NCBI RefSeq assembly: GCF_000025965.1
Contig: NC_006513.1
Span: 930,001 to 994,000 of the forward strand
DNA length: 64,000 nucleotides
Source of the DNA: Aromatoleum aromaticum EbN1
GTDB taxonomy: Bacteria > Pseudomonadota > Gammaproteobacteria > Burkholderiales > Rhodocyclaceae
Reading direction: 5' to 3'
Shown: positions 1 to 64,000 of the stretch, piece by piece
Numbering within the stretch: the first letter of the stretch is position 1
Layout: each line of letters begins with the position of its first letter
Translations under genes and position numbers: made by a program
Notes under the pieces: generated by a model
Told to the model about the DNA's origin: nothing
Databases searched by the model: none
Seen by the model: only the letters and a program-made list of their open reading frames with translations

Positions 1-846
1 AGGATCGGCGAGCAGGAAAGCGGCGACATTGCGCGCGTAGTCGGGATGCAGGACTGCAATCACCGGTTCGGCCTCACGCACGCGCTCGATGCGCTCGTCA
101 CCGAAGCTTACCGATCCTGCGTGCAACACGAACACATCTGCGGCAAGCACACTGCGCCAGCCCAGCGCTTGCGCCCGCATGCAAAAATCGCTTTCCTCAC
201 CGTAGCCGCGGCCGAAACGCGCCTCGTCGAACAGACCGACCGCATCCAGGCAGGCACGCCGGATATACAGGCAGAAACCCACGCCGGTAGGCAGTTCGGG
301 ATGCTCGCCCGCGAGGGCATCGGCGACCAGCCGATCGAGTGCCGCGAGACCGAGCGTACCCGGCACCTCCCCGCCCCAGTCTTCGAAAGGATAGGAGCAG
401 ATCGTGCCGTTATTCGAGAACGGCGTGACGGTGCCGATATCGGTGGCGGAATAAGCGGCACCGCGCAGCCGGTCCAGCCAGTCGTTCGCCACCTCAGTGT
501 CGCTGTTGAGCAGCACTACGTCGCGCTCCGGGTGCAGCGCCATCGCACGGTTGACCGAACCGACGAATCCGCGATTGCTCTCGTTGCGCAACAGGTGGAT
601 ACGGCCCGTTGCCGCCAGCGCATCGACCAGCGCCACGACTTCCGGCTCCGGGGAGCAGTCGTCCACCACGATCAGTTCGAAACGTGCCCGCGCACTGCAG
701 CCCAGCACGGATTCCAGGCAGCGCCGCGTTTCTTCGGCACCACGGAATACCGGCACGATGACATCGATGAGGTCCGCGCCCGCGCCTGCGGAACCACCCC
801 GCTGGATCTCGCTTCCGGCATCGGGGCCGACGTGTTTATCGTTCAC
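1..846 (-). CDS. Glycosyltransferase family 2 protein (C-terminus off the window)
   Basis: The reading frame is open from a GTG at 846 to the left edge, so the C-terminus is missing. The visible 282 residues have a GT-A glycosyltransferase start: a strand ending DVIVPVFRG, then ELIVVDDCSPEPEV, NRGFVGSVNRAM and VVLLNSDTEV, the usual nucleotide-sugar and metal-binding signatures of family GT2. The start was chosen because AAGGA lies about eight bases upstream of the GTG. It follows the methyltransferase gene at 872 with a 25-base gap and is probably in the same operon as the Wzm/Wzt export genes. It should add a sugar to a surface polysaccharide; donor and acceptor cannot be told. A multi-domain protein continuing beyond the edge is possible. 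Confidence 0.85.
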   Translation of the reverse strand, partial: MNDKHVGPDAGSEIQRGGSAGAGADLIDVIVPVFRGAEETRRCLESVLGCSARARFELIVVDDCSPEPEVVALVDALAATGRIHLLRNESNRGFVGSVNRAMALHPERDVVLLNSDTEVANDWLDRLRGAAYSATDIGTVTPFSNNGTICSYPFEDWGGEVPGTLGLAALDRLVADALAGEHPELPTGVGFCLYIRRACLDAVGLFDEARFGRGYGEESDFCMRAQALGWRSVLAADVFVLHAGSVSFGDERIERVREAEPVIAVLHPDYARNVAAFLLADP

Positions 847-871
847 TCTCGCTTCCTTGCTGCTGTTACGC

Positions 872-2311
872 TCACGCGGGCTTGCGCACGCGGATCACCG
901 CGTTGTCGTCCCATGCCCAGGTCTGATTGACCGCCCACAGGCTGCGCACCGCTCCCTCCAGTTCGTCCACCCGTGACTGCAGTCGCGCAGTGTACTCGTG
1001 CTGCACCGCAACGTGCTTGGTGAAAGCATTCTCGAGTCTGCGCAGCGCGGCCGGAGAGATGATGCCGAAACGCCTCAGCATCCGCTCCATGCGCCCGGCC
1101 GGCTCCACCGGAAACGCAGGAGAAGGCAGCGCAGCGGGCGGATTCGGCACCGCTGCGGCAGCATTCAGCGGCGGCTGCCAGGCAAACGGAACCACTTCGC
1201 GGCCATCGGCGCGGTGACTATGGAATTCGGGATCGAGGCCATGACCACGGCACATCAGCTCGATCAGGTCGGGATGATAGAAGCGCACGTGTTCCGGGTC
1301 GCGCCAGAAACCCAGCAACTGGCTGCGGATCGATTCGGGGTCGGGAAACACGAACACGGCCACGCCACCGGGACGCAGCGCGTGCGCGATGAGGCTGATC
1401 AGCCGGTCCACTCCCGCAGTATCGAGGTGTTCGACGAAATGCGAACAATAAATGCCGTCGAACCGGCCGCCGGCGCCGGCAAGATAGTCGAGCGCATCGG
1501 CCTCCTCGATGTCGAATCCGAGGCCGCGCGCATAGCGCACCGAGGCGGAATCGCGCTCGACGCCGCGCGCGGCAATGCCCCGCTGACGCAGGATGTCGAG
1601 AAACACCGCGGTCCCGCAGGCCACTTCCAGCACCTCGCTGCAACCGTCGAAATGCCGGGCGAGCGGCAGTTGCATGCGGTATAGCAGGCCGTGGTCACGC
1701 AGGCCGAAAGCATAGTGGGCATAGCCGGACACCGTACTGTCCGAGGAGGCGACCACCGGCAACGGCTGAAGGGCCTGGAGTGCCTGCTCCAAGCTGGCCG
1801 CAAGCGCAGGCGCCCGGGCAGGAAATGTCTCGCGGAAGGCGGCATCGGCCGCTTCGTCACCATTGACGTAAATGCCCGAAGCCAGCGCGACCACGTCTGC
1901 CAGCCACAACCGCGCACGCGAACCCGCGGGGGGCAAGGCCACACCGGGCACGCGCATCAGCACCGGATAGCCGAGCAGTGCGCCGACACGCACCATGTCC
2001 AAGCTCGCACCGGTCACGCCGTCGATGACGATCACGTCCGGGCGATAGACCAGCAGTTCGTCGGTGAAATGACGGTTCGCCAGTTGCTGCTGGAAATCCG
2101 CACCCAGCCCTCGCCAGCGCGGATGCACGCTGAGCCGGCGAACGCCGCCGTCGAGACGGCAATCACCGACGGCGAACTCATCGGCATCGGCGTCGAAGCG
2201 CAGCACGACGCGGCGCTCATCGACGCCGCGCACTGGAGCGCTATCGAATCCGCCTTCCTCGACCACTCGCAGCAAGCGCAAAACCGGCCTCGGCACCACA
2301 GTCATCGCCAC
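872..2311 (-). CDS. Class I SAM-dependent methyltransferase with C-terminal coiled coil
   Basis: This 479-residue protein has a class I methyltransferase core at about residues 225-330: VLEVACGTAVFLD is motif I and GVERD follows as the acidic ribose-binding strand; a downstream SHFVEHLD and LRPGGVAVFVFPDPE complete the fold. The first 200 residues show a Rossmann-like stretch (PDVIVIDGVTG) resembling the N-terminal half of a GT-B glycosyltransferase without its donor domain. The last 60 residues are heptad-like, predicted coiled coil. Translation begins at GTG 2311 or ATG 2305. It starts 12 bases after the permease gene, so it is part of the polysaccharide export operon. Methylation of a glycan (capping or decoration) is the likely job; the substrate is inferred from context only. 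Confidence 0.8.
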   Translation of the reverse strand: MAMTVVPRPVLRLLRVVEEGGFDSAPVRGVDERRVVLRFDADADEFAVGDCRLDGGVRRLSVHPRWRGLGADFQQQLANRHFTDELLVYRPDVIVIDGVTGASLDMVRVGALLGYPVLMRVPGVALPPAGSRARLWLADVVALASGIYVNGDEAADAAFRETFPARAPALAASLEQALQALQPLPVVASSDSTVSGYAHYAFGLRDHGLLYRMQLPLARHFDGCSEVLEVACGTAVFLDILRQRGIAARGVERDSASVRYARGLGFDIEEADALDYLAGAGGRFDGIYCSHFVEHLDTAGVDRLISLIAHALRPGGVAVFVFPDPESIRSQLLGFWRDPEHVRFYHPDLIELMCRGHGLDPEFHSHRADGREVVPFAWQPPLNAAAAVPNPPAALPSPAFPVEPAGRMERMLRRFGIISPAALRRLENAFTKHVAVQHEYTARLQSRVDELEGAVRSLWAVNQTWAWDDNAVIRVRKPA

Positions 2312-2323
2312 CGTTGCCCTACG

Positions 2324-3145
2324 CTACAGGACATCGGCAAAACCGCTGCGCAGGCGACGGAACACCGCATGGCCGATGAGCAACGCGCCCGCTGCGACGA
2401 GCCACCACAGCAGCAACTCCTGCCACGCCGGCCAACGCCCGAAAATGAGTATGCCGCGGAACATTTCCACGACGTGGGTCATCGGGTTGAGCCACAACAG
2501 GTGACGATAGCTCTCGGGCACCGCGGTGATCGGGTAGAACACCGGGCTCAGGAACATCATCGCCGTGGTGATGAAACCGGTCACCTGGGCGACATCGCGC
2601 AGGAATACCCCCAACGCCGCAACCAGCCACGACAACCCCACCAGCACCAGCAGGAAAGGCAGCAGCACCAAGGGCAGGGCGACCACCGAAAGTGGCGGCA
2701 CACCCATGCTGACACCGACGAAGACCAGCAATACTACCAGTGAAAAGGCAAAGTGCAGGCACGCCGCGAGCACCGCCACATAGCTCAGTATCTCGAGCGG
2801 AAACACCACCTTCTTGACGTAATTGACGTTCTCCAGGATCAGCACCGGCGAGCGGTTGAGTACATCGGCAAACAGCGAAAATACCGATACACCGCAAAAC
2901 AGCACTGCGGCGAACATCGCCTTGCTGTCGCCGACTCCGCCCCAGCGCACCTGAAAGACCACACCGAACACGAAGGCATACACCGCCAACATCAGCAGCG
3001 GCGCCAGCACGAGCCAGATGGCGCCCAGCGCAGAACCGCGATAGCGGCGCACGATCTCGCGCCGCGTCATTTCACGCAGCAGCTCCCGATGTCGCCAGGC
3101 GAGCCCCACTGGCCGCAGCACGCGCACCGAGGCAGCCTCAGTCAT
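2324..3145 (-). CDS. wzm: Polysaccharide ABC exporter, permease subunit (Wzm-like)
   Basis: ABC-2 type permease that, with the ATPase encoded just upstream, would move an undecaprenyl-linked glycan across the inner membrane. About 273 residues with six hydrophobic segments; the N-terminal LLREMTRREIVRRYRGSAL is the cytoplasmic amphipathic element typical of Wzm/KpsM/TagG proteins. The start at 3145 was chosen because its ATG overlaps the stop of the ATPase gene (ATGACTGA); a longer reading would begin at 3199 inside that gene. Downstream lie the methyltransferase and glycosyltransferase genes. The pairing with a Wzt-type ATPase carrying a C-terminal glycan-binding domain points to O-antigen or a related surface polymer rather than a type 2 capsule. 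Confidence 0.92.
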   Translation of the reverse strand: MTEAASVRVLRPVGLAWRHRELLREMTRREIVRRYRGSALGAIWLVLAPLLMLAVYAFVFGVVFQVRWGGVGDSKAMFAAVLFCGVSVFSLFADVLNRSPVLILENVNYVKKVVFPLEILSYVAVLAACLHFAFSLVVLLVFVGVSMGVPPLSVVALPLVLLPFLLVLVGLSWLVAALGVFLRDVAQVTGFITTAMMFLSPVFYPITAVPESYRHLLWLNPMTHVVEMFRGILIFGRWPAWQELLLWWLVAAGALLIGHAVFRRLRSGFADVL

Positions 3146-4589
3146 GGCACGCCCCCGCTGTTGCACTTTCCCGGTCCACTTCCAGATTCCCGCCGTCATG
3201 CACCACCTGAAGCTGGATCGACGTCATCGGCACGCCCAGCAATCCGTGCGTGACATGCGACGCAACACACCGAATCACCAGCGCATCGTGCACCCAATGA
3301 TGCTGGACGTGATGCTCCTGGGTGCCCGCGGCAATGCCCACGCTGATCGCGTATTCGCCCGAAGGCAGGTAAGGCAGACGGAAGGCGAAGCGTGCTGCGC
3401 CCTGCATACCGGCCTCGAATACCGGAGTCGCATCCAGGCACGCCAGATAGGTGTTCTCGCCGAACAGCACTTGCCCCAGGCGATCCTTGAACATGAAGCC
3501 GACGATGAGATCCGCCGCTTGCGCGAACGCTTCGAAACGCACTTCGAGCATGACCTCCTCGCCGCCCACCAGCCAGGCAAGGGGGCGCTCGGCATGATCG
3601 CGGATGCCGACCCAGTTCACCCTCACATGCCCGGTACCGAAACCTCGCGCCTCGCCGTCGAAGGGCAAGATCTCCAGATCGTTGCGCAGGTTCGAATGGA
3701 TCAACAGGTCGCGGCGGGCGTCGTGGGCGAGGAGGTCGCCCTCCGTCGCCGGCCGCGCCATGTCGCTCCCGGCGCCGCCTTCGTTCGGACGCAGGCCGGC
3801 GATCTCTTGCCGCTCGGCATAGACCGCTTCCAGATAAGCTTCGGTGACATCCTTGGCGGTCCCGGCCATGCGCAGCGAACCGTGTTCGAGCCACAGCGCG
3901 CGGTCGCACAGGCTGGTCACCGACGGAATATCGTGGCTCACCAGCAGCAGCACGCCGCGCGAACGGAATTCGCGCAGAAAGCGCATGCATTTCTGTGCGA
4001 ACAGCGCGTCGCCCACGGCCAGGGCCTCGTCGACGATCAGGACATCGGCATCGACGTGGGCGACTACCGCGAACGCCAGGCGCAGGAACATGCCGCTGGA
4101 GTAGTGCTTGACCGGCTCGTGGACGAAATCGCCGATCTCGGCGAAAGCCAGGATGTCGGCCAAACGAGCATCGATCTGCGCCCGGGACAGCCCGAGAATG
4201 GCGGCGTTCAGGTATACGTTTTCGATCCCGGTGAACTCCGGATTGAAACCGGCACCGAGTTCGAGCAGCGCGGCGACCCGCCCGCGCACCTGCACCTGCC
4301 CTTCAGTCGGATCGAGCGTACCGCACAGTAATTGCAGCAGCGTGGACTTGCCAGCACCATTGCGCCCGATAATGCCGATGGCCTCACCGCGGCGCACGCT
4401 GAAACTCAGGTCGCGCAGGCTCCAGAAATGCCTGGCGCGCCGATGCGGGCCGCGCCACAGCAGATCGAGCAGGCGGTGATGGGGGGCGGCGTAGGTTTCA
4501 TAGCACTTGCCCAGGCCGCGCACCCGGATCACTTCGCCGTCAATAGTGCTCATACCGACGATGGAATCGCCCTTCCGAGCGACGTCCAC
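3138..4589 (-). CDS. wzt: Polysaccharide ABC exporter, ATP-binding subunit with Wzt C-terminal domain
   Basis: The ATPase drives export of a lipid-linked polysaccharide. Walker A is GRNGAGKST, Walker B is VLIVDEAL, and the signature is the degenerate YSSGM typical of the Wzt/KpsT family in place of LSGGQ. After about residue 250 a 200-residue beta-rich extension follows (ending near YAISVGIAAGTQEHHVQHHW), the position of the Wzt C-terminal domain that reads the terminal modification of the glycan. That fits the methyltransferase two genes downstream. Start: GTG at 4589, three bases after the upstream stop; an ATG at 4553 is an alternative that keeps all domains. Confidence 0.93.
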   Translation of the reverse strand: MDVARKGDSIVGMSTIDGEVIRVRGLGKCYETYAAPHHRLLDLLWRGPHRRARHFWSLRDLSFSVRRGEAIGIIGRNGAGKSTLLQLLCGTLDPTEGQVQVRGRVAALLELGAGFNPEFTGIENVYLNAAILGLSRAQIDARLADILAFAEIGDFVHEPVKHYSSGMFLRLAFAVVAHVDADVLIVDEALAVGDALFAQKCMRFLREFRSRGVLLLVSHDIPSVTSLCDRALWLEHGSLRMAGTAKDVTEAYLEAVYAERQEIAGLRPNEGGAGSDMARPATEGDLLAHDARRDLLIHSNLRNDLEILPFDGEARGFGTGHVRVNWVGIRDHAERPLAWLVGGEEVMLEVRFEAFAQAADLIVGFMFKDRLGQVLFGENTYLACLDATPVFEAGMQGAARFAFRLPYLPSGEYAISVGIAAGTQEHHVQHHWVHDALVIRCVASHVTHGLLGVPMTSIQLQVVHDGGNLEVDRESATAGACHD

Positions 4590-4591
4590 GA

Positions 4592-5500
4592 TTACTTTTC
4601 AGCCGCGCGGGCGTGCGCCTTGAAGTCGAGCGGCTTGACCAGCGCCTTGATCGCGTCCTGATCCACCTCGATGCCGGGCAGCTTGCCGATGCGGCCGTAC
4701 TCCTTACCGATTGCCATGCGACGGTACTTGAGCGTCTCGTCGCGCACGAGCTTGTCCTTGACCTCGTCGAACGGAATCGTGGTCTCGGCCTTGCGCTCTA
4801 CCAAGCGGATCACGTGGAAGCCGAACTGGCTTTCCACCGGGCCGACGATCTCTCCAGGCGACTTGAGACCGAAAATGGCGTCCTCGAACGGTTTGACCAT
4901 GCTCCCGCGAGCAAAGAAACCAAGGTCTCCGCCATTGGCCTTGCCAGACGGATCCTCGGTGAATTCCGCGGCGAGTTTGCCGAAATCCTGACTGTCCTTA
5001 TTCGCCTGCGCGACCACCTGCTTCGCCAGCACCAGCGCCTCTTCCTTGCTGCGCCCTTCGCTCTTGATCAACACGTGCTGGGCATGCACCTGCTCGGGTT
5101 GAACGAACTGTTCGGGATGAGCCACGTAGAATTCACGTGCAGCCTTGTCGAAATCGGGCAACTCCTGGCCGTTCACTAGATGATCGAGCTGAACCTGGGC
5201 TGCCGCGCGCTCCATGGAGGCATCGATTTTCCAGCGCTCGCCCGCGTCGAGCGTGCGAGCACGCGCCTCGTCAGACAGCTTGCGGACCGCAAACAGCTGC
5301 GCAACAAAATCGCGCAAGCGCTTTTCACTTGCCATCAGTTCGGCACGCCCCTGCTCCGGCACAAAATTCTCCACCGCCAGTTGAACGTCATGAGCGGTAA
5401 TCGTGGTTTCGCCCTGACGCACCAACACTTCGTCAGCGGCATGTACATTTGCATTGGCAAAAACAGCCGAAAGAAGCAAAACGACGCACTTTATTTTCAT
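4592..5500 (-). CDS. Periplasmic parvulin-type peptidyl-prolyl isomerase
   Basis: Secreted foldase of the SurA/PrsA/PpiC group, 302 residues. A signal peptide (MKIKCVVLLLSAVFANANVHA) precedes an N-terminal helical region; the rotamase domain spans about residues 140-235 with HVLIK, GGDLGFFARGSMVKPFEDAIF and FGFHVIRLVE, all family hallmarks. The stop is two bases from the start of the Wzt gene, so it probably heads the polysaccharide export operon. Related isomerases sit in exopolysaccharide loci (EpsD family), where they help outer-membrane or secreted proteins to fold. Which client it serves here is unknown. The terminator at 5524-5557 separates it from the secreted-protein gene upstream. 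Confidence 0.9.
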   Translation of the reverse strand: MKIKCVVLLLSAVFANANVHAADEVLVRQGETTITAHDVQLAVENFVPEQGRAELMASEKRLRDFVAQLFAVRKLSDEARARTLDAGERWKIDASMERAAAQVQLDHLVNGQELPDFDKAAREFYVAHPEQFVQPEQVHAQHVLIKSEGRSKEEALVLAKQVVAQANKDSQDFGKLAAEFTEDPSGKANGGDLGFFARGSMVKPFEDAIFGLKSPGEIVGPVESQFGFHVIRLVERKAETTIPFDEVKDKLVRDETLKYRRMAIGKEYGRIGKLPGIEVDQDAIKALVKPLDFKAHARAAEK

Positions 5501-5523
5501 ACAAAAACGCTCTTAATATCGAG

Positions 5524-5557
5524 AATAAAAAAAAGCAGGCCGAAGTCGGCCTGCTTT
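5524..5557 (-). terminator. Rho-independent terminator
   Basis: Read on the minus strand, an 11-bp GC-rich hairpin (GCAGGCCGA pairing with TCGGCCTGC) is followed by an unbroken run of T. It sits just after the stop of the secreted repeat protein at 5576 and ends that transcript before the prolyl isomerase gene. Confidence 0.9.
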
Positions 5558-5575
5558 CCATGCGAGAAAACCGGA

Positions 5576-6277
5576 TCAAGCACCTTCGAAATAGAAACCG
5601 CAATTCGAAGTGCTGGTGCAGGTCGTCTTGCCATTAAGATCCTTGCTCGCCGCATTAATGTAATACACGGTATTCGGATCAAGGCGGCAATTGAGGTATT
5701 TGTTCACCGCCGGATTATTCACAGCAAGTTGCACACTCGTGCTTTCAGTCGCCTGACGATAGCAACCTAGATCTTTGCCTGAAAGACTCACATCACCCGG
5801 CACCTTGGATATCACCAACAGCTTGGATGAAGTTGCCCCCGACATCCCCGTGGCGATGACACGGTTGAAGTAGGTTCCTGAGGCTGGAGTAGTGATCTTG
5901 AAAGCGTAAACCATCGTCGGCACCGGCCGGAATGAAAGGCGGCTCTGCACCTTCGCAGGCAGCGGCGTGTCGACGCAAGTCAGCGTATCGGATGCAACGC
6001 ACCCTCCAGAATTGGGAGGAGGATCAGTCGGACCGGGATCAGTCGGACCGGGATCAGTCGGACCGGGATCAGTCGGACCGGGATCAGTCGGACCGGGATC
6101 AGTCGGAGCCGACCCTCCCGATGCAGCAACCTTCACATTGCCCGCACTGTCGACAGTCAGAGATGTGAGTGTATAAGTCGTACTTGCCTGCCCATCAACC
6201 GAAAGGGTCAGGCTGGCAGCATGCGCTGTCGAGAACGCAACGGCCCCCAGTGCAGCGGCAAGGACAAGACGTTGCAT
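5576..6277 (-). CDS. Secreted protein with TDPGP repeat linker, function unknown
   Basis: A 233-residue exported protein that I do not recognise. The start at 6277 follows a strong GGAAGGGGAA ribosome site; the frame is open further upstream but lacks one. A signal peptide ends near AFSTAHA. A short beta-rich N-terminal part (about 50 residues) is joined to a C-terminal domain by a proline-rich linker of five TDPGP units plus TDPPP. The C-terminal domain has six cysteines, including CVASDTLTC and a TTCTSTSNC pair near the end, suggesting disulfides in the periplasm or outside the cell. Its own terminator lies downstream and that of the neighbouring gene lies upstream, so it is monocistronic. 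Lying beside a type II secretion operon it may be a substrate, which is inference only. Confidence 0.75.
   Translation of the reverse strand: MQRLVLAAALGAVAFSTAHAASLTLSVDGQASTTYTLTSLTVDSAGNVKVAASGGSAPTDPGPTDPGPTDPGPTDPGPTDPGPTDPPPNSGGCVASDTLTCVDTPLPAKVQSRLSFRPVPTMVYAFKITTPASGTYFNRVIATGMSGATSSKLLVISKVPGDVSLSGKDLGCYRQATESTSVQLAVNNPAVNKYLNCRLDPNTVYYINAASKDLNGKTTCTSTSNCGFYFEGA
6027..6101 (+). repeat. Five perfect 15-bp tandem repeats in a coding linker
   Basis: The unit GTCGGACCGGGATCA occurs five times without a mismatch, encoding TDPGP on the minus strand. Fifteen bases keep the reading frame, so slippage would change linker length only. Confidence 0.97.
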
Positions 6278-6316
6278 AACATTCCCCTTCCGAATTTGAC
6301 GTTCGAATTTTAGCAT

Positions 6317-6354
6317 TCAAAAAACAAAAAACACCGGCCTTTCGGCCGGTGTTT
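6317..6354 (-). terminator. Rho-independent terminator
   Basis: On the minus strand AAACACCGGCC pairs with GGCCGGTGTTT around a four-base loop and runs into a T-rich tract. It closes the transcript of the 458-residue secreted protein gene. Confidence 0.9.
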
Positions 6355-6378
6355 GCACTACAAATTGTAAGACCGAGC

Positions 6379-7755
6379 TTACAGGGGCTGGAAGATGGCG
6401 CGCACGCCCTTGTGCGCCGAGCTACCGCCGTAGTTCGACAACACATTCACACCTTCGACTTCGAGCGTGCCGTTGGTGAAGGAGGACAGCGCAAAGCCGA
6501 TCACCGGCAGACCACCCACATTAACGCCTTCAAGAGAAGTCACACCCGTCTCAGCCGCGGGGCTAATGAAGCCGATGTCCATCCAGCCGGCGTTGAAGCC
6601 AGCAGCCAGTTCGATCTGCGCGTTGGTGAACGCAGCACCCAGCAGGCCGCCCTCTCCACCGTTGGCAACGATCGAGATAGTATTGACTTCATTGCACAGC
6701 GCAGCTTCTTGAGTATCCGGCAGCGGCGAGAAGTCGCCTTCACCCACTTCGGTTTTCTCTTCGCGGTCGTAGTAAGTGATGCCGATGGTGTCGCAAGACT
6801 GCGACTTGTCGGTCAGCCACTTCTGGCTGAACGGTGCACGAGCAGCCGTATCCACACTAGTGCTCAGGACACCCGGATTGACGTAGAAACGCTTGGTCGG
6901 GAAAGTGATGACCCAATCGGTCAGCGCATCGAAGTCCAGCCCGACGACGTAATCGTTGATCACGTTGGTACGGGCCAGGACAGCGGATACGGAGTCGACC
7001 GGGTCACCGGGGAACGTGGCATTCACGATCTCATTGCCGTTCAGGATATGCGCTTCGCCGGACGCGTTGTTCAGGCTGGGGGTGGTGGTGCCGGTAGCGG
7101 TGTGGCTAGCGAGATCCGCGGACCAGAAGTCATCCAGCGCAACGGCGTCGACCGTGGTGGACAGGCCGTCTTCGACGTTGATCACGGTGTTGAAGCCGTA
7201 CAGACCGCCACTGGCCGGCAGCAGGGTAACGGTGCCGGCAAAAGTGCGAACAAGCGCGCAGTTAGCCGGCACGCCAGCCGAAGTGTGGGTAGCGGCTGCG
7301 GCGACGTCCACCGGAAGGTCGCCCATCTCGATGATCTCGAGATAGCCTTCACGGGTACGTGCAGCGTCTTTCACCGAGTCCTTCGAGAACAGCGTGGTAC
7401 GGAAGGCTTCCGGCGTGGTCAGCTGGCGGGGCGCGATGCACGAGGTGTCCTGCGAGCTGATCTGGGCACCGGTTTCGGTACGGGTGATCACACCGGTCCA
7501 CTCGTCCTTCGGCGACAGGTAGAGGTTGAAGTCAAGCACTTCCTGGCTGTTCTTACCTTCCAGGAAACGGACCTTCACGGCCTTGGCGCTGTCGGTGGTG
7601 TTAACTACATGCACATATGTGTCGTAGCCGTCCTGCACGGTGTAATACGGGTACAGCAGAACCTGACCCAGCCCGTCCGGATTGACGTGAACGGCATGCG
7701 CCGAACCGACCACACCCAGACCGGCGACCACGGAAGCAAGAAGTTGTTTCTTCAT
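6379..7755 (-). CDS. Secreted protein of unknown function (458 aa)
   Basis: An exported protein with signal peptide MKKQLLASVVAGLGVVGSAHA, cut after AHA. The mature part begins with HVNPDGLGQVLLYPYYTV and is rich in Thr, Ser, Asn and beta-branched residues with little charge, as in cell-surface beta proteins; four or more cysteines are spread through it. I cannot name a family with confidence; similar N-termini occur in uncharacterised proteins of proteobacteria. The upstream 233 bases (7756-7988) hold a possible minus-strand TATGAT -10 element near 7896 and no other gene. The gene has its own terminator and AGGTAGAG before the ATG. It is a candidate passenger of the nearby type II secretion system, by position only. 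Confidence 0.75.
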   Translation of the reverse strand: MKKQLLASVVAGLGVVGSAHAVHVNPDGLGQVLLYPYYTVQDGYDTYVHVVNTTDSAKAVKVRFLEGKNSQEVLDFNLYLSPKDEWTGVITRTETGAQISSQDTSCIAPRQLTTPEAFRTTLFSKDSVKDAARTREGYLEIIEMGDLPVDVAAAATHTSAGVPANCALVRTFAGTVTLLPASGGLYGFNTVINVEDGLSTTVDAVALDDFWSADLASHTATGTTTPSLNNASGEAHILNGNEIVNATFPGDPVDSVSAVLARTNVINDYVVGLDFDALTDWVITFPTKRFYVNPGVLSTSVDTAARAPFSQKWLTDKSQSCDTIGITYYDREEKTEVGEGDFSPLPDTQEAALCNEVNTISIVANGGEGGLLGAAFTNAQIELAAGFNAGWMDIGFISPAAETGVTSLEGVNVGGLPVIGFALSSFTNGTLEVEGVNVLSNYGGSSAHKGVRAIFQPL

Positions 7756-7988
7756 CGCGAACTCTACCTTTTGATTGAAATGAAATTGCCATTAAACCAA
7801 GCAACCCAACATGCATCCGGCTACGTGCTTGGCTTACGCCCGATAAGTTTCTCATGACGCCCTTCTGAGCGCAAGGCGCAACCTGCGATGTCATCATAGC
7901 AAACGCTCCGAAACAGTTCGCAAGCATTTCCGTGTTTTTTTCGTCATGCAAGCGGCGCTCCCGGCGAGTACGTTGCATATTCACAACA

Positions 7989-8417
7989 CTAGCGCGCCTG
8001 GAACAACCACCACTCACCCTCCACCCGCACCCAGCGCTCCGGCACGACGCGCTCGATGAGGCCTTTCGGCGCTGCCTTTACGCCACGCGGGCTGTCGTAC
8101 GCGGTCTCCATCTCGACCTTGCAGGCATCTGCCGAAGGACATTCCACTTTCAGCACGCGGGCGGTGCGGAAACTCGCGCGAGGAGGGCGGGAGCGGATCC
8201 AGTTCTCATAATTCATCATATCGCGGTAGGACGGCGTGAAGAAACCGTAGGCGGCCTTGAAGTCCTTGGCGATCAATGCGTCGAAGCGGGCCTGGGCGCG
8301 CTTCGCCACTGCTTCTTCCGGCGTAGCCGGCGTGACGGTCGCGCAGGCCGCCAGCAGGGCGAGCGGCAATAACGCACCGCAGACGAGTCGGGGAAAGCGG
8401 ATATTCACGGTTGGCAT
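7989..8417 (-). CDS. Small lipoprotein with NTF2-like fold, unknown function
   Basis: This 142-residue protein has a lipoprotein signal ending LLAAC, so it should be anchored in a membrane after lipidation of that cysteine. The rest (EEAVAKRAQARFDALIAKDFKAAYGFFTPSYR, followed by beta strands ending RWVRVEGEWWLFQ) looks like the cone-shaped NTF2/SnoaL fold. It begins 39 bases after the gspD stop and is probably the last gene of the type II secretion operon, or an accessory to it. Since the GspD here is itself predicted to be lipidated, a role as a pilotin is not obvious. Function remains open. Confidence 0.7.
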   Translation of the reverse strand: MPTVNIRFPRLVCGALLPLALLAACATVTPATPEEAVAKRAQARFDALIAKDFKAAYGFFTPSYRDMMNYENWIRSRPPRASFRTARVLKVECPSADACKVEMETAYDSPRGVKAAPKGLIERVVPERWVRVEGEWWLFQAR

Positions 8418-8456
8418 TCTCCTTTTGATTGTTCGGGGCCAGTACCCAGCACGCGT

Positions 8457-10766
8457 TCAGGATGCGGGGGCCGGAGCTGGAGTCTCTTCGGGAGCTGGCA
8501 GCATGTCCTTGCCGACGCCCGGGTCAGCCTCGAAGCGCTCCCAGCCAGGCAAGACGCTCAGGCCTTCCATGCGCCGGCGCATTTCGATACCCAGTTCACG
8601 CACCTGCTGGTCACTTTGCACCACCCGGGGAGTGATCATCACCAGCAGTTCGGTACGCCGGGTGACATCGCTTGTCGTGCCGAACAGCGGGCCGAGCACC
8701 GGAATGTCGTGCAGCCAGGGCACGCCTGTTTTGCCGTTGGTGTCCGAATCGCGAATCAGGCCGCCGAGGATGACAGTCTCGCCAGTACGCACCGCAACCT
8801 TGCTCGCCACCTCGCGCTGATTGAAACTGCGCTGGCCGGTCGCATCGTCGACTGCGCCGACGTCGGTGACCGACTGCTTGATGTCCATCGCGACCATGCC
8901 TCCTGCATTGGCCGACGGCGTCACCTGCAGCATTACGCCAGTGTCCTTGTACTGGATCGAGGTGCTGGTGGTGCCGCCGTCGGTCACGGTCTGCGTCGAG
9001 CGGATCGGTTGCTGGTCACCGACATGGATGACGGCGGTGTGGTTGTCGAGAACCATGACGCTGGGACTGGAAATGACGTTCACCAGGGATTTCTGCGCCA
9101 TCGCGTTGAGCACTGCCCGCACCTGCCCCGCGGCATTGGTGATGCTGTAGGAAAAACCCGGCACGGTACGGCCGAGGGTTTCGCTGGCACGGTCGGTGAA
9201 AAGGCCGCTGCCGCGGTAGTCGCCGCCCAGTTTGCCCTCGAAGAACCATTGCAGGCCGAACCGGGTTTCATCGCTGAGCGTGACTTCGAGAATGCTGGCC
9301 TCGATCAGGACCTGGGTGGGAGACAGATCCAGACGGCGCAACGCGGCCTCGATCTTGCGATATTCGGAACCCGGCGCATAGATCAGCAATGCATTGTTGA
9401 ACTCGTCAGCCACCACCCGCACCAGCGGGCCGAGCGAGAACTGCGTCGTCGCCTGCGTTTGGCTGCCGTCGTTGCGGCCGGCATTGTTCAGCGCCTGCGA
9501 CATCATGCCCGAGCCGCCGAGACCGGTGCGCCCGATGGACGACAGCCCGGGCGCCACGCCGCTGTCGGTCGGAGTGCGCGCCGCGCCCGCCTGCCCGCCG
9601 CCGAACACTGCGCTGAGCAGGCTCCCGAGATGCTGGGCAGAGCCATTTTGCACCGGATAGACATAGAGCTGCGGTTCGGTACCACCGTCCGAGGGGCGAT
9701 CGAGCTTCTCGATCCATTCCTTGGCCTGTTGCAGGTAATGTGCCCGCGGAGTGACCACGAGCAGCGCGTTCAGGCGCTCTATGGGCAGGATGCGCACCAC
9801 TCCGCCGAGCGGACCGAAAGTGGGCAGCTGCTTGATTTCGGCCGGCGCCTGCTGCTGGCCTTCGCCCCGCGCGGCAGACGCCGCAGCTGCCGGTGCGCCG
9901 GTCACTGCGCGCAGGGCGGCATCGACTTCCTTGACCGACGCATATTCGAGCGGAAACAGACCCACCGACATGCCTTTGAGCATATCGACGTCGAAAATAT
10001 TGACAAAATCCAGCCAGCCTTCGAGCTGATTCCCCGAACCGGACAGAATCAGCAGATTGCGCAAGGTATCGACGCGCACGAAGGCCTCCGCGGGCGCCAC
10101 TGGACGAAGGATATCGGCCATTTCGGCCGCTCCGACGAACTGCAGCGGCACGACGACCATGCCTTGTCCAGTGGGAATGGCCTTGACATTGACCGCCGAA
10201 GCCCCCAGCCCCCTGAGCAGTTCGGGGCGGCCGACGTGATACAGCCCCTGCGCATCCCGCGCGAGTGTCAGGCCGTTCGCAGCCAATACCGATTCGAGAA
10301 TGGACAGAACTTTATCCGGCGGCACAGCTCCCTGGGTATGAATCGTGACTTCACCGCCAAGCGGTTGATGCAGCGTGTAATCGAGCTTGAGCAGGTCTCC
10401 GAGAATGGCATGGGCAAAGTCGGTGACCGGAGCCTGCTCGAATTTGAGCGAAACTGCTCCCCCTTTGGAAATATTGACCGCTTTCGAGGCCGGCAAGTTG
10501 ATCACGCGGTCGTTGCCGGCAAGCAAGGTGGGCTCACGGCGCGGGGCGGCTTCAGTTTCCGCCTTTTTCGCTTCGACATTTTCTTGCGCTGCAGCCGGAG
10601 CGGTTTTCACCCCTGCTTCGGAGGTTGCCCCTGCCCCCCTGGCAACCGTATCTTCCTGCACCGGTCCGCCAGAGGCACATCCGGCAAGGAAAACAGCAAC
10701 GCTGCCGAGTGCGATAAGACAAACGCGGAAAAAGGGTCTGCTGATTGACATGTCGATGGAGGTCAT
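8457..10766 (-). CDS. gspD: Type II secretion secretin GspD (lipoprotein form)
   Basis: Outer-membrane channel of the type II secretion system, 769 residues. The ATG at 10766 overlaps the gspC stop (ATGA); the frame extends upstream through gspC but that part is a shadow. The N-terminus has a lipobox (VFLAGC), so the secretin seems to be lipidated itself. Periplasmic N domains occupy roughly residues 100-420 (ITIHTQG-like N0 region, then NLLILSGSGNQLEGW and LNALLVVTPRAHYLQQA repeats), and the C-terminal secretin barrel has VPWLHDIPVLGPLFG and RTELLVMITPRVV, the family signatures. A glycine and serine-rich insert sits between N2 and N3. Confidence 0.94.
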   Translation of the reverse strand: MTSIDMSISRPFFRVCLIALGSVAVFLAGCASGGPVQEDTVARGAGATSEAGVKTAPAAAQENVEAKKAETEAAPRREPTLLAGNDRVINLPASKAVNISKGGAVSLKFEQAPVTDFAHAILGDLLKLDYTLHQPLGGEVTIHTQGAVPPDKVLSILESVLAANGLTLARDAQGLYHVGRPELLRGLGASAVNVKAIPTGQGMVVVPLQFVGAAEMADILRPVAPAEAFVRVDTLRNLLILSGSGNQLEGWLDFVNIFDVDMLKGMSVGLFPLEYASVKEVDAALRAVTGAPAAAASAARGEGQQQAPAEIKQLPTFGPLGGVVRILPIERLNALLVVTPRAHYLQQAKEWIEKLDRPSDGGTEPQLYVYPVQNGSAQHLGSLLSAVFGGGQAGAARTPTDSGVAPGLSSIGRTGLGGSGMMSQALNNAGRNDGSQTQATTQFSLGPLVRVVADEFNNALLIYAPGSEYRKIEAALRRLDLSPTQVLIEASILEVTLSDETRFGLQWFFEGKLGGDYRGSGLFTDRASETLGRTVPGFSYSITNAAGQVRAVLNAMAQKSLVNVISSPSVMVLDNHTAVIHVGDQQPIRSTQTVTDGGTTSTSIQYKDTGVMLQVTPSANAGGMVAMDIKQSVTDVGAVDDATGQRSFNQREVASKVAVRTGETVILGGLIRDSDTNGKTGVPWLHDIPVLGPLFGTTSDVTRRTELLVMITPRVVQSDQQVRELGIEMRRRMEGLSVLPGWERFEADPGVGKDMLPAPEETPAPAPAS

Positions 10767-11479
10767 TTTTTTTCGAGCCCGAGCCGGGCGGCACGCCGCT
10801 TGGCAAGGCGTTGCGCAAGGGAGCCGCCGCCACGTTTGGCCATGGAAGATGCGGCACCGGGCGGAGCCGGAGCCGCCGCTGGTGCCACCCGGGCGGAAGG
10901 TTCCGGCGATGGCTTGCCACTGTCGGCAACGGCAGGCTGGGCGCCGTCTGCGACAGAAGCGCCCCCCTTGCCTGGCAGGACGGGTGCCGACAGCCGGGTA
11001 GCCTGAGGCTGGGCCGCGTGCTTGAGTGTGAGCAGGCGCCGTTGCTCCCCCTGTATAAAACTTGCTTGATTGCCGTCGAGGGCGCCCACCGTCCACGGCC
11101 CGAAGCTGTCCCCCTGCTTGAGCCGGCTGACTTTGTTGTCGGCACGCAGCATCAGATGCTTGTCTTTGCCAACAGTGAAAATGCCGAGCAGCAACACGTC
11201 CTCGAGCGGATCGGGGGCCTGGGGCGTCTCGACCGCCACAACTTCCGGCGGCGGCGGCGGGCGACGCGTCTGGGCAAAGACGGGACGATCGAGTGTCTGA
11301 CTCAGGGCAACGAGATCGGTGATTTCGCGCTCGATCTTTTCTGTCTGCAGGGACGAAGGATCGGGCCGTTGCGCCGGAGGAGGCGTCCAGCTGGTGTCTC
11401 CTGCAGCCCATACCGCCCCGACAACGGCGAGCAGCACAGCATCGATACCGAGCAGAACGGAGAATGTCGTTCGCTTCAT
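10763..11479 (-). CDS. gspC: Type II secretion inner-membrane protein GspC-like
   Basis: A 238-residue protein with one N-terminal membrane segment and a periplasmic homology region: LEDVLLLGIFTVGKDKHLMLRADNKVSRLKQGDSFGPWTV, the HR domain that contacts the secretin N0 domain. Classical GspC proteins carry a C-terminal PDZ or coiled-coil domain; here the tail is an Ala/Pro-rich stretch ending in a basic segment (AKRRAARLGLEKK) instead. It overlaps gspM and gspD by four bases each, so translation is coupled. Assignment rests on position, topology and the HR-like stretch. Confidence 0.85.
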   Translation of the reverse strand: MKRTTFSVLLGIDAVLLAVVGAVWAAGDTSWTPPPAQRPDPSSLQTEKIEREITDLVALSQTLDRPVFAQTRRPPPPPEVVAVETPQAPDPLEDVLLLGIFTVGKDKHLMLRADNKVSRLKQGDSFGPWTVGALDGNQASFIQGEQRRLLTLKHAAQPQATRLSAPVLPGKGGASVADGAQPAVADSGKPSPEPSARVAPAAAPAPPGAASSMAKRGGGSLAQRLAKRRAARLGLEKK

Positions 11480-12057
11480 GGCTGAAGATGCAACACACTG
11501 AGATCGAGCTGCCCCACCAGCCGCTCCTGGGGTTGCGGCTGACCGCGACGAACACGGGGCACCGAAGCATTGACCTGGAGGTTATCGACGAGAATCACCG
11601 GCGTTTCGCGATCAAACCCCGCCAGCAGGCTACGCAGGCCTTCGAGACTGCCATCGACCGTGAGCTTGAGCGGAATCTGGGTGAAACCGGCATGGGGGCG
11701 CGCGGGCAGGATCTGGCTGCCGGCAACTCCCAGCCCCGCAGCTTCGGCAAGCTGGCGGATGCGCTGCTGCATGTCGGTTCCAATCCGGGCCGCATCAGCG
11801 GTGGCCGGATAGGCGTAGCGGGACAGATCCGCCCCGACGCGGGCCAGGGAGGACTGGACCTGCGGCCCTACTTCGCGCAGACCCAGCAGGCGGGCGTAGC
11901 GCGGCTCGATCGACGCCGTCGTATCCTGCGCCCAGAAAAGCTTGCCCAGCAGCAAATATGTGACCAGGGCAAGCACCGCCAGCGCTGCTACCAGCACGCT
12001 CGCTACGACGAATCGACCATCGCGCCCGGGGAAATGCGTGTCCACGGCAAACGTCAC
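11476..12057 (-). CDS. gspM: Type II secretion protein GspM
   Basis: Bitopic inner-membrane protein of 193 residues with a membrane helix at about residues 17-40, then a coiled segment and a ferredoxin-like C-terminal domain (IPLKLTVDGSLEGLRSLLAGFD, VNASV). GspM and GspL together link the ATPase to the pseudopilus assembly site. The gene overlaps gspL by four bases upstream and gspC by four bases downstream. Confidence 0.85.
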   Translation of the reverse strand: MTFAVDTHFPGRDGRFVVASVLVAALAVLALVTYLLLGKLFWAQDTTASIEPRYARLLGLREVGPQVQSSLARVGADLSRYAYPATADAARIGTDMQQRIRQLAEAAGLGVAGSQILPARPHAGFTQIPLKLTVDGSLEGLRSLLAGFDRETPVILVDNLQVNASVPRVRRGQPQPQERLVGQLDLSVLHLQP

Positions 12058-13079
12058 TGCGCCTTCTCCTCGCCCGGGACGATGAATTCGATGACGAAGT
12101 TTTCCTTATTGGAACCTGCGGCACGTGAAATAGGGGATGGCGCACGTACATTCCGGAACGGCGAGCCCGGCGCACCGAGAATCTTCATCAGTTGGGCGGC
12201 ATCGGCCGCTTGCCCGACGATACGCACCTGCCGTCCCTGTACTTCGAGCCGGCTGAGGAAAGCGTCGTCGGGCAGGAGCAGCGTAATGAGTTCAAGCAAC
12301 TGAGGCAGTTCCTGCCGCTGTTCCAGGTGGGCACGCAGTGCGCGCGCACGTTCGTTGCCAACTGCAAGTGCATTGCGTGCCCCCAGCAGACTCGCGACTT
12401 CGGTCTCGAGCGCCGCATACTGGCGCTGTGCATCGAACACGCGCTCGCGCGCCTGCAGCACCGGCGTCACTGCCAGTGCGAGCATGAGCACGAAGGCCCC
12501 GGCGAACGCGAGCAGGATGCGGTTGCGGGCGGCACGCATGCGTTTCATCCGATCATGCTCGCCATAACCCTGAAGCACGATCGGCGCGGTCGCCACAGCC
12601 CAGATTTCAGGTTCCACTCCACTCAGGCGTTCCTGCTCGTGTGCGAGCGCCGCCCTCACATGCGAACGTGCAGTAAGCGCCAGACGCACCCTCACTTGCG
12701 CGCCCACCGGTTCGACGCGCCATCCCCACACGGTTTCCTCGGGGGGGAACGGACTGACCGCAAGGACCTCGAGTTCGATCGCCTGGCGCAATTCGTCGCC
12801 ACCGAGCGGTGGCAGCCTGACTTCGCGCAGCAGCACACTGTCTTCCGGCAGCACCACGGCCAAGGTCGCTGCTGCGACGTCTGCCGGTGCCGGCGCGGCC
12901 GATACACCGAGGCGCAGCGCTTCGCCGCCGTCTGGCAGCAGAACCCGGATCGCCTCCTGCGGCGTCAGCCAGGCCAGCGACGGCCACTGGAAAGCTTCAT
13001 CCCAGCCATTGCGCCAGACCTGGCCGATCCTGCGCAGATCAAAGCCGAACAGGGTCGGATTGCCGGCCTCAAGCGCCAT
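12054..13079 (-). CDS. gspL: Type II secretion protein GspL (PilM/PilN-like)
   Basis: This 341-residue protein has a short cytoplasmic part (PPLGGDELRQAIELEVLAVSPFP resembles the actin-like GspL/PilM fold), a membrane helix near residues 190-210, and a periplasmic PilN-like domain with LLPDDAFLSRLEVQGRQVRIVGQAADAAQLM. It would recruit the GspE ATPase to the membrane. The start at 13079 lies 11 bases inside gspK, giving translational coupling. The actin-like part is shorter than in enterobacterial GspL. Confidence 0.87.
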   Translation of the reverse strand: MALEAGNPTLFGFDLRRIGQVWRNGWDEAFQWPSLAWLTPQEAIRVLLPDGGEALRLGVSAAPAPADVAAATLAVVLPEDSVLLREVRLPPLGGDELRQAIELEVLAVSPFPPEETVWGWRVEPVGAQVRVRLALTARSHVRAALAHEQERLSGVEPEIWAVATAPIVLQGYGEHDRMKRMRAARNRILLAFAGAFVLMLALAVTPVLQARERVFDAQRQYAALETEVASLLGARNALAVGNERARALRAHLEQRQELPQLLELITLLLPDDAFLSRLEVQGRQVRIVGQAADAAQLMKILGAPGSPFRNVRAPSPISRAAGSNKENFVIEFIVPGEEKAQ

Positions 13080-14013
13080 GCCCGTCCTCGCTCACAAAGC
13101 TGCGCACCGGTTCGACGCGCATGCTGCGCCAGGGCAACCCCGCCGGCCCTTCGGCGCCGAGGTCGACCCAGCGGGCGCGCGCCAGTGTGCGCCCGCCTTC
13201 GCCGGGGTAAAACGCCTCAATGTAATAAACGGTGCCGGAAGACGACAGAATATGCTCCTGAGTGAAAGCGGTTGTGTCAATCGAAGGCTCCTTCGCATCG
13301 CGCGCCGCCGAAAAAACATCCGCGACCGCGGCATCGCCCCGGGCAAGCACTCTCAGCACGCCTTTTGAAGCCGCAAGTGGATCCACGCCCGCTGCACCAG
13401 TTTGCGTCGTCACAAAACCGCTAATTTTATCATAGATATCAAAACTCACACCGAGTACCTGGAGCAGGTCTTCCGGGGTATCGAAGGGGCCGCCGCGCGT
13501 GCGAAAAGCCACCCCTGCGGCTTCGTAGGCCGGGTTCTCGGCACCGAGCGGCAATGCATCCTCGTCCGGGTCACGCCAATCGGCAATGCGCTGCGCGAGC
13601 AGTTCGGCCTGTTCGGCATCGAGACCGGCGCCGAACACAAACAGGTCGCGCAGCAAAGCTTGCGACGCGCCGTTCAGGTCCACAAACCCCCCGCCAGGCG
13701 ACACGCGGACGACAAGCTGCCGGTCATCGATGGGGTAACTCAGGGTAAGGCGACGGTCGACCGGGTCCGTGGCGAACTTCAATTCGCGCGCTGCGAGCTG
13801 GATAGCCGCATCGCCATAGGCTGCGGCCTCAGCGAAGCCCCGCGCACTTTGCGCGCTGCGCACTTCCCCCCGGGACGATGCGGCCAGGCTCATGGCGAAT
13901 ATCGACAGTGCGGCCACGACCCACATCACCGCTACCAGCGCCATGCCCGCAGCCCTGTGCGGTGACAGGCGACCGACGATCGCACCGGCAGACCAAACGG
14001 CAGCGCGCCTCAT
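13069..14013 (-). CDS. gspK: Minor pseudopilin GspK
   Basis: Large tip pseudopilin of 314 residues. The prepilin peptidase site is AAG before MALVAVMWVVAALSIFAMSLA, and the position normally held by Glu +5 is not Glu, as is typical for GspK. Acidic, helix-rich sequence (DLNGASQALLRDLFVFGAG, DWRDPDEDALPLGAE, PFDTPEDLLQVLGV) matches the GspK alpha domain that crowns the GspI-J-K tip complex. The start overlaps the gspJ stop by four bases. Confidence 0.93.
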   Translation of the reverse strand: MRRAAVWSAGAIVGRLSPHRAAGMALVAVMWVVAALSIFAMSLAASSRGEVRSAQSARGFAEAAAYGDAAIQLAARELKFATDPVDRRLTLSYPIDDRQLVVRVSPGGGFVDLNGASQALLRDLFVFGAGLDAEQAELLAQRIADWRDPDEDALPLGAENPAYEAAGVAFRTRGGPFDTPEDLLQVLGVSFDIYDKISGFVTTQTGAAGVDPLAASKGVLRVLARGDAAVADVFSAARDAKEPSIDTTAFTQEHILSSSGTVYYIEAFYPGEGGRTLARARWVDLGAEGPAGLPWRSMRVEPVRSFVSEDGHGA

Positions 14014-14681
14014 TGGGCACGATCCAGTGCCGTTGCATTCACATCGAGGCCCGGCTCAGCCGCCAGCACCGGGACGATCAGGTCCGGCCAACTCGCTCCA
14101 CCGATGCGCAACTTGAAGGCGACGCGTCCCGGCAGGACTGCAGCGTCGCTCCAGTTGTCCTGCCAGTCGCTGCGCCCCAAGCGCTGATAGGCGACGGAGA
14201 ACGAATCGAGCCGCCGCACCAGGACACGGGCAGGTTCGTCCTCCCAGTCCGGGCGAGCATCCGGATCGGCTGCAAAAGCCTGCAGAGGGGGCACGAACGG
14301 CACCCATTGCAGCACCAGGTCGAAACCTTCCGCCTCGGACCGCACCGACAGCCGCAGCCAGTGCAGCCCACCGACCCCGTGACGGGCCGGCATCGGCGCA
14401 AGCCATTCGAGCGCCTGGGGCTCGCCGAGAAAATCGGGCACTTCGGTGCCATCGTCGAGTTTGCGGGGGTGTGCAACCGATGCCTCGCTGACGATCCGGC
14501 GAAGGAAGCCACTGACAAGACGCATATCGTCCGCGCGCTCGCTGCGTGCCTCGAGACGAGAACCGGATTCACCGAAAGTGCGCAATGCCGCTACCAGCGC
14601 CAGCATGATCAGCGACAGCAGACTAAGCGCGATGATGATCTCGACCAACGTAAAGCCGCGCGTCGCGCGCTGCCGCTTCAT
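14010..14681 (-). CDS. gspJ: Minor pseudopilin GspJ
   Basis: Pseudopilin of 223 residues. The true start is the ATG at 14681 overlapping the gspI stop (ATGA), not the longer open frame. The type III signal reads MKRQRATRG followed by FTLVEIIIALSLLSL, with Glu +5 present. The remainder contains the beta-sheet domain of GspJ (LHWLRLSVRSEAEGFDLVLQW and RVAFKLRIGG). It forms part of the pseudopilus tip with GspI and GspK. Confidence 0.93.
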   Translation of the reverse strand: MKRQRATRGFTLVEIIIALSLLSLIMLALVAALRTFGESGSRLEARSERADDMRLVSGFLRRIVSEASVAHPRKLDDGTEVPDFLGEPQALEWLAPMPARHGVGGLHWLRLSVRSEAEGFDLVLQWVPFVPPLQAFAADPDARPDWEDEPARVLVRRLDSFSVAYQRLGRSDWQDNWSDAAVLPGRVAFKLRIGGASWPDLIVPVLAAEPGLDVNATALDRAQ

Positions 14682-15103
14682 CGCCCTCCTCCGGCATTGA
14701 CATCGATGATCGCCGGGTCGACTTCCGGACGCATAGTGACGAGGCGGAAACGGCGCTCGGCGCCGCGGTCTTCCCAACTGACATCGACTTCGATGTTTTG
14801 GAGTGTCCAGGCCTCGGGACGCCCATCGAGCGGTGGCACTGGGGCGGTGCGCAGATGCCAGTCGAAGCCGCCGGCGGCGCCCGATACGTCCAGACCTCCG
14901 GGCGGAACCGAATCGTACTGGGCAAGGATGGATTCGGCGACGAGGACCGCACGCACGTGCCGTTCGGCTTCGCCTGCCGCACGCATGCTGCCGCCCAGGG
15001 CTTGATAGAGCACGCCCAACGCCAGCGCCATGATGGAAAACGCGACCAGCACCTCGATGAGGGAAAATCCGTGCTCAGGAATGCTACGGCGCACGACCTT
15101 CAT
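14678..15103 (-). CDS. gspI: Minor pseudopilin GspI
   Basis: A 141-residue pseudopilin with cleavage site HG before FSLIEVLVAFSIMALALG and Glu +5. Short C-terminal domain (FDWHLRTAPVP, IEVDVSWEDRGAERRFRLVTM) matches GspI, which starts assembly of the tip complex. The gene overlaps gspH and gspJ by four bases each. Confidence 0.93.
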   Translation of the reverse strand: MKVVRRSIPEHGFSLIEVLVAFSIMALALGVLYQALGGSMRAAGEAERHVRAVLVAESILAQYDSVPPGGLDVSGAAGGFDWHLRTAPVPPLDGRPEAWTLQNIEVDVSWEDRGAERRFRLVTMRPEVDPAIIDVNAGGGR

Positions 15104-15570
15104 CCACCGAGCGGCTCCTGGGACACCCGCCCGAACAGCCAGTCGACACGCAAGCGCAGGCCGTCTCCGGATGGGCGTTCGAGCTCGATACTGCCACCGG
15201 TTGCACTGCCGTCGGGATAAAAGCGGATCCCCGCGCGCTCGCCGGGAGCGATTTCGGTGTCGGCGACGATCGCGCGGACCTTGAGTTTTTCCGGGATCTT
15301 CTCCGCAGGCTCAGCGCCGACACCGAAGCGATGGCCCTCGAGATCGACGGTAAATACCGCCGCCTGCCCACTGCGAACCGCCTCCAGGCGCGCGGCCTTG
15401 ATATCTGTCAGCATGTTCCGCACGGTCGAGCGGTATTCCATCGCGTCATACAGGCGACCCAGCGCGGCGGGCAGCACGCCGAGCATGACGGCCGCGACCG
15501 CGAGCGCCACGACCAGCTCGATGAGGGTAAAACCCCCTCTCCCGCCATCCCCGTCGCCGGGAAGTGTCAC
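15100..15570 (-). CDS. gspH: Minor pseudopilin GspH
   Basis: A 156-residue pseudopilin with the signal GG before FTLIELVVALAVAAVMLG. The C-terminal part (RNMLTDIKAARLEAVRSGQAAVFTVDL, then IRFYPDGSATGGSIEL) is the conserved GspH/FimT domain. It joins the shaft of the major pseudopilin to the tip complex. Four-base overlaps with gspG and gspI show coupled translation. Confidence 0.93.
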   Translation of the reverse strand: MTLPGDGDGGRGGFTLIELVVALAVAAVMLGVLPAALGRLYDAMEYRSTVRNMLTDIKAARLEAVRSGQAAVFTVDLEGHRFGVGAEPAEKIPEKLKVRAIVADTEIAPGERAGIRFYPDGSATGGSIELERPSGDGLRLRVDWLFGRVSQEPLGG

Positions 15571-16013
15571 TGCCAGTTGCCGATATCCGCGTTCTCGCCC
15601 TCGCCGCCGAGCGCGTTGTCGGCGCCGAGGGAGAAGATGTCGATATCGGTGTGCTTGCCCGGGCTCTCATAGTGGTAGGGATTGCCCCACGGATCCTTCG
15701 GCACCTCACCCTTCTTCAGGTACGGGCCATTCCAGCCCGGCGCCGACCCGGGCCGACTGGTCAGCGCATCGAGCCCTTCATCCCTGTTCGGGAAACGGCC
15801 GACATCGAGCTTGAAGAGTTCGGCCGCCTGTTCGAAATCCTTGACCTGCACTGCGGTGGTCTTGCTTTTCGCTCCGCCCAGTTGCCCGAGTACGCGCGGT
15901 CCGACCAGACCTGCCAGCAGTCCCAGAATGACCAGCACGACAAGGAGTTCGACAAGCGTGAAACCAGAGGCCGAGGAATGGCGAGGACGATGGATCATGT
16001 GCAACGGAAACAT
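15567..16013 (-). CDS. gspG: Major pseudopilin GspG
   Basis: Shaft subunit of the type II pseudopilus, 148 residues. The signal ends SASG before FTLVELLVVLVILGLLAGLVGP, and the C-terminal domain carries DVGRFPNRDEGLDAL, YLKKGEVPKDPWGNPYHY and the calcium-loop end DIFSLGADNALGGEGENADIGNW, all diagnostic of GspG. The ATG at 16013 has GAGG nine bases upstream; a second ATG at 15998 has no ribosome site. A 134-base gap with an A-tract separates it from gspF. Confidence 0.97.
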   Translation of the reverse strand: MFPLHMIHRPRHSSASGFTLVELLVVLVILGLLAGLVGPRVLGQLGGAKSKTTAVQVKDFEQAAELFKLDVGRFPNRDEGLDALTSRPGSAPGWNGPYLKKGEVPKDPWGNPYHYESPGKHTDIDIFSLGADNALGGEGENADIGNWQ

Positions 16014-16147
16014 TTACGGGGACCTCAAAAAAAAAAGCGGCGGGGCGACATTTTTGCCCTGTCGATCGCAGGGCATTCTAAACCGGGGGAAGGCGAACAG
16101 CTGAGGCTTCTGCGAGGAATCGGCATTCAGGCGCGTCCTTTTCCGCT

Positions 16148-17464
16148 TCACACGGCAAGGTCGTTGACCGACAGAATACCCATCAGGATCGAAACGATGA
16201 TGGCAGCGATAACACCCCCCAACCCCAGGATGAGCAGAGGTTCGAGCATCGTCAGCGCACGCTTGATTCCCGACTGCACTTCACCGTCGTGAACCCGGGC
16301 CAGTTCGAGGAGCATCTCGTCGAGCCGTCCCGTTTCTTCGCCCAGGCGAACCATGTTGAGCGCAAGCGGCGTAAACAGGCCGGTTGCACTGAGCGCTTCG
16401 GCCATGCGCTCGCCCTGCTTGATTGCCGGAGCAACGCCGGTCATGGCCTCACGCAAGCGGACATTATCCATCGTGTCGGAGGCGATCTTGATCGCGATGA
16501 CGATGGGTACGCCATTTCCGAGCAGAGTTCCCATACTGCGGGCAAAGCGGGTGATCTCGAATTTCTGCACCACGCCACCCAGCACCGGGAGGCTGAGCAC
16601 ACACGCATCCCGCCAGTTGCGGCCACCGGGGGTGTGCAACCAGCGCCGGAAGACGGCCACGCCCAACGCGACGACCAGTGCCATCAACCATCCCCAGTCG
16701 GCAACCAGGTGGCCTGCACCGACGATGATCCGTGTCGGCAGCGGCAAAGCTTCGCCCATGTCGTTGAATAACGATTCGAACTGCGGCACGACAAAAGCAA
16801 GCATCAGGAAGACCGATACCGCGGCCACCAGCACCAGGATGGCGGGATAGATGAGTGCCGACACCACGCTCTCGCGCAGCGCCCGGGTACGTTCGAGATG
16901 TTCCGCCAAACGGCTCAGCACTTCGCCGAGCTGGCCGCCGGCCTCGCCGGAACGCACCATGTTGATGTAGAACTCGCCAAACAGCCTCTGGTGTGGCTGC
17001 AGCGCCTGGCTGAAGCCTTTGCCGGACTTGACCGAATCGAGCAGGTCATCGAGCAGGGCGGTGATCGAGGGTCTCTGACTCATGCTCACCATCACCTTGA
17101 GCGCCCGGTCCAGCGGCAGGCCGGCGCGCAGCATGACCGCAAGCTCTCCGGTAAGGTGAAAAACATCGACGTGACCAGGCTTTCTATCCGTAGCAAACAG
17201 GCTTCGCGAAGCATGCACGACCGGTCTGCCCTGCTTGCTGGCGACTTTCGCCGGCCCCGACATCCGTTGCTGCGATGAGGGGAGTGGTGTCGCGGGCTTC
17301 GGCGCGCCGGTCCTGACTGCGGCCGCCGCCGCGGCTTCCAGCCGGATCGGCGTCAAGCCTTGGCTGCGCAGTTGGCGCAGGGCGTTCTCCCGGGAAGCGG
17401 CCTCGATGCGTCCATCCACCATGTTGCCGTCGCCATGCGCAGCACGATAGGCAAATTCAGTCAT
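16148..17464 (-). CDS. gspF: Type II secretion inner-membrane platform protein GspF
   Basis: Polytopic platform protein of 438 residues, with two GspF repeats: first about residues 100-225 (FHLTGELAVMLRAGLPLDRAL and SGEAGGQLGEVLSRLAEHLERT), second about 300-425 (ITRFARSMGTLLGNGVPIVIA and LGEETGRLDEMLLELARVHD), each ending in membrane helices. An N-terminal soluble domain is followed by an Ala/Pro/Lys-rich linker longer than usual. The start lies eight bases inside gspE. Confidence 0.95.
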   Translation of the reverse strand: MTEFAYRAAHGDGNMVDGRIEAASRENALRQLRSQGLTPIRLEAAAAAAVRTGAPKPATPLPSSQQRMSGPAKVASKQGRPVVHASRSLFATDRKPGHVDVFHLTGELAVMLRAGLPLDRALKVMVSMSQRPSITALLDDLLDSVKSGKGFSQALQPHQRLFGEFYINMVRSGEAGGQLGEVLSRLAEHLERTRALRESVVSALIYPAILVLVAAVSVFLMLAFVVPQFESLFNDMGEALPLPTRIIVGAGHLVADWGWLMALVVALGVAVFRRWLHTPGGRNWRDACVLSLPVLGGVVQKFEITRFARSMGTLLGNGVPIVIAIKIASDTMDNVRLREAMTGVAPAIKQGERMAEALSATGLFTPLALNMVRLGEETGRLDEMLLELARVHDGEVQSGIKRALTMLEPLLILGLGGVIAAIIVSILMGILSVNDLAV

Positions 17465-19169
17465 TGCTCTGATCCTGCGTCACGCGCAACAGCTCATCCA
17501 TCGAGGTGACGCCGGCGGCAACTTTGCGCAGCCCGTCTTCGTAGAGAGTCAACATGCCTGCCCGACGGGCGACGTTGTGCAGGATGGTCGCATCCGCGCC
17601 GGACAGCACCGCCTGGTGGGCGGCGTCATCCATGACGAACAGTTCGTGGATCGAAGTCCTGCCGTGGTAGCCGGTATGTTTGCAGCGCGGACAGCCCCGA
17701 GCAGCGAACACGCGCCGCTCGCCCTCCGGCAGGAAACGCGCAATGCCGGCCTTGTCGAGCTCGGCGTCGTGCAACTCGACCGCCTCACGGCAATGTTCGC
17801 AGAGCTTGCGCACCAACCGCTGCGAAAGTACGCCATTGACGGTCGAAGTTATCAGGTAGCGTTCCACTCCCATGTCTTCGAGCCGGACGATCGCACCGAC
17901 GGCCGTATTGGTGTGCAGCGTAGATAGTACGAGGTGACCGGTCAGCGCGGACTGCACTGCGATCTGCGCAGTTTCAGTGTCGCGCATCTCGCCGATCATG
18001 ATGATGTCCGGATCCTGGCGCAGGATGGAACGCAGCGCATGCGCAAAGCTGAGGCCGATCTGACTCTGGACCTGCACCTGGTTGACGCCGGCGAGCTGGT
18101 ATTCGACGGGATCCTCGACGGTGAGGATTTTAAGTTCGGTTGCGTCGAGCTTGGCCAAAGCGGCATACAGCGTCGTCGTCTTGCCGCTGCCGGTGGGGCC
18201 GGTGACAAGCAGGATGCCATGCGGCCGCAGCAGCAGGTCGCGGAATCTCGCGAGGTTGTCTTCAGCAAACCCCATATCCTCGAGACTGATGCGGATACTC
18301 GCGCGATCGAGCACACGCATGACCACGCTTTCGCCGTGCACAGTCGGCAAAGTGGAGACGCGCAGGTCAAGCTCGTGGCCCTTGACCCGGGTGCGGATGC
18401 GTCCGTCCTGCGGCAGGCGGCGCTCGGCGATGTTGAGATGGGCGAGCAGCTTGATGCGTGACGTGACTGCCGCACCGAGACTGGGAGCCGCGCTTTCGGC
18501 CGCCTGCAGCACGCCATCGACCCGGTAGCGTACATGCAGGCCATCCTCGAACGGCTCGATGTGGATATCGGATGCCCGCAGGTCGATGACGCGACCAATG
18601 ATCTGGGTCACCAAGCGGATGACGGGCGCTTCGCTGGCGAGATCCTTCAGGTGCTCGATGAACTCGTTGTCACTGCCGAGCGCGCCGACGAAACCTTCGT
18701 CTTCTTCGTCGTCGGGGCTTGCCGCTTCGAGGTAAAGGCGATCGAGGGCCGCCTGGATATCGGATTCGAGCCCGAGCGCCGGACGGATGCGCAGGCCCGT
18801 CGCCAGGTGCAGCGCCTTGGTCAGAAAGCCGTCCTGCGGCACCGCCATGACGACGTGTAGTTCGTCAGCCTCGCGCCGCCACGGCAGCACACCCTGGCTG
18901 AGCAGGTATTCGCTGCTCAGCCCCTCGACGACGACCATCTCTTCCGGAAACTCCCCCGCCTGCACGAGCGGGATATCGAGCTGCCCGGACAGGGTGCGAG
19001 CGATGTCGATTTCCGACAGCAACCCCAGGCGAATCAGTACGCGCCCGAGCAGATCACCCATTTCCTGTTGCGCGATGAGCGCCTGTTCGAGGTCGCGCTG
19101 ACTGAGCTTGCCTTCACGAACGAGAAGCTCGCCGAGACGGGGGCGGTCGGCGGCAGAATCAACTTGCAT
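17457..19169 (-). CDS. gspE: Type II secretion ATPase GspE
   Basis: Hexameric ATPase that powers pseudopilus assembly, 570 residues. It has a PilB/GspE N-terminal domain (residues 10-140), an N2 domain with LRASDIHIEPFEDGLHVRYRVDG, Walker A GPTGSGKTT at 324-332, an Asp box (KILTVEDPVEY), Walker B IIMIGEMRD near 389, a His box (GHLVLSTLHTN), and the four-cysteine zinc site C457/C460 and C493/C496. It is the first gsp gene in transcription and starts 37 bases downstream of the CmcI-like gene. Confidence 0.97.
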   Translation of the reverse strand: MQVDSAADRPRLGELLVREGKLSQRDLEQALIAQQEMGDLLGRVLIRLGLLSEIDIARTLSGQLDIPLVQAGEFPEEMVVVEGLSSEYLLSQGVLPWRREADELHVVMAVPQDGFLTKALHLATGLRIRPALGLESDIQAALDRLYLEAASPDDEEDEGFVGALGSDNEFIEHLKDLASEAPVIRLVTQIIGRVIDLRASDIHIEPFEDGLHVRYRVDGVLQAAESAAPSLGAAVTSRIKLLAHLNIAERRLPQDGRIRTRVKGHELDLRVSTLPTVHGESVVMRVLDRASIRISLEDMGFAEDNLARFRDLLLRPHGILLVTGPTGSGKTTTLYAALAKLDATELKILTVEDPVEYQLAGVNQVQVQSQIGLSFAHALRSILRQDPDIIMIGEMRDTETAQIAVQSALTGHLVLSTLHTNTAVGAIVRLEDMGVERYLITSTVNGVLSQRLVRKLCEHCREAVELHDAELDKAGIARFLPEGERRVFAARGCPRCKHTGYHGRTSIHELFVMDDAAHQAVLSGADATILHNVARRAGMLTLYEDGLRKVAAGVTSMDELLRVTQDQSND

Positions 19170-19206
19170 TTTTACTCACGAAGATGGCGGCTATGCGCCG
19201 TTGCGC

Positions 19207-19878
19207 TCACGCGCGCCGCAGAAAGCCCGCAGGTGCGAAAGTAAAGCCGAACTTGCACTCACGTGCCTCATCCCTGACGTAGTCGTCAGGAAATTGCCGG
19301 ACATATTCGGCAATGGCCTCGAACGGCCCCGGCCCCCAGCCCGGCAGAACCGGATGACCATTGATGTTGCTGTCCTCGACCACCAGGTAATCACCGGAAC
19401 GCATTACGCTGCGCAATGACAGCATTTCCTGCAACACGTGTGGCTGGTGATGATCGCTGTCGAGAATCGCGAACATCGGCCCGGGCAGGCTGTTGCGCAA
19501 CTCGGTGATACGGGCGGCGACAGCGGAATCGGTCGATGAGCATTTCATGAATTCGATGGCGGGTACACGAGATACCTGGGGGTCGAGCAGATGGTCCTCG
19601 ATATCGACAGTCAGGACGCGCAGCAGCGGATTGATTCCTTGGCCGATCATCGAGAAATAGAGAGCGGAACCCCCGTGGCGCGTGCCGAACTCGACGATCA
19701 GCGATGGTTTGAGCTCGAACAATATCTCCTGGTAGTTCCACAGGTCCATGACGGACTTGAGGCAAGGCACGCCGAGGAAGCGCACCGTCTCCCATACGCC
19801 GTTATCGTAGTACCAGCGATGGAAGCGTTCGGCGACATCATCAGCCGCTGCGAGTCGGTCGGGGTGATTAGTGTCCAC
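19207..19878 (-). CDS. CmcI/cephalosporin-hydroxylase-family methyltransferase
   Basis: This 223-residue protein matches the CmcI family, a SAM-dependent methyltransferase group often found in glycan loci under the misleading name cephalosporin hydroxylase. Features: WYYDNGVWETVRFLGVPCLK at the N-terminus, the SAM-binding LIVEFGTRHGGSALYFS, the acidic strand VLTVDIED, and FAILDSDHHQPHV with the metal-binding Asp/His set. The start is a GTG at 19878 with GAGGAC upstream. It probably O-methylates a sugar of the surface polysaccharide and lies upstream of gspE, with which it may share a transcript. The 249 bases upstream contain no gene. Confidence 0.85.
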   Translation of the reverse strand: MDTNHPDRLAAADDVAERFHRWYYDNGVWETVRFLGVPCLKSVMDLWNYQEILFELKPSLIVEFGTRHGGSALYFSMIGQGINPLLRVLTVDIEDHLLDPQVSRVPAIEFMKCSSTDSAVAARITELRNSLPGPMFAILDSDHHQPHVLQEMLSLRSVMRSGDYLVVEDSNINGHPVLPGWGPGPFEAIAEYVRQFPDDYVRDEARECKFGFTFAPAGFLRRA

Positions 19879-20127
19879 TGGGGGAAGTCCTCAGACAGTT
19901 CGGTTGCACCCTGCGCACAGCCCTCGCGAGAGGATCCGGAAATGGGCGAACGTACGGGATCGCGGAAGGAGAGCTCGGCGGATAAACAAAAGATGATAGC
20001 CAACTCGACCACCCAATGCATCCGATAGTCGATGCGGTGCAAGCGGCATCACTCTTGCCTTCGTGCGCAGTGCCACCGATGGGGGCGAGCACTCGTTCCC
20101 AACCCCGGAAGCACGACACCTCCTTCT

Positions 20128-21141
20128 TCACCGGGTTGAAGGAGCGCCGGACCGCTCCCGGCATCGGCGGCGCAAAGGGAACAAGGATACAGAGAACATA
20201 AGCACGTTGCGAGCCAGCCCGATCCGTCGCACCGGCCCCGCAAGGATCGCCCCAATGCGCACGCGTCGCACCGGCGCACCGAGCCGGTCACGGGCAACAC
20301 CGGCAGCGGCAATCCACTTGCGGTGCCCCCCGACGCCGACGCGCTCGACGAGGGCTGCGGCCTGATCCACCGCGCGGACATACTGCGCGCGGGCATCTTC
20401 GAGTGAGTGCCGGAAATGGAGGATGAAGTCGAGTATCCGGCTCATCGGCGCGGCAGCGCCGATCGCGTTAGCAGAATGCTGGCGATATCCGGTCAGTGCT
20501 GCATCCACCGAAATGACTTGGCCTGCCGCTGACGCCACGAGAATGAGCCACCAGTCGTGATGGAATACTTGCGGCGGGAAAGGCAGCGCCAGATCGAGCA
20601 GCGCACGGTTACCCACCATCGCGCACCCCGGGATCAGGTTGTGAGCGATGAGCCAGGTATCGACGCCATGCCGCACCTGCGGGGCAGCGGCCCGACCGAA
20701 GTGTGATTCAGCGATGGAGCGACCTGCGTCGTCGATCAGGGCAAGGTCGGCATATGCAAGTATCGGAGTCGATCCGCCGTGGCGCGCTTGTGCGCCCTCG
20801 AGTGCCGCACGCATGCGGGCGAGTTTGTGCGGATACCATAAATCGTCCTGGTCACACAGCGCGAAGCTTGCCGCCCCGGCTCGGTGGGCGCAATCGAGCA
20901 GTCGCTCGAAGTTCCGCCGGATGCCCAGCGTGGCATCCTCGTCCGCCATCAGACGAATTCGTGCATCGTGCGCGGCGTAACGGTGCAGCACTGTCACCGT
21001 ATCGTCGCTCGAGCCGTCGTCACGCACGAGCAGAACCCAGTTCGGGTCCGACTGGGCCAGCACGCTATCGAGCAGTACCGGCAGGAAACGCGCGCCATTG
21101 TATGTCGCGAGCAGGATGTGCAGCGGTTCCACGGCACTCAT
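20128..21141 (-). CDS. Glycosyltransferase family 2 (rhamnosyltransferase-like)
   Basis: A 337-residue GT2 enzyme. N-terminal LHILLATYNGARFLPVLLDSVLAQ and LLVRDDGSSDDTV are the nucleotide-binding strands; FALCDQDDLWYPHKLARM carries the DxD-like metal site. HDWWLILVASAAG and GYRQHSANAIG match RfbF/WbbL-type rhamnosyltransferases. The C-terminal 80 residues are basic. The gene starts 32 bases after the GT4 gene and should add a sugar to the same repeat unit. Confidence 0.88.
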   Translation of the reverse strand: MSAVEPLHILLATYNGARFLPVLLDSVLAQSDPNWVLLVRDDGSSDDTVTVLHRYAAHDARIRLMADEDATLGIRRNFERLLDCAHRAGAASFALCDQDDLWYPHKLARMRAALEGAQARHGGSTPILAYADLALIDDAGRSIAESHFGRAAAPQVRHGVDTWLIAHNLIPGCAMVGNRALLDLALPFPPQVFHHDWWLILVASAAGQVISVDAALTGYRQHSANAIGAAAPMSRILDFILHFRHSLEDARAQYVRAVDQAAALVERVGVGGHRKWIAAAGVARDRLGAPVRRVRIGAILAGPVRRIGLARNVLMFSVSLFPLRRRCRERSGAPSTR

Positions 21142-21172
21142 CGCTCACGCTCCCGGCAGACGCGGCTGGCTC

Positions 21173-22375
21173 TCATTCAAATCCCATCGCCGCAAGGATG
21201 CGTGCGTTCGCGCGGCGCACGTCGAATTGCGCCTCGGCGAGGCGCCGGCTCGCGGCCCCCATCGACGCGATTCGCTCGGGCTGCTCGATGAAACCGATCA
21301 TCGCATCGACCAGCGCATCGACATTGCGCGGCGGCACCAGCCAACCGTTTTCACCCGGCTCGACGGTATCCCGGCATCCGGGCATGTCGGTCGTGATGAT
21401 CGGGCGGCCCATCGCCATGGCTTCCTGGATGCTGCGCGGAACGCCCTCGCGGTAGTACGACGGCAGGACGAAGACGCTCGCTTCGGCGATCGCCGGGCGA
21501 ACGTCGCTGACGTGGCCTCGCCATTCAACGACGCCTTCGGCATTCCACGCACGCAGTTCGGCCTCGCTGACCGAACCCGGATTGGCGTCGATGCTGCCAA
21601 GCAGGATGAAACGTGCGCAAGGATGCATGGCGCGAACCCTCCGCGCCGCCTCGACGTACTCCCGGACACCTTTTTCGGCGAGCAGCCGGGCTGCGAGGAG
21701 GAATGTCGGCGGATCGGTGACCGGCGGTGCGGCGGCGAACCAGCCGAGATCGACGCCGATGCCGCCGAGCATGATGGCGCGCTCGGCAGCGACCATGCGG
21801 CTGCGAACGAACAGTTCGATATCGTCCCGGTTGAGGAAGAACACGCGATGCGCCGCGGCGAGCCCGGCCCGGTACAAGCCGCTGACCGCGGCGCGCAGCA
21901 CGCGGCGGCGCAGTGAGAAGCCGGGGCTTTCTTCCGAATAGACATAGCCGGCGCCTTCGACCATCGCGGAGCGATCCGGCACGCCGGCGAGGCGCGCCGC
22001 GAAAGTGCCGTAGATCACCGGCTTGATGAAATACGTGAACGCATAGTCGGGTTGCAGCCGGCGCAGCAGGCGCACGAGCCGGAAGATGTCGCGCGCGTCG
22101 CGCAGCGGCCGGATGCCGGCCCGCTCGAGGCTGTAATCGACGGGTTCAGCGCCGAGCGCGACGACGGCGTCGCGGCTCGCGGTGTCGTAGTCGGGGGCGA
22201 GCGCGAACACCTGCAGGCCACGCGCAACCCAGTCGCGGATCAACGGGCCGCGGAAATTGTGGATCGAATACGCCTGACTCGAGATCAGCGCGAGCTTCGC
22301 GTGCTGCAGCGGCGCCTTCGCATGGATATCGACCGCAGGCAGTTCCTCAGAACGACCCAAGCTGCTTCCCCGCAT
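21173..22375 (-). CDS. Glycosyltransferase family 4
   Basis: A 400-residue GT-B enzyme. The acceptor domain has NFRGPLIRDWVARG, and the donor domain has FLLAARLLAEKGVREYVEA and the family ExxxxxxxE motif EGVPRSIQEAMAMGRPIITTD. It resembles the Glc/GalNAc transferases that begin or extend O-antigen units (WbpH/PglA type). The start at 22375 lies 29 bases inside apaH, so the two genes are cotranscribed. Confidence 0.9.
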   Translation of the reverse strand: MRGSSLGRSEELPAVDIHAKAPLQHAKLALISSQAYSIHNFRGPLIRDWVARGLQVFALAPDYDTASRDAVVALGAEPVDYSLERAGIRPLRDARDIFRLVRLLRRLQPDYAFTYFIKPVIYGTFAARLAGVPDRSAMVEGAGYVYSEESPGFSLRRRVLRAAVSGLYRAGLAAAHRVFFLNRDDIELFVRSRMVAAERAIMLGGIGVDLGWFAAAPPVTDPPTFLLAARLLAEKGVREYVEAARRVRAMHPCARFILLGSIDANPGSVSEAELRAWNAEGVVEWRGHVSDVRPAIAEASVFVLPSYYREGVPRSIQEAMAMGRPIITTDMPGCRDTVEPGENGWLVPPRNVDALVDAMIGFIEQPERIASMGAASRRLAEAQFDVRRANARILAAMGFE

Positions 22376-23168
22376 GCACCTGGAACACCCGGCGATCCTC
22401 GAGTCTCACCGCGGTGAGCTTTTCGCCCCATACGCAGCCGGAATCGAGGGCGAGCAGGTTCGGCTCCATGCGCAAGCCGAGCGCGGACCAGTGGCCGCAG
22501 ACGATGGTCGTGTCGCTGCTGGCGCGGTTCGGGTGCGCGAACCACGGCAGATGATTCGGCGGCGCGCTGTCGGGAGGCCCTTTCGCATCGAATTCCATGC
22601 GCCCGTCGGGCGTGCAGAAACGCATGCGCGTCATCGCGTTGACGATCACCCGCAGCCGCTCCCACCCGGCGAGGTCATCGCGCCACGCTTTCGGCGAATT
22701 GCCCCACATGTGCTGCAGGAACGCTTCGCAGGAATCACCCGAGAGCACGGCTTCGACTTCGCGGGCGAGTGCGCGGGCGGGTTCGGCAGTCCATCCGGGC
22801 AGCAGCCCGGCATGGACCATCGCGTATCCGCCTTCGAGATGCATCAGCGGCAGTGTGCGCAGCCAGGCGATGAGTTCGTCGCGATCCGGCGCCTCGAGCA
22901 CCTGCTGCAGCGTGTCGTGGCGCTTGCGGCCCGACGCGCCGGCGTACGCGATCTTGAGGAGGTACAGGTCGTGGTTGCCGAGCACGCTCACCGCGGCGTC
23001 GCCGAGCGACCGGACGAAGCGCAAGGTCTCGAGCGACGCGGGTCCGCGGTTGACCAGGTCGCCGACCAGCCACAGGCGATCGCTCGACGGGTCGAAGCCG
23101 CACTGGTCGACCAGTTCACGAAATTCCCGGAAACACCCCTGGATGTCACCGATTGCATAAATTGCCAC
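22347..23168 (-). CDS. apaH: Symmetrical bis(5'-nucleosyl)-tetraphosphatase ApaH
   Basis: Hydrolyses Ap4A to two ADP. The 273-residue protein starts at GTG 23168 with AIYAIGDIQGC, then VGDLVNRGPAS, SVLGNHDLYLL, and VHAGLLPGW, the metal-binding motifs of calcineurin-like phosphoesterases in ApaH. Length equals the usual family length. It lies next to the second, decayed copy of the dehydratase 3' end, and a 23-base stretch of this gene (23035-23057) recurs at 24730-24752. Confidence 0.95.
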   Translation of the reverse strand: MAIYAIGDIQGCFREFRELVDQCGFDPSSDRLWLVGDLVNRGPASLETLRFVRSLGDAAVSVLGNHDLYLLKIAYAGASGRKRHDTLQQVLEAPDRDELIAWLRTLPLMHLEGGYAMVHAGLLPGWTAEPARALAREVEAVLSGDSCEAFLQHMWGNSPKAWRDDLAGWERLRVIVNAMTRMRFCTPDGRMEFDAKGPPDSAPPNHLPWFAHPNRASSDTTIVCGHWSALGLRMEPNLLALDSGCVWGEKLTAVRLEDRRVFQVHAGKQLGSF

Positions 23169-23172
23169 CCTG

Positions 23173-23368
23173 GACTTACCTCAACATGCTTCACGTGCCA
23201 TTTTCGCCACAACGGGGAAAGGCTTGGGGGGGAATTATACGGCGCATATTCCGGAACCCGGCGGCGCAGCACGCGCCGCAACGCGTCGTCGGCCCGGGTG
23301 TTGCCGGAGCGCAACCACTGCAGCCTCTCGGGCATTGCAAACCCGTCCGGCGGCGAGGCGCGCGCGAC
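23173..23368. repeat. Direct repeat, copy 1 (decayed 3' end of a CapD-like dehydratase gene)
   Basis: About 195 bases closely match 24752-24945 in the same orientation, by eye over 80 percent. On the minus strand copy 1 still reads VARASPPDGFAMPERLQWLRSG and VPEYAPYN in one frame, matching the C-terminus of the intact dehydratase, but the rest of that gene is absent. The 307-base gap between apaH and the ATPase gene is made of this repeat plus about 107 bases that hold the ATPase promoter region. Confidence 0.92.
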
Positions 23369-23475
23369 AGGCATCCGGCTGTTCGAAATCCCGGGGCCCG
23401 TTATCCCAAATATACGAGACAATATTCCCAAATCCACGCAGCTGGATTCCCTGTTGCACGATACGATGTTTCACC

Positions 23476-24717
23476 ATGAACAACACGCACTCTCTTTACC
23501 CACGGCTGATTGAGGCGCGTATTGCCGAAGCAATGGCCGATACGCCCGTCGTGCTGGTTGCCGGTCCTCGGCAGGCAGGCAAGACCACCCTGGTGCGGCA
23601 GATCGCCGCGCAGGGGATGCGCTACCTCACACTCGACGACGAGCTCACGTTGCTGGCGGCCAAAGAGGACCCGGTGGGCATGATCCGCAGTCTGGATCGC
23701 GCGGTGATCGATGAAATTCAACGTGCTCCCCAGTTGTTGCTCGCGATCAAAAAGACGGTGGATGAGGATCGACGCCCCGGTCGTTTTCTGCTGACCGGGT
23801 CGGCCAACCTGATGGCTTTACCGACCGTGGCCGACTCACTCGCCGGGCGAATGGAGACGCTGACATTGCTGCCTCTGTCGCAAAGTGAAATGCACGGCAG
23901 TACAGCAAACTGGATCGACAGCGCCTTTGCCGGGCAGATACTGAAGGTGCGACGGGCCATGGTCGGGGATGATCTGGTGGAGGCGGTGCTGCGCGGTGGC
24001 TACCCTGAGGCGGTTTCCCGCGCTACGGTCAGGCGGAGAACAGCGTGGGTCCGCCAGTACCTCGACGCCATCATTCAGCGGGATGTCCGCGATGTGGCTG
24101 GCATCGACAAGCTTGACCAGTTACCCCGGTTCCTGCGCGCGCTGGCGCAAGTCTCCGGTCAGATGTGCAATTACACCCAATTGGGCGGCCAAGTCGGGCT
24201 GGATCACAAGACTGCCGCCCGGTACATCGGGGTGTTTGAGCAAATGTACCTGCTCAAGCGCATTGAGGTTTGGGCAAAGAACCGGCTGAACCGCGTCGTG
24301 AAGACGCCGAAAGTTCAATTCATCGATTCGGGGCTGTTGTCCACGCTGGCGGACGTGACCCCAGCGCTTGCTCAGCAGGACCGCGGCCGGTTTGGCAATG
24401 TACTGGAGACCTTTGTTTTCGGCGAGTTGCTCAAGCACACGACGACTGCTGAAGGGGATTACCAGTTGCTCTACTACCGCGACCACGACCAATTCGAGGT
24501 GGATTTCGTCATCGAGAATGCGGCTGGCCAGCTGATCGGGGTGGAAGTCAAGGCGGCAGCCACGGTCAGGGAAAGCGATCTTCGTGGCTTGAAGCGGCTG
24601 GCGAGCATCGCGGGGGCACAGGTCAAGTTGGGCGTGATTCTTTACGATGGAATGGAGACCCTGCCGCTTGGAGATGGTCTCTGGGCTGCGCCACTGGCTA
24701 GTTTATGGGGGCAGTAG
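23476..24717 (+). CDS. AAA ATPase with DUF4143 (ATP-binding, PD-(D/E)xK-like C-terminus)
   Basis: A 413-residue protein of the widespread AAA_14/DUF4143 family. Walker A is GPRQAGKTT (30-38), Walker B is AVIDEIQR (from residue 76), and a sensor-like LLTGSANL follows. The C-terminal domain has GNVLETFVFGELLKH, FEVDFVIE and GVEVKAA, a nuclease-like core typical of DUF4143. The cellular role of this family is unclear; members are common in variable regions and have been linked to mobile or stress modules. It is the only plus-strand gene between 1 and 29700, and by eye its base composition is less GC-rich than the neighbours. It sits exactly between two direct repeats, which suggests acquisition as a unit. 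Confidence 0.88.
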   Translation: MNNTHSLYPRLIEARIAEAMADTPVVLVAGPRQAGKTTLVRQIAAQGMRYLTLDDELTLLAAKEDPVGMIRSLDRAVIDEIQRAPQLLLAIKKTVDEDRRPGRFLLTGSANLMALPTVADSLAGRMETLTLLPLSQSEMHGSTANWIDSAFAGQILKVRRAMVGDDLVEAVLRGGYPEAVSRATVRRRTAWVRQYLDAIIQRDVRDVAGIDKLDQLPRFLRALAQVSGQMCNYTQLGGQVGLDHKTAARYIGVFEQMYLLKRIEVWAKNRLNRVVKTPKVQFIDSGLLSTLADVTPALAQQDRGRFGNVLETFVFGELLKHTTTAEGDYQLLYYRDHDQFEVDFVIENAAGQLIGVEVKAAATVRESDLRGLKRLASIAGAQVKLGVILYDGMETLPLGDGLWAAPLASLWGQ

Positions 24718-24751
24718 TGCTACAACGCCGACGCCGGTCCGCGATTGACCA

Positions 24752-24945
24752 GACTTACCTCAACATGCTTCGCGTGCCACTTTCGCTGCCACAAGGAAAG
24801 GCTTCGGGGGATTATACGGTGCATATTCCGGAACCCACCGACGCAGCACGCGCCGCACCTCGTCGTCGCTGCGGGTGTTGCCGGAGCGCACCCACTGCAG
24901 CATCTCGGCCATTTCGAAGCCGTCCGGCAACGAGGCTCGAGCGAC
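24752..24945. repeat. Direct repeat, copy 2 (intact 3' end of the dehydratase gene)
   Basis: This is the partner of 23173-23368. It covers the last 62 codons of the CapD-like gene plus eight bases beyond its stop. The bases just outside it (24730-24752) match an internal piece of apaH at 21 of 23 positions. Confidence 0.92.
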
Positions 24946-26646
24946 GCGCAGCTTGGCGTGATGCGTCGGGCGGGTGCGTTCGCTGTGCGCGAGGACTTCC
25001 TCGAACAGCTTTTCCCCCGGGCGCAGGCCGGTGAACACGATCGGGACTTCACGCTCGCTCTTGCCGGACAGGCGGATCATGTCGCGCGCGAGGTCGAGCA
25101 CCTTGACGGGCTGCCCCATGTCGAGGACGAAGATCTCGCCCCCCTCGCCCATCGCGGCGGCCTGCAGCACGAGCTGCGCCGCTTCGTGGATCGCCATGAA
25201 GTAGCGCGTGATCTCGGGATGCGTGACGGTGACCGGCCCGCCGCGCTCGATCTGCGCCTGGAACTTCGGGATGACGCTGCCGGCGCTGCCGAGCACGTTG
25301 CCGAAGCGGACCATCTCGAAACGCGTGCGGCGCGACTGGCGCTGCATCTCCTGGCAGATGATCTCCGCCAGGCGCTTGCTCGCCCCCATCACGTTGGTCG
25401 GGTTGACCGCCTTGTCGGTGGACACGAGGACGAAGCGCTCGACGCCGAGCGCCGCCGACGCCTGGGCGAGGATCCACGTGCCGAGGACGTTGTTGCGCAC
25501 CGCCTGCCACGCGTTGTGTTCTTCCATCAGCGGCACGTGCTTGTAGGCGGCGGCGTGGAACACCACTGCCGGCGCGTGGCGTTCGAGGATTTCCATGACC
25601 CGGCGGCGATCCTTGACGTCGCCGGCGATCGCGACGAGGCCGATCTCCGGAAACTCCTCGGCGAACTCCTCGCTGAGCGTGTACAGCGCGAACTCGTTCA
25701 GTTCGAACGCAATGATCTGGGCCGGCCCGAAGCGCGCGATCTGCCGGCACAGTTCGGCGCCGATCGAGCCGCCCGCGCCGGTCACCATCGCCACCCGCCC
25801 GGCGAGCATCTCGCGTACCTGCGGGGTGTCGATCTCGACCGGTTCGCGCCCGAGCAGATCCTCGAGGTCGAGACTGCGCATCTGCGACAGCGTGTCGTGC
25901 CCGGCGATCAGCTGCTCGATCGCGGGCAGGATGAACACCCGCACGCCCGCGCGCACGCATAGGTTAGCCACATGGCGGTGACGTTCGGCATTGGCGCCGG
26001 GCATCGCGATGATCGCGTGGCGGACATGCAGCGCGTCCGCGCACTCGGCGATCTCGCCCACCGCCCCCAGCACCCGCACGCCGCAGACCTCGCGATGCCG
26101 TTTCAACGGATCGTCATCGAGCAGGCCCACCACATGCCACTCGCGCGAGCGGCGCAATTCCTGGATCAGGTTCATCGCCTCACGCCCGGCCCCCAGCACC
26201 AGGACGGGTTTGCCGACGCCACGCAGCGCACCGAACTCCCGGTGCTCCTTGAAAACACGGTAAGCGGCGCGCCCGCCGCCCATGATCGCCACCAGCAACA
26301 GCGGATAGATCAGCAGCAAGGACCGCGGCAGCGCCGGCGCGGGGGCGAGGAGCACGGCGCCGAGCGCGATCACGACCATGCTGAGCCCGACCGCCCGGCC
26401 GATGCGCAGCAGGTCGGGCAGGCTTGCGAACACCCAGATACCCCGGTACAGGCCGGCCGCGCGAAAGATCAGCGCCTCGACCGGCACGAGCAGCAGCGCG
26501 CCGTAATTTACGATCGGCTGGTACGGCCCGAGCCCTTCGAAATTGAAGCGCAACATGAAGGCGCCGAACCAGGCAGCGACCACTGCCGCGAGGTCGAAGC
26601 CGAATACTGCCAGCGAACGCCAGTGCAACGCCACGCTCAGGTTCAT
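24760..26646 (-). CDS. Membrane-bound nucleotide-sugar 4,6-dehydratase (CapD/WbpM family)
   Basis: A 628-residue enzyme, the usual size for the long WbpM/FlmA class. The first 130 residues form four membrane helices. A CoA-binding-like Rossmann domain (VLVLGAGREAMNLIQEL) is followed by the extended SDR catalytic domain, with NAD site VTGAGGSIGAELCRQ and the active-site stretch STDKAVNPTNVMGASKR. In this stretch Met replaces the usual Tyr, as is known for WbpM-type 4,6-dehydratases acting on UDP-GlcNAc. The ATG at 26646 overlaps the upstream stop (ATGA). The product would be a keto-sugar leading to QuiNAc, FucNAc or bacillosamine-type residues. Confidence 0.93.
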   Translation of the reverse strand: MNLSVALHWRSLAVFGFDLAAVVAAWFGAFMLRFNFEGLGPYQPIVNYGALLLVPVEALIFRAAGLYRGIWVFASLPDLLRIGRAVGLSMVVIALGAVLLAPAPALPRSLLLIYPLLLVAIMGGGRAAYRVFKEHREFGALRGVGKPVLVLGAGREAMNLIQELRRSREWHVVGLLDDDPLKRHREVCGVRVLGAVGEIAECADALHVRHAIIAMPGANAERHRHVANLCVRAGVRVFILPAIEQLIAGHDTLSQMRSLDLEDLLGREPVEIDTPQVREMLAGRVAMVTGAGGSIGAELCRQIARFGPAQIIAFELNEFALYTLSEEFAEEFPEIGLVAIAGDVKDRRRVMEILERHAPAVVFHAAAYKHVPLMEEHNAWQAVRNNVLGTWILAQASAALGVERFVLVSTDKAVNPTNVMGASKRLAEIICQEMQRQSRRTRFEMVRFGNVLGSAGSVIPKFQAQIERGGPVTVTHPEITRYFMAIHEAAQLVLQAAAMGEGGEIFVLDMGQPVKVLDLARDMIRLSGKSEREVPIVFTGLRPGEKLFEEVLAHSERTRPTHHAKLRVARASLPDGFEMAEMLQWVRSGNTRSDDEVRRVLRRWVPEYAPYNPPKPFLVAAKVAREAC

Positions 26647-27623
26647 TTTGCGGGTTCCGTTTCCATATGACGATTCCATTGCCGGTCGATGCGGTGCCCG
26701 AGGACGACCAGCACTGCGCTCCATGCGGCGGCTCCGGCCCACCCGCCTGCATCGAGGAACAGCAGCATCACCACCGCCAGGGAGGCGCCGGCCAGCATGA
26801 CGAGCAGCCAGCGCAGGCACATCGCACCGTGGGCAAAGCCGCCGCGCACCATGCGCTGATAATAATGTTCGCGGTGCGCGTGCCACACCCGCTCACCCCT
26901 GCCCGCCCGGCGAAGCAGGGTCACGGTCGCGTCGAACAGAAACGGCGCGAACACGAGCGGCGCGAACCACAGCGGCCACGCGCCGATGTCGTAACCGTAC
27001 CAACCGAGGCCACCGGCAAGAAAACCCGATGGAATCGCGCCGACGTCACCCATGAAAATTCGCGCCGGATGCCAGTTGAACAGGAGGAAACTCGCCGAAG
27101 CAGCAGCCACCGCGATGCACAGGCCGGCGAGCGCCGGCTGCGCGGCCTGCGCGAATCCGATTGCATAAGCGGTGAACCCTACTGCGGACATACTGCCAGC
27201 GAGACCGTCGGCGCCGTCCATGAAATTGTAAGCATTTATCGACCATGCGATGACAATGACCTGCAGCGCGACGAACAGCGGCGATCCCGGGCCGTGAAAA
27301 AAAACAACAGCGGCAGCCGATGCCAGATGCACGCCGAGCCGCAGCCAGAACGGCAGATCGAGCCAGTCGTCGGCCCACGACACCGCGGCGAGGACCAGCA
27401 CCGGGATGAGCCATACCGGCGCTGCGCCCGCCCACGCTCCGCACAAGAGCGTTGCCGCGACGATGCCGAGCCCGCCGCCGTGGGGCGTCGGCCGCTCGTG
27501 GAGCGACCGATACCCGGGCTGATCGAGACCGCGATCGGCGAAACGCAGCCGCAGCGCGATCGTGCCCGCCGAGATCGTTGCGGCGATTGCGGCGAGCGCG
27601 ATGAGGCCGGCCACTCCGCTCAT
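26643..27623 (-). CDS. Polyprenyl-phosphate sugar-1-phosphate transferase (WecA/WbpL/MraY family)
   Basis: Integral membrane enzyme (326 residues) that starts glycan synthesis by moving a sugar-1-phosphate to undecaprenyl phosphate. Signatures: DQPGYRSLHERPTPHGGGLG at the N-terminus, SWADDWLDLP with the paired aspartates, NAYNFMDGADGLAG, and RVWHAHREHYYQRMV with the His-rich loop. About ten membrane helices. The ATG at 27623 overlaps the stop of the epimerase gene (ATGA), so the longer open frame is not used. Neighbouring dehydratase and epimerase suggest a FucNAc or QuiNAc donor, as for WbpL. Confidence 0.93.
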   Translation of the reverse strand: MSGVAGLIALAAIAATISAGTIALRLRFADRGLDQPGYRSLHERPTPHGGGLGIVAATLLCGAWAGAAPVWLIPVLVLAAVSWADDWLDLPFWLRLGVHLASAAAVVFFHGPGSPLFVALQVIVIAWSINAYNFMDGADGLAGSMSAVGFTAYAIGFAQAAQPALAGLCIAVAAASASFLLFNWHPARIFMGDVGAIPSGFLAGGLGWYGYDIGAWPLWFAPLVFAPFLFDATVTLLRRAGRGERVWHAHREHYYQRMVRGGFAHGAMCLRWLLVMLAGASLAVVMLLFLDAGGWAGAAAWSAVLVVLGHRIDRQWNRHMETEPAK

Positions 27624-28603
27624 CGCCCCCGCTCCGCGCAGCCCGCTGCAAAGGTCTCCTGCAGCCCCTGTTGCAGCGATACCCGCGCCCGCCAGCCGAG
27701 TTCGCGCTCGATCAGCGCCGGCGAGTAGCTTTCGGGGCCGAGCAGGCGTTCGACCGCCGCCCGGTCGAGTGGAACCGGCCGGTGACGCAGCTTCCCGAGC
27801 CAATGGCCGATTTCACCGCCGAACCGAAGGACGCCCGCGGGACAGCGCAAGCGCACCGGCGCGAGCCCCAGCGCCGCACGCAGCGCGTCGTACAGCTCGC
27901 GCCCCGAGCAGCTGCGCGGATCCGCGACGATGTAGGTTTTCCCCGCCGCACGGGCGTCGTCCGCGACCAGCAGCATCGCCGCGACTACATCGTCGACGTG
28001 CACCAGCGAACGCTTCGCGCCGGTTTCGGGCAACGGCGGGAACCACCCCGCGCAGATACCGCGCGCCATGCGCTCGAGATTTCCCCGGCTGCCGGGGCCA
28101 TACACCATTGCCAGCCGCAGATTGGTGACTCGCATGCCGAAGCGCGGGCCGGCGGCGAGCACGGCGTGCTCCGCGGCGCGCTTGGCCCGCCCGTACGCGG
28201 TTTCCGGCAGCGCCGACCAGGTTTCATCAACAGGCGCGGCGCCGGGCGCGCCCATCGCCTTGACGCTCGACAGGAACACGAAACCGCGCACGCCCTGGCG
28301 GCCGGCGGCATCGACGAGGTTCGCGGTGCCGGCGAAATTCACGTCGCGGTGCCGGAGCGCTGCAGTGTCCCCGCGCGAGTCGAAGACGTGCGCGTGCCCG
28401 GCGCAGTGGAATACCAGTTCGACGCCGCGGCAAGCGCGGTCGAGCGCGTCCGGGTCGAGCAGGTCGGCACGCACCGCCGACGCGCCGGGCAATGCCAGCC
28501 GCGACATCCTTCGAACGTGTTCGCCCCGCGCCTCGAGCGCCGTCGCGAGCCGGCTGCCGATGAAGCCGGTCGCGCCGGTGACGAGAACGGTGCGTGCTGC
28601 CAT
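27620..28603 (-). CDS. NAD-dependent epimerase/dehydratase (WbpV/GalE-like SDR)
   Basis: Extended SDR of 327 residues. The dinucleotide site is VTGATGFIGSRL, the catalytic region has FLSSVKAMG and YGRAKRAAEH (Tyr-xxx-Lys), and LVHVDDVVAAM fits the sugar-nucleotide epimerase group. Being next to a WbpL-like transferase and a WbpM-like dehydratase, it may make the 4-reductase or 4-epimerase step to UDP-FucNAc or UDP-QuiNAc (as WbpV does). It directly abuts the next gene upstream. Confidence 0.88.
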   Translation of the reverse strand: MAARTVLVTGATGFIGSRLATALEARGEHVRRMSRLALPGASAVRADLLDPDALDRACRGVELVFHCAGHAHVFDSRGDTAALRHRDVNFAGTANLVDAAGRQGVRGFVFLSSVKAMGAPGAAPVDETWSALPETAYGRAKRAAEHAVLAAGPRFGMRVTNLRLAMVYGPGSRGNLERMARGICAGWFPPLPETGAKRSLVHVDDVVAAMLLVADDARAAGKTYIVADPRSCSGRELYDALRAALGLAPVRLRCPAGVLRFGGEIGHWLGKLRHRPVPLDRAAVERLLGPESYSPALIERELGWRARVSLQQGLQETFAAGCAERGR

Positions 28604-29611
28604 TCAGGAGCGGTAATAGTCGCGATACCAGGCAACGAACTGCCCCACTCCGTCCCGCACGCTCGTCCCCGGCTTGAACCCCGTCCAGGCATTCAGCTCC
28701 GCGGTATCGGCATACGTCGCCGGCACGTCGCCGTCCTGCAGCGGCAGGAAGTTCTTCTCCGCCTTCCTGCCGATCGCGTCCTCGATCGCTTCGATGAACG
28801 CCATCAGCTCGACCGGATCGTGGTTGCCGATGTTGAACACGCGGTACGGCGCGTTGCTGCGGGCGGGGTCGGGCTGCAGCGCGTCGAAACCCGGATCGGG
28901 TTCGGCGACGCGGTCGAGCGTGCGGACGACGCCTTCGACGATGTCGTCGATGTAGGTGAAGTCGCGCATCATCCGCCCGTGGTTGAAGACGTCGATCGGG
29001 CGGCCTTCGAGGATTGCCCGCGTGAACAGGAACAGCGCCATGTCGGGGCGGCCCCACGGCCCGTAGACGGTGAAAAAGCGCAGCCCGGTGGTCGGCAGGC
29101 CGTAAAGGTGGCTGTAAGTGTGCGCCATCAGCTCGTTGGCTTTCTTGGTCGCGGCGTAGATGCTGACGGGGTGGTCGACGCTGTCGTGCTCGGAGAACGG
29201 CATCTTCGTGTTGCCGCCGTAGACGCTCGAGCTGCTCGCATACACCAAATGCCGCACGCCGCCGTGGCGGCAACCTTCGAGAACGTTCATGAAGCCGACC
29301 AGGTTGCTGTCGACGTACGCGTGCGGATTCTGCAGCGAATAGCGCACGCCCGCCTGCGCCGCGAGGTGGACGACGCGCTCGAACCGTTCCGCGGCAAAGA
29401 GGCGCTCCATGGCGTCGCGGTCGGCAACGTCGAGCTTGATGAAACGGAAACGCGGATGCGGCGCGAGGCGCGCGAGGCGGTCTTCCTTCAGGCGCGGGTC
29501 GTAATAATCATTGAGGTTATCCAGGCCGACGACCTCGTCCCCGCGCGCGAGCAGCACTTGGCAGACATGCATGCCGATGAAGCCGGCTGCGCCGGTGATG
29601 AGAACTTTCAT
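28604..29611 (-). CDS. UDP-glucuronate 4-epimerase-like SDR
   Basis: A 335-residue extended SDR interconverting UDP-glucuronate and UDP-galacturonate by similarity. It shows [59 protein letters not shown] and the catalytic YAATKKANE, all strongly conserved in the LspL/CapI group. The start at 29611 follows AGGACGGG; a GTG at 29632 is also in frame. It heads the minus-strand sugar-nucleotide operon and is divergent from waaA. Confidence 0.92.
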
Positions 29612-29758
29612 GGTCGGGCCCGTCCTGTTCACGTCGAGCCGCGGATTATCTCATACGCGCTTGTAATGCTGCCTGCGCAACCTCCGGTTACGAAAACGGG
29701 CTCGCGCCGCACGCCGTTATACTTGCCGCACCGTTCCGGACCCTTTTCCAACTTCTCG

Positions 29759-31051
29759 ATGCTCGCCCGCCTGCCCTACACCCTGCTCTGGATTATCGCG
29801 CTGCCGCTCGTGCTGCTGCGCCTGCTGTGGCGTGCGCGGCGGCAGCCGGAATACCTGCGGCATGTCGGCGAACGTTTCGGCCGTTACCGCATTGCGGCGC
29901 CGGCGCCGGTGTTGTGGGTGCACGCGGTGTCGGTCGGCGAGACGCGCGCGGCCGAGCCGCTGGTGCGGGCGCTGCTCGCACGCTGGCCGGATCGCAGCGT
30001 CGTGCTGACGCACATGACGCCGACGGGCCGCGCGACTTCCCAAGCGCTGTTCGGCGACGATCCGCGCGTGCTTCGCGTTTATCTGCCGTACGACCTCGGC
30101 TTTCTGGCGACCCGCTTCCTGCGCCGCTTCCGGCCGCAGGTCGGGCTGATCATGGAAACCGAGTTGTGGCCGAACCTGCTCGCAGCGTGCCGGAAGCGGG
30201 GCGTGCCGGTGCTGCTCGCGAACGCGCGTCTGTCGCAGCGTTCTGCGGCGCGCTATGCGCGCTGGCCGGCGCTGACCGGGCTCACGCTCGGCGCCTTGAA
30301 CGCGATCGCGGCGCAGACCGACGCCGATGCACGGCGGCTCGCGGCGCTCGGCGGCGGGCGGGTCGCGGTGACCGGCAACATCAAGTTCGACATCGCCCCG
30401 CCCGAATCCCTGTTGCGGCTTGGCGACGCTTTCCGCGCGCGTTTCGGCGGCCGCCCGGTGATCCTCGCCGCGAGCACGCGCGAAGGAGAAGAGGCTTTGA
30501 TTCTCGACGCGTTCGCGGCATGCGCCCCGGACGACGCGCTGCTCGCGCTCGTGCCGCGCCATCCGCAGCGTTTCAACGAAGTCGCCGGGCTTGTCGAGGT
30601 GCGCGGCCTGAGCCTGCAGCGGCGCTCCGACGACACGCCGGTGGAGCGCCACACGCGCGTCTGGCTCGGCGATTCGATGGGGGAGATGTTCGCGTATTAC
30701 GCGGCAGCCGAGGTCGCGCTGCTCGGCGGCAGCTGGCTGGCGTTCGGCGGGCAGAACCTGATCGAGGCGTGCGCCGTCGGCACCCCGGTCGTCCTCGGCC
30801 CGCATACGTTCAATTTCGCGCTGGTGGCCGACCAGGCGGTCGAAGCGGGCGCCGCGCTGCGCGCCGACGATCCCGGCGCAGGAATGGCAGCAGCGGTCGC
30901 GCTGCTCCACGATCCGTCACGCCGGCAGGCGATCGGGGCCGCGGGACGGAGTTTCGCCGCGGCGCACCGGGGAGCGACCGAACGAACGATGGCGATCGTC
31001 GAAGAGCTGGTCGGCTGCGGCAAGGCACCGCTCCCGCCGCGGCGGCGATGA
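29759..31051 (+). CDS. waaA: 3-deoxy-D-manno-octulosonic acid (Kdo) transferase
   Basis: Adds Kdo to lipid A precursors at the inner leaflet of the inner membrane. The 430-residue GT30 enzyme has an N-terminal membrane anchor (LLWIIALPLVLLRLLWRA), WVHAVSVGETRAAEPL with the catalytic Glu, GLIMETELWPNL, NARLSQRSAARY and the C-terminal GGSWLAFGGQNLIEACAVGTPVVLGPHTFNF. The start was set at 29759, where homology begins; the frame is open further upstream through an opposite-strand gene. It is convergent with tolC, ten bases apart. Confidence 0.96.
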   Translation: MLARLPYTLLWIIALPLVLLRLLWRARRQPEYLRHVGERFGRYRIAAPAPVLWVHAVSVGETRAAEPLVRALLARWPDRSVVLTHMTPTGRATSQALFGDDPRVLRVYLPYDLGFLATRFLRRFRPQVGLIMETELWPNLLAACRKRGVPVLLANARLSQRSAARYARWPALTGLTLGALNAIAAQTDADARRLAALGGGRVAVTGNIKFDIAPPESLLRLGDAFRARFGGRPVILAASTREGEEALILDAFAACAPDDALLALVPRHPQRFNEVAGLVEVRGLSLQRRSDDTPVERHTRVWLGDSMGEMFAYYAAAEVALLGGSWLAFGGQNLIEACAVGTPVVLGPHTFNFALVADQAVEAGAALRADDPGAGMAAAVALLHDPSRRQAIGAAGRSFAAAHRGATERTMAIVEELVGCGKAPLPPRRR

Positions 31052-31061
31052 TGACCGAGGA

Positions 31062-32444
31062 CTAGCGCGAGGCCGGCCCGAGTTGCGCCGGCGGAAGGGT
31101 CATCGCGTTCTCGGCGAGCAGCGCGTTGATCACCTGGACGTCCTCTTCGCCGAGCGTCCCCGCCGCCGCCTTCAGCCGCAACTGCGCGAGCAGCGTGTCG
31201 TAGCGGGCGCGAGCGAGCTGGCGCAAGGTGTCGGCGAGCTGGCTTTGCGCATTCAGCACGTCGATGTTGATCCGCACGCCGACTTCATAGCCGAGGCGGT
31301 TGGCCTCGAGCGCCGACGTCGACGACACCTGCGCGGCTTCGAGCGCGCGCACCTGCGCCATGCCGCTGGTCACGCCGAGATAAGCCTGGCGCGCGGCGAG
31401 CGCGGCGTTGCGGCGGGCCTCCTCGAGATCGGCTTCGGCCCTGACCCGCAGCGCCGCCGCTTCACGCGTCCGCGACGAAATCGCGCCACCCGCGAACAGC
31501 GGCAAATTGAACTGCAGGCCGACAGTCTGCGCATCGCTTTCCGTCCGCCCGCCGGCGCCGGCAAAACTGCTGCTGGTGCTGACGCCGCCCTGGTGGCCGT
31601 AGGTCGCGACGACATCGACGGTCGGGTAATGCCCGGCGCGCGCAAGCTCGACTTCGCGCGCCGCGATCTCGCGCGACACCTGCTGGACCTGCACGCCATA
31701 AGCGCCCTGCTCCGCAGCACTCGCCCAGTCCACAATGCTGTCCGGCTGCGGCCGCGACAGCGTGACACTGCCGCGCAACCCCGCCAGCGGTTCCGGGTCC
31801 TTGCCGATGATCTGCGCGAGCGTGTGGCGGCGCACGTCGAGATCGTTGTGTGCGGCGATTTCCTGTGCCACTGCGAGATCGAAGCGCGACTGCGCCTCGT
31901 GCACGTCGGTGATCGTCACCGTGCCGACTTCGAAGCTCGCTTTCGCGAGCTCGAGCTGTTCGGCCGCAGCGGTGCGCAGCTGCGTCTGCGCGACCAGCAC
32001 GTCCTGGGCGTTGAGGACATCGAAATAGGCTTGCGACACGCGCAGGATCAGGTCCTGCCGCGCTTCGCCGAACTGCACGCCGGCGAGCGCGGTCTGCAGC
32101 TCGCCCTGCTTGTATTGCACCCAGTTCTGCCAGCGGAACAGCGGCTGCGTCAGCTGCACGCCGTACGCGTTGCTGTTGTAGCGCCGCTCGCCGAACTGGC
32201 TGCTGTCGACGTCGTTCCACGTCGTGTCGGCCGACGCGCCGATCACCGGCAGCAGGCCTGCACGGCCCTGGACGACCCTTTCCTGGCCGGCATCGAACTG
32301 TGCGCGAGCTGCCGCATAGCGCGCGTCATTCGCCAGCGCGTCGCGATACACGTCGAGCAGATCGGCGGACCACACTGCTGCCGGGATCAGGCTCGTCACA
32401 CAGATTGCCAGCACCCGCTTCATCGGCTTCACTCTTCGATTCAT
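31062..32444 (-). CDS. tolC: TolC-family outer membrane channel
   Basis: Outer membrane efflux protein of 460 residues (453 if the ATG at 32423 is used). It has a signal peptide ending VWSA, then two OEP repeats with the TolC-type ends: VQLTQPLFRWQNW, EQLELAKASFEVGTVTITDVHEAQSRFDLA, QFNLPLFAGGAISSRTREA and LEANRLGYEVGVRINIDVLNAQSQLADTLRQLARARYDTLLAQLRLKAAAG. It serves type I exporters and RND pumps, and may be the channel for the pump at 33579-37921. ATG 32444 directly follows the rhodanese stop. Confidence 0.93.
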   Translation of the reverse strand: MNRRVKPMKRVLAICVTSLIPAAVWSADLLDVYRDALANDARYAAARAQFDAGQERVVQGRAGLLPVIGASADTTWNDVDSSQFGERRYNSNAYGVQLTQPLFRWQNWVQYKQGELQTALAGVQFGEARQDLILRVSQAYFDVLNAQDVLVAQTQLRTAAAEQLELAKASFEVGTVTITDVHEAQSRFDLAVAQEIAAHNDLDVRRHTLAQIIGKDPEPLAGLRGSVTLSRPQPDSIVDWASAAEQGAYGVQVQQVSREIAAREVELARAGHYPTVDVVATYGHQGGVSTSSSFAGAGGRTESDAQTVGLQFNLPLFAGGAISSRTREAAALRVRAEADLEEARRNAALAARQAYLGVTSGMAQVRALEAAQVSSTSALEANRLGYEVGVRINIDVLNAQSQLADTLRQLARARYDTLLAQLRLKAAAGTLGEEDVQVINALLAENAMTLPPAQLGPASR

Positions 32445-32768
32445 TCAGTATCGGGCCATGCCCGGGTCGACCTGCGCCGCCCACGCTGCGACGCCGCCTG
32501 CCAGATTGATGACGTTGCCGAAGCCCTGGCGCTCGAGGAACATGCCGACCTGGGCGCTGCGCGCGCCGTGGTGGCAGATGACGACCGTCTCGGCGCCCGC
32601 GTCGAGTTCACCGAGGTGAGCCGGCACCGTCGCCATCGGCATCGGCTGCGAGCCTTCGATATGGCAGGTTTCGAATTCCCACGGCTCGCGCACGTCGAGC
32701 AGCACGGGTTTTTCGTGCGACGCGTCAGCGAGCCGGTCGGCGAGTTCGGAAGCAGTCATCTGGCGCAT
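32445..32768 (-). CDS. Rhodanese-like domain protein
   Basis: A single rhodanese domain of 107 residues. VLLDVREPWEFETCHIEGSQ is the CH2A-like signature and VICHHGARSAQVGMFLERQGF holds the presumed active-site cysteine in a CHHGARS loop. The start at 32768 has GGAG nine bases upstream; a TTG at 32783 is less likely. Substrate sulfur chemistry is unknown. The order pcm, rhodanese, tolC is common in related betaproteobacteria. Confidence 0.92.
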   Translation of the reverse strand: MRQMTASELADRLADASHEKPVLLDVREPWEFETCHIEGSQPMPMATVPAHLGELDAGAETVVICHHGARSAQVGMFLERQGFGNVINLAGGVAAWAAQVDPGMARY

Positions 32769-32853
32769 CGTCACATCCTCCAAAGTGGAGTTTCGCTTAC
32801 TCTCGCAGCAGTGGCGTGCGCCCGCGATCCGGCCGGCGGAAGCCGCCCGCTGC

Positions 32854-33507
32854 TCAGAACCTGAATTCGTCGGGGCGCTGCGCGTTCTTCAGCATCGGCA
32901 CGACGGTTTCGAAAATGTCCTCGCTTTTGTACGCCCCTTCACCGACACACGTCACGAGCCGCGCTTTCATCACCGGTGCTTCGCCGACGAATGCGAACAG
33001 GCGCCCGCCAACCTTGAGCTGTGCCAGCAACGCGGGCGGCAGCATCGGCAGGCCGCCCGACATGACGATGACGTCGTAGGGGGCGCGGTCGCTCCACCCC
33101 GCGGCCGCATCGCCGTCCTCGACGATGACGTTCTCGACGCCGTAGCGGGCAAGGTTTTCAGCGGCGAGCTTGACGAGTTCGGGCTCGATGTCGATCGTGC
33201 GGACCCAGTCGGAGCACGCGGCGAGCAGCGCGGCAAAGTAGCCGGAACCGGCGCCGACTTCGAGCACCGTGTCGGAGCGCTTGACCTGCAGTGCCTGCAG
33301 GATCTTGCCTTCGATGACGGGCTTGAGCATCGACTGGCCGCAGCCGATCGGGATTTCGATATCGGCAAAAGCGAGCGTCTTGTAGGCGGCGGGAACGAAC
33401 TCCTCGCGCCTGACCGCCATCAGCAGATCGAGCACGTCCTGATCCAGCACATCCCAAGGGCGGATCTGCTGCTCGACCATATTGAAGCGGGCTTGTTCGA
33501 AATTCAT
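32854..33507 (-). CDS. pcm: Protein-L-isoaspartate O-methyltransferase family protein
   Basis: A 217-residue PIMT-family methyltransferase. SAM motif I is VLEVGAGSGYFAALLA, and VRTIDIEPELVKLAAENL follows. The classical active-site ISQP segment is replaced by GQSMLKP, so this is the divergent version found upstream of tolC in many betaproteobacteria and repair activity is not certain. The ATG at 33507 follows AGGAAG. The 71-base gap from the RND gene has no clear terminator. Confidence 0.88.
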   Translation of the reverse strand: MNFEQARFNMVEQQIRPWDVLDQDVLDLLMAVRREEFVPAAYKTLAFADIEIPIGCGQSMLKPVIEGKILQALQVKRSDTVLEVGAGSGYFAALLAACSDWVRTIDIEPELVKLAAENLARYGVENVIVEDGDAAAGWSDRAPYDVIVMSGGLPMLPPALLAQLKVGGRLFAFVGEAPVMKARLVTCVGEGAYKSEDIFETVVPMLKNAQRPDEFRF

Positions 33508-33578
33508 TTTGGGCTTCCTGTGCAAATATTAGCACACGCTAATAGAGTGCGCGACCGGATGAGAAAAACCTTCGCATT

Positions 33579-36500
33579 CTAACGCACTTGCGGCGCTGCG
33601 GCGGTCGCCGCGGGACTCCCGGAGCGCTCGTCCTCCGCCGGTTCGACGCGGTACCAGGCCGCGTACAGCGCCGGCAGGAACAGCATCGTCAATACCGTCG
33701 CGACCGTCAGGCCGCCCATGATCGCGACCGCCATCGGGCCGAAGAACGCGCTGTCCGACAGCGGGATCATCGCGAGGATCGCCGCGGCGGCAGTCAGCAT
33801 GATCGGGCGGAAGCGGCGCACCGCCGATTCGACGACGGCGTCCCACGCGCTGCGTCCGGCTTCGCGGTCCTGGCGGATCTGGTCGATAAGGATCACCGAG
33901 TTCCTCATGATCATCCCCGACAGCGCGATCGTGCCGAGCATCGCGACGAAGCCGAACGGCTGGCCGAACAGCAGCAGGAACGCGGTGACGCCGATCAGGC
34001 CGAGCGGCGCCGTCAGCAGCACCATGAACACCAGCGAGAAGCTGCGCAGCTGCAGCATCAGCACGGTCAGCACGACGACGAGGAACAGCGGCATGCCGGC
34101 GGCGACCGAACTGCCGCCTTTCGCGCTCTCCTCGGACGAACCGCCGACTTCGATGCGGTAGCCGAGCGGCAGTTCCTCGCGCAACGCGTCGATGGCCGGC
34201 GCGAGGTCGGTGACGACGCTCGCCGGCTGCACTGTCCCGTACAGGTTCGCGCGCACCGTGACGGTCGGCAGCCGGTCGCGCCGCCAGATCACGCCCTGCT
34301 CGAAGCCGTATTCGGCGGTCGCGACCTGCGCGAGCGACACGCTGGTCCCGTTCGCGGTCGGGATCGCGAGGTCCGGCAAAAGGCCCAGATGCACGCGCTC
34401 GGACTCGGCGCCCCGCAGCACGACTTCGATCGTCTCGGTCCCGTCGCGGAACTGCGTCACCGCGAGACCCTGCAGCGACGTATTGAGCAGGTTCGCGATG
34501 TCGCGCGTGCTCAGCCCGAGCAGGCGCGCCTTGTCCTGGTCGATCTTCAGCCGCACCTGTTTCGACGGCTCCTCCCAGTCGAGATGCACGTTCGACAGCT
34601 CCGGGTGGGCGCGCAGCGCCGCCGCGACTTCGTGCGCGATGCGCCGCATCTGGCCGAAGTCCTGGCCGCTGACGCGGTATTGCACCGGGAAACCGACCGG
34701 CGGGCCGTTTTCGAGCCGGTTGACGACGCCGAGCACGTCGGCCGGCCCTTCCTCGAAGAGGCGGATCAGCTTCGTGCGCACCGCTTCGCGCGCCGCCGGA
34801 CTTTCGGTGAGGACGACGAACTGCGCGAAGTTCGTCTGCGCAAGCGCCTGGTCGAGCGGCAGGTAGAAGCGCGGGCTGCCGCCGCCGAGCCACGCGACGT
34901 AGTTCTCGATGCCTTCCTGCTCGTCGAGAAAAGTTTCGATGCGCCGCACCGCTTCGTCGGTCGCGTGGTGCGACACGCCTTCGGCGAGCCGCAGGTCGAC
35001 GAGCAGTTCGGGTCGCGTCGAATCGGGGAAGAACTGCTGCGGCACGAAGCGTCCGAAGACGACGATCGACCCCGCGAAGGCCAGCACCGTCAGCGCGATG
35101 ACGAGCCAGCGATGCCGGACGCAGCCGTTCACGAGCACGCGCAAGCGTGTGTAGAAAGGGGTGTGGTAGATCGCGTGTTCGTCGTGCAGCTCGTGCCCGT
35201 ACGCGGCGCGCGCGGCGAAAAACCGCCCGAGCCGTGGCGACAGCCGCCCGGCGACGCGCGCGAGCCGTGACGGCTCCGTGCGCCGCGCGCGGAAGTCCGG
35301 CAGCAGGTGGAAACCCAGGTAGGGCACGAACAGCACTGCCGCGACCCACGACACGAGCAGCGCGATGACCGTGACCTGGAAGATCGAGCGCGTGTATTCG
35401 CCGGTCGACGACGCCGCGGTCGCGATCGGCAGAAAGCCGGCGGCCGTCACGAGCGTCCCCGACAGCATCGGCATCGCGGTCGAGAAATACGCGAAGCTCG
35501 CCGCTTTCGCGCGCTCCCAGCCTTCCTCCATTTTCGTCGCCATCATCTCGACGGCGATGATCGCGTCGTCGACCAGCAGGCCGAGCGCGAGGATCAGCGC
35601 GCCGAGCGAGATCTTGTGCAGGCCGACGCCGAACATGTTCATGAACAGGAACGTGATCGCAAGCACCACCGGGATGATGATCAGCACGACGACGCCGGTG
35701 CGAAAACCGAGCGACAGCAGGCTGACGATCATGACGATGACGACCGCCTCGGCGAGCACGGTGACGAACTCGCCGACCGAGCGCTGGACGGTGCGCGGCT
35801 GGTCGGCGACGCGTTCGAGGCGCACGCCGACCGGCAGCTGCGCGCCGATGCGCTCGACCGCGTCGTCGAGCCCGCGGCCGAGCGCGATGATGTCGCCCCC
35901 GGCGCGCATCGACACGCCGAGCCCGAGCCCATCCTCGCCGATGAAGCGCATGCGCTCAGCCGGCGGGTCGGCGAAGCCGCGCTTGACCTCGGCCACGTCG
36001 CCGAGCCGGAACGCGCGGCCTTGCGCGCGGATAACCGTGTCGGCGATCGCCTCGACATCGTCGAACGCGCCCGACGGCCGCAGCCACACGCGCTCGTCGG
36101 CGGTCTCGAAGAAGCCTGCGCCGGTCAGCGCGTTCTGCTCGGCGAGCGCATCGACGAAGTCGCGCAGCGACAGGCCGAAGGTCGCGAGCTTGGGGTTCGA
36201 CAGCTCGATGAAGATGCGCTCGGGCTGCTCGCCGAACAGGTTCACCTTGGCCACGTCGGGCACGCGCAGGAGTTCGCTGCGGATCGCTTCGGCGTAGCGC
36301 TTCAGGTCCGCGTAGTCGAGGCCGTCGCCGACGAGCGCGAAGACATTGCCGTAGGTGTCGCCGAACTCGTCGTTGAAGAACGGGCCGATCACGCCCTGCG
36401 GCAGCATCGGGCGGATGTCGCCGATCTTCTTGCGGACCTGGTACCACACGTCCGGAATCTCGTCCGCGGGCGTCGAATCCTTCGCGGCGAAGAACACCAG

Positions 36501-36821
36501 CGATTCGCCCGGCTTCGAATAGCTGCGCAGGTAGTCCGCCTGCGCGACCTCCTGCAGCTTCTTCTCGATCTCGTCGGTGACCTGCTCGGCGACTTCCCGC
36601 GCGCTTGCGCCGGGCCACTCGGTGCGCACGACCATCACCTTGAAGGTGAACGGCGGGTCTTCGGACTGGCCGAGCCGGGTGTAGGAATAAAGTCCGACCA
36701 GCGTCAGCACCACGATGAAGTACAGCACCAGCGACGGGTGCCGCAGCCCCCACGCCGAGATGTTGAAACGGCCGTGGTTGAAGCGGCCGTGATCGCCGGC
36801 ATCACCGGCGCCGCGGCTCAT
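33579..36821 (-). CDS. RND efflux transporter, inner-membrane pump
   Basis: AcrB/MexB-superfamily pump (1080 residues) using the proton gradient to expel compounds. Twelve membrane segments flank two periplasmic halves. The transmembrane proton relay is present in GALILALGLLVDDAIIAVEMM, the porter region includes GQSEDPPFTFKVMVVRTEWPGASAREVAEQVTDEIE, and RFRPIMLTAAAAILAMIPLSDSAFFGP closes the C-terminal half. The GQSEDPPFTFK type of N-terminus suggests the VexF/MdtC-like uncharacterised HAE branch. Its ATG overlaps the adaptor stop (ATGA). The substrate is unknown. Confidence 0.93.
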   Translation of the reverse strand: MSRGAGDAGDHGRFNHGRFNISAWGLRHPSLVLYFIVVLTLVGLYSYTRLGQSEDPPFTFKVMVVRTEWPGASAREVAEQVTDEIEKKLQEVAQADYLRSYSKPGESLVFFAAKDSTPADEIPDVWYQVRKKIGDIRPMLPQGVIGPFFNDEFGDTYGNVFALVGDGLDYADLKRYAEAIRSELLRVPDVAKVNLFGEQPERIFIELSNPKLATFGLSLRDFVDALAEQNALTGAGFFETADERVWLRPSGAFDDVEAIADTVIRAQGRAFRLGDVAEVKRGFADPPAERMRFIGEDGLGLGVSMRAGGDIIALGRGLDDAVERIGAQLPVGVRLERVADQPRTVQRSVGEFVTVLAEAVVIVMIVSLLSLGFRTGVVVLIIIPVVLAITFLFMNMFGVGLHKISLGALILALGLLVDDAIIAVEMMATKMEEGWERAKAASFAYFSTAMPMLSGTLVTAAGFLPIATAASSTGEYTRSIFQVTVIALLVSWVAAVLFVPYLGFHLLPDFRARRTEPSRLARVAGRLSPRLGRFFAARAAYGHELHDEHAIYHTPFYTRLRVLVNGCVRHRWLVIALTVLAFAGSIVVFGRFVPQQFFPDSTRPELLVDLRLAEGVSHHATDEAVRRIETFLDEQEGIENYVAWLGGGSPRFYLPLDQALAQTNFAQFVVLTESPAAREAVRTKLIRLFEEGPADVLGVVNRLENGPPVGFPVQYRVSGQDFGQMRRIAHEVAAALRAHPELSNVHLDWEEPSKQVRLKIDQDKARLLGLSTRDIANLLNTSLQGLAVTQFRDGTETIEVVLRGAESERVHLGLLPDLAIPTANGTSVSLAQVATAEYGFEQGVIWRRDRLPTVTVRANLYGTVQPASVVTDLAPAIDALREELPLGYRIEVGGSSEESAKGGSSVAAGMPLFLVVVLTVLMLQLRSFSLVFMVLLTAPLGLIGVTAFLLLFGQPFGFVAMLGTIALSGMIMRNSVILIDQIRQDREAGRSAWDAVVESAVRRFRPIMLTAAAAILAMIPLSDSAFFGPMAVAIMGGLTVATVLTMLFLPALYAAWYRVEPAEDERSGSPAATAAAPQVR

Positions 36822-37921
36822 CGCTTCACATCCACCGCGACGGGAGCGGCTTCGTCGACCGGCCGCACCGTTTCGCCCTCGACCAGACGATGCACGCCGG
36901 CGACGACGACGCGCGCATCCGGCGGCAGCCCCGACCGGATCACGACGCCGTTCTCGCGAAACTCCCCGGCTTCGACTGCGAGCGGGCGCACCGTCGAGGC
37001 GTCGTCGACGATCCAGACGACGTCGCGCCCGTCGACGCGGGTCAGCGCCGGCAAAGGCAGCACCGTCTGCGCCGCCGCCGCCGACGCGAACGCGACACTC
37101 GCTGTCGCCCCGAGCGGGAGCGCCTCGCCCGCGCGCGGGACGCTGACCCGCACTGCGAACGAGCGCGTGGCGGCATCAGCCGCCGGGGCAATCTCGCGTA
37201 TCACCCCCGCGAACTCGCGGTCCGGATCGGACCACGGGCGCACAACGGCTTTCGCGCCGACCGCGAGTCCGCCGACGCGGCTCTCGGGCACGTGGATCAG
37301 CACTTCGCGTTCGTCGAGCCGTGCCACGCGCACCACCGGCTGGCCGCTGGAAACGACTTCGCCGGGCTCGGCAGGCGCCGCGATGACGACGCCGTCGTGA
37401 TCCGCCACAAGCGTCGCGTATTCCGCCTGGTTGCCGGCGCTGGCCGCCTCGGCGCGCGCCTGGCGCAAGCGCGCCTGCGCCGCCTGCAGCGCGGTGCGGC
37501 GGCTGTCGAGCGCGGATTCGCTGATGAAATTGCTCTCGCGCAGGCTCTTGCTGCGTTCGAACTCGCTGCGCGCAAGCGCCACGTCCGCTTCGGCCGCGAC
37601 GACCTGTGCGCGGGCGGCGTTCGCAGCGAGCCGGGCATCCTGCGGATCGAGCCGCGCGAGCACGTCGCCACGCCGGATCCGCGCGCCGACATCGACGCGT
37701 CGTTCGGTGATCTTGCCACCGATGCGAAACGCCAGATCGGTTTCGAAGCGCGAGCGCACTTCGCCCGTGTACACGTTCACGTTCGTCATCGGCGCGGACG
37801 CCTCGGCGACGCTGCGCACGAGCACCGCACGCGGCGGCTTGTCGGTGACTTGCGGGTCGGAACAGCCCGTCAGCAGCGCCAGCAGAGCCAACGGGGCAGC
37901 GAGGAAAATCGGGGCCTTCAT
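36818..37921 (-). CDS. RND efflux periplasmic adaptor (membrane fusion lipoprotein)
   Basis: A 367-residue AcrA/HlyD-family adaptor. The signal MKAPIFLAAPLALLALLTGC is a lipobox. Barrel-sandwich lipoyl halves ([35 protein letters not shown] and DGVVIAAPAEPGEVVSSGQPVVRVA) flank a helical hairpin (residues 85-155). With the downstream pump gene it forms a two-gene operon lacking its own outer-membrane factor. Confidence 0.93.
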   Translation of the reverse strand: MKAPIFLAAPLALLALLTGCSDPQVTDKPPRAVLVRSVAEASAPMTNVNVYTGEVRSRFETDLAFRIGGKITERRVDVGARIRRGDVLARLDPQDARLAANAARAQVVAAEADVALARSEFERSKSLRESNFISESALDSRRTALQAAQARLRQARAEAASAGNQAEYATLVADHDGVVIAAPAEPGEVVSSGQPVVRVARLDEREVLIHVPESRVGGLAVGAKAVVRPWSDPDREFAGVIREIAPAADAATRSFAVRVSVPRAGEALPLGATASVAFASAAAAQTVLPLPALTRVDGRDVVWIVDDASTVRPLAVEAGEFRENGVVIRSGLPPDARVVVAGVHRLVEGETVRPVDEAAPVAVDVKR

Positions 37922-38113
37922 CGGGAACCTCCGCTCGCGCGGAAACAGCCGCGAGCGCGTTCAGGATCGAGTCGAAATGGATTTCGGCATATTTGCCGAT
38001 GTCCTACGCGCGGCAGTACCGGCCGAAAGAATAGCGCGATAGCGCCCGATGGAGCAGCGGCGCAACGAACCGGTAGCGATCGTATCACCTCGACCGGGCG
38101 GAACGAGGGGGGC

Positions 38114-38172
38114 GACAGCGGGATCATCGCCGGCATCGCCGCCGCGGCCAGCACGATCGAACGGAAGCGACG
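38114..38172 (-). pseudogene. Remnant of an RND pump gene (C-terminal region)
   Basis: These bases align with 33757-33818 inside the intact pump gene, including 17 identical bases at one end and one three-base gap. On the minus strand the fragment reads RSIVLAAAAMPAMIPLS, which matches RPIMLTAAAAILAMIPLS. Nothing else of the gene remains. The 272-base space between the adaptor and the radical SAM gene otherwise holds nothing recognisable. Confidence 0.7.
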
Positions 38173-38193
38173 ACGCGATACCGGGTACGCGCC

Positions 38194-39189
38194 TCAGGCG
38201 GACCGCAGCGCGGTGAGCCCGCCCTCGAATCGGGCTTTGGCAAACGACGCGCCGGCCCTCAGCAACTCGGCTGCCCCGTAACGGTGGCGCATGTTGCAGC
38301 CGTTGCACAGTTCGGCGATCGGCTCCATGCCTTCGCGCCGCGTCAGCACCTCATCCAGGCTGTCGGTCGCCACGTGCCCGATGACGTGCCGGTGGCCGAT
38401 GTCGTTGTAGCAGTACAGATATTCTCCTGCCGCCGAAACGAAGACATCGACGTTGCGCGGGATGCAGCGGAAGCGGTTGCGGCGCCATTGCCGCAGCAGG
38501 TCGCGGGCGCCGGGAATGAAATCGATTTCCTGCGAGCGCAATCGATGACGCCGGATGAGGTCGCGCAATGTGCGCGTTGCCGGTTCGTCAGCCTTCAGGC
38601 TGCCAGCACGGTTGTACAGCGTCGGCGACATCGTCAGCGTATCCACGCCCTGCGCGCGCAGCCAGTCGATCGTCTCCGGCAGCGAAGGCAGGCATTCGGC
38701 CATCGGCGTGAGGCTGATCGCGAGCCGCGTGTGCCGAAGCAGTTTTTGCGCCGCCTGGATGTTCGCCATGACGCGAGCGTGGTCGAGGTTCACATGGACA
38801 CGTCCATACACCGCAGGATCGATACTGGAAAAGGACACCAGCAGCAGTTCGATGGCGCCATCGAGATGGCGGAGTTTGTCGGGGTCGAGCAGGTGTCCGT
38901 TGCTGACCATGTCGAAGCGCACCGGATGGCCGCGAAGGTCGTCGACAAACTCGAAGAACCGCGGGTGCGTGGTCGGCTCGCCGTACCCGGCGATGACGAC
39001 GCGGAAAACCCTCTCCGGCGACAGCCGCCCGAGCAACTGCTGCCAGCTCTCCCGCTTCATGAGTTGCGGGCGCTCGATCAGCTCGCGCGGGCACATCGGG
39101 CACAGCGCGTTGCACTTGCTCGTCCATTCGGCGTTGACGGCGATCCGGTAGTCTCCGCCGCTGCGCATTTTCGGTGCTGTCGCGCTCAT
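38194..39189 (-). CDS. Radical SAM protein with SPASM-like C-terminus
   Basis: A 331-residue radical SAM enzyme. The 4Fe-4S cluster site is CNALCPMC (CxxxCxxC) near residue 28, followed by VVIAGYGEPTTHPRFFEF (the GE motif) and FDMVSNGHLL. The C-terminal part has further cysteines in FRCIPR, YLYCYND and CNGCNMRHRYG, the pattern of an auxiliary cluster in SPASM/twitch proteins. The ATG at 39189 overlaps the stop of the flavin-oxidase-like gene. The enzyme modifies a small molecule or peptide that cannot be named; its place 850 bases from the double-glycine peptide genes makes peptide maturation possible but unproven. Confidence 0.88.
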   Translation of the reverse strand: MSATAPKMRSGGDYRIAVNAEWTSKCNALCPMCPRELIERPQLMKRESWQQLLGRLSPERVFRVVIAGYGEPTTHPRFFEFVDDLRGHPVRFDMVSNGHLLDPDKLRHLDGAIELLLVSFSSIDPAVYGRVHVNLDHARVMANIQAAQKLLRHTRLAISLTPMAECLPSLPETIDWLRAQGVDTLTMSPTLYNRAGSLKADEPATRTLRDLIRRHRLRSQEIDFIPGARDLLRQWRRNRFRCIPRNVDVFVSAAGEYLYCYNDIGHRHVIGHVATDSLDEVLTRREGMEPIAELCNGCNMRHRYGAAELLRAGASFAKARFEGGLTALRSA

Positions 39190-39680
39190 GGCAAAGGACC
39201 CAGCCGGGGAACGTGGTTCGGGCAGTTCGGCACCACCTGCTCGATGTCGACCACCACTACGCGCGTGCTCCCCGGAAAGAGGGCCAGCAGCTCGCCCGCA
39301 TCGTGGATCGTCGCCTTGCCGTTGACGCGCAGGCGGCCGCCGTCGGCGAAATCGATGAACAGGCAGCCGACATGCGGATTCGACAGGATGTTGCCGAGGC
39401 TCATGAAGGCGCCGTTGCCGTCGAAATCGGCAAAGGCGAAGCGCCTTTCGTCGAGGATGCGCAACAGTCCGGGCCCGCCGCCCTTGAACGAGCAGTCGCA
39501 GCGGCCATCGGGCGAGCTGGTTGCGAGGAAGAAGAACGGCGCGTTTTCCAGGCGGGCGTGGAATTCGCCCGGGATGTGGTCCCACAGCAGGCGCCGGCGG
39601 CGGGCGTCGTCCCAAATCGTGCGGGTGTTCCAGCGCTGCTGGGCGGCAAGTTCGCCCTCATTGAACGGCGGCAGGTTCAT
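39186..39680 (-). CDS. Pyridoxamine 5'-phosphate oxidase-like FMN-binding protein
   Basis: A 164-residue split-barrel flavoprotein. FFFLATSSPDGRCDCSFKGGGPGLLRIL and FAFADFDGNGAFMSLGNILSNPHVGCLFIDF are the strands that bind FMN in the PNPOx-like family. Such proteins reduce or oxidise varied substrates and cannot be assigned from sequence. It is cotranscribed with the radical SAM gene by a four-base overlap. The upstream region is shared with the peptide operon that runs the other way. Confidence 0.85.
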   Translation of the reverse strand: MNLPPFNEGELAAQQRWNTRTIWDDARRRRLLWDHIPGEFHARLENAPFFFLATSSPDGRCDCSFKGGGPGLLRILDERRFAFADFDGNGAFMSLGNILSNPHVGCLFIDFADGGRLRVNGKATIHDAGELLALFPGSTRVVVVDIEQVVPNCPNHVPRLGPLP

Positions 39681-39791
39681 CGGCTGTGGTCGCTCCGGAA
39701 AGGGGTCGGTCGGGTGGCGGTGCCCCCATCACCAGCCGAAAGTCTGTACCGGGAAGATTAAGGTGAGCTTAAGCGGAGAGGGCGAACCCGG

Positions 39792-39812
39792 CTGTTGCGA
39801 ACCAACCAACAG
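39792..39812. promoter_or_regulatory. Candidate activator-binding inverted repeat
   Basis: CTGTTG and CAACAG form perfect six-base arms around nine bases. The site is about 160 bases upstream of the sigma-54 element, the usual distance for an enhancer bound by a sigma-54 activator such as the one encoded at 42588-43907. TTGCGAA occurs twice nearby. Binding is inference. Confidence 0.4.
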
Positions 39813-39913
39813 AATTGCGAAAAGCTGTTCGGCAGGGACCACCACGGCACATCACCGCAAGCAACGCCCACGGCGCGGAATTTTCATGATCACGCAACAT
39901 AATCGTTCGCTTT

Positions 39914-39926
39914 CAATGGCTTGAGA
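39914..39926. promoter_or_regulatory. IHF-like site
   Basis: CAATGGCTTGAGA matches the reverse of the IHF consensus (YAA-N4-TTGATW) at all but one fixed position. It lies between the candidate enhancer and the sigma-54 promoter, where DNA bending by IHF is commonly needed. Confidence 0.5.
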
Positions 39927-39951
39927 TTATATCCGAGCCTCTCCAGACAGC

Positions 39952-39966
39952 TGGCACGGTCCCTGC
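39952..39966 (+). promoter_or_regulatory. Sigma-54 (-24/-12) promoter of the peptide operon
   Basis: TGGCACG-N4-CTGC has the full -24 element and one mismatch in the -12 element (consensus TTGC), with the required ten bases between the GG and GC pairs. Transcription would begin near 39977, about 60 bases before the first peptide ATG at 40039. A sigma-54 activator is encoded in the same cluster. Confidence 0.85.
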
Positions 39967-40038
39967 GATAGGTCTGCTGAGCGCGCGAAAGTGCTCGATG
40001 CAAATCCAACCCTTAACAGAGCTCTCAGGAGAACGACC

Positions 40039-40317
40039 ATGAAATCCAACCTGATCATCAAGGACCTGTCCCTCGACAAAGCCCTCGACCGCAAAGCCAT
40101 GTCGTCGGTTCGCGGCGGGGTCGGCAATCAGGCCAACGCGACGCAGCAGGGGAATTTCCAGGAAATGTTTGCTGGGGTCGCAGTCGCCAACGGCGCGGAC
40201 TTCGGCGGCAGCGGCCCGGTGAATTTCCAGGTCACGTCCACGCCGACCCAGGACGCGTGGAACAACGCCGACAACAAGAACAAGATGGGCTATTCGCACT
40301 ACTACCCCTACGCGTAA
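40039..40317 (+). CDS. Double-glycine leader protein 1
   Basis: A 92-residue protein, first of five tandem paralogs. Leader residues 1-27 end LDRKAMSSVRGG; with cleavage after Gly27, Leu16 is at -12, Met21 at -7 and Val24 at -4, the canonical register for C39 peptidases. The 65-residue cargo is rich in Asn, Gln, Ala and Gly, has no cysteine, carries GSGPVNFQV in the middle, and ends in an aromatic tail YSHYYPYA. CAGGAG precedes the ATG. The likely exporter is the peptidase-containing ABC protein at 43904-46969. Whether the product is a toxin, signal or surface fibre is not known. Confidence 0.88.
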   Translation: MKSNLIIKDLSLDKALDRKAMSSVRGGVGNQANATQQGNFQEMFAGVAVANGADFGGSGPVNFQVTSTPTQDAWNNADNKNKMGYSHYYPYA

Positions 40318-40369
40318 TACCAGCGAACCCAGCGAATCGATCCATCACCGACCCTTCAGGAGAACCATC

Positions 40370-40642
40370 ATGAATTCGACTCTGACCATCAAGGACCTGT
40401 CCCTCGACAAGGCCCTCGATCGCAAGTCCATGTCCGCCGTCCGCGGCGGCTTTTTCGATCAGGCCAACGCCACCCAGCAGGCGAACGGCCAGACGATGAC
40501 CGCGCCGGTCGAAGTCGCCAACTTCGGCAACTTCAGTGGCAGCGGCCCGGTGAACATGCAAGTCACGTCCGAGCCGACGCAGCACGCATCGAACGACGCC
40601 TACAGCAAGAACAAGATCGCCCAACCGTACTACTACTGGTAA
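40370..40642 (+). CDS. Double-glycine leader protein 2
   Basis: A 90-residue paralog. Leader residues 1-27 read up to LDRKSMSAVRGG with the same -12/-7/-4 hydrophobic register. The 63-residue cargo starts FFDQANATQQ, shares GSGPVNMQV and a PTQHASND segment with paralogs 1 and 3, contains no cysteine and ends QPYYYW. The nucleotide sequence of the first 30 codons is nearly identical to that of paralog 3, pointing to recent duplication. CAGGAG precedes the ATG. It is followed by a long intergenic hairpin. Confidence 0.88.
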   Translation: MNSTLTIKDLSLDKALDRKSMSAVRGGFFDQANATQQANGQTMTAPVEVANFGNFSGSGPVNMQVTSEPTQHASNDAYSKNKIAQPYYYW

Positions 40643-40653
40643 TGGCGACGAGC

Positions 40654-40682
40654 CTGGCGGAGGCGACGACAGCCTCCGCCAG
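40654..40682 (+). promoter_or_regulatory. Intergenic hairpin after peptide gene 2
   Basis: CTGGCGGAGGC pairs perfectly with GCCTCCGCCAG (11 bp) around a seven-base loop. No T-run follows, so it is not a classical terminator; it may stabilise or process the transcript. Confidence 0.75.
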
Positions 40683-40734
40683 CTTCCGCCGCATCAATGC
40701 CTGCTTGCCCAACCGACGTTTCAGGAGAACTACC

Positions 40735-41016
40735 ATGCATTCGACTCTCACCATCAAGGATCTTTCCCTCGACAAGGCCCTCGATCGCAAGTCCATGTCC
40801 GCCGTCCGCGGCGGCTTTTTCGATCAGGCCAACGCGACGCAACAGCAGAACTTCCAGTCGATGTTCGCGCCGGTGGCCGTCGCCAACGGTGCAAACTTTG
40901 CCGGCAGCGGTCCGGTGATCATCCAGGTCGACTCGATGCCGACGCAAGTGGCCTCGAACGACAGCGACAGCAAGAACCGCAACCTTTTCAACGACCTCTT
41001 CCGCGGCTTCGCCTGA
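40735..41016 (+). CDS. Double-glycine leader protein 3
   Basis: A 93-residue paralog. Leader 1-27 is the same as in paralog 2 apart from the second residue. The 66-residue cargo begins FFDQANATQQQNFQSMF and has GSGPVIIQV and PTQVASND, then a different end (NLFNDLFRGFA) in place of the aromatic tail. No cysteine. CAGGAG precedes the ATG at 40735; upstream in-frame ATG codons lack a ribosome site. A second hairpin follows. Confidence 0.88.
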   Translation: MHSTLTIKDLSLDKALDRKSMSAVRGGFFDQANATQQQNFQSMFAPVAVANGANFAGSGPVIIQVDSMPTQVASNDSDSKNRNLFNDLFRGFA

Positions 41017-41026
41017 CGCCGCGGTC

Positions 41027-41057
41027 CCGGTGGAAGCCTCGACACGGCTTCCACCGG
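41027..41057 (+). promoter_or_regulatory. Intergenic hairpin after peptide gene 3
   Basis: CCGGTGGAAGCC pairs with GGCTTCCACCGG (12 bp) around a seven-base loop; no T-run follows. Its layout repeats that of the hairpin at 40654 but the sequence differs. Confidence 0.75.
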
Positions 41058-41085
41058 ATTCGGGAAAAGCTGCACCGGAGGATAT

Positions 41086-41376
41086 ATGGCTGCCATCACC
41101 ATCAAGGACCTGCGGGCCGACTTCACCCTGGACCGCAAGACAATGTCCTCCGTCAAGGGCCGGGGAGGCGCGCCGTGGGTCTATGGATGGATAAGCCCTT
41201 ATATCGGGAATGCGTCGACCCGCGTCGGCGCCGTCACCAACTTCTACCAGACCAACAACATCTTCGTCGCGGATCAGATCAACAATCAGATCCAGGTAAT
41301 CGACATCGACAATTCCGCTGCCAATGCCGCCATCAACGTCGCCGCGACACAGACCGCCATCAACTTCAAGCGGTAG
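41086..41376 (+). CDS. Double-glycine leader protein 4 (variant cleavage site)
   Basis: A 96-residue paralog with leader TIKDLRADFTLDRKTMSSV. In the register of the others, Leu15, Met20 and Val23 place cleavage after Gly25-Arg26, with the Gly-Gly pair at +1/+2, so the usual Gly at -1 is replaced by Arg. The cargo is different: PWVYGWISPYIG, then a long Asn/Gln/Ile-rich stretch (FYQTNNIFVADQINNQ and AANAAINVAATQTAINF), beta-prone and lacking cysteine. CCGGAGGATAT precedes the ATG. Export by the same ABC protein is plausible but cleavage needs testing. Confidence 0.82.
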   Translation: MAAITIKDLRADFTLDRKTMSSVKGRGGAPWVYGWISPYIGNASTRVGAVTNFYQTNNIFVADQINNQIQVIDIDNSAANAAINVAATQTAINFKR

Positions 41377-41428
41377 CGGGCGGACCGGCATTCCGGCCTG
41401 TGACGGCGCAGGCCTTGCCGCTCCCGTA

Positions 41429-41449
41429 CGGAGGGGAAATGCCCCTCCG
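41429..41449 (+). promoter_or_regulatory. Intergenic hairpin after peptide gene 4
   Basis: CGGAGGGG pairs with CCCCTCCG (8 bp) around AAATG. It is the third hairpin between members of the peptide gene row. Confidence 0.65.
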
Positions 41450-41523
41450 GACAGCTCACTTCGGTGACCTATACTGGGACATCGGGCGGTCGTTTTCCAG
41501 CCACGAACTTCGAGGAACACACC

Positions 41524-41712
41524 ATGGCCACGATAGTCATCAAGGACTTGCCGGAAAACACGGCGCTCGACCGCGAGGCAATGCGGGCGATCAGCGGGGG
41601 CGCCCGACTGGGCGGACGTCCGACCGGCGGGCGCGCGGCGCCACGCACGGTTTTTCGCCCCGCAGTCGGACAGGCGCCGCGCCGCGCCGCGCCGACGCTG
41701 CTGTTCCCGTAG
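41524..41712 (+). CDS. Double-glycine leader protein 5 (short, cationic cargo)
   Basis: A 62-residue protein with leader ending LDREAMRAISGG: Leu15 at -12, Met20 at -7, Ile23 at -4, Gly-Gly at 25-26. The 36-residue cargo contains seven arginines, no acidic residue and many Pro/Gly/Ala, ending APTLLFP. It is unlike the Asn/Gln-rich cargo of paralogs 1-4 and resembles a proline/arginine-rich antimicrobial peptide in composition only. It is directly upstream of the phosphatase gene. Start ATG at 41524 with GAGGA upstream. Confidence 0.85.
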   Translation: MATIVIKDLPENTALDREAMRAISGGARLGGRPTGGRAAPRTVFRPAVGQAPRRAAPTLLFP

Positions 41713-41790
41713 CGGTCGCAACCGCCCGCGCGGGAATCGATACCGGACCGCCGTCAATAGCCGGCGCCCCGCCAGCGCCGCAAGACTTTC

Positions 41791-42555
41791 ATGCCCCCTG
41801 CCGACCGGATCCGCTGGACCTCAGCGGCCCGCTGCCATGTGGGTCTGGTCCGCGATGTCAACGAGGACGCCTTCCTCGACCGCCCCGAGCGCGGCCTGTG
41901 GGTGGTCGCCGACGGCATGGGCGGGCACGATGCGGGCGAACTGGCGAGCCGCATGATCGTGTCGGCGATCGACGGTCTCGCGCCGTGTGCGGACCTGGCA
42001 ACTTTCATCATGGCGGCGCGACAGCGCCTGCAGGTCGTCAATCGCCAGCTTCGCGCGGAAGCGATGATGCGCGAAGTGCCGATCATCGGCAGCACTGTTG
42101 TCGTCATGCTCGGTTGCGGACCATTCTGTGCATACCTGTGGGCCGGCGACAGCCGCATCTATCTCTATCGCGCCGGGCGCCTGATGCTGCTGAGCCGCGA
42201 CCACAGCCACGCCGAAGAGCTGCGTGCGCAAGGCCTTGCCGATAGCGAAACGCTCGCATCCGCGCAGAACCTCGTCACGCGCGCAGTCGGCGCCCTCGAC
42301 ACGCTCGAACTCGACGAAGGCTCGATGCCGGTCGTCGACGGCGACATCTTCCTGCTGTGCAGCGACGGCCTGACGAATTACGCGAGCGAGCGGGACATCG
42401 CCAACGCGCTCGCTGCGGGCGACTGCCCGCAGGCGGCGGACACGCTGGTCGAGCTCGCGCTGAAAGGCGGCGGGCGCGACAACATCACCGCGGTGGTCGT
42501 GCGCGCCGAAGATTCCTGCAGCGCCGACATGACGGTGCTCAACCCCGCACTGTGA
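41791..42555 (+). CDS. PP2C-family Ser/Thr protein phosphatase
   Basis: Metal-dependent phosphatase of 254 residues. Metal ligands and motifs: RDVNEDAFLD (Asp26), VADGMGGHDAGE (Asp41), GDSRIYLYR, LLCSDGLTNY (Asp192) and GGGRDNITAVVV (Asp230). There is no membrane segment, so it acts in the cytoplasm. It resembles PppA/Stp1, which oppose PpkA-like kinases. Its location behind the peptide genes, opposite the exporter operon, suggests it removes phosphate from the FHA protein or kinase in this cluster. It ends 32 bases before the convergent activator gene. Confidence 0.93.
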   Translation: MPPADRIRWTSAARCHVGLVRDVNEDAFLDRPERGLWVVADGMGGHDAGELASRMIVSAIDGLAPCADLATFIMAARQRLQVVNRQLRAEAMMREVPIIGSTVVVMLGCGPFCAYLWAGDSRIYLYRAGRLMLLSRDHSHAEELRAQGLADSETLASAQNLVTRAVGALDTLELDEGSMPVVDGDIFLLCSDGLTNYASERDIANALAAGDCPQAADTLVELALKGGGRDNITAVVVRAEDSCSADMTVLNPAL

Positions 42556-42587
42556 CGGGGTGCGGGTGAGTCGCTCAGGCCGCCCGC

Positions 42588-43907
42588 TCAGCGGCCGTCG
42601 TCGCCGCGGGACGGCGGGCGGTGGCGAAAGTCCTTCGAGCGGATGCCGTGTTTCTTCAGCAGCGTCTGCAGGTGCGAGCGGTTCATGTCGCAGCGCCGCG
42701 CCAGCTCCGCGACGGTGCCGCCGACCTGCTGCAGGCCCCGCTCGAGGAACAGCCTCTCCGCCTCGTCGCTGGCGGCGCGTTTTGCGTCGCTGAGCGATAT
42801 CGAGGCTGCCGTCGCGGCCGACGCGTCGCTCGCAGCCGGCAGCGCGGCCGCGGCATTTGCCGGTGCCGACTGCGTCGCATCGGGGCGGATATCGGCAGGC
42901 AGATGCTGCAGGTCGGCGGTCTCCCCGGCCAGGCAGGAGATGCGGTAGATGATGTTGCGCAGCTCCCGTATGTTGCCGGGATAGGGATAGCGCAACAGGA
43001 ACTCCCGCAGCCGCGGCGTCATGCGCACCGGGCGGCGCTTCAGCGCTGCGGCAGCCTCGTCGCCGAAGAACGCGAACAGCAGCGGAATCTCGTCGCGGCG
43101 TTCGCGCAGCGGCGGCAGCGTCACGTGGATGACGCCGAGGCGGTAGAACAGGTCCTCGCGGAACCGGCCTTCTTCGCTCAGGCGGCGCAGGTTGCGGTTC
43201 GTCGCCGCGACGATGCGGGTGTCGACGGCGATCGGCTCGTCGGAGCCGACGCGCTGGATCTCGTGCGATTCGAGCACCCGCAGCAGCTTCACCTGCCCGG
43301 ACAGCGGCAGTTCGCCGATCTCGTCGAGGAAGATCGTGCCGGTGTGCGCGCTTTCGAACTTGCCTTTGCGATCGCTCACCGCGCCGGTGAACGCGCCCTT
43401 GCGGTGGCCGAAAAGCTCGGACTCCAGCAGGTTGTCGGGGATCGCGCCGCAGTTGACCGAGATGTAGGGCTTGTCGGAGCGCGAGCCGTTGGCGTGGATC
43501 ACTTTCGCCATCAGCTCCTTGCCGGTGCCGCTTTCGCCGTCGATGAGGACCGGCAGGTCGGTCGGCGCCGCCTTCTCGGCGATTTCGAGCGCCTCCAGGA
43601 GCTGCGGGTTGTCGCCGAACGCGCCTTCGAAGACGAAGCTGCGCTCGAGCAGCGCCCGCCGCCGCGCGCCCGGCGTGCGCTCGACGCGCACGCTTTCGGC
43701 CGCGGCCGCCTCGACGAAGCGCTCCTTGTGCGACAGCTGCATCACCTCGTCGCGCACCGCGTTGGCCTGCCGCAACAGCTTCTCGATCTCGGGCCGCGCG
43801 AGCGTCGGCGCCCAGCGCAGCGTCGAGCGCAGGATCTCGATCTTCTCGAGCAGCCCGGCGTACGAAATCACCGGGCTGCCGCGCAGCCCCGGAGTCAGGA
43901 TCTTCAT
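42588..43907 (-). CDS. Sigma-54-dependent transcriptional activator (no receiver domain)
   Basis: A 439-residue enhancer-binding protein. An N-terminal region of about 90 residues, helical and without a receiver or PAS signature, is followed by the AAA+ domain: Walker A GESGTGKE (124-131), GAFTGA (171-176, contacts sigma-54) and Walker B GTIFLDEIGEL (from 190). A Fis-type helix-turn-helix lies at about 395-422 (TVAELARRCDMNRSHLQTLLKKHGI). The ATG at 43907 overlaps the ABC exporter stop (ATGA), so it is the last gene of that operon. Two sigma-54 promoters in the cluster are its expected targets. Confidence 0.95.
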   Translation of the reverse strand: MKILTPGLRGSPVISYAGLLEKIEILRSTLRWAPTLARPEIEKLLRQANAVRDEVMQLSHKERFVEAAAAESVRVERTPGARRRALLERSFVFEGAFGDNPQLLEALEIAEKAAPTDLPVLIDGESGTGKELMAKVIHANGSRSDKPYISVNCGAIPDNLLESELFGHRKGAFTGAVSDRKGKFESAHTGTIFLDEIGELPLSGQVKLLRVLESHEIQRVGSDEPIAVDTRIVAATNRNLRRLSEEGRFREDLFYRLGVIHVTLPPLRERRDEIPLLFAFFGDEAAAALKRRPVRMTPRLREFLLRYPYPGNIRELRNIIYRISCLAGETADLQHLPADIRPDATQSAPANAAAALPAASDASAATAASISLSDAKRAASDEAERLFLERGLQQVGGTVAELARRCDMNRSHLQTLLKKHGIRSKDFRHRPPSRGDDGR

Positions 43908-46900
43908 GCCGCCGCCAGCTGCTTCTGCACCAGTTGGTAATACATGCCGCGCCGATCGACCAGCTCGTCGTGGCGCCCCTGCTCGACGATCGCGCCTTCG
44001 TACAGCACGAGGATCTTGTCGGCGCGCATGATCGTCGACAGCCGGTGAGCGATGACGACCGCGGTGCGCCCGGCGAGGATGTCGTGCATGTTGCTGATGA
44101 TGTTGCTCTCCGACTGCGTGTCGAGCGCGGAAGTCGCCTCGTCGAACACCAGGAGGCGCGGGTCGTGGTACAGCGCGCGGGCGATGCACAGGCGCTGGAT
44201 CTGACCGCCGGACAGGCCCACGCCGCGCTCGCCGACGATCTGCTCATATCCCAGCGGCATCTTGCGGATGAACGCGTGGGCGTCGGCCATGCGCGCGACC
44301 TCCTCGATGCGCCGCCGGTCCGGCGCCTCGTCACCGCTGGCGATGTTCTCGGCGATGGTGCCGGAGAACAAGAGGTTGCTCTGCATCACGTAGCCGACCT
44401 GCGCGCGGTAGTACTCCTTGTCGATCGTCGCCATGTCGTAGCCGTCGACGACGATGCGCCCGTCGGTCGGCGGGTAGAAGCCGACGAGCAGCTTCGCCAG
44501 CGTCGTCTTGCCCGAACCGCTGCGGCCGACGATCGCGACGAGCTCGCCGGGCTTGATCTCGAAGCTGATGTTCTCGAGCACGTATGGCGTCTCGTCGCCG
44601 CCATAGCGGAAATACACGCCTTCGAAGGCGATGTGACCCTGCAGGTCCGGCAGCACGACGCGCGAGGCAACCTCTTCCGGGCGCTGCTCCGGCTCCATGT
44701 CGAGCACGTCGCCGAGGCGCTCCATCGCGACCCCGGCGTCATTGACCTGGCTCCACAGCGCGACCAGCCCCATCAGCGGCGCGAGCACGCTGCCCATCAA
44801 GGCGTTGAACGCGATGAGCTGACCGATCGTGAGCTGATGCGCGAGCACCTGCGACGCTCCGACCCACAGGATCGCGATCGTCGTCGCGGCGTTGAGCACC
44901 TGGCTGGCGACGCCGACCAGCACGTTGAAGCGCTGCGCGCGGTATTGCACCTCCAGCGCCTTCGCGTATTTCTTCTCCCATTTCAGCCGCACCGGGCGCT
45001 CGATGCCCATGCCCTTGACCGTCTCGACGCCGCCGAGCGCTTCCATCAGGAAGGCTTTGGCGTCGGTCGAGGTGGTGAACACTTCGCGCGCATAGTTCTT
45101 GATCTTCGGCGTCACGAGCACCGTCAGCGCCATGATCGGGATGACGAACGCGAGCAGCAGGAGCGTCATCTTCACGTTGTAGAGGAACAGGATCGTGAAG
45201 TAGATGAACACCATCAGCAGGTTGAGCACCGTCGTGACCGTCGATTCGGTCAAAAACGCGCGGATCGTCTGGTTTTCCTGGAAGCGCGCGAAGATGTCGC
45301 CGGTCTTGCGCTTGGCGAAGAACGAGAACGGCAGCGACAGCGTGTGCTTGAAAAACTGCGACATCATCGCGAAGTCCATGTTGCGCACCATGAAATTCGC
45401 GAGAAACGCCCGGATGCCCGACATCAGCAGCGTGAAGAGGTTGGTGATGACGAGTCCGGCGATCAGGAGGTGCAGCAGGCTGACGTTCTCGTGCACGATC
45501 ACGCCGTCGAGGATGTTCTGGATGATCAGCGGCGGCACGATGCCCAGCACCTGGATCACGAAAGTCGCCATGACGAGGTGCGCGAGGATCTTCTTGTACG
45601 GCCGCAGGTACGAGACGAAACGCAGCCACGGCGAGCGCGACACCGTCAGCTGCGCGAGATTCTGCCCGGGTGTGAACAGCAGGCAGGTGCCGCTCCAGCC
45701 GCGCTCGAACTCTTCGATCGCGATCTTCCTGAAGCCGACAGCCGGATCGGCGACCCACACCTGCCGCTTCGAGACGCCATACACGACGACGTAGTGGTAG
45801 CCCTCCCAATGCACGATGAACGGCAGTTCGAAGCCGAGCAGCGCGTCGAACGTGCATTGCACGCCGCGCGTGGTGAAGCCGAGCGATTCGCCGGCGCGCG
45901 CGAGGCTGTCGAGCGTCGCGCCCTGTGTCGTCACGTTCGCGAGTTCGCGCAGTTTGCCGAGCGTCATCGGGATGTCGTAGTGGCGGCAGATCATCGCCAG
46001 GCACGCCGCGCCGCAGTCCATTTCCTCGGCCTGCTCGACGAGCGGGAAGCGTCGGATCAGCCGCTCGCCGAGCTCCGGCTTCGACTGCAGGTCGAGCATG
46101 ACGCGCAGGTTGCGCCGTTCGGCGAGCTTTTTCTGCCGCTGCAGCTCGCGTTCGACGAAGCGGATGCGCTCCTCGAGCACCTCGCGCAGCTTCGGATTGC
46201 GCTCGAGGATCTGGTGGACGGATTTTTCGGGGACCACCAGCAGCGTCGTATCGACGACCGCGACCACCGACGCGACCTGTTCCTGGCGCATCAGGCACGC
46301 CTTCTCGCCGAAGATCTCGCCGTGGCCGAGCGTCGCCAGCGGGTACTCGCTGCCCTGCTCGGTGCGCACGAGGCGTACTTCGCCCTGGCGGACCACGTAC
46401 AGGCGGCGGTCGTCGCGCGCGTCCTGCTTGAGGATCTCCCTGCCGGCCGCAACGCGCTTGACGCCGACGCTGCGCACCAGCTCTTCGAGCTCGGCGCGGT
46501 CGACCTTGCCGCGCAGATCGAACAGCCGCGCGACGACGCCGCCGGCCGAGCCGATCGCGACGTAGCTGGTGACGAACGCCTGCGCCGCCGGATTCTTCGC
46601 CAGGACCGGCTCGAACGCCTGGCGCGGGATCAGCAGCAGCTCGGTCTTCGCCGACGCGCGCGCCGAGAATTCGTGCCGGTACTCGCGCAGCATCGCCATC
46701 TCGGCGACGGTCTCGCGCGCCTTGCGCACGCCGAGGCTGATTTCCTTGCCGTGCTCGTCGGCGAAGATCCGCACCGAACCGGAGCGGATCACGAACACGC
46801 CGTCGGCCGGCTCGCCGGCGCTGCAGACGGTTTCGCCGAACGCGAGGAAGCGCGGCTGGGCCTGCCCGGCCAGCTGCTCGAGTTCGTCGCGCGTGAAGGG

Positions 46901-46969
46901 CGACAGCAGTTCCACCGACGACAGGAAATCGGCGAGGGAATCGAGTTTCGGTGGGGCGTCCGTGGACAT
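43904..46969 (-). CDS. Peptidase-containing ABC exporter with two cyclic-nucleotide-binding domains
   Basis: A 1021-residue type I exporter fused to a leader peptidase. Two CAP-ED (cNMP-binding-like) domains occupy about 18-130 and 155-265. The C39 domain spans 308-435 with catalytic Cys319 (EEMDCGAACLAMICRHY), His392 (EGYHYVVV) and Asp408 (VADPAVG). Six membrane helices lie at 455-735. The ATPase has Walker A GRSGSGKT (815), LSGGQ (919) and Walker B LLVFDEATSALD (939). It should cut the leader of double-glycine proteins and push the cargo through a HlyD/TolC conduit. The start at 46969 has GAGGTGATC upstream. Whether the CAP-ED domains bind a nucleotide cannot be read from the sequence. Confidence 0.95.
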   Translation of the reverse strand: MSTDAPPKLDSLADFLSSVELLSPFTRDELEQLAGQAQPRFLAFGETVCSAGEPADGVFVIRSGSVRIFADEHGKEISLGVRKARETVAEMAMLREYRHEFSARASAKTELLLIPRQAFEPVLAKNPAAQAFVTSYVAIGSAGGVVARLFDLRGKVDRAELEELVRSVGVKRVAAGREILKQDARDDRRLYVVRQGEVRLVRTEQGSEYPLATLGHGEIFGEKACLMRQEQVASVVAVVDTTLLVVPEKSVHQILERNPKLREVLEERIRFVERELQRQKKLAERRNLRVMLDLQSKPELGERLIRRFPLVEQAEEMDCGAACLAMICRHYDIPMTLGKLRELANVTTQGATLDSLARAGESLGFTTRGVQCTFDALLGFELPFIVHWEGYHYVVVYGVSKRQVWVADPAVGFRKIAIEEFERGWSGTCLLFTPGQNLAQLTVSRSPWLRFVSYLRPYKKILAHLVMATFVIQVLGIVPPLIIQNILDGVIVHENVSLLHLLIAGLVITNLFTLLMSGIRAFLANFMVRNMDFAMMSQFFKHTLSLPFSFFAKRKTGDIFARFQENQTIRAFLTESTVTTVLNLLMVFIYFTILFLYNVKMTLLLLAFVIPIMALTVLVTPKIKNYAREVFTTSTDAKAFLMEALGGVETVKGMGIERPVRLKWEKKYAKALEVQYRAQRFNVLVGVASQVLNAATTIAILWVGASQVLAHQLTIGQLIAFNALMGSVLAPLMGLVALWSQVNDAGVAMERLGDVLDMEPEQRPEEVASRVVLPDLQGHIAFEGVYFRYGGDETPYVLENISFEIKPGELVAIVGRSGSGKTTLAKLLVGFYPPTDGRIVVDGYDMATIDKEYYRAQVGYVMQSNLLFSGTIAENIASGDEAPDRRRIEEVARMADAHAFIRKMPLGYEQIVGERGVGLSGGQIQRLCIARALYHDPRLLVFDEATSALDTQSESNIISNMHDILAGRTAVVIAHRLSTIMRADKILVLYEGAIVEQGRHDELVDRRGMYYQLVQKQLAAA

Positions 46970-46985
46970 GATCACCTCGACGGGA

Positions 46986-47738
46986 CTAACGCATTTCGAT
47001 GACATGATCCTGCGCCCGGGCGGCGAGCCAGCCTTCGCGCAGCAGGCGCCGCACCTCGGCCGCGGTCTCTTCGTCGAGCCGCGCCGGGTTCTTCGCATTC
47101 ACGAGGAAGATCTCGTAGAACGCGCCGTCGGGCGCGGCGAACGGTCCGAGCAGGTCGCCGGGCGCGGCGTTGAACACCTTGGCCTCGATTTCGGTCTTGA
47201 GCGAGCCGCGCATCACCTTGCCGATGAAACCGCCATCGTCGCGCGTGTCCGCGATCGAGTGCTCGCGCGCGAGCTCGGTGAAGCTGTCGGGGTCCTCGGC
47301 GAGCAGCGACATCATCTCTTTCGCCTGGCCCTCGGTTTCGAGCACGATGTGGCTGACCTCGATGCTGTCGAACTTCGGCGAGTTGAGCTGGAAGTATTCT
47401 TCGACCGCCTGGTCGCTGCAGACGCGCTGCATCATTTTTTCCTGGTACAGGCTGTCTGTGATGAACGCCTCGAACTCGTCGAGGCTCACGCCGCGCGCGT
47501 CGAGGTAATGGTTCATGTCGGCCGCCCGGTGCAACCCCAGCACGCGGCGGAACTGGTCGGCGCGCTCCTGGATCTCGTCGGCCGACACCGCGACGCCCTG
47601 CTTCTTCGCCGCATGGACGGTGAGCCGGTCGCGGACGATCTCGTCGATGAGGCTGTCGAAGCGCCCGGTAAGCTTCAGGATCCGGACGAATTCCCCGCTG
47701 CCGATGGATTCGTCGTCAATTCGCACTATCGCGGTCAT
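46986..47738 (-). CDS. Cytoplasmic parvulin-type prolyl isomerase
   Basis: A 250-residue SurA/PrsA-like protein with no signal peptide. The N-terminal 110 residues are helical (chaperone-like, FDSLIDEIVRDRLTVHAAKKQGV), then the parvulin domain at about 125-215 (VSHIVLETEGQAKEMMSLLAEDP, DDGGFIGKVMRGSLKTEIEAKVFNA). It lies 16 bases upstream of the ABC exporter and 34 downstream of HlyD. Such isomerases accompany exporters of long leader peptides (for example nitrile-hydratase-like leader systems) and may hold the precursor unfolded for export. Active-site residues of parvulins are poorly preserved, so a pure chaperone role is possible. Confidence 0.88.
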   Translation of the reverse strand: MTAIVRIDDESIGSGEFVRILKLTGRFDSLIDEIVRDRLTVHAAKKQGVAVSADEIQERADQFRRVLGLHRAADMNHYLDARGVSLDEFEAFITDSLYQEKMMQRVCSDQAVEEYFQLNSPKFDSIEVSHIVLETEGQAKEMMSLLAEDPDSFTELAREHSIADTRDDGGFIGKVMRGSLKTEIEAKVFNAAPGDLLGPFAAPDGAFYEIFLVNAKNPARLDEETAAEVRRLLREGWLAARAQDHVIEMR

Positions 47739-47772
47739 CTGGTGTGCTCCTTGTGTAAGCGCCCGGATCGGA

Positions 47773-49146
47773 TCAGCCGCTGATCTGGCGGAACGGATCG
47801 AGCGCGAGGTCGATGAGGCGGCGCTCGCGGACGACGATCTCCGCGGTCGCCGTCATCCCGTAGCGCACCGGGTAGCGCGTGTCCGCGACTTCGTAGTGAT
47901 CGCGCGACAGCGTCACGTGGCCTTCGTAGACCGGCTCCTTGCTCTGCGCGGCGGGCGAAGTCGCCGGCGAGATGAACTCGAGCCGGCCGTCGATGAGGCC
48001 GTAGCGCTGGTACGGGAACGCGTTGAACTTGAGCTTCACCGGCAGCCCTTCGCGCAGGAACGCGCGGTCGCGCTCGGCGATGTCCATCTTCAGCACCGCG
48101 CGCGCGTCCTTCGGCGCGATGCCGCCGAGCGGCGTGTTCGCCTGGATCTTGTCGCCGGGCTGCGTCGAGGCTACGTCGGTGATGACGCCCGACACCGGCG
48201 CAATGATCAGCAGGAAGTTGTCCTTGTCGATGTTCTCGAAGCGGATCCGTTCGGCCGCGTTCGCCGCCAGCCGCGCGGTCTGCAGCTGCAGCCGCAGCTT
48301 GTCCTCCTCGTTCGCGATTTCGCGCGCCGCCGCGTCGTACTGGATGCGCAGCCGCGTCAGCTCCTGGTCGCCGCTTTCGAGCTCGACCGTCGCCCGCGCG
48401 GTTTCCTGGCTCAGACGGAAGTCCAGTTCGCCGAGCCGCGACTGCGCGACGCGCAGCGCGTTTTCCGCCGCCAGATACGCGCTCTTCTTCGCTTCGACCT
48501 GCAGCTCCGACACCCCGCCGCCGCCGGGCAGCGCCAACAGCCGCTGGAAGCGGTCGAGCTCCATCCGAGTGCTGTCGCGCATGCGCCGCGCGTTGTCGAG
48601 CTCGCTGCGCGCCTGCTGCAGCTGCGCGCGCTGGGCTTCGGCGAGCTTCGTCGTGCCTTCCGCGGTGCGCCGCTCGTGCAGCTGCAGCGCCGCTTCGATC
48701 TGCTGCTTCAAGGCCGCGACCTTGCGTTCGAGCAGCGCTTTGCGTTCGGGAAACTGCTTCCATTCCCGCTCGGCGTCCTCGAGCTTGAGCTGCGCCTCGA
48801 GTGCGTGCGTCGCCGCCTCGACCGCTCCGCGTGCGTTGAGCCGGGCGAGGACGTCGCCCTGCGACACCGGCTGCCCCGCTTCCATGTAGATGTCGGCGAG
48901 CTCGCCGTCGATCGGCGCATAGACGCGCCGGACGTCCGATTCGGGCGCGAGCACGCCGTGCGCGGTGACGATCACGTCGGCGCGCCCGACGAACGACCAC
49001 ACCAGCGCGGACAGCACCAGCCCGAGGACGGCGGCGACGAGAGCGAGGCCAAAGCGCGACGGTTCGGCGATCAGGATCGCGATCCCTTCGGCGCTGTGAT
49101 CCTCGAGGGCCTCGGTCAGCGGCTTAAGGTGATTTTCGCTCTTCAT
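47773..49146 (-). CDS. HlyD-family membrane fusion protein
   Basis: Adaptor of 457 residues joining the ABC exporter to an outer-membrane channel. One membrane segment at about 33-53, barrel-sandwich halves ([29 protein letters not shown] and [20 protein letters not shown]), a long helical hairpin of about 170 residues rich in Gln/Glu/Ala, and a C-terminal beta barrel ([24 protein letters not shown]). It overlaps the FHA gene by 23 bases. Confidence 0.94.
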
Positions 49147-51619
49147 CGCTCTGCCCTCCGATCAGCGCCAGCTTGGCCTTGAGCAGCCCCGGCTCCAGCA
49201 CCCTGTGAAGCTCCTGCAGCGACTGCCGCTGCAGCTCGGCTTCCGCGTCGATCTCGGCCTGGACCGCGGCCGCTTGTTCGCCCATGTCGGTTTTCAACAT
49301 CTCGTGGATCCGCGCACCCTGCCGCGCCGCGGACTGCGCTTCGGCGAGCAGCCGGGCCTGCGAGCGGAACCTGCCCGAAATGCCCGATTCGAGCCGCTGC
49401 TCGCCGCCGATCCCGCCGGCGCTGCGGTACTGGCGCCACGACGTTGCGGCGCGCGTCAGCAGGCCGTTGGCGCGCGCGAGCGCCTGGTCCCGGTAGGCGT
49501 CGACGTCGGCTTCGGTCGCGCGGATGAAGTAGACGTCCTCGCTCTCGTCGAGCGCCGCGTGAAATGCCAGCAGCCGCTCGTCGTAGCCTTTGCCGCCGCG
49601 TGCCTGCTGCAGCGCGCCGAACTGCTGCAGCACGGTTTTCTTGCGCGCGAGCTCGGCGGCGGCGACCTCCGCCCACGGCCCCGCGGAAATCTGCTGCAGG
49701 CCGGCGAGCGCCTCTTCGCCCCGGCCGTCGCGCCACGCTTGGTCGGCAGCGGCGTACTGGCGCACGACCTCTGCGGAAGGCAGGCGCGTCTCGCCGAGCT
49801 TTTCGAGGTGCTGGCGGAAAGGCGGCGTCGAAAAATGCAGCTTTCCGAGCAGCGCGATCAGCGGCTCGAGGCGGCGCGCCTGCAGCGCGCGGTCGAGTTC
49901 GACGAACTGGCGCAGGTCCTCGCGCACGGCGTCGAGGCCGGCGAGCCGCGGGTACTTCCCGGCGTAGTCGTCCAGCAGCGCACTGAGCGTGTCGGCGCGG
50001 CCGGCATCGAGTTCGACCGCGATGGCGGCATTGAGACGCTCGATCGCGGCGAGATACACCGACTCGTCGCTTTCGAGGCGGCGCAGATGGGTCAGCACTT
50101 CGGCATGGACGTCCCTGAACTGGGGCACGTGCGCCGCAACGCGGGCGAGCGCGCGCTGGCGGGCGCGCGAGTCGGCGTGCCAGCGCTGCAGCAGCGTGCC
50201 GATGCGCTCCTCGTCGGCGTAGATCCGGATCGGCGCATCTACGCCGCCGCGCTCGACGACGAACCGCTCGAGCTCGCCGACCCACTCGACCTCGGCGAGC
50301 AGCGGCTGCGCGTCGGCGTTGTGCGCAGCCTGCGCTTTCATGTCGGCGACGAGCGCCGCGGCACGGCCGAACGCGTGCACCTGCAGGCTCCCGACCCATT
50401 CAGGCAGCTTCGCCTTCAGCAGCGCTTCGGTGCCGAGCGCCTGCAGCGCCGCATCGTCCGGGTCGCTCGCGAGATACGCGTCGGCGACCGCTGCGGCGCG
50501 CGCAAAGTCGCCTGCGGCGACGAGGTGCGCGAGTTCGCGTTCCGCGCTGCCGGCACGGTAGAAGCCGAGCGCGACCGCGACGAGCAGCGCGACGACGGGA
50601 AGGCCCCAGCGCAACATCCGTTTCACCGTCCCGCGCTCGCCGCCGGCGAAAGCCCGACCCAGTTCGCGCACGAAAAGCACGGTCCGGCTGCGCTCGCGCC
50701 GCACCCGCGGCACCGGGCTTCCCGCTTGCGCCGCCTCGTCATTGACTTCGTCGGGCTGCGGCGACGGGGAAATGCAGAAGATGTCGAGGAACGAGTCGGG
50801 CGCCGCGATGAACATCGTTCTGTCCGGGTTGCCCGGATCGTCTTCCGCAGCCGCGACGGGAGGAGTGAATCCGGTCAGCGTCGGCTCGGCCTCGACCTCG
50901 GCTTCGTGTTGCAGGCTCACGCGGTATACGAAGTGACTGCCGCCGAACGCGACGATGTCGCCGTCGTGCAGTTCCACGGCGTGCTCGTCGAGACGCGTGC
51001 CGCCGACGAATGTCCCGTTCGTGCTGCCCAGATCCTCGATGAACGGCGCGCCGCCTTTCAGGAAAATGTGCGCATGGCGACGCGAAATGTAATTGACCTG
51101 ATGCGGGTACGCGCTCTTGTAGCGCGCGATCACGTCGTCGATCTTGCTGATCAGGAACGGGAAGGAGGCAATGACGACCGGTTCGAGCAGCAGGTCGTCG
51201 CGCTCGGGCGTCAGCGTCAGGCTCAGGAGCGTCCCGACCCGCTGCACTTTCTTCGCCCGCGCCACGAGCCGGACGCGATACGACAGCACGCCGCCGAAAC
51301 AGACTTCGTCGCCGTCGCGCAGCGCCGCGGGCTTCTCGCCGACGGCAACCCCATTGACGCTCGTGCCGTTCTTGCTGCCGAGGTCGGCGACATACAGCTC
51401 ACGCCCCTCCCAGAACACCCGCGCATGGCGGCGCGACAGCTCCGCGACGATCTCCTTGTCGTATGTCGCGAACGGATGTTCGTTGCGCCCGATCGCGAAC
51501 AGCGACTCCTCGATCAGGATGTCGCCCAGTTCCGGGCGCGACACCGCCTGCAGGAGCACGTTGCGCTCCTGTCCGGCAGCGGTCGGGGTCCGGGCGACGA
51601 ACGCCCCCGCGTCACTCAT
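49124..51619 (-). CDS. Membrane protein with two FHA domains and a large periplasmic region
   Basis: An 831-residue protein. FHA1 (about 35-118) has [18 protein letters not shown] and [14 protein letters not shown]2 (145-236) has SRRHAHIFL and [11 protein letters not shown]. The conserved GR, SRRH and NG residues are present, so both should read phosphothreonine, though FHA2 has a less standard start. A Thr-containing linker ([20 protein letters not shown]) could itself be phosphorylated. One membrane helix at 337-355 is followed by about 470 helical residues in the periplasm with no recognised domain. It is the likely target of the kinase and phosphatase, placed between TolC and HlyD genes of the exporter operon. 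Confidence 0.9.
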
Positions 51620-51708
51620 GCGACGACATGATGGTCATGAACAAGCCTCTTTCGCGTGGCTGAGCCGAGCTTTCCCGTTTTCCCATAGGCACTTCCTCAT
51701 CTGCATGC

Positions 51709-53142
51709 TCAGCGCCGCACATTCGCGACCTCGACGGTCGGCCAGCCGCCGCCGAGCGCTTTGTAGAGCGTCACCGTGTCAGCGAGAATCTGCTGGTGGT
51801 TGGCGAGCAGCGCGAGCTGCGCCGCGAGCAGCGAGCGCTCGGTCTCGAACACTTCGAGCTGGGAGACGAGCCCTTCCCGGAGCTGCGCCTCGACCTGCGC
51901 CGCGACGATCTGCAGCTGGTCGATCTGCTGCTGCAGCTCGGTGCGCTGCTGGCGGTGAGCTTCGAGGTTCGTCAGCGCGTTCTCCACTTCCTCGAACGCG
52001 GCGATCACGGTGCGCTGGTACTCGTGCTCGAAGACTTTCGTCTGGGCTTCGGTCGTCTTGAGGCGCGCCTTGATGCTCGGATCGAACGCGGGGATGTTGA
52101 TGCTCGGCAGAAAACCGAACGTGAAGGACTTCAGCAGGTCGCCGAGCGCGAAGCTCGACGTGCCGCCACGCCCGGTCAGGCTGATCGACGGCAGCTGCGC
52201 GAGCCGCGCCTGCCCGACGAGGTCGTAGGCTTCGAGCAAGCGGAACTCGGCGGCGACGATGTCGGGGCGGCGGTTCAGCAGCTCGGAAGGCAGCCCGGCC
52301 GGCACTGCCGGCAGCTCGACGCGCTCCTGCAGCTTTCCCGGCGGCACGGTGAATTCGCCGGCCGGCACGCCCAGCAGCGTCGCCAGCGCGTTGCCGGCGA
52401 GGCCGCGCGCGCGCTGCAGTTCAAGCAGGTCGCGGGTCAGCGCGTTGTTCTCGGCGCGCTGGCGCAGCACCTGCGTACGGGGCACGAGGCCTTGCCCGAG
52501 CATCGCCTCGAACGTCGCGAGGATCTGCCGGCTGCGGTCGAGCGCGCGCTGCTGGCGGTCGATCTGCTCGTCGAGCTGGAGGATCTGGAAATACGTCGTC
52601 GCGACGTCGGACACGAGCGTCAGATATCCCGCCCGCCAGTCCGCTTCGGTGGCGCGGAATTCGGCAGTCTGCGCCTGGACGCCTTTTTCGACCTTGCCCC
52701 AGATGTCGAGGTCCCAGTTGACCTGGGTGCCCAGGTTGAACTGCTTGCGGAAGTTCTGCCCGGTGCTTTTCTCGAAACTCGCGCCGGCGCCGATATCAAG
52801 CGTCGGCAACGCGCCGGCGCGCGCTTCGCCGATCTGCGCCTCGGCGACCTGGATGCGCGCGGCGAGGATCTTGACGTCGAAGTTGTCGGCGATCGCACGG
52901 TTGACGAGTTCGTCGAGCGTCGGATCACCGAACTCCCGCCACCAGTCGGGCGCGATCGTGTCGGCCGCCGACACCGCGGGACGCGACCACGACGCCTTGC
53001 CGGGCGTATCGGGGCGCTGGTATTCGGCCACTTTCACGCCCGCGCAGCTCGCGAGCAACAACGCCAGCGAGCCGGCCAGCAGCGCCCGCAGCAGCGGCAG
53101 CGTCCGCCCGTACGGCCTTGACATCGACATTGGGGAAGCCAT
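51709..53142 (-). CDS. NodT-family outer membrane efflux lipoprotein
   Basis: A 477-residue TolC-superfamily protein. The signal ends LALLLASC, a lipobox. Two OEP repeats follow with the typical DPTLDELVNRAIADNFDVKILAARIQVAEAQIGEARAGALP, VNWDLDIWGKV, LLNRRPDIVAAEFRLLEA and FEHEYQRTVIAAFEEVENALTNLEAHRQQ. It should be the outer-membrane exit for the C39 exporter in this operon. ATG at 53142 follows GGAG; the open frame continues upstream into the HD-GYP gene without a start signal. Confidence 0.94.
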   Translation of the reverse strand: MASPMSMSRPYGRTLPLLRALLAGSLALLLASCAGVKVAEYQRPDTPGKASWSRPAVSAADTIAPDWWREFGDPTLDELVNRAIADNFDVKILAARIQVAEAQIGEARAGALPTLDIGAGASFEKSTGQNFRKQFNLGTQVNWDLDIWGKVEKGVQAQTAEFRATEADWRAGYLTLVSDVATTYFQILQLDEQIDRQQRALDRSRQILATFEAMLGQGLVPRTQVLRQRAENNALTRDLLELQRARGLAGNALATLLGVPAGEFTVPPGKLQERVELPAVPAGLPSELLNRRPDIVAAEFRLLEAYDLVGQARLAQLPSISLTGRGGTSSFALGDLLKSFTFGFLPSINIPAFDPSIKARLKTTEAQTKVFEHEYQRTVIAAFEEVENALTNLEAHRQQRTELQQQIDQLQIVAAQVEAQLREGLVSQLEVFETERSLLAAQLALLANHQQILADTVTLYKALGGGWPTVEVANVRR

Positions 53143-53183
53143 TGCGTCTCCACCTTCCGCGGGAAAAATTCGCGCTCCGCGGC

Positions 53184-55109
53184 TCAGGCCGCGGCCCACG
53201 CCTTCGATTCGACGAACACCCTGAACAACCGCGCATCGAGCCGTCCGGCGCGGCATTCGGCATCCAGCAGGTCCAGCGCATGTTCGAGCGGCATCGCCTT
53301 CTTGTATGGGCGATCCCCGGCGGTCAGCGCGTCGTAAATGTCCGAGATCGTCAGGATGCGTGTCTGGATGCTGATCTGCGCCCCGCGCAGCCCCATCGGG
53401 TAGCCGGAGCCGTCGAGCTTTTCGTGATGGGCGTGGGCGATCGCCGGCACGCCGCCGAGGTCGCGCGTCCACGGGATCAGGATCAGGAACGAATACGAAT
53501 CGGCGACGTGCGACTCGATCTGCTTGCGCTCTTCAGCCGTCAGGCAGCCTTTCGACACGCTGAGCGCCGCGAACTCGCTGTCGCTCAGCAACGGTACGGA
53601 AACGCCGTCGGCTTCGTCGACCGTGCAGCCGAGAATGCGATCGAGCTCGTGCGAGCGCTCGGTGTACGAAATCGCCGGCTCGTTGGCGCGGCGGATCACG
53701 GCGAGGAACTCGTCGAGGCGCGCGAATTCGTCGCGCAGTCCCTGCTCGATGCGGCGCTTTTCTTCACGGAACGCGGTGAGGCCGAGTTCGCGCTCGCAGT
53801 GCAGCTCGGCCAGTTTCCGGTACGCCTGCCGCTCGAGGCACGCGCACGCGTATTTGAAGCGCTGTTCGAGCAGGCGCATCTCGGCGTGGTGGAGCTTCTT
53901 CTCCTTGCGCAGCACATGCTCGCGCACGCCCACTTTGCCGAAATCGTGCAAGAGCGCAGCGTAACGGATCTCGCGCAGCTGGTCCTCGGTGAAGGCGATG
54001 CCGCGCAGTTCGGGTTCGTCGGTGCGGTCGACCGCCCGGGCGAGGTTCTCGGCGTAGTGCGCGACGCGGAACGAGTGCCCGGCGGTCACCGGGTCGCGTT
54101 CTTCGATCGCCTGGACCGAGGCGCGGACGAAGCCTTCGAGCAGGCGCTCGATATCCGAGTACAGCTGGAAGTTCTTCAGCGCGACCGCCATCTCCGCACA
54201 CACGCCGGTGAGCATTTCGAGATCCTGGCCCTTGAACGCGCAGGGATCCGAAGACGTGTCGAGCTGGATCAGTCCGAGCACCTCGCCCTCGAGCAGCAGC
54301 GGGACGCACATGACGCTCCGGATGTCCTGTGCAACGATCGATTCCTGGCAGCCGAAGTGGCGATCCGCCAGCGTGTCGACGGAGAGAATCGACAGTTTCC
54401 TGTTTAGCACCTCGTCGACGATAGTGCGAGAAATCCTCAGCTGCTCCGGGTCCTCGACGGTGCCGTCGCGCCAGCGCGCCGCGACCGGCACCGGCACCTC
54501 GCCTTCGTTCTTCCGCAGCAGGATGAAGGCGCGCTCGGCGCGCGGAAAGAGTTCGAAGATCAGGTTCATGATCTTCTCGGTCAGCGTGGCCGCGTTCGTG
54601 ACGGCGCCGAGCGCGATGCCGACCTGCGCCATCGCGTGGAGCTTGCGGATCACCCCTTGCGCATCACCGTCCTCGGTCTGCGGCGGTCCTTCGAGCGGCC
54701 TGGCATACTGGGTCGCGTCGACCGTCTGCCGGATCACGGCCGGCGCGCTGTCGCGAGGCGGCACGAGCAGCGAATGGAACGCGAGCGGCGTCGACGAGAT
54801 CGACAGCTCGTCGCCGTCGTGCAGCGGATGCCAGACGCCGGGGCGCAAGCGTTTGCCGAGCACGAACGTGCCGTTGAACGAGTGCAGGTCCTCGATGAAA
54901 TACTCGCCCCCGTTCAGGCACACGCGCGCATGCCGGCGGCTGATGGTGTGTTCGGGGATGCAGAGAAAACGTCCCTCGGCCAGCGAATCCTGCGGATCCC
55001 GGCCGATCACCACTTCGTCATGGAGGGGGAACACCTCGCCCGTTGCGGTGACTTCGAGGTACGCGGTCACCGGGCCTGGTGACTCGGGAACGGCCACTGT
55101 GTTTCGCAT
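53184..55109 (-). CDS. FHA-GAF-HD-GYP protein, predicted c-di-GMP phosphodiesterase
   Basis: A 641-residue cytoplasmic signalling protein. FHA domain about 20-110 (VVIGRDPQD, ISRRHARVC, HSFNGTFVLG), GAF domain about 160-310 (VPLLLEGEVLGLIQLD), HD-GYP about 330-625 with ALLHDFGKVG (HD at 388) and HHEKLDGSGYP (561). Between these two motifs is a helical insert of about 120 residues not found in ordinary HD-GYP domains. It would degrade cyclic di-GMP in response to phospho-Thr binding and a GAF ligand. First gene of the exporter operon, behind a sigma-54 promoter. ATG 55109 has GGAGGGTGGGA upstream. Confidence 0.92.
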   Translation of the reverse strand: MRNTVAVPESPGPVTAYLEVTATGEVFPLHDEVVIGRDPQDSLAEGRFLCIPEHTISRRHARVCLNGGEYFIEDLHSFNGTFVLGKRLRPGVWHPLHDGDELSISSTPLAFHSLLVPPRDSAPAVIRQTVDATQYARPLEGPPQTEDGDAQGVIRKLHAMAQVGIALGAVTNAATLTEKIMNLIFELFPRAERAFILLRKNEGEVPVPVAARWRDGTVEDPEQLRISRTIVDEVLNRKLSILSVDTLADRHFGCQESIVAQDIRSVMCVPLLLEGEVLGLIQLDTSSDPCAFKGQDLEMLTGVCAEMAVALKNFQLYSDIERLLEGFVRASVQAIEERDPVTAGHSFRVAHYAENLARAVDRTDEPELRGIAFTEDQLREIRYAALLHDFGKVGVREHVLRKEKKLHHAEMRLLEQRFKYACACLERQAYRKLAELHCERELGLTAFREEKRRIEQGLRDEFARLDEFLAVIRRANEPAISYTERSHELDRILGCTVDEADGVSVPLLSDSEFAALSVSKGCLTAEERKQIESHVADSYSFLILIPWTRDLGGVPAIAHAHHEKLDGSGYPMGLRGAQISIQTRILTISDIYDALTAGDRPYKKAMPLEHALDLLDAECRAGRLDARLFRVFVESKAWAAA

Positions 55110-55349
55110 TCCCACCCTCCCGCGTGCGCCGGACGATCGCTTAACTTTGACTCGTGATGAAAATACCGGTTCCGGGCAAACCGGACTGCGAAAACCCTTG
55201 AAGCCGCTCGCCCGCTCGTTCGTCAAAACGCCCATCCTCCGGTCACGGGCAGATCGCTGAGCGTCAAGATTTTCAAGCAGCTTCTCCCGAAGTCCCTGCT
55301 GCAGTGCCGAGTGCGCTCGAACACTTTTCGCAGGCTCGGCAGAGCTGTT

Positions 55350-55364
55350 GCACGGAGCGTGCCA
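55350..55364 (-). promoter_or_regulatory. Sigma-54 (-24/-12) promoter of the exporter operon
   Basis: On the minus strand TGGCACG-N4-GTGC has a perfect -24 element, one mismatch in the -12 element (consensus TTGC), and ten bases between the GG and GC pairs. Transcription would start near 55338, giving a leader of about 230 bases before the HD-GYP gene. Confidence 0.8.
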
Positions 55365-55504
55365 TCTCATCAGCGGCGCCCGGAAAACCCCTCGAGCGCT
55401 TGGAAAAAGCGTTTTATTTCCCGGAAAAGGGGAGTCTTCCGCGACCGTTCACCGGATCCCGCGTCGAGCGGAAGTGGTTTTCATCGAACACATTCCAGCG
55501 GATC

Positions 55505-55523
55505 TGTTTGCCGCGATCGAACA
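55505..55523. promoter_or_regulatory. Candidate activator-binding inverted repeat
   Basis: TGTTTG and CGAACA are near-complementary arms around seven bases, about 140 bases upstream of the sigma-54 element on the minus strand. It has an imperfect likeness to the repeat at 39792. Function is inference. Confidence 0.3.
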
Positions 55524-55577
55524 CCTGGCTGGAAAGGCCGCCTTCTGCGACCGTGGCGCTTCCCGATCGCGCTCGCG

Positions 55578-55596
55578 GCGCCCGCCAAGCGGGCGC
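55578..55596. repeat. GC-rich hairpin
   Basis: GCGCCCGC pairs with GCGGGCGC around CAA. On the plus strand a T-run follows only after 12 bases, so a terminator is unlikely. Confidence 0.6.
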
Positions 55597-55792
55597 GGAT
55601 GAACTATATTTTTTAAAGACACTTCGATTGATGAACCCGTGCAGGGTGACGTCGCGAGCGTTCTCCCTGTTCGACACTACGCTTCGATGCGCGCCCATCC
55701 ACCAACCCGCAGCATCGCCCGGCTGATCCTCGTAATCCCGACCGGGCGCGAACGTGAGCCCGGAAGACTCCTGGCCGACCGAGGGGAAGCAG

Positions 55793-57856
55793 ATGGCTAG
55801 TCTTTCGCACGCGATTCACGCTTTCCGCAGCGGCGGTCTGTCTCCCAACGAGTTTTTCGCGCAGGTCGACCGCGTCCTGGCGACGGACGAGCCCGACCAG
55901 GCGAAGCTCCTCGAGGTCCTGAGCGAAGAGCACACGAAGCTGCCGCTGCCGCCCGACGTGTACGCCGAAGTGCATCGGCGCATCGAGCACCTCACGGGCA
56001 CCGGGCACAAGGACGCGAACGACGACCAGACGCGCATGCAGCTCGCTCCGGGAGCCCATGTTTCCGGGATTTCCGGCATTCACGCCCCCGCCGCAGGTAC
56101 CGCGCCGTCCGAACCGGATCGCATCAAAGGCGTCGGAGACACGGTCAATGGCCGCTTCCTGCTCGAGGAATGCCTGGGCTTCGGCGGCATGGGCACCGTG
56201 TACAAGGCGCTCGACCTGCGCAAGCTCGAAGCTTCCGACCGGAACCCGTATATCGCGATCAAGGTCCTCAACGTCCAGTTCCGCGGCCATCCGAAATCCC
56301 TGATCGCGCTGCAGCGCGAGGCACGCAAAGCCCAGGCGCTCGCCCACCCGAACATCGTCGCGGTGTACGACTTCGACCGCGACGGATCGATGGTGTACCT
56401 GACGATGGAGTACCTGTCCGGCAAGCCGCTGAGCCGGGTGCTGCGCGCGCAGGGTTTCCGCGGCATGCCGTACGCAGAAGCGCTGCCGATCATCACCGGC
56501 ATGGCCAACGCGCTGGCCTACGCGCACGAGCACGGCTTCGTCCACTGCGACTTCAAGCCGGCGAACGTTTTCCTCACCGACAAGGGTCCGGTCAAGGTCA
56601 TCGACTTCGGCATCGCGCGGGTCTTCCGCCGCTCCGAGGAGGAGGCCGAAGCGACGGTCTTCGACGCCGGCAGCCTCGGCGGCCTGACGCCAGCGTACGC
56701 AAGCCCGGAGATCCTCGAACACCGCGAACCGGACCCGCGCGACGACATCTATGCGCTCGCCTGCATCACCTACGAGCTGCTGACCGGCGCGCATCCGTTC
56801 GGGCAGTTGCCGGCAACCCAGGCGCGCAATGCGGGACTGCGTCCGCCGCGGCCGAAACATCTGCCGGCCAGAGCGTGGCGCACGTTGCGCACCGCGCTGT
56901 CGTTCGACCGCGAAACCCGCACCCCCAGCGTCGCGCAATTCCTCGCCGGGATGAAACCCCAGCAGCGCGTCGCACTGCCGGTCGCGGCGGGGATTGCAGC
57001 GGCGGTGGCTGCTGCGCTCGTCGCGATCGCGCTTCTCTACGATCGGACACCCGCCGAGGTCGCACAGGGCGAAGCTCCCTCCGCCACTGCCGGCGCACCG
57101 CAAGAGGCGCCTCCTCCGGCCGTAGCCCCCCCAGGCGAATTCTCGGCACCCGAACCCGCACCGCCCGCCGCGATCCCGCCGCTGTCCGTGGCATCGGTCA
57201 CGCCGGTGCTGGCGAAAGTGCCCTGCTCGGCGCTGGCGGCGTCGAGCAGCGGCAACACGCTGCAAGTGCAGGGCTACCTGCCCGCCACCTTCGGGCTCGC
57301 AAGCTTGCGCGACGCGCTGACCGCGATCCCCGGCGTGACGACGCTGAATACCGACGTGCAGCAGGTGAGCGCCGACAAATGCAGCGTGATCGAAACGTTC
57401 GCGCCTTACTGGGCGAAGAACCGGCAGGCCGGCGGCGAGGCTTCGATCCGCATGCAGGCGGGCGGCGCCGCGCTGACGGAAGGCGACTCGCTGATCATCG
57501 ACGTGACGACTCCCGCCTACGAGTCGTACGTCCATGTCGACTATTACGTCCTCGACGGCACTGTCGTCCATCTCGTGCCGAGCCGGCGGGCGCAAGCCAA
57601 CCGGGCGCCACCGCGTTACAGCGCGACGATCGGCACGGTGGCCGGATGGACGATTTCGAAGCCTTTCGGCACCGAGCTGATCGTGCTGCTGGTCACGCCG
57701 GTGCCGCTTTTCGACGGGCTACGCCCCGAATCGGAATCGCGATCGGATTATCTGCGCGCCGTCGACAAGAGCTTGCGCGACATCGCCGCGAAGCACGGGC
57801 AGGACAAGATCACGGCGGACTTCATCCAGATCACGACGCGCGCACGGGTACCCTGA
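55793..57856 (+). CDS. Transmembrane Ser/Thr protein kinase with periplasmic DUF4384-like domain
   Basis: A 687-residue kinase. Domains: an unassigned N-terminal 110 residues; the kinase domain 115-385 with Gly loop GFGGMGTVYKA (129), catalytic Lys157, catalytic loop HCDFKPAN (251-258) and DFG (271); a membrane helix at about 394-416; a Pro/Ala-rich linker; a BON-like stretch at 490-540; a DUF4384-like domain at 550-650. The catalytic loop has Cys in place of Arg before Asp253, a non-RD kinase. It resembles PpkA of type VI secretion in topology. It is divergent from the exporter operon with FHA proteins and convergent with the SUMF1-like gene. ATG 55793 follows GAGGGGAAG. Confidence 0.92.
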   Translation: MASLSHAIHAFRSGGLSPNEFFAQVDRVLATDEPDQAKLLEVLSEEHTKLPLPPDVYAEVHRRIEHLTGTGHKDANDDQTRMQLAPGAHVSGISGIHAPAAGTAPSEPDRIKGVGDTVNGRFLLEECLGFGGMGTVYKALDLRKLEASDRNPYIAIKVLNVQFRGHPKSLIALQREARKAQALAHPNIVAVYDFDRDGSMVYLTMEYLSGKPLSRVLRAQGFRGMPYAEALPIITGMANALAYAHEHGFVHCDFKPANVFLTDKGPVKVIDFGIARVFRRSEEEAEATVFDAGSLGGLTPAYASPEILEHREPDPRDDIYALACITYELLTGAHPFGQLPATQARNAGLRPPRPKHLPARAWRTLRTALSFDRETRTPSVAQFLAGMKPQQRVALPVAAGIAAAVAAALVAIALLYDRTPAEVAQGEAPSATAGAPQEAPPPAVAPPGEFSAPEPAPPAAIPPLSVASVTPVLAKVPCSALAASSSGNTLQVQGYLPATFGLASLRDALTAIPGVTTLNTDVQQVSADKCSVIETFAPYWAKNRQAGGEASIRMQAGGAALTEGDSLIIDVTTPAYESYVHVDYYVLDGTVVHLVPSRRAQANRAPPRYSATIGTVAGWTISKPFGTELIVLLVTPVPLFDGLRPESESRSDYLRAVDKSLRDIAAKHGQDKITADFIQITTRARVP

Positions 57857-57904
57857 TTCGTGAAGGCGGCGATGCGCCGGACCAGGCCGAAATGCCCCGG
57901 ATCG

Positions 57905-59077
57905 CTACTCGACGTCGCGCGCGACGCGGAACCCGTTCTGCGAGTGCCGCACGCTGGCACCGTACTTGAAGCGGGTCGACGACAGCATGTAGTCGGCTCC
58001 TTCGCGCCATGACCCGCCGCGTATCACGCGCACGCGGCAATCCGGTTCATCCCAGGAACGCCCGTCGGCCGGCGCCCCCTTGTAGGAGTTGTGCCAGCAG
58101 TCGCTGACCCATTCCCAGACGCTTCCGTTCATGTCGTACAGGCCGTACGGATTGGCGCGGAACGAGCCGACATTCGCCGGACCGCCTTCACGCCACGGAT
58201 CGCCGCAGCCCTTGCAGTTCGCGTTGCCGCCGACCATCTGGTTGCCCCACCAGTATCGCGTCGTCGTGCCGCCGCGGATCGCGTATTCCCACTCCGCCTC
58301 GGTCGGCAGCCGGTAGGTCTTGCCGGTGACCCCGCTCAACCATTTCGCATAGATGCGGGCATCCTCCCAGTGCAGGTCGCGCACCGGGGCGTTCTTCGCC
58401 GCGCCCTCTTCCATGGCCAATTGCGGACATGCACGGGCTGCGACGCAGGCGTCCCATTGCTCGTTCGTGACCTCGTACTTGCCGATCGCGAACGGCCGCG
58501 CGATCGAGACGCGATGCGCCGGTCTTTCCGTCGGATAGTCGGTGTTGCTTCCCATGACGAATTCGCCGCCCGGCAGTCCGACCATCGCCGGGCACGTCGG
58601 GCAATCCTTGATCTCGGCAAGCGTTGCCGCTGCGGCCGGAGGTTTTTCCAGCGCCGGTGCTGCAGGGGCAGGTGCCGTGCGGGGTGGTCGTGCCGGCGCG
58701 GCGGGGGCAGCCGGAGCGGGCCGCGCGCGCGGCGGTGCGGGAGGTGTCGCCCGCGGAGTCGCGGGCGTCTCGACTTTTGGCGCAGCCGCGCGCAGCCGCT
58801 CGATGCGGGCCCGGGCGAGCGGTGCGAAACGTCCGTTCGGGTACGCTTTCAGGTACGCCTCGTAGTCGCTCGCATATTCGCTGTCCTTGATCGACTCCCA
58901 GAACGTCAGCTCGTACTGCTCCGCGCTGTCCTTGGGGAGGATTCCGGCAAGCTGGACGGGCGGCGGCGGTGCGCTCCACGGTCCCGTACCGACGCCGACA
59001 CCGGCGCCCGTCGCGGCCGGGGCGAATCCGGAAGCGAACGCCACGAACATCCCGACGATGAGAAGTTCTCGCCACAT
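57905..59077 (-). CDS. Secreted SUMF1/FGE-fold protein without catalytic cysteines (TagR-like)
   Basis: A 390-residue periplasmic protein. A signal sequence is followed by a helical segment at 52-97 ([21 protein letters not shown]), an Ala/Pro-rich linker and the formylglycine-enzyme fold at about 165-388: [58 protein letters not shown] and VIRGGSW. The two cysteines used by true formylglycine-generating enzymes after RGGSW are absent, and no sulfatase gene is near. In type VI secretion the SUMF1-fold protein TagR stimulates the PpkA kinase; the neighbouring kinase gene makes the same role attractive. Start at 59077 is set by the signal peptide; the ribosome site is poor. Confidence 0.87.
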
Positions 59078-59382
59078 CTCCAGACCCCGCTTTTCTTGTG
59101 CAGGGGAAGGACACCCCCCGCAACGCATCCAGGGCGGTCAATACGCTTCGCACGGGGATGCACCGCACGGAACAGGACATGTTTCCCGCCATGGCCCCCG
59201 GATTTCTGAGTCCCGCGCCGGCCGGGAGGCGACGATGTCCCGATTCATTATATGTATCTTTCAGCCAACTTCCGTCCTAATCTTAGGTGGCGATCAGGCT
59301 GGCCCGGAGTGAACTCGACGAACGTTCGCTCCGGCGTCCACCGCACGTTTACCCCGCATGTTTCCTGGGGAGGATGTCCGAC
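59078..59382. other. 305-base divergent intergenic region
   Basis: No gene is seen. It contains a minus-strand TATAAT at 59247-59252 that may serve the SUMF1-like gene, though no good -35 element is present, and the GGGGAGG ribosome site of the DUF4399 gene at its right end. Confidence 0.5.
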
Positions 59383-59811
59383 ATGTCCAGGAAAATCATT
59401 CTTGCTTCGATAGCAGCAGTAGTGATGGCAATCGGGCCCGCGCCCGCCTCCGCGGCAGGGACCCCGTCGCCGAAAGATGCCGAGGCTTACATCATCTGGC
59501 CGCCGGACGGTGCCGTCATCAGTGGCGGCAAGCTGTGGGTGCGCATGGGGCTGCGCAACATGGGCGTGTGTCCGAAAGGCGTCGAACTGCCCAACGTGGG
59601 CCATCATCACCTGCTCATCGATACCGAACTCTCGCCTGACGGGCAGATTCCGCTGGACCGCAATCACGTGCATTTCGGCGCCGGCGAAACCGAGGCGCGC
59701 ATCGAGCTTCCGCCCGGCAAGCACACGCTGCAGCTGCTCATGGGCGATCACAACCACGAGCCGCACGACCCTCCTGTGTATTCGAAGAAGATATCGATCA
59801 CGGTGCCCTGA
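59383..59811 (+). CDS. DUF4399 secreted protein 1
   Basis: A 142-residue exported protein with a signal peptide (RKIILASIAAVVMAIGPAPASA). The mature domain is the DUF4399 family: PKGVELPNVGHHHLLIDTEL, HVHFGAGETEARIELPPGKHTLQLLMGDHNHEPHDPPVYSKKI. The His-rich positions HHH and HNHEPH are conserved and could bind a metal, which is a guess. ATG 59383 is nine bases after GGGGAGG. A close paralog follows 55 bases downstream. Function of the family is not established. Confidence 0.88.
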   Translation: MSRKIILASIAAVVMAIGPAPASAAGTPSPKDAEAYIIWPPDGAVISGGKLWVRMGLRNMGVCPKGVELPNVGHHHLLIDTELSPDGQIPLDRNHVHFGAGETEARIELPPGKHTLQLLMGDHNHEPHDPPVYSKKISITVP

Positions 59812-59866
59812 CCGGGTAACGCCCGGAGTTCCAGTTTGATCTTCCGCCAAGACCGGGAGCCGATCC

Positions 59867-60304
59867 ATGCACAAGCCCATCCGCACGCTACTCATCGCCG
59901 CCACCACGGCGTTCCTGCTGTTCGCCGAAGGCGCCGTCGCCGGCAGCACCGCTGCGCCGGCCAATGCCTATCTTTACATCGGTTGGCCCAACGATGGCGA
60001 GGTCCTGCCCGCTGGACGGCCGTTCAAAGTGTGGTTCGGGCTGCGCGACATGGGCGTCGCGCCGAAGGACGTCAGCTTTCCGAACACCGGCCACCATCAC
60101 CTGCTGATCGACACCGATCTGCCGTCACCGGACCAGGAAATCCCTTCCGACCGCAACCACCTGCATTTCGGTGCAGGGGAAACGGAAACGACCCTGGAAC
60201 TGCCTCCGGGCAGGCACACGCTGCAGTTGTTGATGGGCGACGACAAGCACGTCCCGCACAACCCTCCGGTGTATTCGAGGAAGATCACGATCACCGTGCG
60301 GTGA
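59867..60304 (+). CDS. DUF4399 secreted protein 2
   Basis: A 145-residue paralog of the preceding gene, with a signal peptide ending VAGS. It shares GHHHLLIDTDL, HLHFGAGETETTLELPPGRHTLQLLMGDDKHVPHNPPVYSRKITITV. Where the first protein has Cys (MGVCPKGVE) this one has Ala (MGVAPKDVS). ATG follows GGGAG by eight bases. The two genes form a tandem pair, probably by duplication, likely cotranscribed. Confidence 0.88.
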   Translation: MHKPIRTLLIAATTAFLLFAEGAVAGSTAAPANAYLYIGWPNDGEVLPAGRPFKVWFGLRDMGVAPKDVSFPNTGHHHLLIDTDLPSPDQEIPSDRNHLHFGAGETETTLELPPGRHTLQLLMGDDKHVPHNPPVYSRKITITVR

Positions 60305-60546
60305 GGGCCTTGCCGCGGAGCACGATGCCGGAGCCCGAGGCATGACGCGTCCGTACCGATATCTACACACCCCTGTAAGACTTACCCCGCGGCGCTTCGC
60401 CACGCCGAGCACGGAGCACGCCTGCATTCCGCCCGCCGTTCGCACCTCTACAGCGTCGCTGCTCATCATTCCGGCATCCCGTCCTGATGCGGGAACGGCG
60501 CTTGCTATTGGCGACTGCAGCCCTAACTTTTGACGGAGGCCCCTCC

Positions 60547-61137
60547 ATGAACCCGCTGATGCGCAAACTATCCCCGAGTGCAACCCATATGATCCGCACC
60601 GACCACTCGCACGTGTTGTCGGTTTTCCATCAATATGAAACCGACACCTCGCCACAGACCAAGAAGGCGCTCGTGAACAGCGCGTGCCTGTCGCTCGAGA
60701 TCCACGCCCAGCTCGAGGAGGAAATCTTTTACCCGGCGATGCGGCAGGCGATGGCCGAAAGCGCGACGGTCGACAAGTCCGTCAGCGAGCACGAGGAAAT
60801 GCGGCGTCTGATCACGCAGCTGCGCGGCATGGAGCCGACGGACCCGCAATACGACGAGACTTTCATGAGCCTGATGCGCGACGTACTGCATCACGCGGCC
60901 GAGGAAGAGACCATCATGCTGCCGAAGGCTGAACGCCTGCTCGGCAACCGGCTCGCGGAACTCGGCGCAGAGATGATGAAGCGCCGGCTCGAACTGTCCG
61001 CGCCACATGCCGGGGAGATCGCGATGAACGGCGTGCGCACGATGCAGACCGGCACCCTGGTAATGACCACCGGGGCTGCGGTAGCGGGCGCGTACCTCCT
61101 CAAGAAGGTGTTCGAGCGGGGCCACCATCACGCCTGA
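60547..61137 (+). CDS. Hemerythrin HHE-domain protein with C-terminal membrane helix
   Basis: A 196-residue protein that likely binds a di-iron centre. Ligand-bearing stretches: DHSHVLSVFHQYE, SLEIHAQLEEEIFYP, SVSEHEEMRRLI and VLHHAAEEETIMLP, the HHE pattern. A short C-terminal hydrophobic segment (TLVMTTGAAVAGAYLLKKVF) ends in HHHA. ATG 60547 follows GGAGG. Such proteins act in oxygen, iron or nitric oxide handling; which one is not visible. The gap of 242 bases before it has no other gene. Confidence 0.88.
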   Translation: MNPLMRKLSPSATHMIRTDHSHVLSVFHQYETDTSPQTKKALVNSACLSLEIHAQLEEEIFYPAMRQAMAESATVDKSVSEHEEMRRLITQLRGMEPTDPQYDETFMSLMRDVLHHAAEEETIMLPKAERLLGNRLAELGAEMMKRRLELSAPHAGEIAMNGVRTMQTGTLVMTTGAAVAGAYLLKKVFERGHHHA

Positions 61138-61172
61138 CGAACAGAACAATCGAGCCGCTTACTCTACGTAGC

Positions 61173-61219
61173 AACTACACGAAGGCCACGGGCTCCCAAA
61201 AGCCGTGGCCTTCGTAGTT
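61173..61219. terminator. Long inverted repeat, possible bidirectional terminator
   Basis: CGAAGGCCACGG pairs with CCGTGGCCTTCG, and outer bases AACTA/TAGTT extend the stem. It lies between the convergent hemerythrin and small membrane protein genes. Only short T-runs follow, so terminator strength is uncertain. Confidence 0.65.
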
Positions 61220-61224
61220 CGCAT

Positions 61225-61254
61225 CATCGATTTACGGGCCATCGATTTACGGGC
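61225..61254. repeat. Perfect 15-bp tandem duplication at a stop codon
   Basis: CATCGATTTACGGGC occurs twice in a row and covers the TAA stop of the small membrane protein; the second copy on that strand repeats CCCGTAA downstream. Confidence 0.95.
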
Positions 61255-61792
61255 GCAGCGCCACCGGCGGCCATGGCGCGAGCAGCGCTGGCGTCGCCAT
61301 GTCGGGCGGCATCTCGAAATCCTTGCGCGCCGCGCCGCGCATCGCCACCGGCGGCAGCGGCAGGCCGCGCCGTTCGTGGTAGTCGCGGATCGGCGGGCGT
61401 CCCCGCCGCTCGATGCGGTCCAGTGCGTTCGCGCAGCCTGCGTCGAGCGCGGCGACCGCGGCCACCGCGCCAAGCAGCGCGCGCGAGGCGGGCGGGCGGG
61501 CATTGCGCGCATTGCCGAGCGCGGCGAAATCGAACGCGTCGCCGGCCACCCGCACCCACATCCACGGTCCCGGCCGGCGCGCGGCAAGGATACCGATGCC
61601 GGTGACGATCTCACGCACGCCGCACGCGCGTACAAAGCGCTCGTTGCCGCGCATCCCGGCCGCCCCGGCCACGAGGCGTGGCATCAGCACCTGCGCGACG
61701 CCGAGCCCGATGCTGAACCAGCCGAGGCCGCGTGCGGCGGCGCGGGTGCGGCGGTGACGGGCCGGAGTTCTCGTGAAGGCAGTCGCACTCAT
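61247..61792 (-). CDS. Small membrane protein, DUF4267-like
   Basis: A 181-residue protein with three to four hydrophobic segments. RGLGWFSIGLGVAQVLMPRLVAGAAGM, FVRACGVREIVTGIGIL and MWVRVAGDAFDFAAL resemble the membrane part often found beside or fused to SRPBCC cyclase/dehydrase domains. The C-terminal end (PPIRDYHERRGLPLPPVAMRGAARKDFEMPPDM) is cytoplasmic or periplasmic. ATG 61792 follows GAGGAGATG. It may be cotranscribed with the alcohol dehydrogenase gene upstream, 27 bases away. Function is unknown. Confidence 0.8.
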   Translation of the reverse strand: MSATAFTRTPARHRRTRAAARGLGWFSIGLGVAQVLMPRLVAGAAGMRGNERFVRACGVREIVTGIGILAARRPGPWMWVRVAGDAFDFAALGNARNARPPASRALLGAVAAVAALDAGCANALDRIERRGRPPIRDYHERRGLPLPPVAMRGAARKDFEMPPDMATPALLAPWPPVALRP

Positions 61793-61804
61793 CGCTCATC
61801 TCCT

Positions 61805-61828
61805 CAGGGCTTCAGGGCTTCAGGGCTT
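61805..61828. repeat. Triple 8-bp tandem repeat at a stop codon
   Basis: CAGGGCTT occurs three times in a row at the end of the dehydrogenase gene; a change in copy number would shift the frame at the stop. Confidence 0.95.
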
Positions 61829-62989
61829 CAGGACGACCTTGATGCAGCCGTCCTTCTTGTCGCGAAACGTCTTGTACATTTCCGGCCCGTCCTCGAGCGC
61901 GGCAACGTGCGTGACGACGAAAGTCGGGTCGATCTGCCCTTCCTCGATGCGGCGCAGCAGATCGGCGGTCCAGCGATTGACGTGGGTCTGACCGGTGCGC
62001 AGCGTCAGCCCCTTGTTCATCAGCGCGCCGAACGGCAGCTTGTCGATCAGCCCGCCATACACGCCCGGCACCGACAGCGTGCCGGCCGGGCGGCACACGT
62101 AGATCATCTCGCGCAGCACATGCGGCCGGTCGGTTTCGAGCATGATCGCCTGCTTCGCGCGGTCGTACAGCGAGTCGAGCGACTGCGTCGCGTGGGCTTC
62201 CATGCCGACCGCGTCGATGCACTTCTCCGGCCCCTTGCCGCCGGTCAGTTCGTTGAGCCGCTCGATAACGCTCTCGTCCTCGCAGTTGATCGTCGTCGCC
62301 CCTCCGGCCTGCGCCATGCCGAGGCGTTCGGGAACGCGGTCGATCGCGATGACCTGCTTCGCGCCGAGCAGCACGGCGCTGCGGATCGCGAACTGCCCCA
62401 CCGGCCCCGCGCCCCAGATCGCGACCGTGTCGGTCGGCTGGATGTCGCACTGCACCGCCGCTTGCCAGCCGGTCGGCAGGATGTCGCCGAGGAACAGCAC
62501 CTGGTCGTCGGAAAGTCCGCTCGTGATCTTCACCGGCGCGACGTCGGCATACGGCACGCGCACGTACTCGGCCTGCCCACCCGCATAACCGCCGGTCAGG
62601 TGCGTGTAGCCGAAAAGCCCCGCCGTCGAATGTCCGAAAGTCTTGTCGGCAAGCGCCTTGTTGCGGTTGCTGCGTTCGCAGACGGAAAAGTTGCCGCGGC
62701 GACACTGCTCGCATTCACCGCAGCAGATCGTGAATGGCACGACGACGCGGTCGCCGACCTTGAGGCGGTGGTCCGCGGCGCCGACCTCGACGACTTCGCC
62801 CATGAACTCGTGACCGAGGATGTCGCCCGACTCCATGCCCATCATGAAGCCGTCGTAGAGATGAAGATCCGAACCGCAGATCGCGCAGCTCGTCACCTTG
62901 ACGATCGCATCGCGCGGATCCTCTATGCGCGGATCGGGAACGGTGTCGTAGCGGACGTCCTTCTTGCCATGCCAGCAAAGCGCTTTCAT
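61820..62989 (-). CDS. Zinc-dependent alcohol/formaldehyde dehydrogenase (MDR family)
   Basis: A 389-residue medium-chain dehydrogenase. Catalytic zinc ligands: Cys38 ([14 protein letters not shown]) and His60-Glu61 (GHEFMGEV). Structural zinc: [19 protein letters not shown] (Cys 90, 93, 96, 104). NAD site: [20 protein letters not shown]. The long form of the second half resembles glutathione-independent formaldehyde dehydrogenase-like proteins. ATG 62989 follows AAGGAG. Substrate is not certain. The stop codon lies inside a triple 8-bp tandem repeat. Confidence 0.92.
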
Positions 62990-63188
62990 CGGGTGGCTCC
63001 TTCGATTCCCGGTATATATTTCGGGGACGGCGCCGCCCCTGCGGCGATCGGCGTCTCGCGCGTCCGCAGCAAGCGTCATTCCTGTCCCGACCCCGAACGC
63101 GGCTGTCGGCACGAGGAAAAAGTCGGTGGAAGAAGTGCGCGGAGCGCAAAATGCTTGGTTGCACGAATTCCAGTGCGAGGGGCTATTC

Positions 63189-64000
63189 ATGAGGAAAGTA
63201 TTGGGCTACTGGTTCGGCGTGCTGCGCCGCACCGTGAATTACTGGCTCGACAGCGACGCGTTCATCCATGCCGCGGCGCTCGCGTTCTTCACCGTGTTCT
63301 CGGTCGCGCCGGTCGTCATCATCGTCGTCAGCATCGTCGGCGCAGTGCTCGGCGAGGATGCGGCACGCGGCCAGATCGCCGCGCAGCTCGAACAGGCGAT
63401 CGGCCCGGAGGCCGCCCAAGCGGTGCAGACCGCGGTCGCAAGCAGCCGGCTGGAAGCCACCGGCCTGCTGCCGACGCTCGTCGGCATCGGCGCGATGCTG
63501 TTCGGTGCGACGACCGTGTTCGCGCAGATGCAGCGCTCGCTGAACGCGATCTGGGGAGTGATGGCGAAACCCTCGCGCAGCAGCGTCTTCCTGCTCGTCA
63601 AGGCGCGCCTGCTGTCGCTGATGGTGGTGCTGGCGATCGGCTTCGTGCTGCTGGTATCGCTGCTGCTGAGCGTGATCGTGAACTCGCTCATCGCCTTCGC
63701 GAGCGACTGGCTCCCGGTGCCGGCCCCGCTGCTTGCGGGCGTCGAGACGGTGGTGTCGCTCGCAGTCGTCACGCTGCTGTTCGGGACGATTTTCCGCGTG
63801 CTGCCGGACGTGATCCTGCGCTGGAAGGACGTCGCGCTGGGCGCCTTCGTCACGGCGGCGCTATTCACGTTCGGCCGGTCGCTGATCGCGCTGTACCTGG
63901 CGAAGACGGCGCCGGCTTCCACTTATGGCGCCGCGGGCTCGCTGGTGCTGCTGTTGTTATGGGTGAACTATTCGTCACTGATCCTGCTGTTCGGCGCGGC
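63189..64000 (+). CDS. YihY/BrkB family membrane protein (C-terminus off the window)
   Basis: The frame is open from ATG 63189 (GAGGGG upstream) to the right edge, 270 residues visible. Multiple membrane helices; [24 protein letters not shown] near the N-terminus, [14 protein letters not shown], and [24 protein letters not shown] are hallmarks of the YihY/RbnB-like family, once misnamed ribonuclease BN. It is divergent from the alcohol dehydrogenase gene across 199 bases. A transporter role is suspected for the family but unproven. Confidence 0.93.

Follow-up and report, generated by a model that had tools for sequence, protein, structure and literature searches.

Introduction

Is protein phosphorylation used in Aromatoleum aromaticum EbN1 to control a type I secretion route for small proteins? 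The question is raised by a gene block within a 64,000-nt stretch of contig NC_006513.1 (positions 930,001 to 994,000; hereafter the window), in which a C39-type peptide exporter lies beside a Ser/Thr kinase, a PP2C phosphatase and FHA-domain proteins. A sequence-only reading had proposed that a phosphorylation switch like that of type VI secretion, together with sigma-54, governs this exporter.

Results

Gene content and conservation of the module

A Pfam scan of the block recovered every domain that had been named by that reading (Table 1), confirming its inventory of exporter, HlyD, NodT, parvulin, double-FHA protein (FHA2), FHA-GAF-HD protein, PP2C, kinase, FGE-fold protein and sigma-54 activator; the five small double-glycine proteins correspond to five ORFs (40039-41712) with a common leader of the type IKDL...LDR..M..V/I.GG. 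The original limits of the block (39792-59077) enclose this gene set but fall short on the right, because a DUF4399 pair (59374-60304) travels with the module, which therefore ends at 60304. A radical-SAM gene (38194-39189) was considered as a peptide-modifying partner and rejected because, of the nine other carriers in the genus, only G011 and G008 show it, the contig of G013 being short on that side; RND efflux genes left of the block were set aside as well (only four of nine: G011, G008, G006, G007).

Table 1. Features of the module in the window, with supporting domain matches (E-values).
Feature	Position	Strand	Description	Pfam
Sigma-54-type -24/-12 element	39952..39967	+	10/12 consensus positions; 87 nt before first cargo ATG	
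Cargo 1	40039..40317	+	Double-glycine leader (VRGG); mature part ~65 aa, N/Q-rich	
Cargo 2	40370..40642	+	Cargo 1 paralog	
Cargo 3	40735..41016	+	Cargo 1 paralog	
Cargo 4 (pep4)	41086..41376	+	APWVYGWI...N/Q type; leader end VKGRGG; adjoins PP2C	
Cargo 5	41524..41712	+	Short basic type	
PP2C Ser/Thr phosphatase	41791..42555	+	Conserved C-terminal tail D-M-T-V-L-N-P	1e-10
Sigma-54 activator	42588..43907	-	AAA+	Sigma54_activat 2e-69
Exporter	43904..46969	-	Two cNMP-type domains, C39 peptidase, ABC transporter; start set by eye	C39 1e-40; ABC membrane 3e-45; two cNMP stretches 6e-38
Parvulin (PpiC)	46986..47738	-		Rotamase 1e-10
HlyD-family periplasmic adaptor	47773..49146	-		8e-20
FHA2	49124..51619	-	Two FHA domains, disordered linker, TM helix, helical region 372-820	FHA 8e-31
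NodT-type outer-membrane channel protein	51709..53142	-		OEP 1e-47
FHA-GAF-HD-type protein	53184..55109	-	Optional	FHA/GAF/HD 4e-14/8e-12/2e-31
Second sigma-54-type element	55349..55364	-	11/12; upstream of FHA-GAF-HD gene; not family-wide	
Transmembrane Ser/Thr kinase	55793..57856	+	DUF4384-like C-terminal region (under Pfam cut-off)	Pkinase 3e-41
FGE/SUMF1-fold protein	57905..59077	-	Secreted	FGE-sulfatase 2e-59
DUF4399 protein A	59374..59811	+	Secreted; outside the range first given	
DUF4399 protein B	59867..60304	+	Secreted	

The expected co-occurrence of exporter, double-FHA protein and kinase was borne out: all three are encoded by the same 10 of 17 genus genomes, and exporter and FHA2 by the same 3 of 399 order genomes (source genome included). 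Of 80 related exporter loci, 69 have HlyD and FHA, and 68 NodT, within 10 kb, and in all 80 the sigma-54 activator adjoins the exporter; related species figure in these genome and locus counts, which are not independent. Among the genus carriers and the 80 related loci, the gene set stays together while flanking genes change. On this comparative evidence, the block is a conserved module that forms one evolutionary unit. The FHA-GAF-HD gene, listed with the block by the earlier reading, is present in the window but falls outside the wider core, being found at 6/80 loci and in eight of the nine rearranged genomes described below. Exporter operons that regularly lack the switch genes were not seen among close relatives, since all 18 exporter genomes chosen for checking had FHA2 and kinase matches (a few only as pieces); distant exporters, however, can be without a close kinase or, on a Skermanella plasmid, have HlyD alone adjoining.

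In nine genomes, HlyD-FHA2-NodT no longer adjoins the exporter, and FHA2 and kinase matches are still there. HlyD-FHA2-NodT-HD-DUF4399-FGE-kinase forms one cluster in eight of these, the ninth (G437) being fragmented, and lies 2.8-12.2 kb from the exporter in four genomes, 36.7 kb away in one and on another contig in three. For G435 and G436, the exporter and the rest of the module occupy separate contigs, both pieces near contig ends, and may be neighbours; the remainder is clearly away from the exporter only in G019 and G437, so that few genomes speak for retention of the module after physical separation. Eight of the 11 loci (of 80) without HlyD within 10 kb were followed: seven have HlyD and NodT further off or on another contig, and G437 has a NodT piece only, in the stretch examined.

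Two deeper relatives, G611 and G644 (35-42% identity), keep activator-ABC-PpiC-HlyD-FHA2-NodT, with the FHA2 gene still between HlyD and NodT and the PP2C gene on another contig. Neither of these fragmented assemblies yielded a close kinase ortholog (best identity 36% in G644 and 35% in G611), and the PP2C tail of G644 (GKTLINP) is without the acidic residue. Where exporters are only 30-34% identical, FHA genes adjoin the ABC gene in five of seven cases (two confirmed by Pfam); none lies beside the exporter in G593 or on the G765 contig, which is only 8.2 kb.

Exporter and phosphorylation genes

Exporter, HlyD adaptor, outer-membrane channel and double-glycine cargo together provide the genes expected of type I secretion of the C39-ABC (PCAT) class, with cleavage and export of the cargo predicted. 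The C39 triad (C319/H392/D408) is retained in 84/84 unique HSPs, and the catalytic and phosphopeptide-binding residues of the module proteins are invariant or nearly so in alignments of relatives. The exporter scores below the cut-off of the NHLM_micro_ABC1 equivalog model (571.4 vs. 853.3 bits) and below those of bacteriocin exporter models. No signal peptide was seen by eye in the parvulin.

A conserved acidic-x-Thr motif occurs in the PP2C tail (59/59), in the linker ahead of the kinase domain (22/25) and in the FHA2 linker (49/53), although these patterns were framed after the sequences were seen. The FHA2 linker carries conserved T247/T249 and D266-x-T268, and its acidic-x-Thr segment is predicted to be disordered; the helical region (372-820) that follows the membrane helix would be periplasmic. 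That phosphatase, kinase and FHA2 all carry the motif in flexible segments supports a phosphothreonine circuit with these threonines as candidate phosphoacceptors, although the patterns could have some other role.

Formylglycine-generating enzymes carry a catalytic cysteine pair motif. The secreted FGE-fold protein, described earlier as SUMF1-fold, has the FGE-sulfatase match but not this pair: at no position of the corresponding stretch, covered by 30/87 unique HSPs, is Cys among the three commonest residues. Its closest solved relative by sequence is PvdO. For the DUF4399 proteins, nothing below E 0.7 was found among solved structures.

Cargo and sigma-54-type sites

The leader pattern caught four of the five window cargo proteins, because the pep4 site is VKGRGG rather than VRGG. 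Across relatives it retrieved 261 precursors (218 unique) from 101 of 116 sequence sources, some of which represent the same genome, and cargo 4 was aligned with orthologs from 31 other loci. The conserved leader positions are D-L, L-D, M and V/I.GG. Loci encode several cargo paralogs, up to eight in one stretch, with mature parts of ~65 residues that are Asn/Gln-rich, have little net charge and are usually Cys-free.

None of the five window proteins matched a Pfam family at E<=1, and their NCBIfam matches were all under curated cut-offs; more widely, nothing convincing was found in Pfam and NCBIfam (70 members scanned) or among solved structures, the best NCBIfam match being TIGR04149 (10/70 members, best E 3e-4). 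Glycine zippers of the Cdz kind were rejected (GxxxG in 31/149 cargo vs. 46.1 in shuffles; GxxxGxxxG in 5 vs. 4.2), as was curlin-like spacing (5/149 vs. 3.9). The predicted structure of cargo 4 was uninformative (pLDDT 47), and a surface role for the cargo is therefore argued from composition.

Sigma-54-type sites precede 117 of 222 cargo genes (random mean 4.6, maximum 9; antisense 3), the other 105 upstream regions having no site at the threshold. There is no enrichment ahead of machinery genes, and sigma-54 control of the machinery was rejected despite the 11/12 site before the FHA-GAF-HD gene of the window. The wiring to sigma-54 that had been proposed for the block thus seems to apply to the cargo genes and not to the machinery: judged from upstream regions, sigma-54 appears to control cargo only. 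Pfam finds neither a receiver nor a GAF domain in the activator, whose signal may thus have to come through a partner.

Discussion

Relation to known systems

In the type VI threonine phosphorylation pathway, PppA is of the PP2C type and TagR has the FGE fold. The pathway joins a membrane Ser/Thr kinase, with a periplasmic protein acting upstream of it, to a phosphatase and an FHA protein (PMC12133291; PMC6657622). Judged by domain content, the kinase, PP2C, FHA and FGE-fold secreted proteins of the module represent all four functional classes, present together, as in PpkA/PppA/Fha/TagQ/TagR. Here, in contrast to type VI, the FHA protein sits in the membrane and has two FHA domains, and the set is paired with a C39 type I exporter; phosphorylation is predicted. 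No sheath, baseplate or membrane genes of type VI machinery were found among 20 proteins scanned (block and near neighbours). Against the NCBIfam type VI Fha model (TIGR03354), the FHA-GAF-HD protein scored 35.8 bits (cut-off 120.25) and FHA2 gave no match at E<=0.001. The likeness that had been claimed stands for functional classes, with active-site residues kept and a candidate phosphoacceptor motif common to phosphatase, kinase and FHA2, but not for membership of the type VI family by sequence.

A second precedent is PknF-Rv1747 of Mycobacterium tuberculosis, in which a Ser/Thr kinase positively modulates an ABC exporter with two FHA domains, phosphorylated on threonines (PMC3908365). The module likewise ties a Ser/Thr kinase and two FHA domains to an ABC exporter. 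In Rv1747 the FHA domains lie inside the transporter polypeptide; here they are carried by a membrane protein of its own, alongside a tripartite exporter of peptides. To our knowledge, Rv1747 has neither a C39 domain nor peptide cargo. It had been suggested that no described system has the full set; among the matches listed in the open-licence PubMed Central literature, there was no description of an exporter combined with kinase, phosphatase and FHA protein, nor any paper that pairs a peptidase-containing ABC transporter with an FHA-domain protein or that brings double-glycine peptides, C39 and an FHA domain together in Paraburkholderia, which does not prove absence in print, and PknF-Rv1747 must stand beside that suggestion. 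PknF-Rv1747 and type VI PpkA/PppA/Fha/TagR are the closest precedents.

The module shares with PCAT systems (microcin V, NHLP-type) the C39-ABC architecture, intact catalytic triad, HlyD adaptor and double-glycine leaders, and differs in its two N-terminal cNMP-type domains, its own sigma-54 activator, its kinase/phosphatase/FHA set and its sub-cut-off model scores. The Cdz system of Caulobacter likewise relies on type I secretion for small cargo (86 and 84 aa predicted), and the main text of the paper describing it does not contain the terms kinase and sigma54 (PMC5380434); unlike Cdz, the cargo here is not enriched in glycine zippers, and no immunity gene was recognised. By sequence and fold, the best matches include FHA proteins of the GarA/OdhI and Bdellovibrio DgcB types (by entry titles), which likewise combine an FHA domain and a phosphoacceptor in a flexible segment of one protein. 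In GarA/OdhI, the FHA domain binds this segment of its own chain. GarA/OdhI and DgcB are soluble metabolic or cyclic-di-GMP regulators, whereas FHA2 belongs to a secretion operon.

Proposed mechanism and alternatives

We think it rather probable that the module by itself makes up a system through which small proteins are exported under regulation. The activator encoded with the exporter would turn on the cargo genes, as the promoter-like sites suggest. By analogy with its family, the C39 domain would cut the precursors after the double glycine and pass them to the ABC-HlyD-NodT channel; the parvulin, which is cytoplasmic, would be a likely chaperone of the cargo. The inner-membrane kinase, with a C-terminal region that would lie outside, would phosphorylate the threonines of the acidic-x-Thr motifs on itself, the phosphatase tail and the FHA2 linker; the secreted FGE-fold protein encoded next to it is a likely sensor. 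FHA2 would then bind phosphothreonine and use its membrane anchor and helical solenoid to assemble or open the channel, and PP2C would reset the switch. Phosphorylation would in this way gate export; the mature cargo might most plausibly end on the cell surface or in the matrix.

The phosphorylation genes could instead act on transcription, FHA2 or the kinase feeding the sigma-54 activator to drive cargo expression while the exporter is constitutive. An activator that lacks its own receiver or GAF domain, adjoins every one of the 80 exporters and is matched by sites at cargo rather than machinery genes would suit such an arrangement; FHA2, however, sits in the membrane, continues past its membrane helix in a large helical region and is encoded between HlyD and NodT, and we consider transcription as the sole target unlikely. 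Control at both levels, transcription and export, is possible. That the whole is a coincidence, an ordinary peptide exporter next to an unrelated signalling island, is very improbable: distant exporters do have few of these genes, and these genomes commonly carry kinase-like and PP2C-like genes, but presence and absence match over 17 and 399 genomes, HlyD and FHA2 accompany 69 of 80 exporters within 10 kb, and the set is kept in the nine genomes with broken gene order.

In another alternative, the cargo would be antibacterial (microcin or Cdz-like) and the switch a defence trigger like type VI tit-for-tat. C39 exporters with double-glycine peptides often carry bacteriocins, and weak matches to bacteriocin models occur (Bacteriocin_IIc, 2/70, best E 0.03; lactococcin G-beta, 5/70, best E 0.004). 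The switch parts, moreover, match a pathway that fires on envelope injury (PMC12133291). Against this, no conserved immunity-like gene was recognised in passing, GxxxG is not enriched as it is in Cdz, and loci hold several cargo paralogs; we rate an antibacterial role as unlikely.

Implications

Returning to regulated export, we suggest tentatively that the module may represent a family of type I secretion machines, not described before, that are gated by phosphorylation. In these, sigma-54 would stock several small Asn/Gln-rich proteins, and a kinase that senses the envelope, and whose signal a membrane FHA scaffold reads, would open the exporter, the cargo being released or polymerising on the surface. 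The pairing of FHA protein and exporter may be old, since FHA genes also adjoin exporters of ~30-34% identity from further families of this class. The usual view of type I secretion is that it proceeds as long as there is cargo; a conserved peptide exporter equipped with kinase, phosphatase and FHA membrane protein would mean post-translational switching of type I export, as in type VI, and the type VI kinase switch would, if this is true, be one instance of a more general way of gating secretion. Such an exporter would also be open to testing in soil bacteria that can be cultured (Aromatoleum, Paraburkholderia), and the analysis brings to light a large family of small secreted proteins, unclassified and with promoters of the sigma-54 type.

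Gene Content and Conservation of the Module

The module, i.e., the export and phosphorylation gene set in the window, encodes an exporter (a cNMP-C39-ABC protein), an HlyD adaptor, a NodT outer-membrane channel, a parvulin (PpiC), a double-FHA membrane protein (FHA2), an FHA-GAF-HD-type protein (HD protein), a PP2C phosphatase, a transmembrane Ser/Thr kinase, a secreted FGE/SUMF1-fold protein (FGE), a sigma-54 activator, a DUF4399 pair, and five small cargo proteins with double-glycine leaders (cargo 1-5), that of cargo 4 being VKGRGG. Every domain named in the sequence-only reading was recovered by Pfam and NCBIfam; gene starts were adjusted by eye.

The full-length exporter is present in 10 of 17 genus genomes, EbN1 included (87-100% identity), and FHA2 and the kinase are present in the same 10 (thresholds of 1e-100, 1e-10, and 1e-60 for exporter, FHA2, and kinase, respectively); this co-occurrence, which the sequence-only reading had proposed as a check, holds within the genus. 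The remaining seven genomes gave nothing above these thresholds except one partial ABC match (34%) in G003. Among 399 genomes drawn evenly from the order, the exporter N-terminus and FHA2 (threshold 1e-40 for both) occur in the same three, again including EbN1. The nine other genus carriers keep the set PP2C-activator-ABC-PpiC-HlyD-FHA2-NodT-HD protein-kinase-FGE-DUF4399 pair, except G013, in which the contig end falls inside the kinase. G290 and G193, from another family, lack the HD protein and have the kinase-FGE-DUF4399 part in inverted orientation. The gene set is a module. The radical-SAM gene adjoining the cargo genes is probably not part of it, because it is found at that place in only two of the nine other genus carriers. 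Among the genus members, just the four closest (G011, G008, G006, and G007) have a hemerythrin-domain gene beside the module. In G006, the kinase match is split in two and leaves part of the query uncovered, so the gene may be damaged.

Coordinates of features in the window and in related genomes
Feature	Location	Remarks
Radical-SAM gene	window 38194-39189 (-)	SPASM match below cut-off
Sigma-54-type site	window 39952	
Five cargo ORFs	window 40039-41712	leader type IKDL...LDR..M..V/I.GG
DUF4399 secreted protein pair	window 59374-60304	part of module; downstream of the end set in the sequence-only reading
Hemerythrin-domain protein	window 60487-61137 (+)	adjoins module
Kinase match	G006:C2:324004-325772	query 1-453 and 561-700
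Kinase and FHA2 gene pieces	G437 C1 ~0.67, 1.27, 2.01 Mb	widely spaced, one contig
PP2C/large kinase ORF/FGE-fold cluster	L256 (G581:C41) 6452-14011	
PP2C/large kinase ORF/FGE-fold cluster	L257 (G693:C14)	
Distant exporter operon	L213 (G693:C13) 1417-20000, continuing in L225 to 3479	matching locus in G581

Exporter Neighborhoods and Rearranged Loci

A search of genome contigs with the exporter N-terminus gave at least 224 confirmed relatives, of which 80 were examined, five of them from genomes already in the genus and order comparisons. Genera among the matches listed are Aromatoleum, Thauera, Noviherbaspirillum, Herminiimonas, Herbaspirillum, Paucimonas, Cupriavidus, Paraburkholderia, Caballeronia, and Burkholderia, plus two less resolved MAGs. 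Within 10 kb of these 80 exporters, the activator is encoded in all 80 (at ≥50% identity), PpiC in 79, PP2C in 71, HlyD and FHA2 in 69 each, NodT in 68, DUF4399 in 64, FGE in 61, and the HD protein (coverage ≥40%) and kinase in six each, the FGE and kinase counts being held down by the 10-kb flank. The 11 loci without HlyD include two cut by a contig end (L117 and L138), one with no HlyD in its 4 kb upstream (L065), and eight that differ in gene order (L064, L066, L070, L074, L090, L098, L103, and L131).

We checked 18 genomes: those of the eight loci of altered order, G019 from a sister genus, and nine more. Every one of them has matches to both FHA2 and the kinase (E ≤ 1e-10), the best per genome reaching 1e-166 or better for the kinase and 4e-88 or better for FHA2; several are in two pieces, and the FHA2 match in G440 spans only about 16-516. 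In G019 (exporter 82% identical), only the activator and PpiC lie beside the exporter in the stretch fetched. HlyD, FHA2, NodT, HD protein, DUF4399 pair, FGE, and kinase are clustered in G019 and in seven of the eight altered-order genomes; all eight clusters carry cargo-like matches, and five also PP2C. The cluster shares a contig with the exporter core in G433 (2.8 kb away), G434 (7.6 kb), G440 (9.9 kb), G438 (12.2 kb), and G439 (36.7 kb); in G435 and G436 the two are on different contigs, with both pieces close to contig ends. Given these distances and contig-end positions, the altered-order loci are mostly rearranged rather than split. Real separation is argued for only by G439, by G019, where the cluster is on another contig than the exporter, and by G437 (the genome of L090), where kinase, NodT, and FHA2 pieces lie megabases from the exporter. 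The scattered pieces in G437 point to rearrangement or misassembly.

Deeper Relatives

The class sample (369 genomes) contained 10 exporter matches, that of the window included. G644 and G611 (64-68%) keep activator-ABC-PpiC-HlyD-FHA2-NodT, and their PP2C, encoded on another contig, has a tail that reads GKTLINP in G644, where the acidic residue is lacking, and EMTMINP in G611; in G644, two BLAST matches to the cargo-5 leader adjoin PP2C. No close kinase ortholog was found in G644 (best 36%) or G611 (best 35%), which counts against strict dependence on the kinase, in assemblies that are fragmented (~270 and ~430 contigs). Among seven exporters at 30-34%, HlyD is by the ABC gene in all seven, an FHA match is beside it in five (Pfam-confirmed in both tested), and PpiC and the activator are in the same run in four, the contigs of G550 and G765 ending too early. 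G581 and G693 encode a kinase, ~50% identical in the kinase domain, clustered with PP2C and FGE-fold genes on a contig other than that of the exporter, possibly representing the same kind of switch. A Skermanella plasmid copy of the exporter (28.7%) has only HlyD adjoining.

The exporter operon of G693 and G581 encodes a ShlB/POTRA protein, activator, PpiC, HlyD, cNMP-C39-ABC protein, and FHA protein, followed by three tandem OEP (outer-membrane efflux) proteins, which suggests a three-protein channel; GNAT and ATP-grasp genes at its end perhaps indicate a graspetide-like peptide pathway.

Sigma-54-Type Promoters

A scan for -24/-12 elements (16 nt, GG and GC obligatory, agreement at 10 or more of the 12 consensus positions) detected sites in 117 of 222 unique 300-nt cargo upstreams; the corresponding count in 30 draws of random stretches from these loci averaged 4.6 and never exceeded 9, and it was three on the antisense strand. 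The cargo counts are inflated by related species, and the controls match base composition, not relatedness. At 11 of 12 positions, 52 cargo upstreams have a site (1.1 in random stretches), and the distance from these elements to the cargo ATG downstream is 50-99 nt, in most cases 70-89 nt. Upstreams of machinery genes (all module genes other than cargo genes) show no clear enrichment relative to random stretches (2.4%): PP2C 0/75, activator 0/69, ABC 0/80, PpiC 0/79, HlyD 2/78, FHA2 1/74, NodT 1/77, FGE 0/68, DUF4399 0/68 and 0/69, and, in small samples, HD protein 2/15 and kinase 1/13. Because sites are enriched before cargo and not before machinery, the activator would most likely govern cargo supply.

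Proposed Phosphorylation Circuit

Over unique HSPs covering each site, catalytic and binding residues are conserved throughout: the kinase Lys, HxD, and DFG residues (31/31; 34 unique HSPs in all), the PP2C metal aspartates (76/76 to 77/77), the exporter C39 triad, Walker A Lys, and Walker B Asp-Glu (84/84), and the FHA phosphopeptide residues (86/86 of 89 HSPs). The exception among the FHA residues is one His of the first domain. An acidic-x-Thr motif recurs within flexible, otherwise variable segments of PP2C, kinase, and FHA2. As patterns defined after inspecting the sequences, [DE].T.[LVIM]NP occurs in 59/59 unique C-terminal PP2C tails (those complete and shorter than 40 aa; shuffles give 12.4 for plain [DE].T), acidic-x-Thr occurs in 22/25 linkers before the kinase domain (shuffles, 0.14; the three misses hold ETR or STR), and D.T(x)F in 49/53 FHA2 linkers (shuffles, 2.8; the misses are three empty or cut extractions and one EKTTF). 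Candidate phosphothreonines are thus T268 (or T247/T249) of FHA2 and T248 in the PP2C tail, besides that of the kinase linker. HD proteins carry VDAT.Y in six of the seven variants printed and MDAT.Y in the other. The AlphaFold model of FHA2 (pLDDT 80.6, 25 sequences) has both FHA domains, and the motif threonines fall in a linker (241-313) that is disordered; the model also has a membrane-type helix and, at 372-820, a helical region. Among solved structures, it matches FHA domains, many of which bind phosphothreonine.

The type VI pathway comprises PpkA, PppA, and Fha1, and TagR acts upstream of them in the periplasm (PMC12133291 and PMC6657622). The sequence-only reading had inferred type VI-like switch logic in the control of export, and this interpretation is partly supported: the module shares the functional classes of the type VI pathway, but it lacks a type VI family Fha, and the 20 proteins scanned include no type VI genes. 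For an ABC exporter controlled by kinase and FHA, the nearest precedent found is PknF-Rv1747 (PMC3908365). Searches of open-licence PubMed Central literature gave no description of the gene set among the matches listed.

Cargo and Proposed Function

The leader pattern, which misses cargo 4 of the window, identified 261 precursors, 218 of them unique; 101 of the 116 sequence sources have at least one, and several of these sources share a genome. Cargo 4 has orthologs in at least 43 loci (31 aligned with that of the window), and its predicted structure (pLDDT 47) is uninformative. No convincing family match was found for the cargo, nor GxxxG enrichment among 149 non-redundant mature cargo (median net charge -1, range -3 to 9). 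Mature cargo have a median of 68 aa, with 13% Asn and 6% Gln, and Cys in 24/218. In the mechanism that we propose, export would most likely be gated by phosphorylation; from cargo composition, our guess is a role at the surface or in the matrix.
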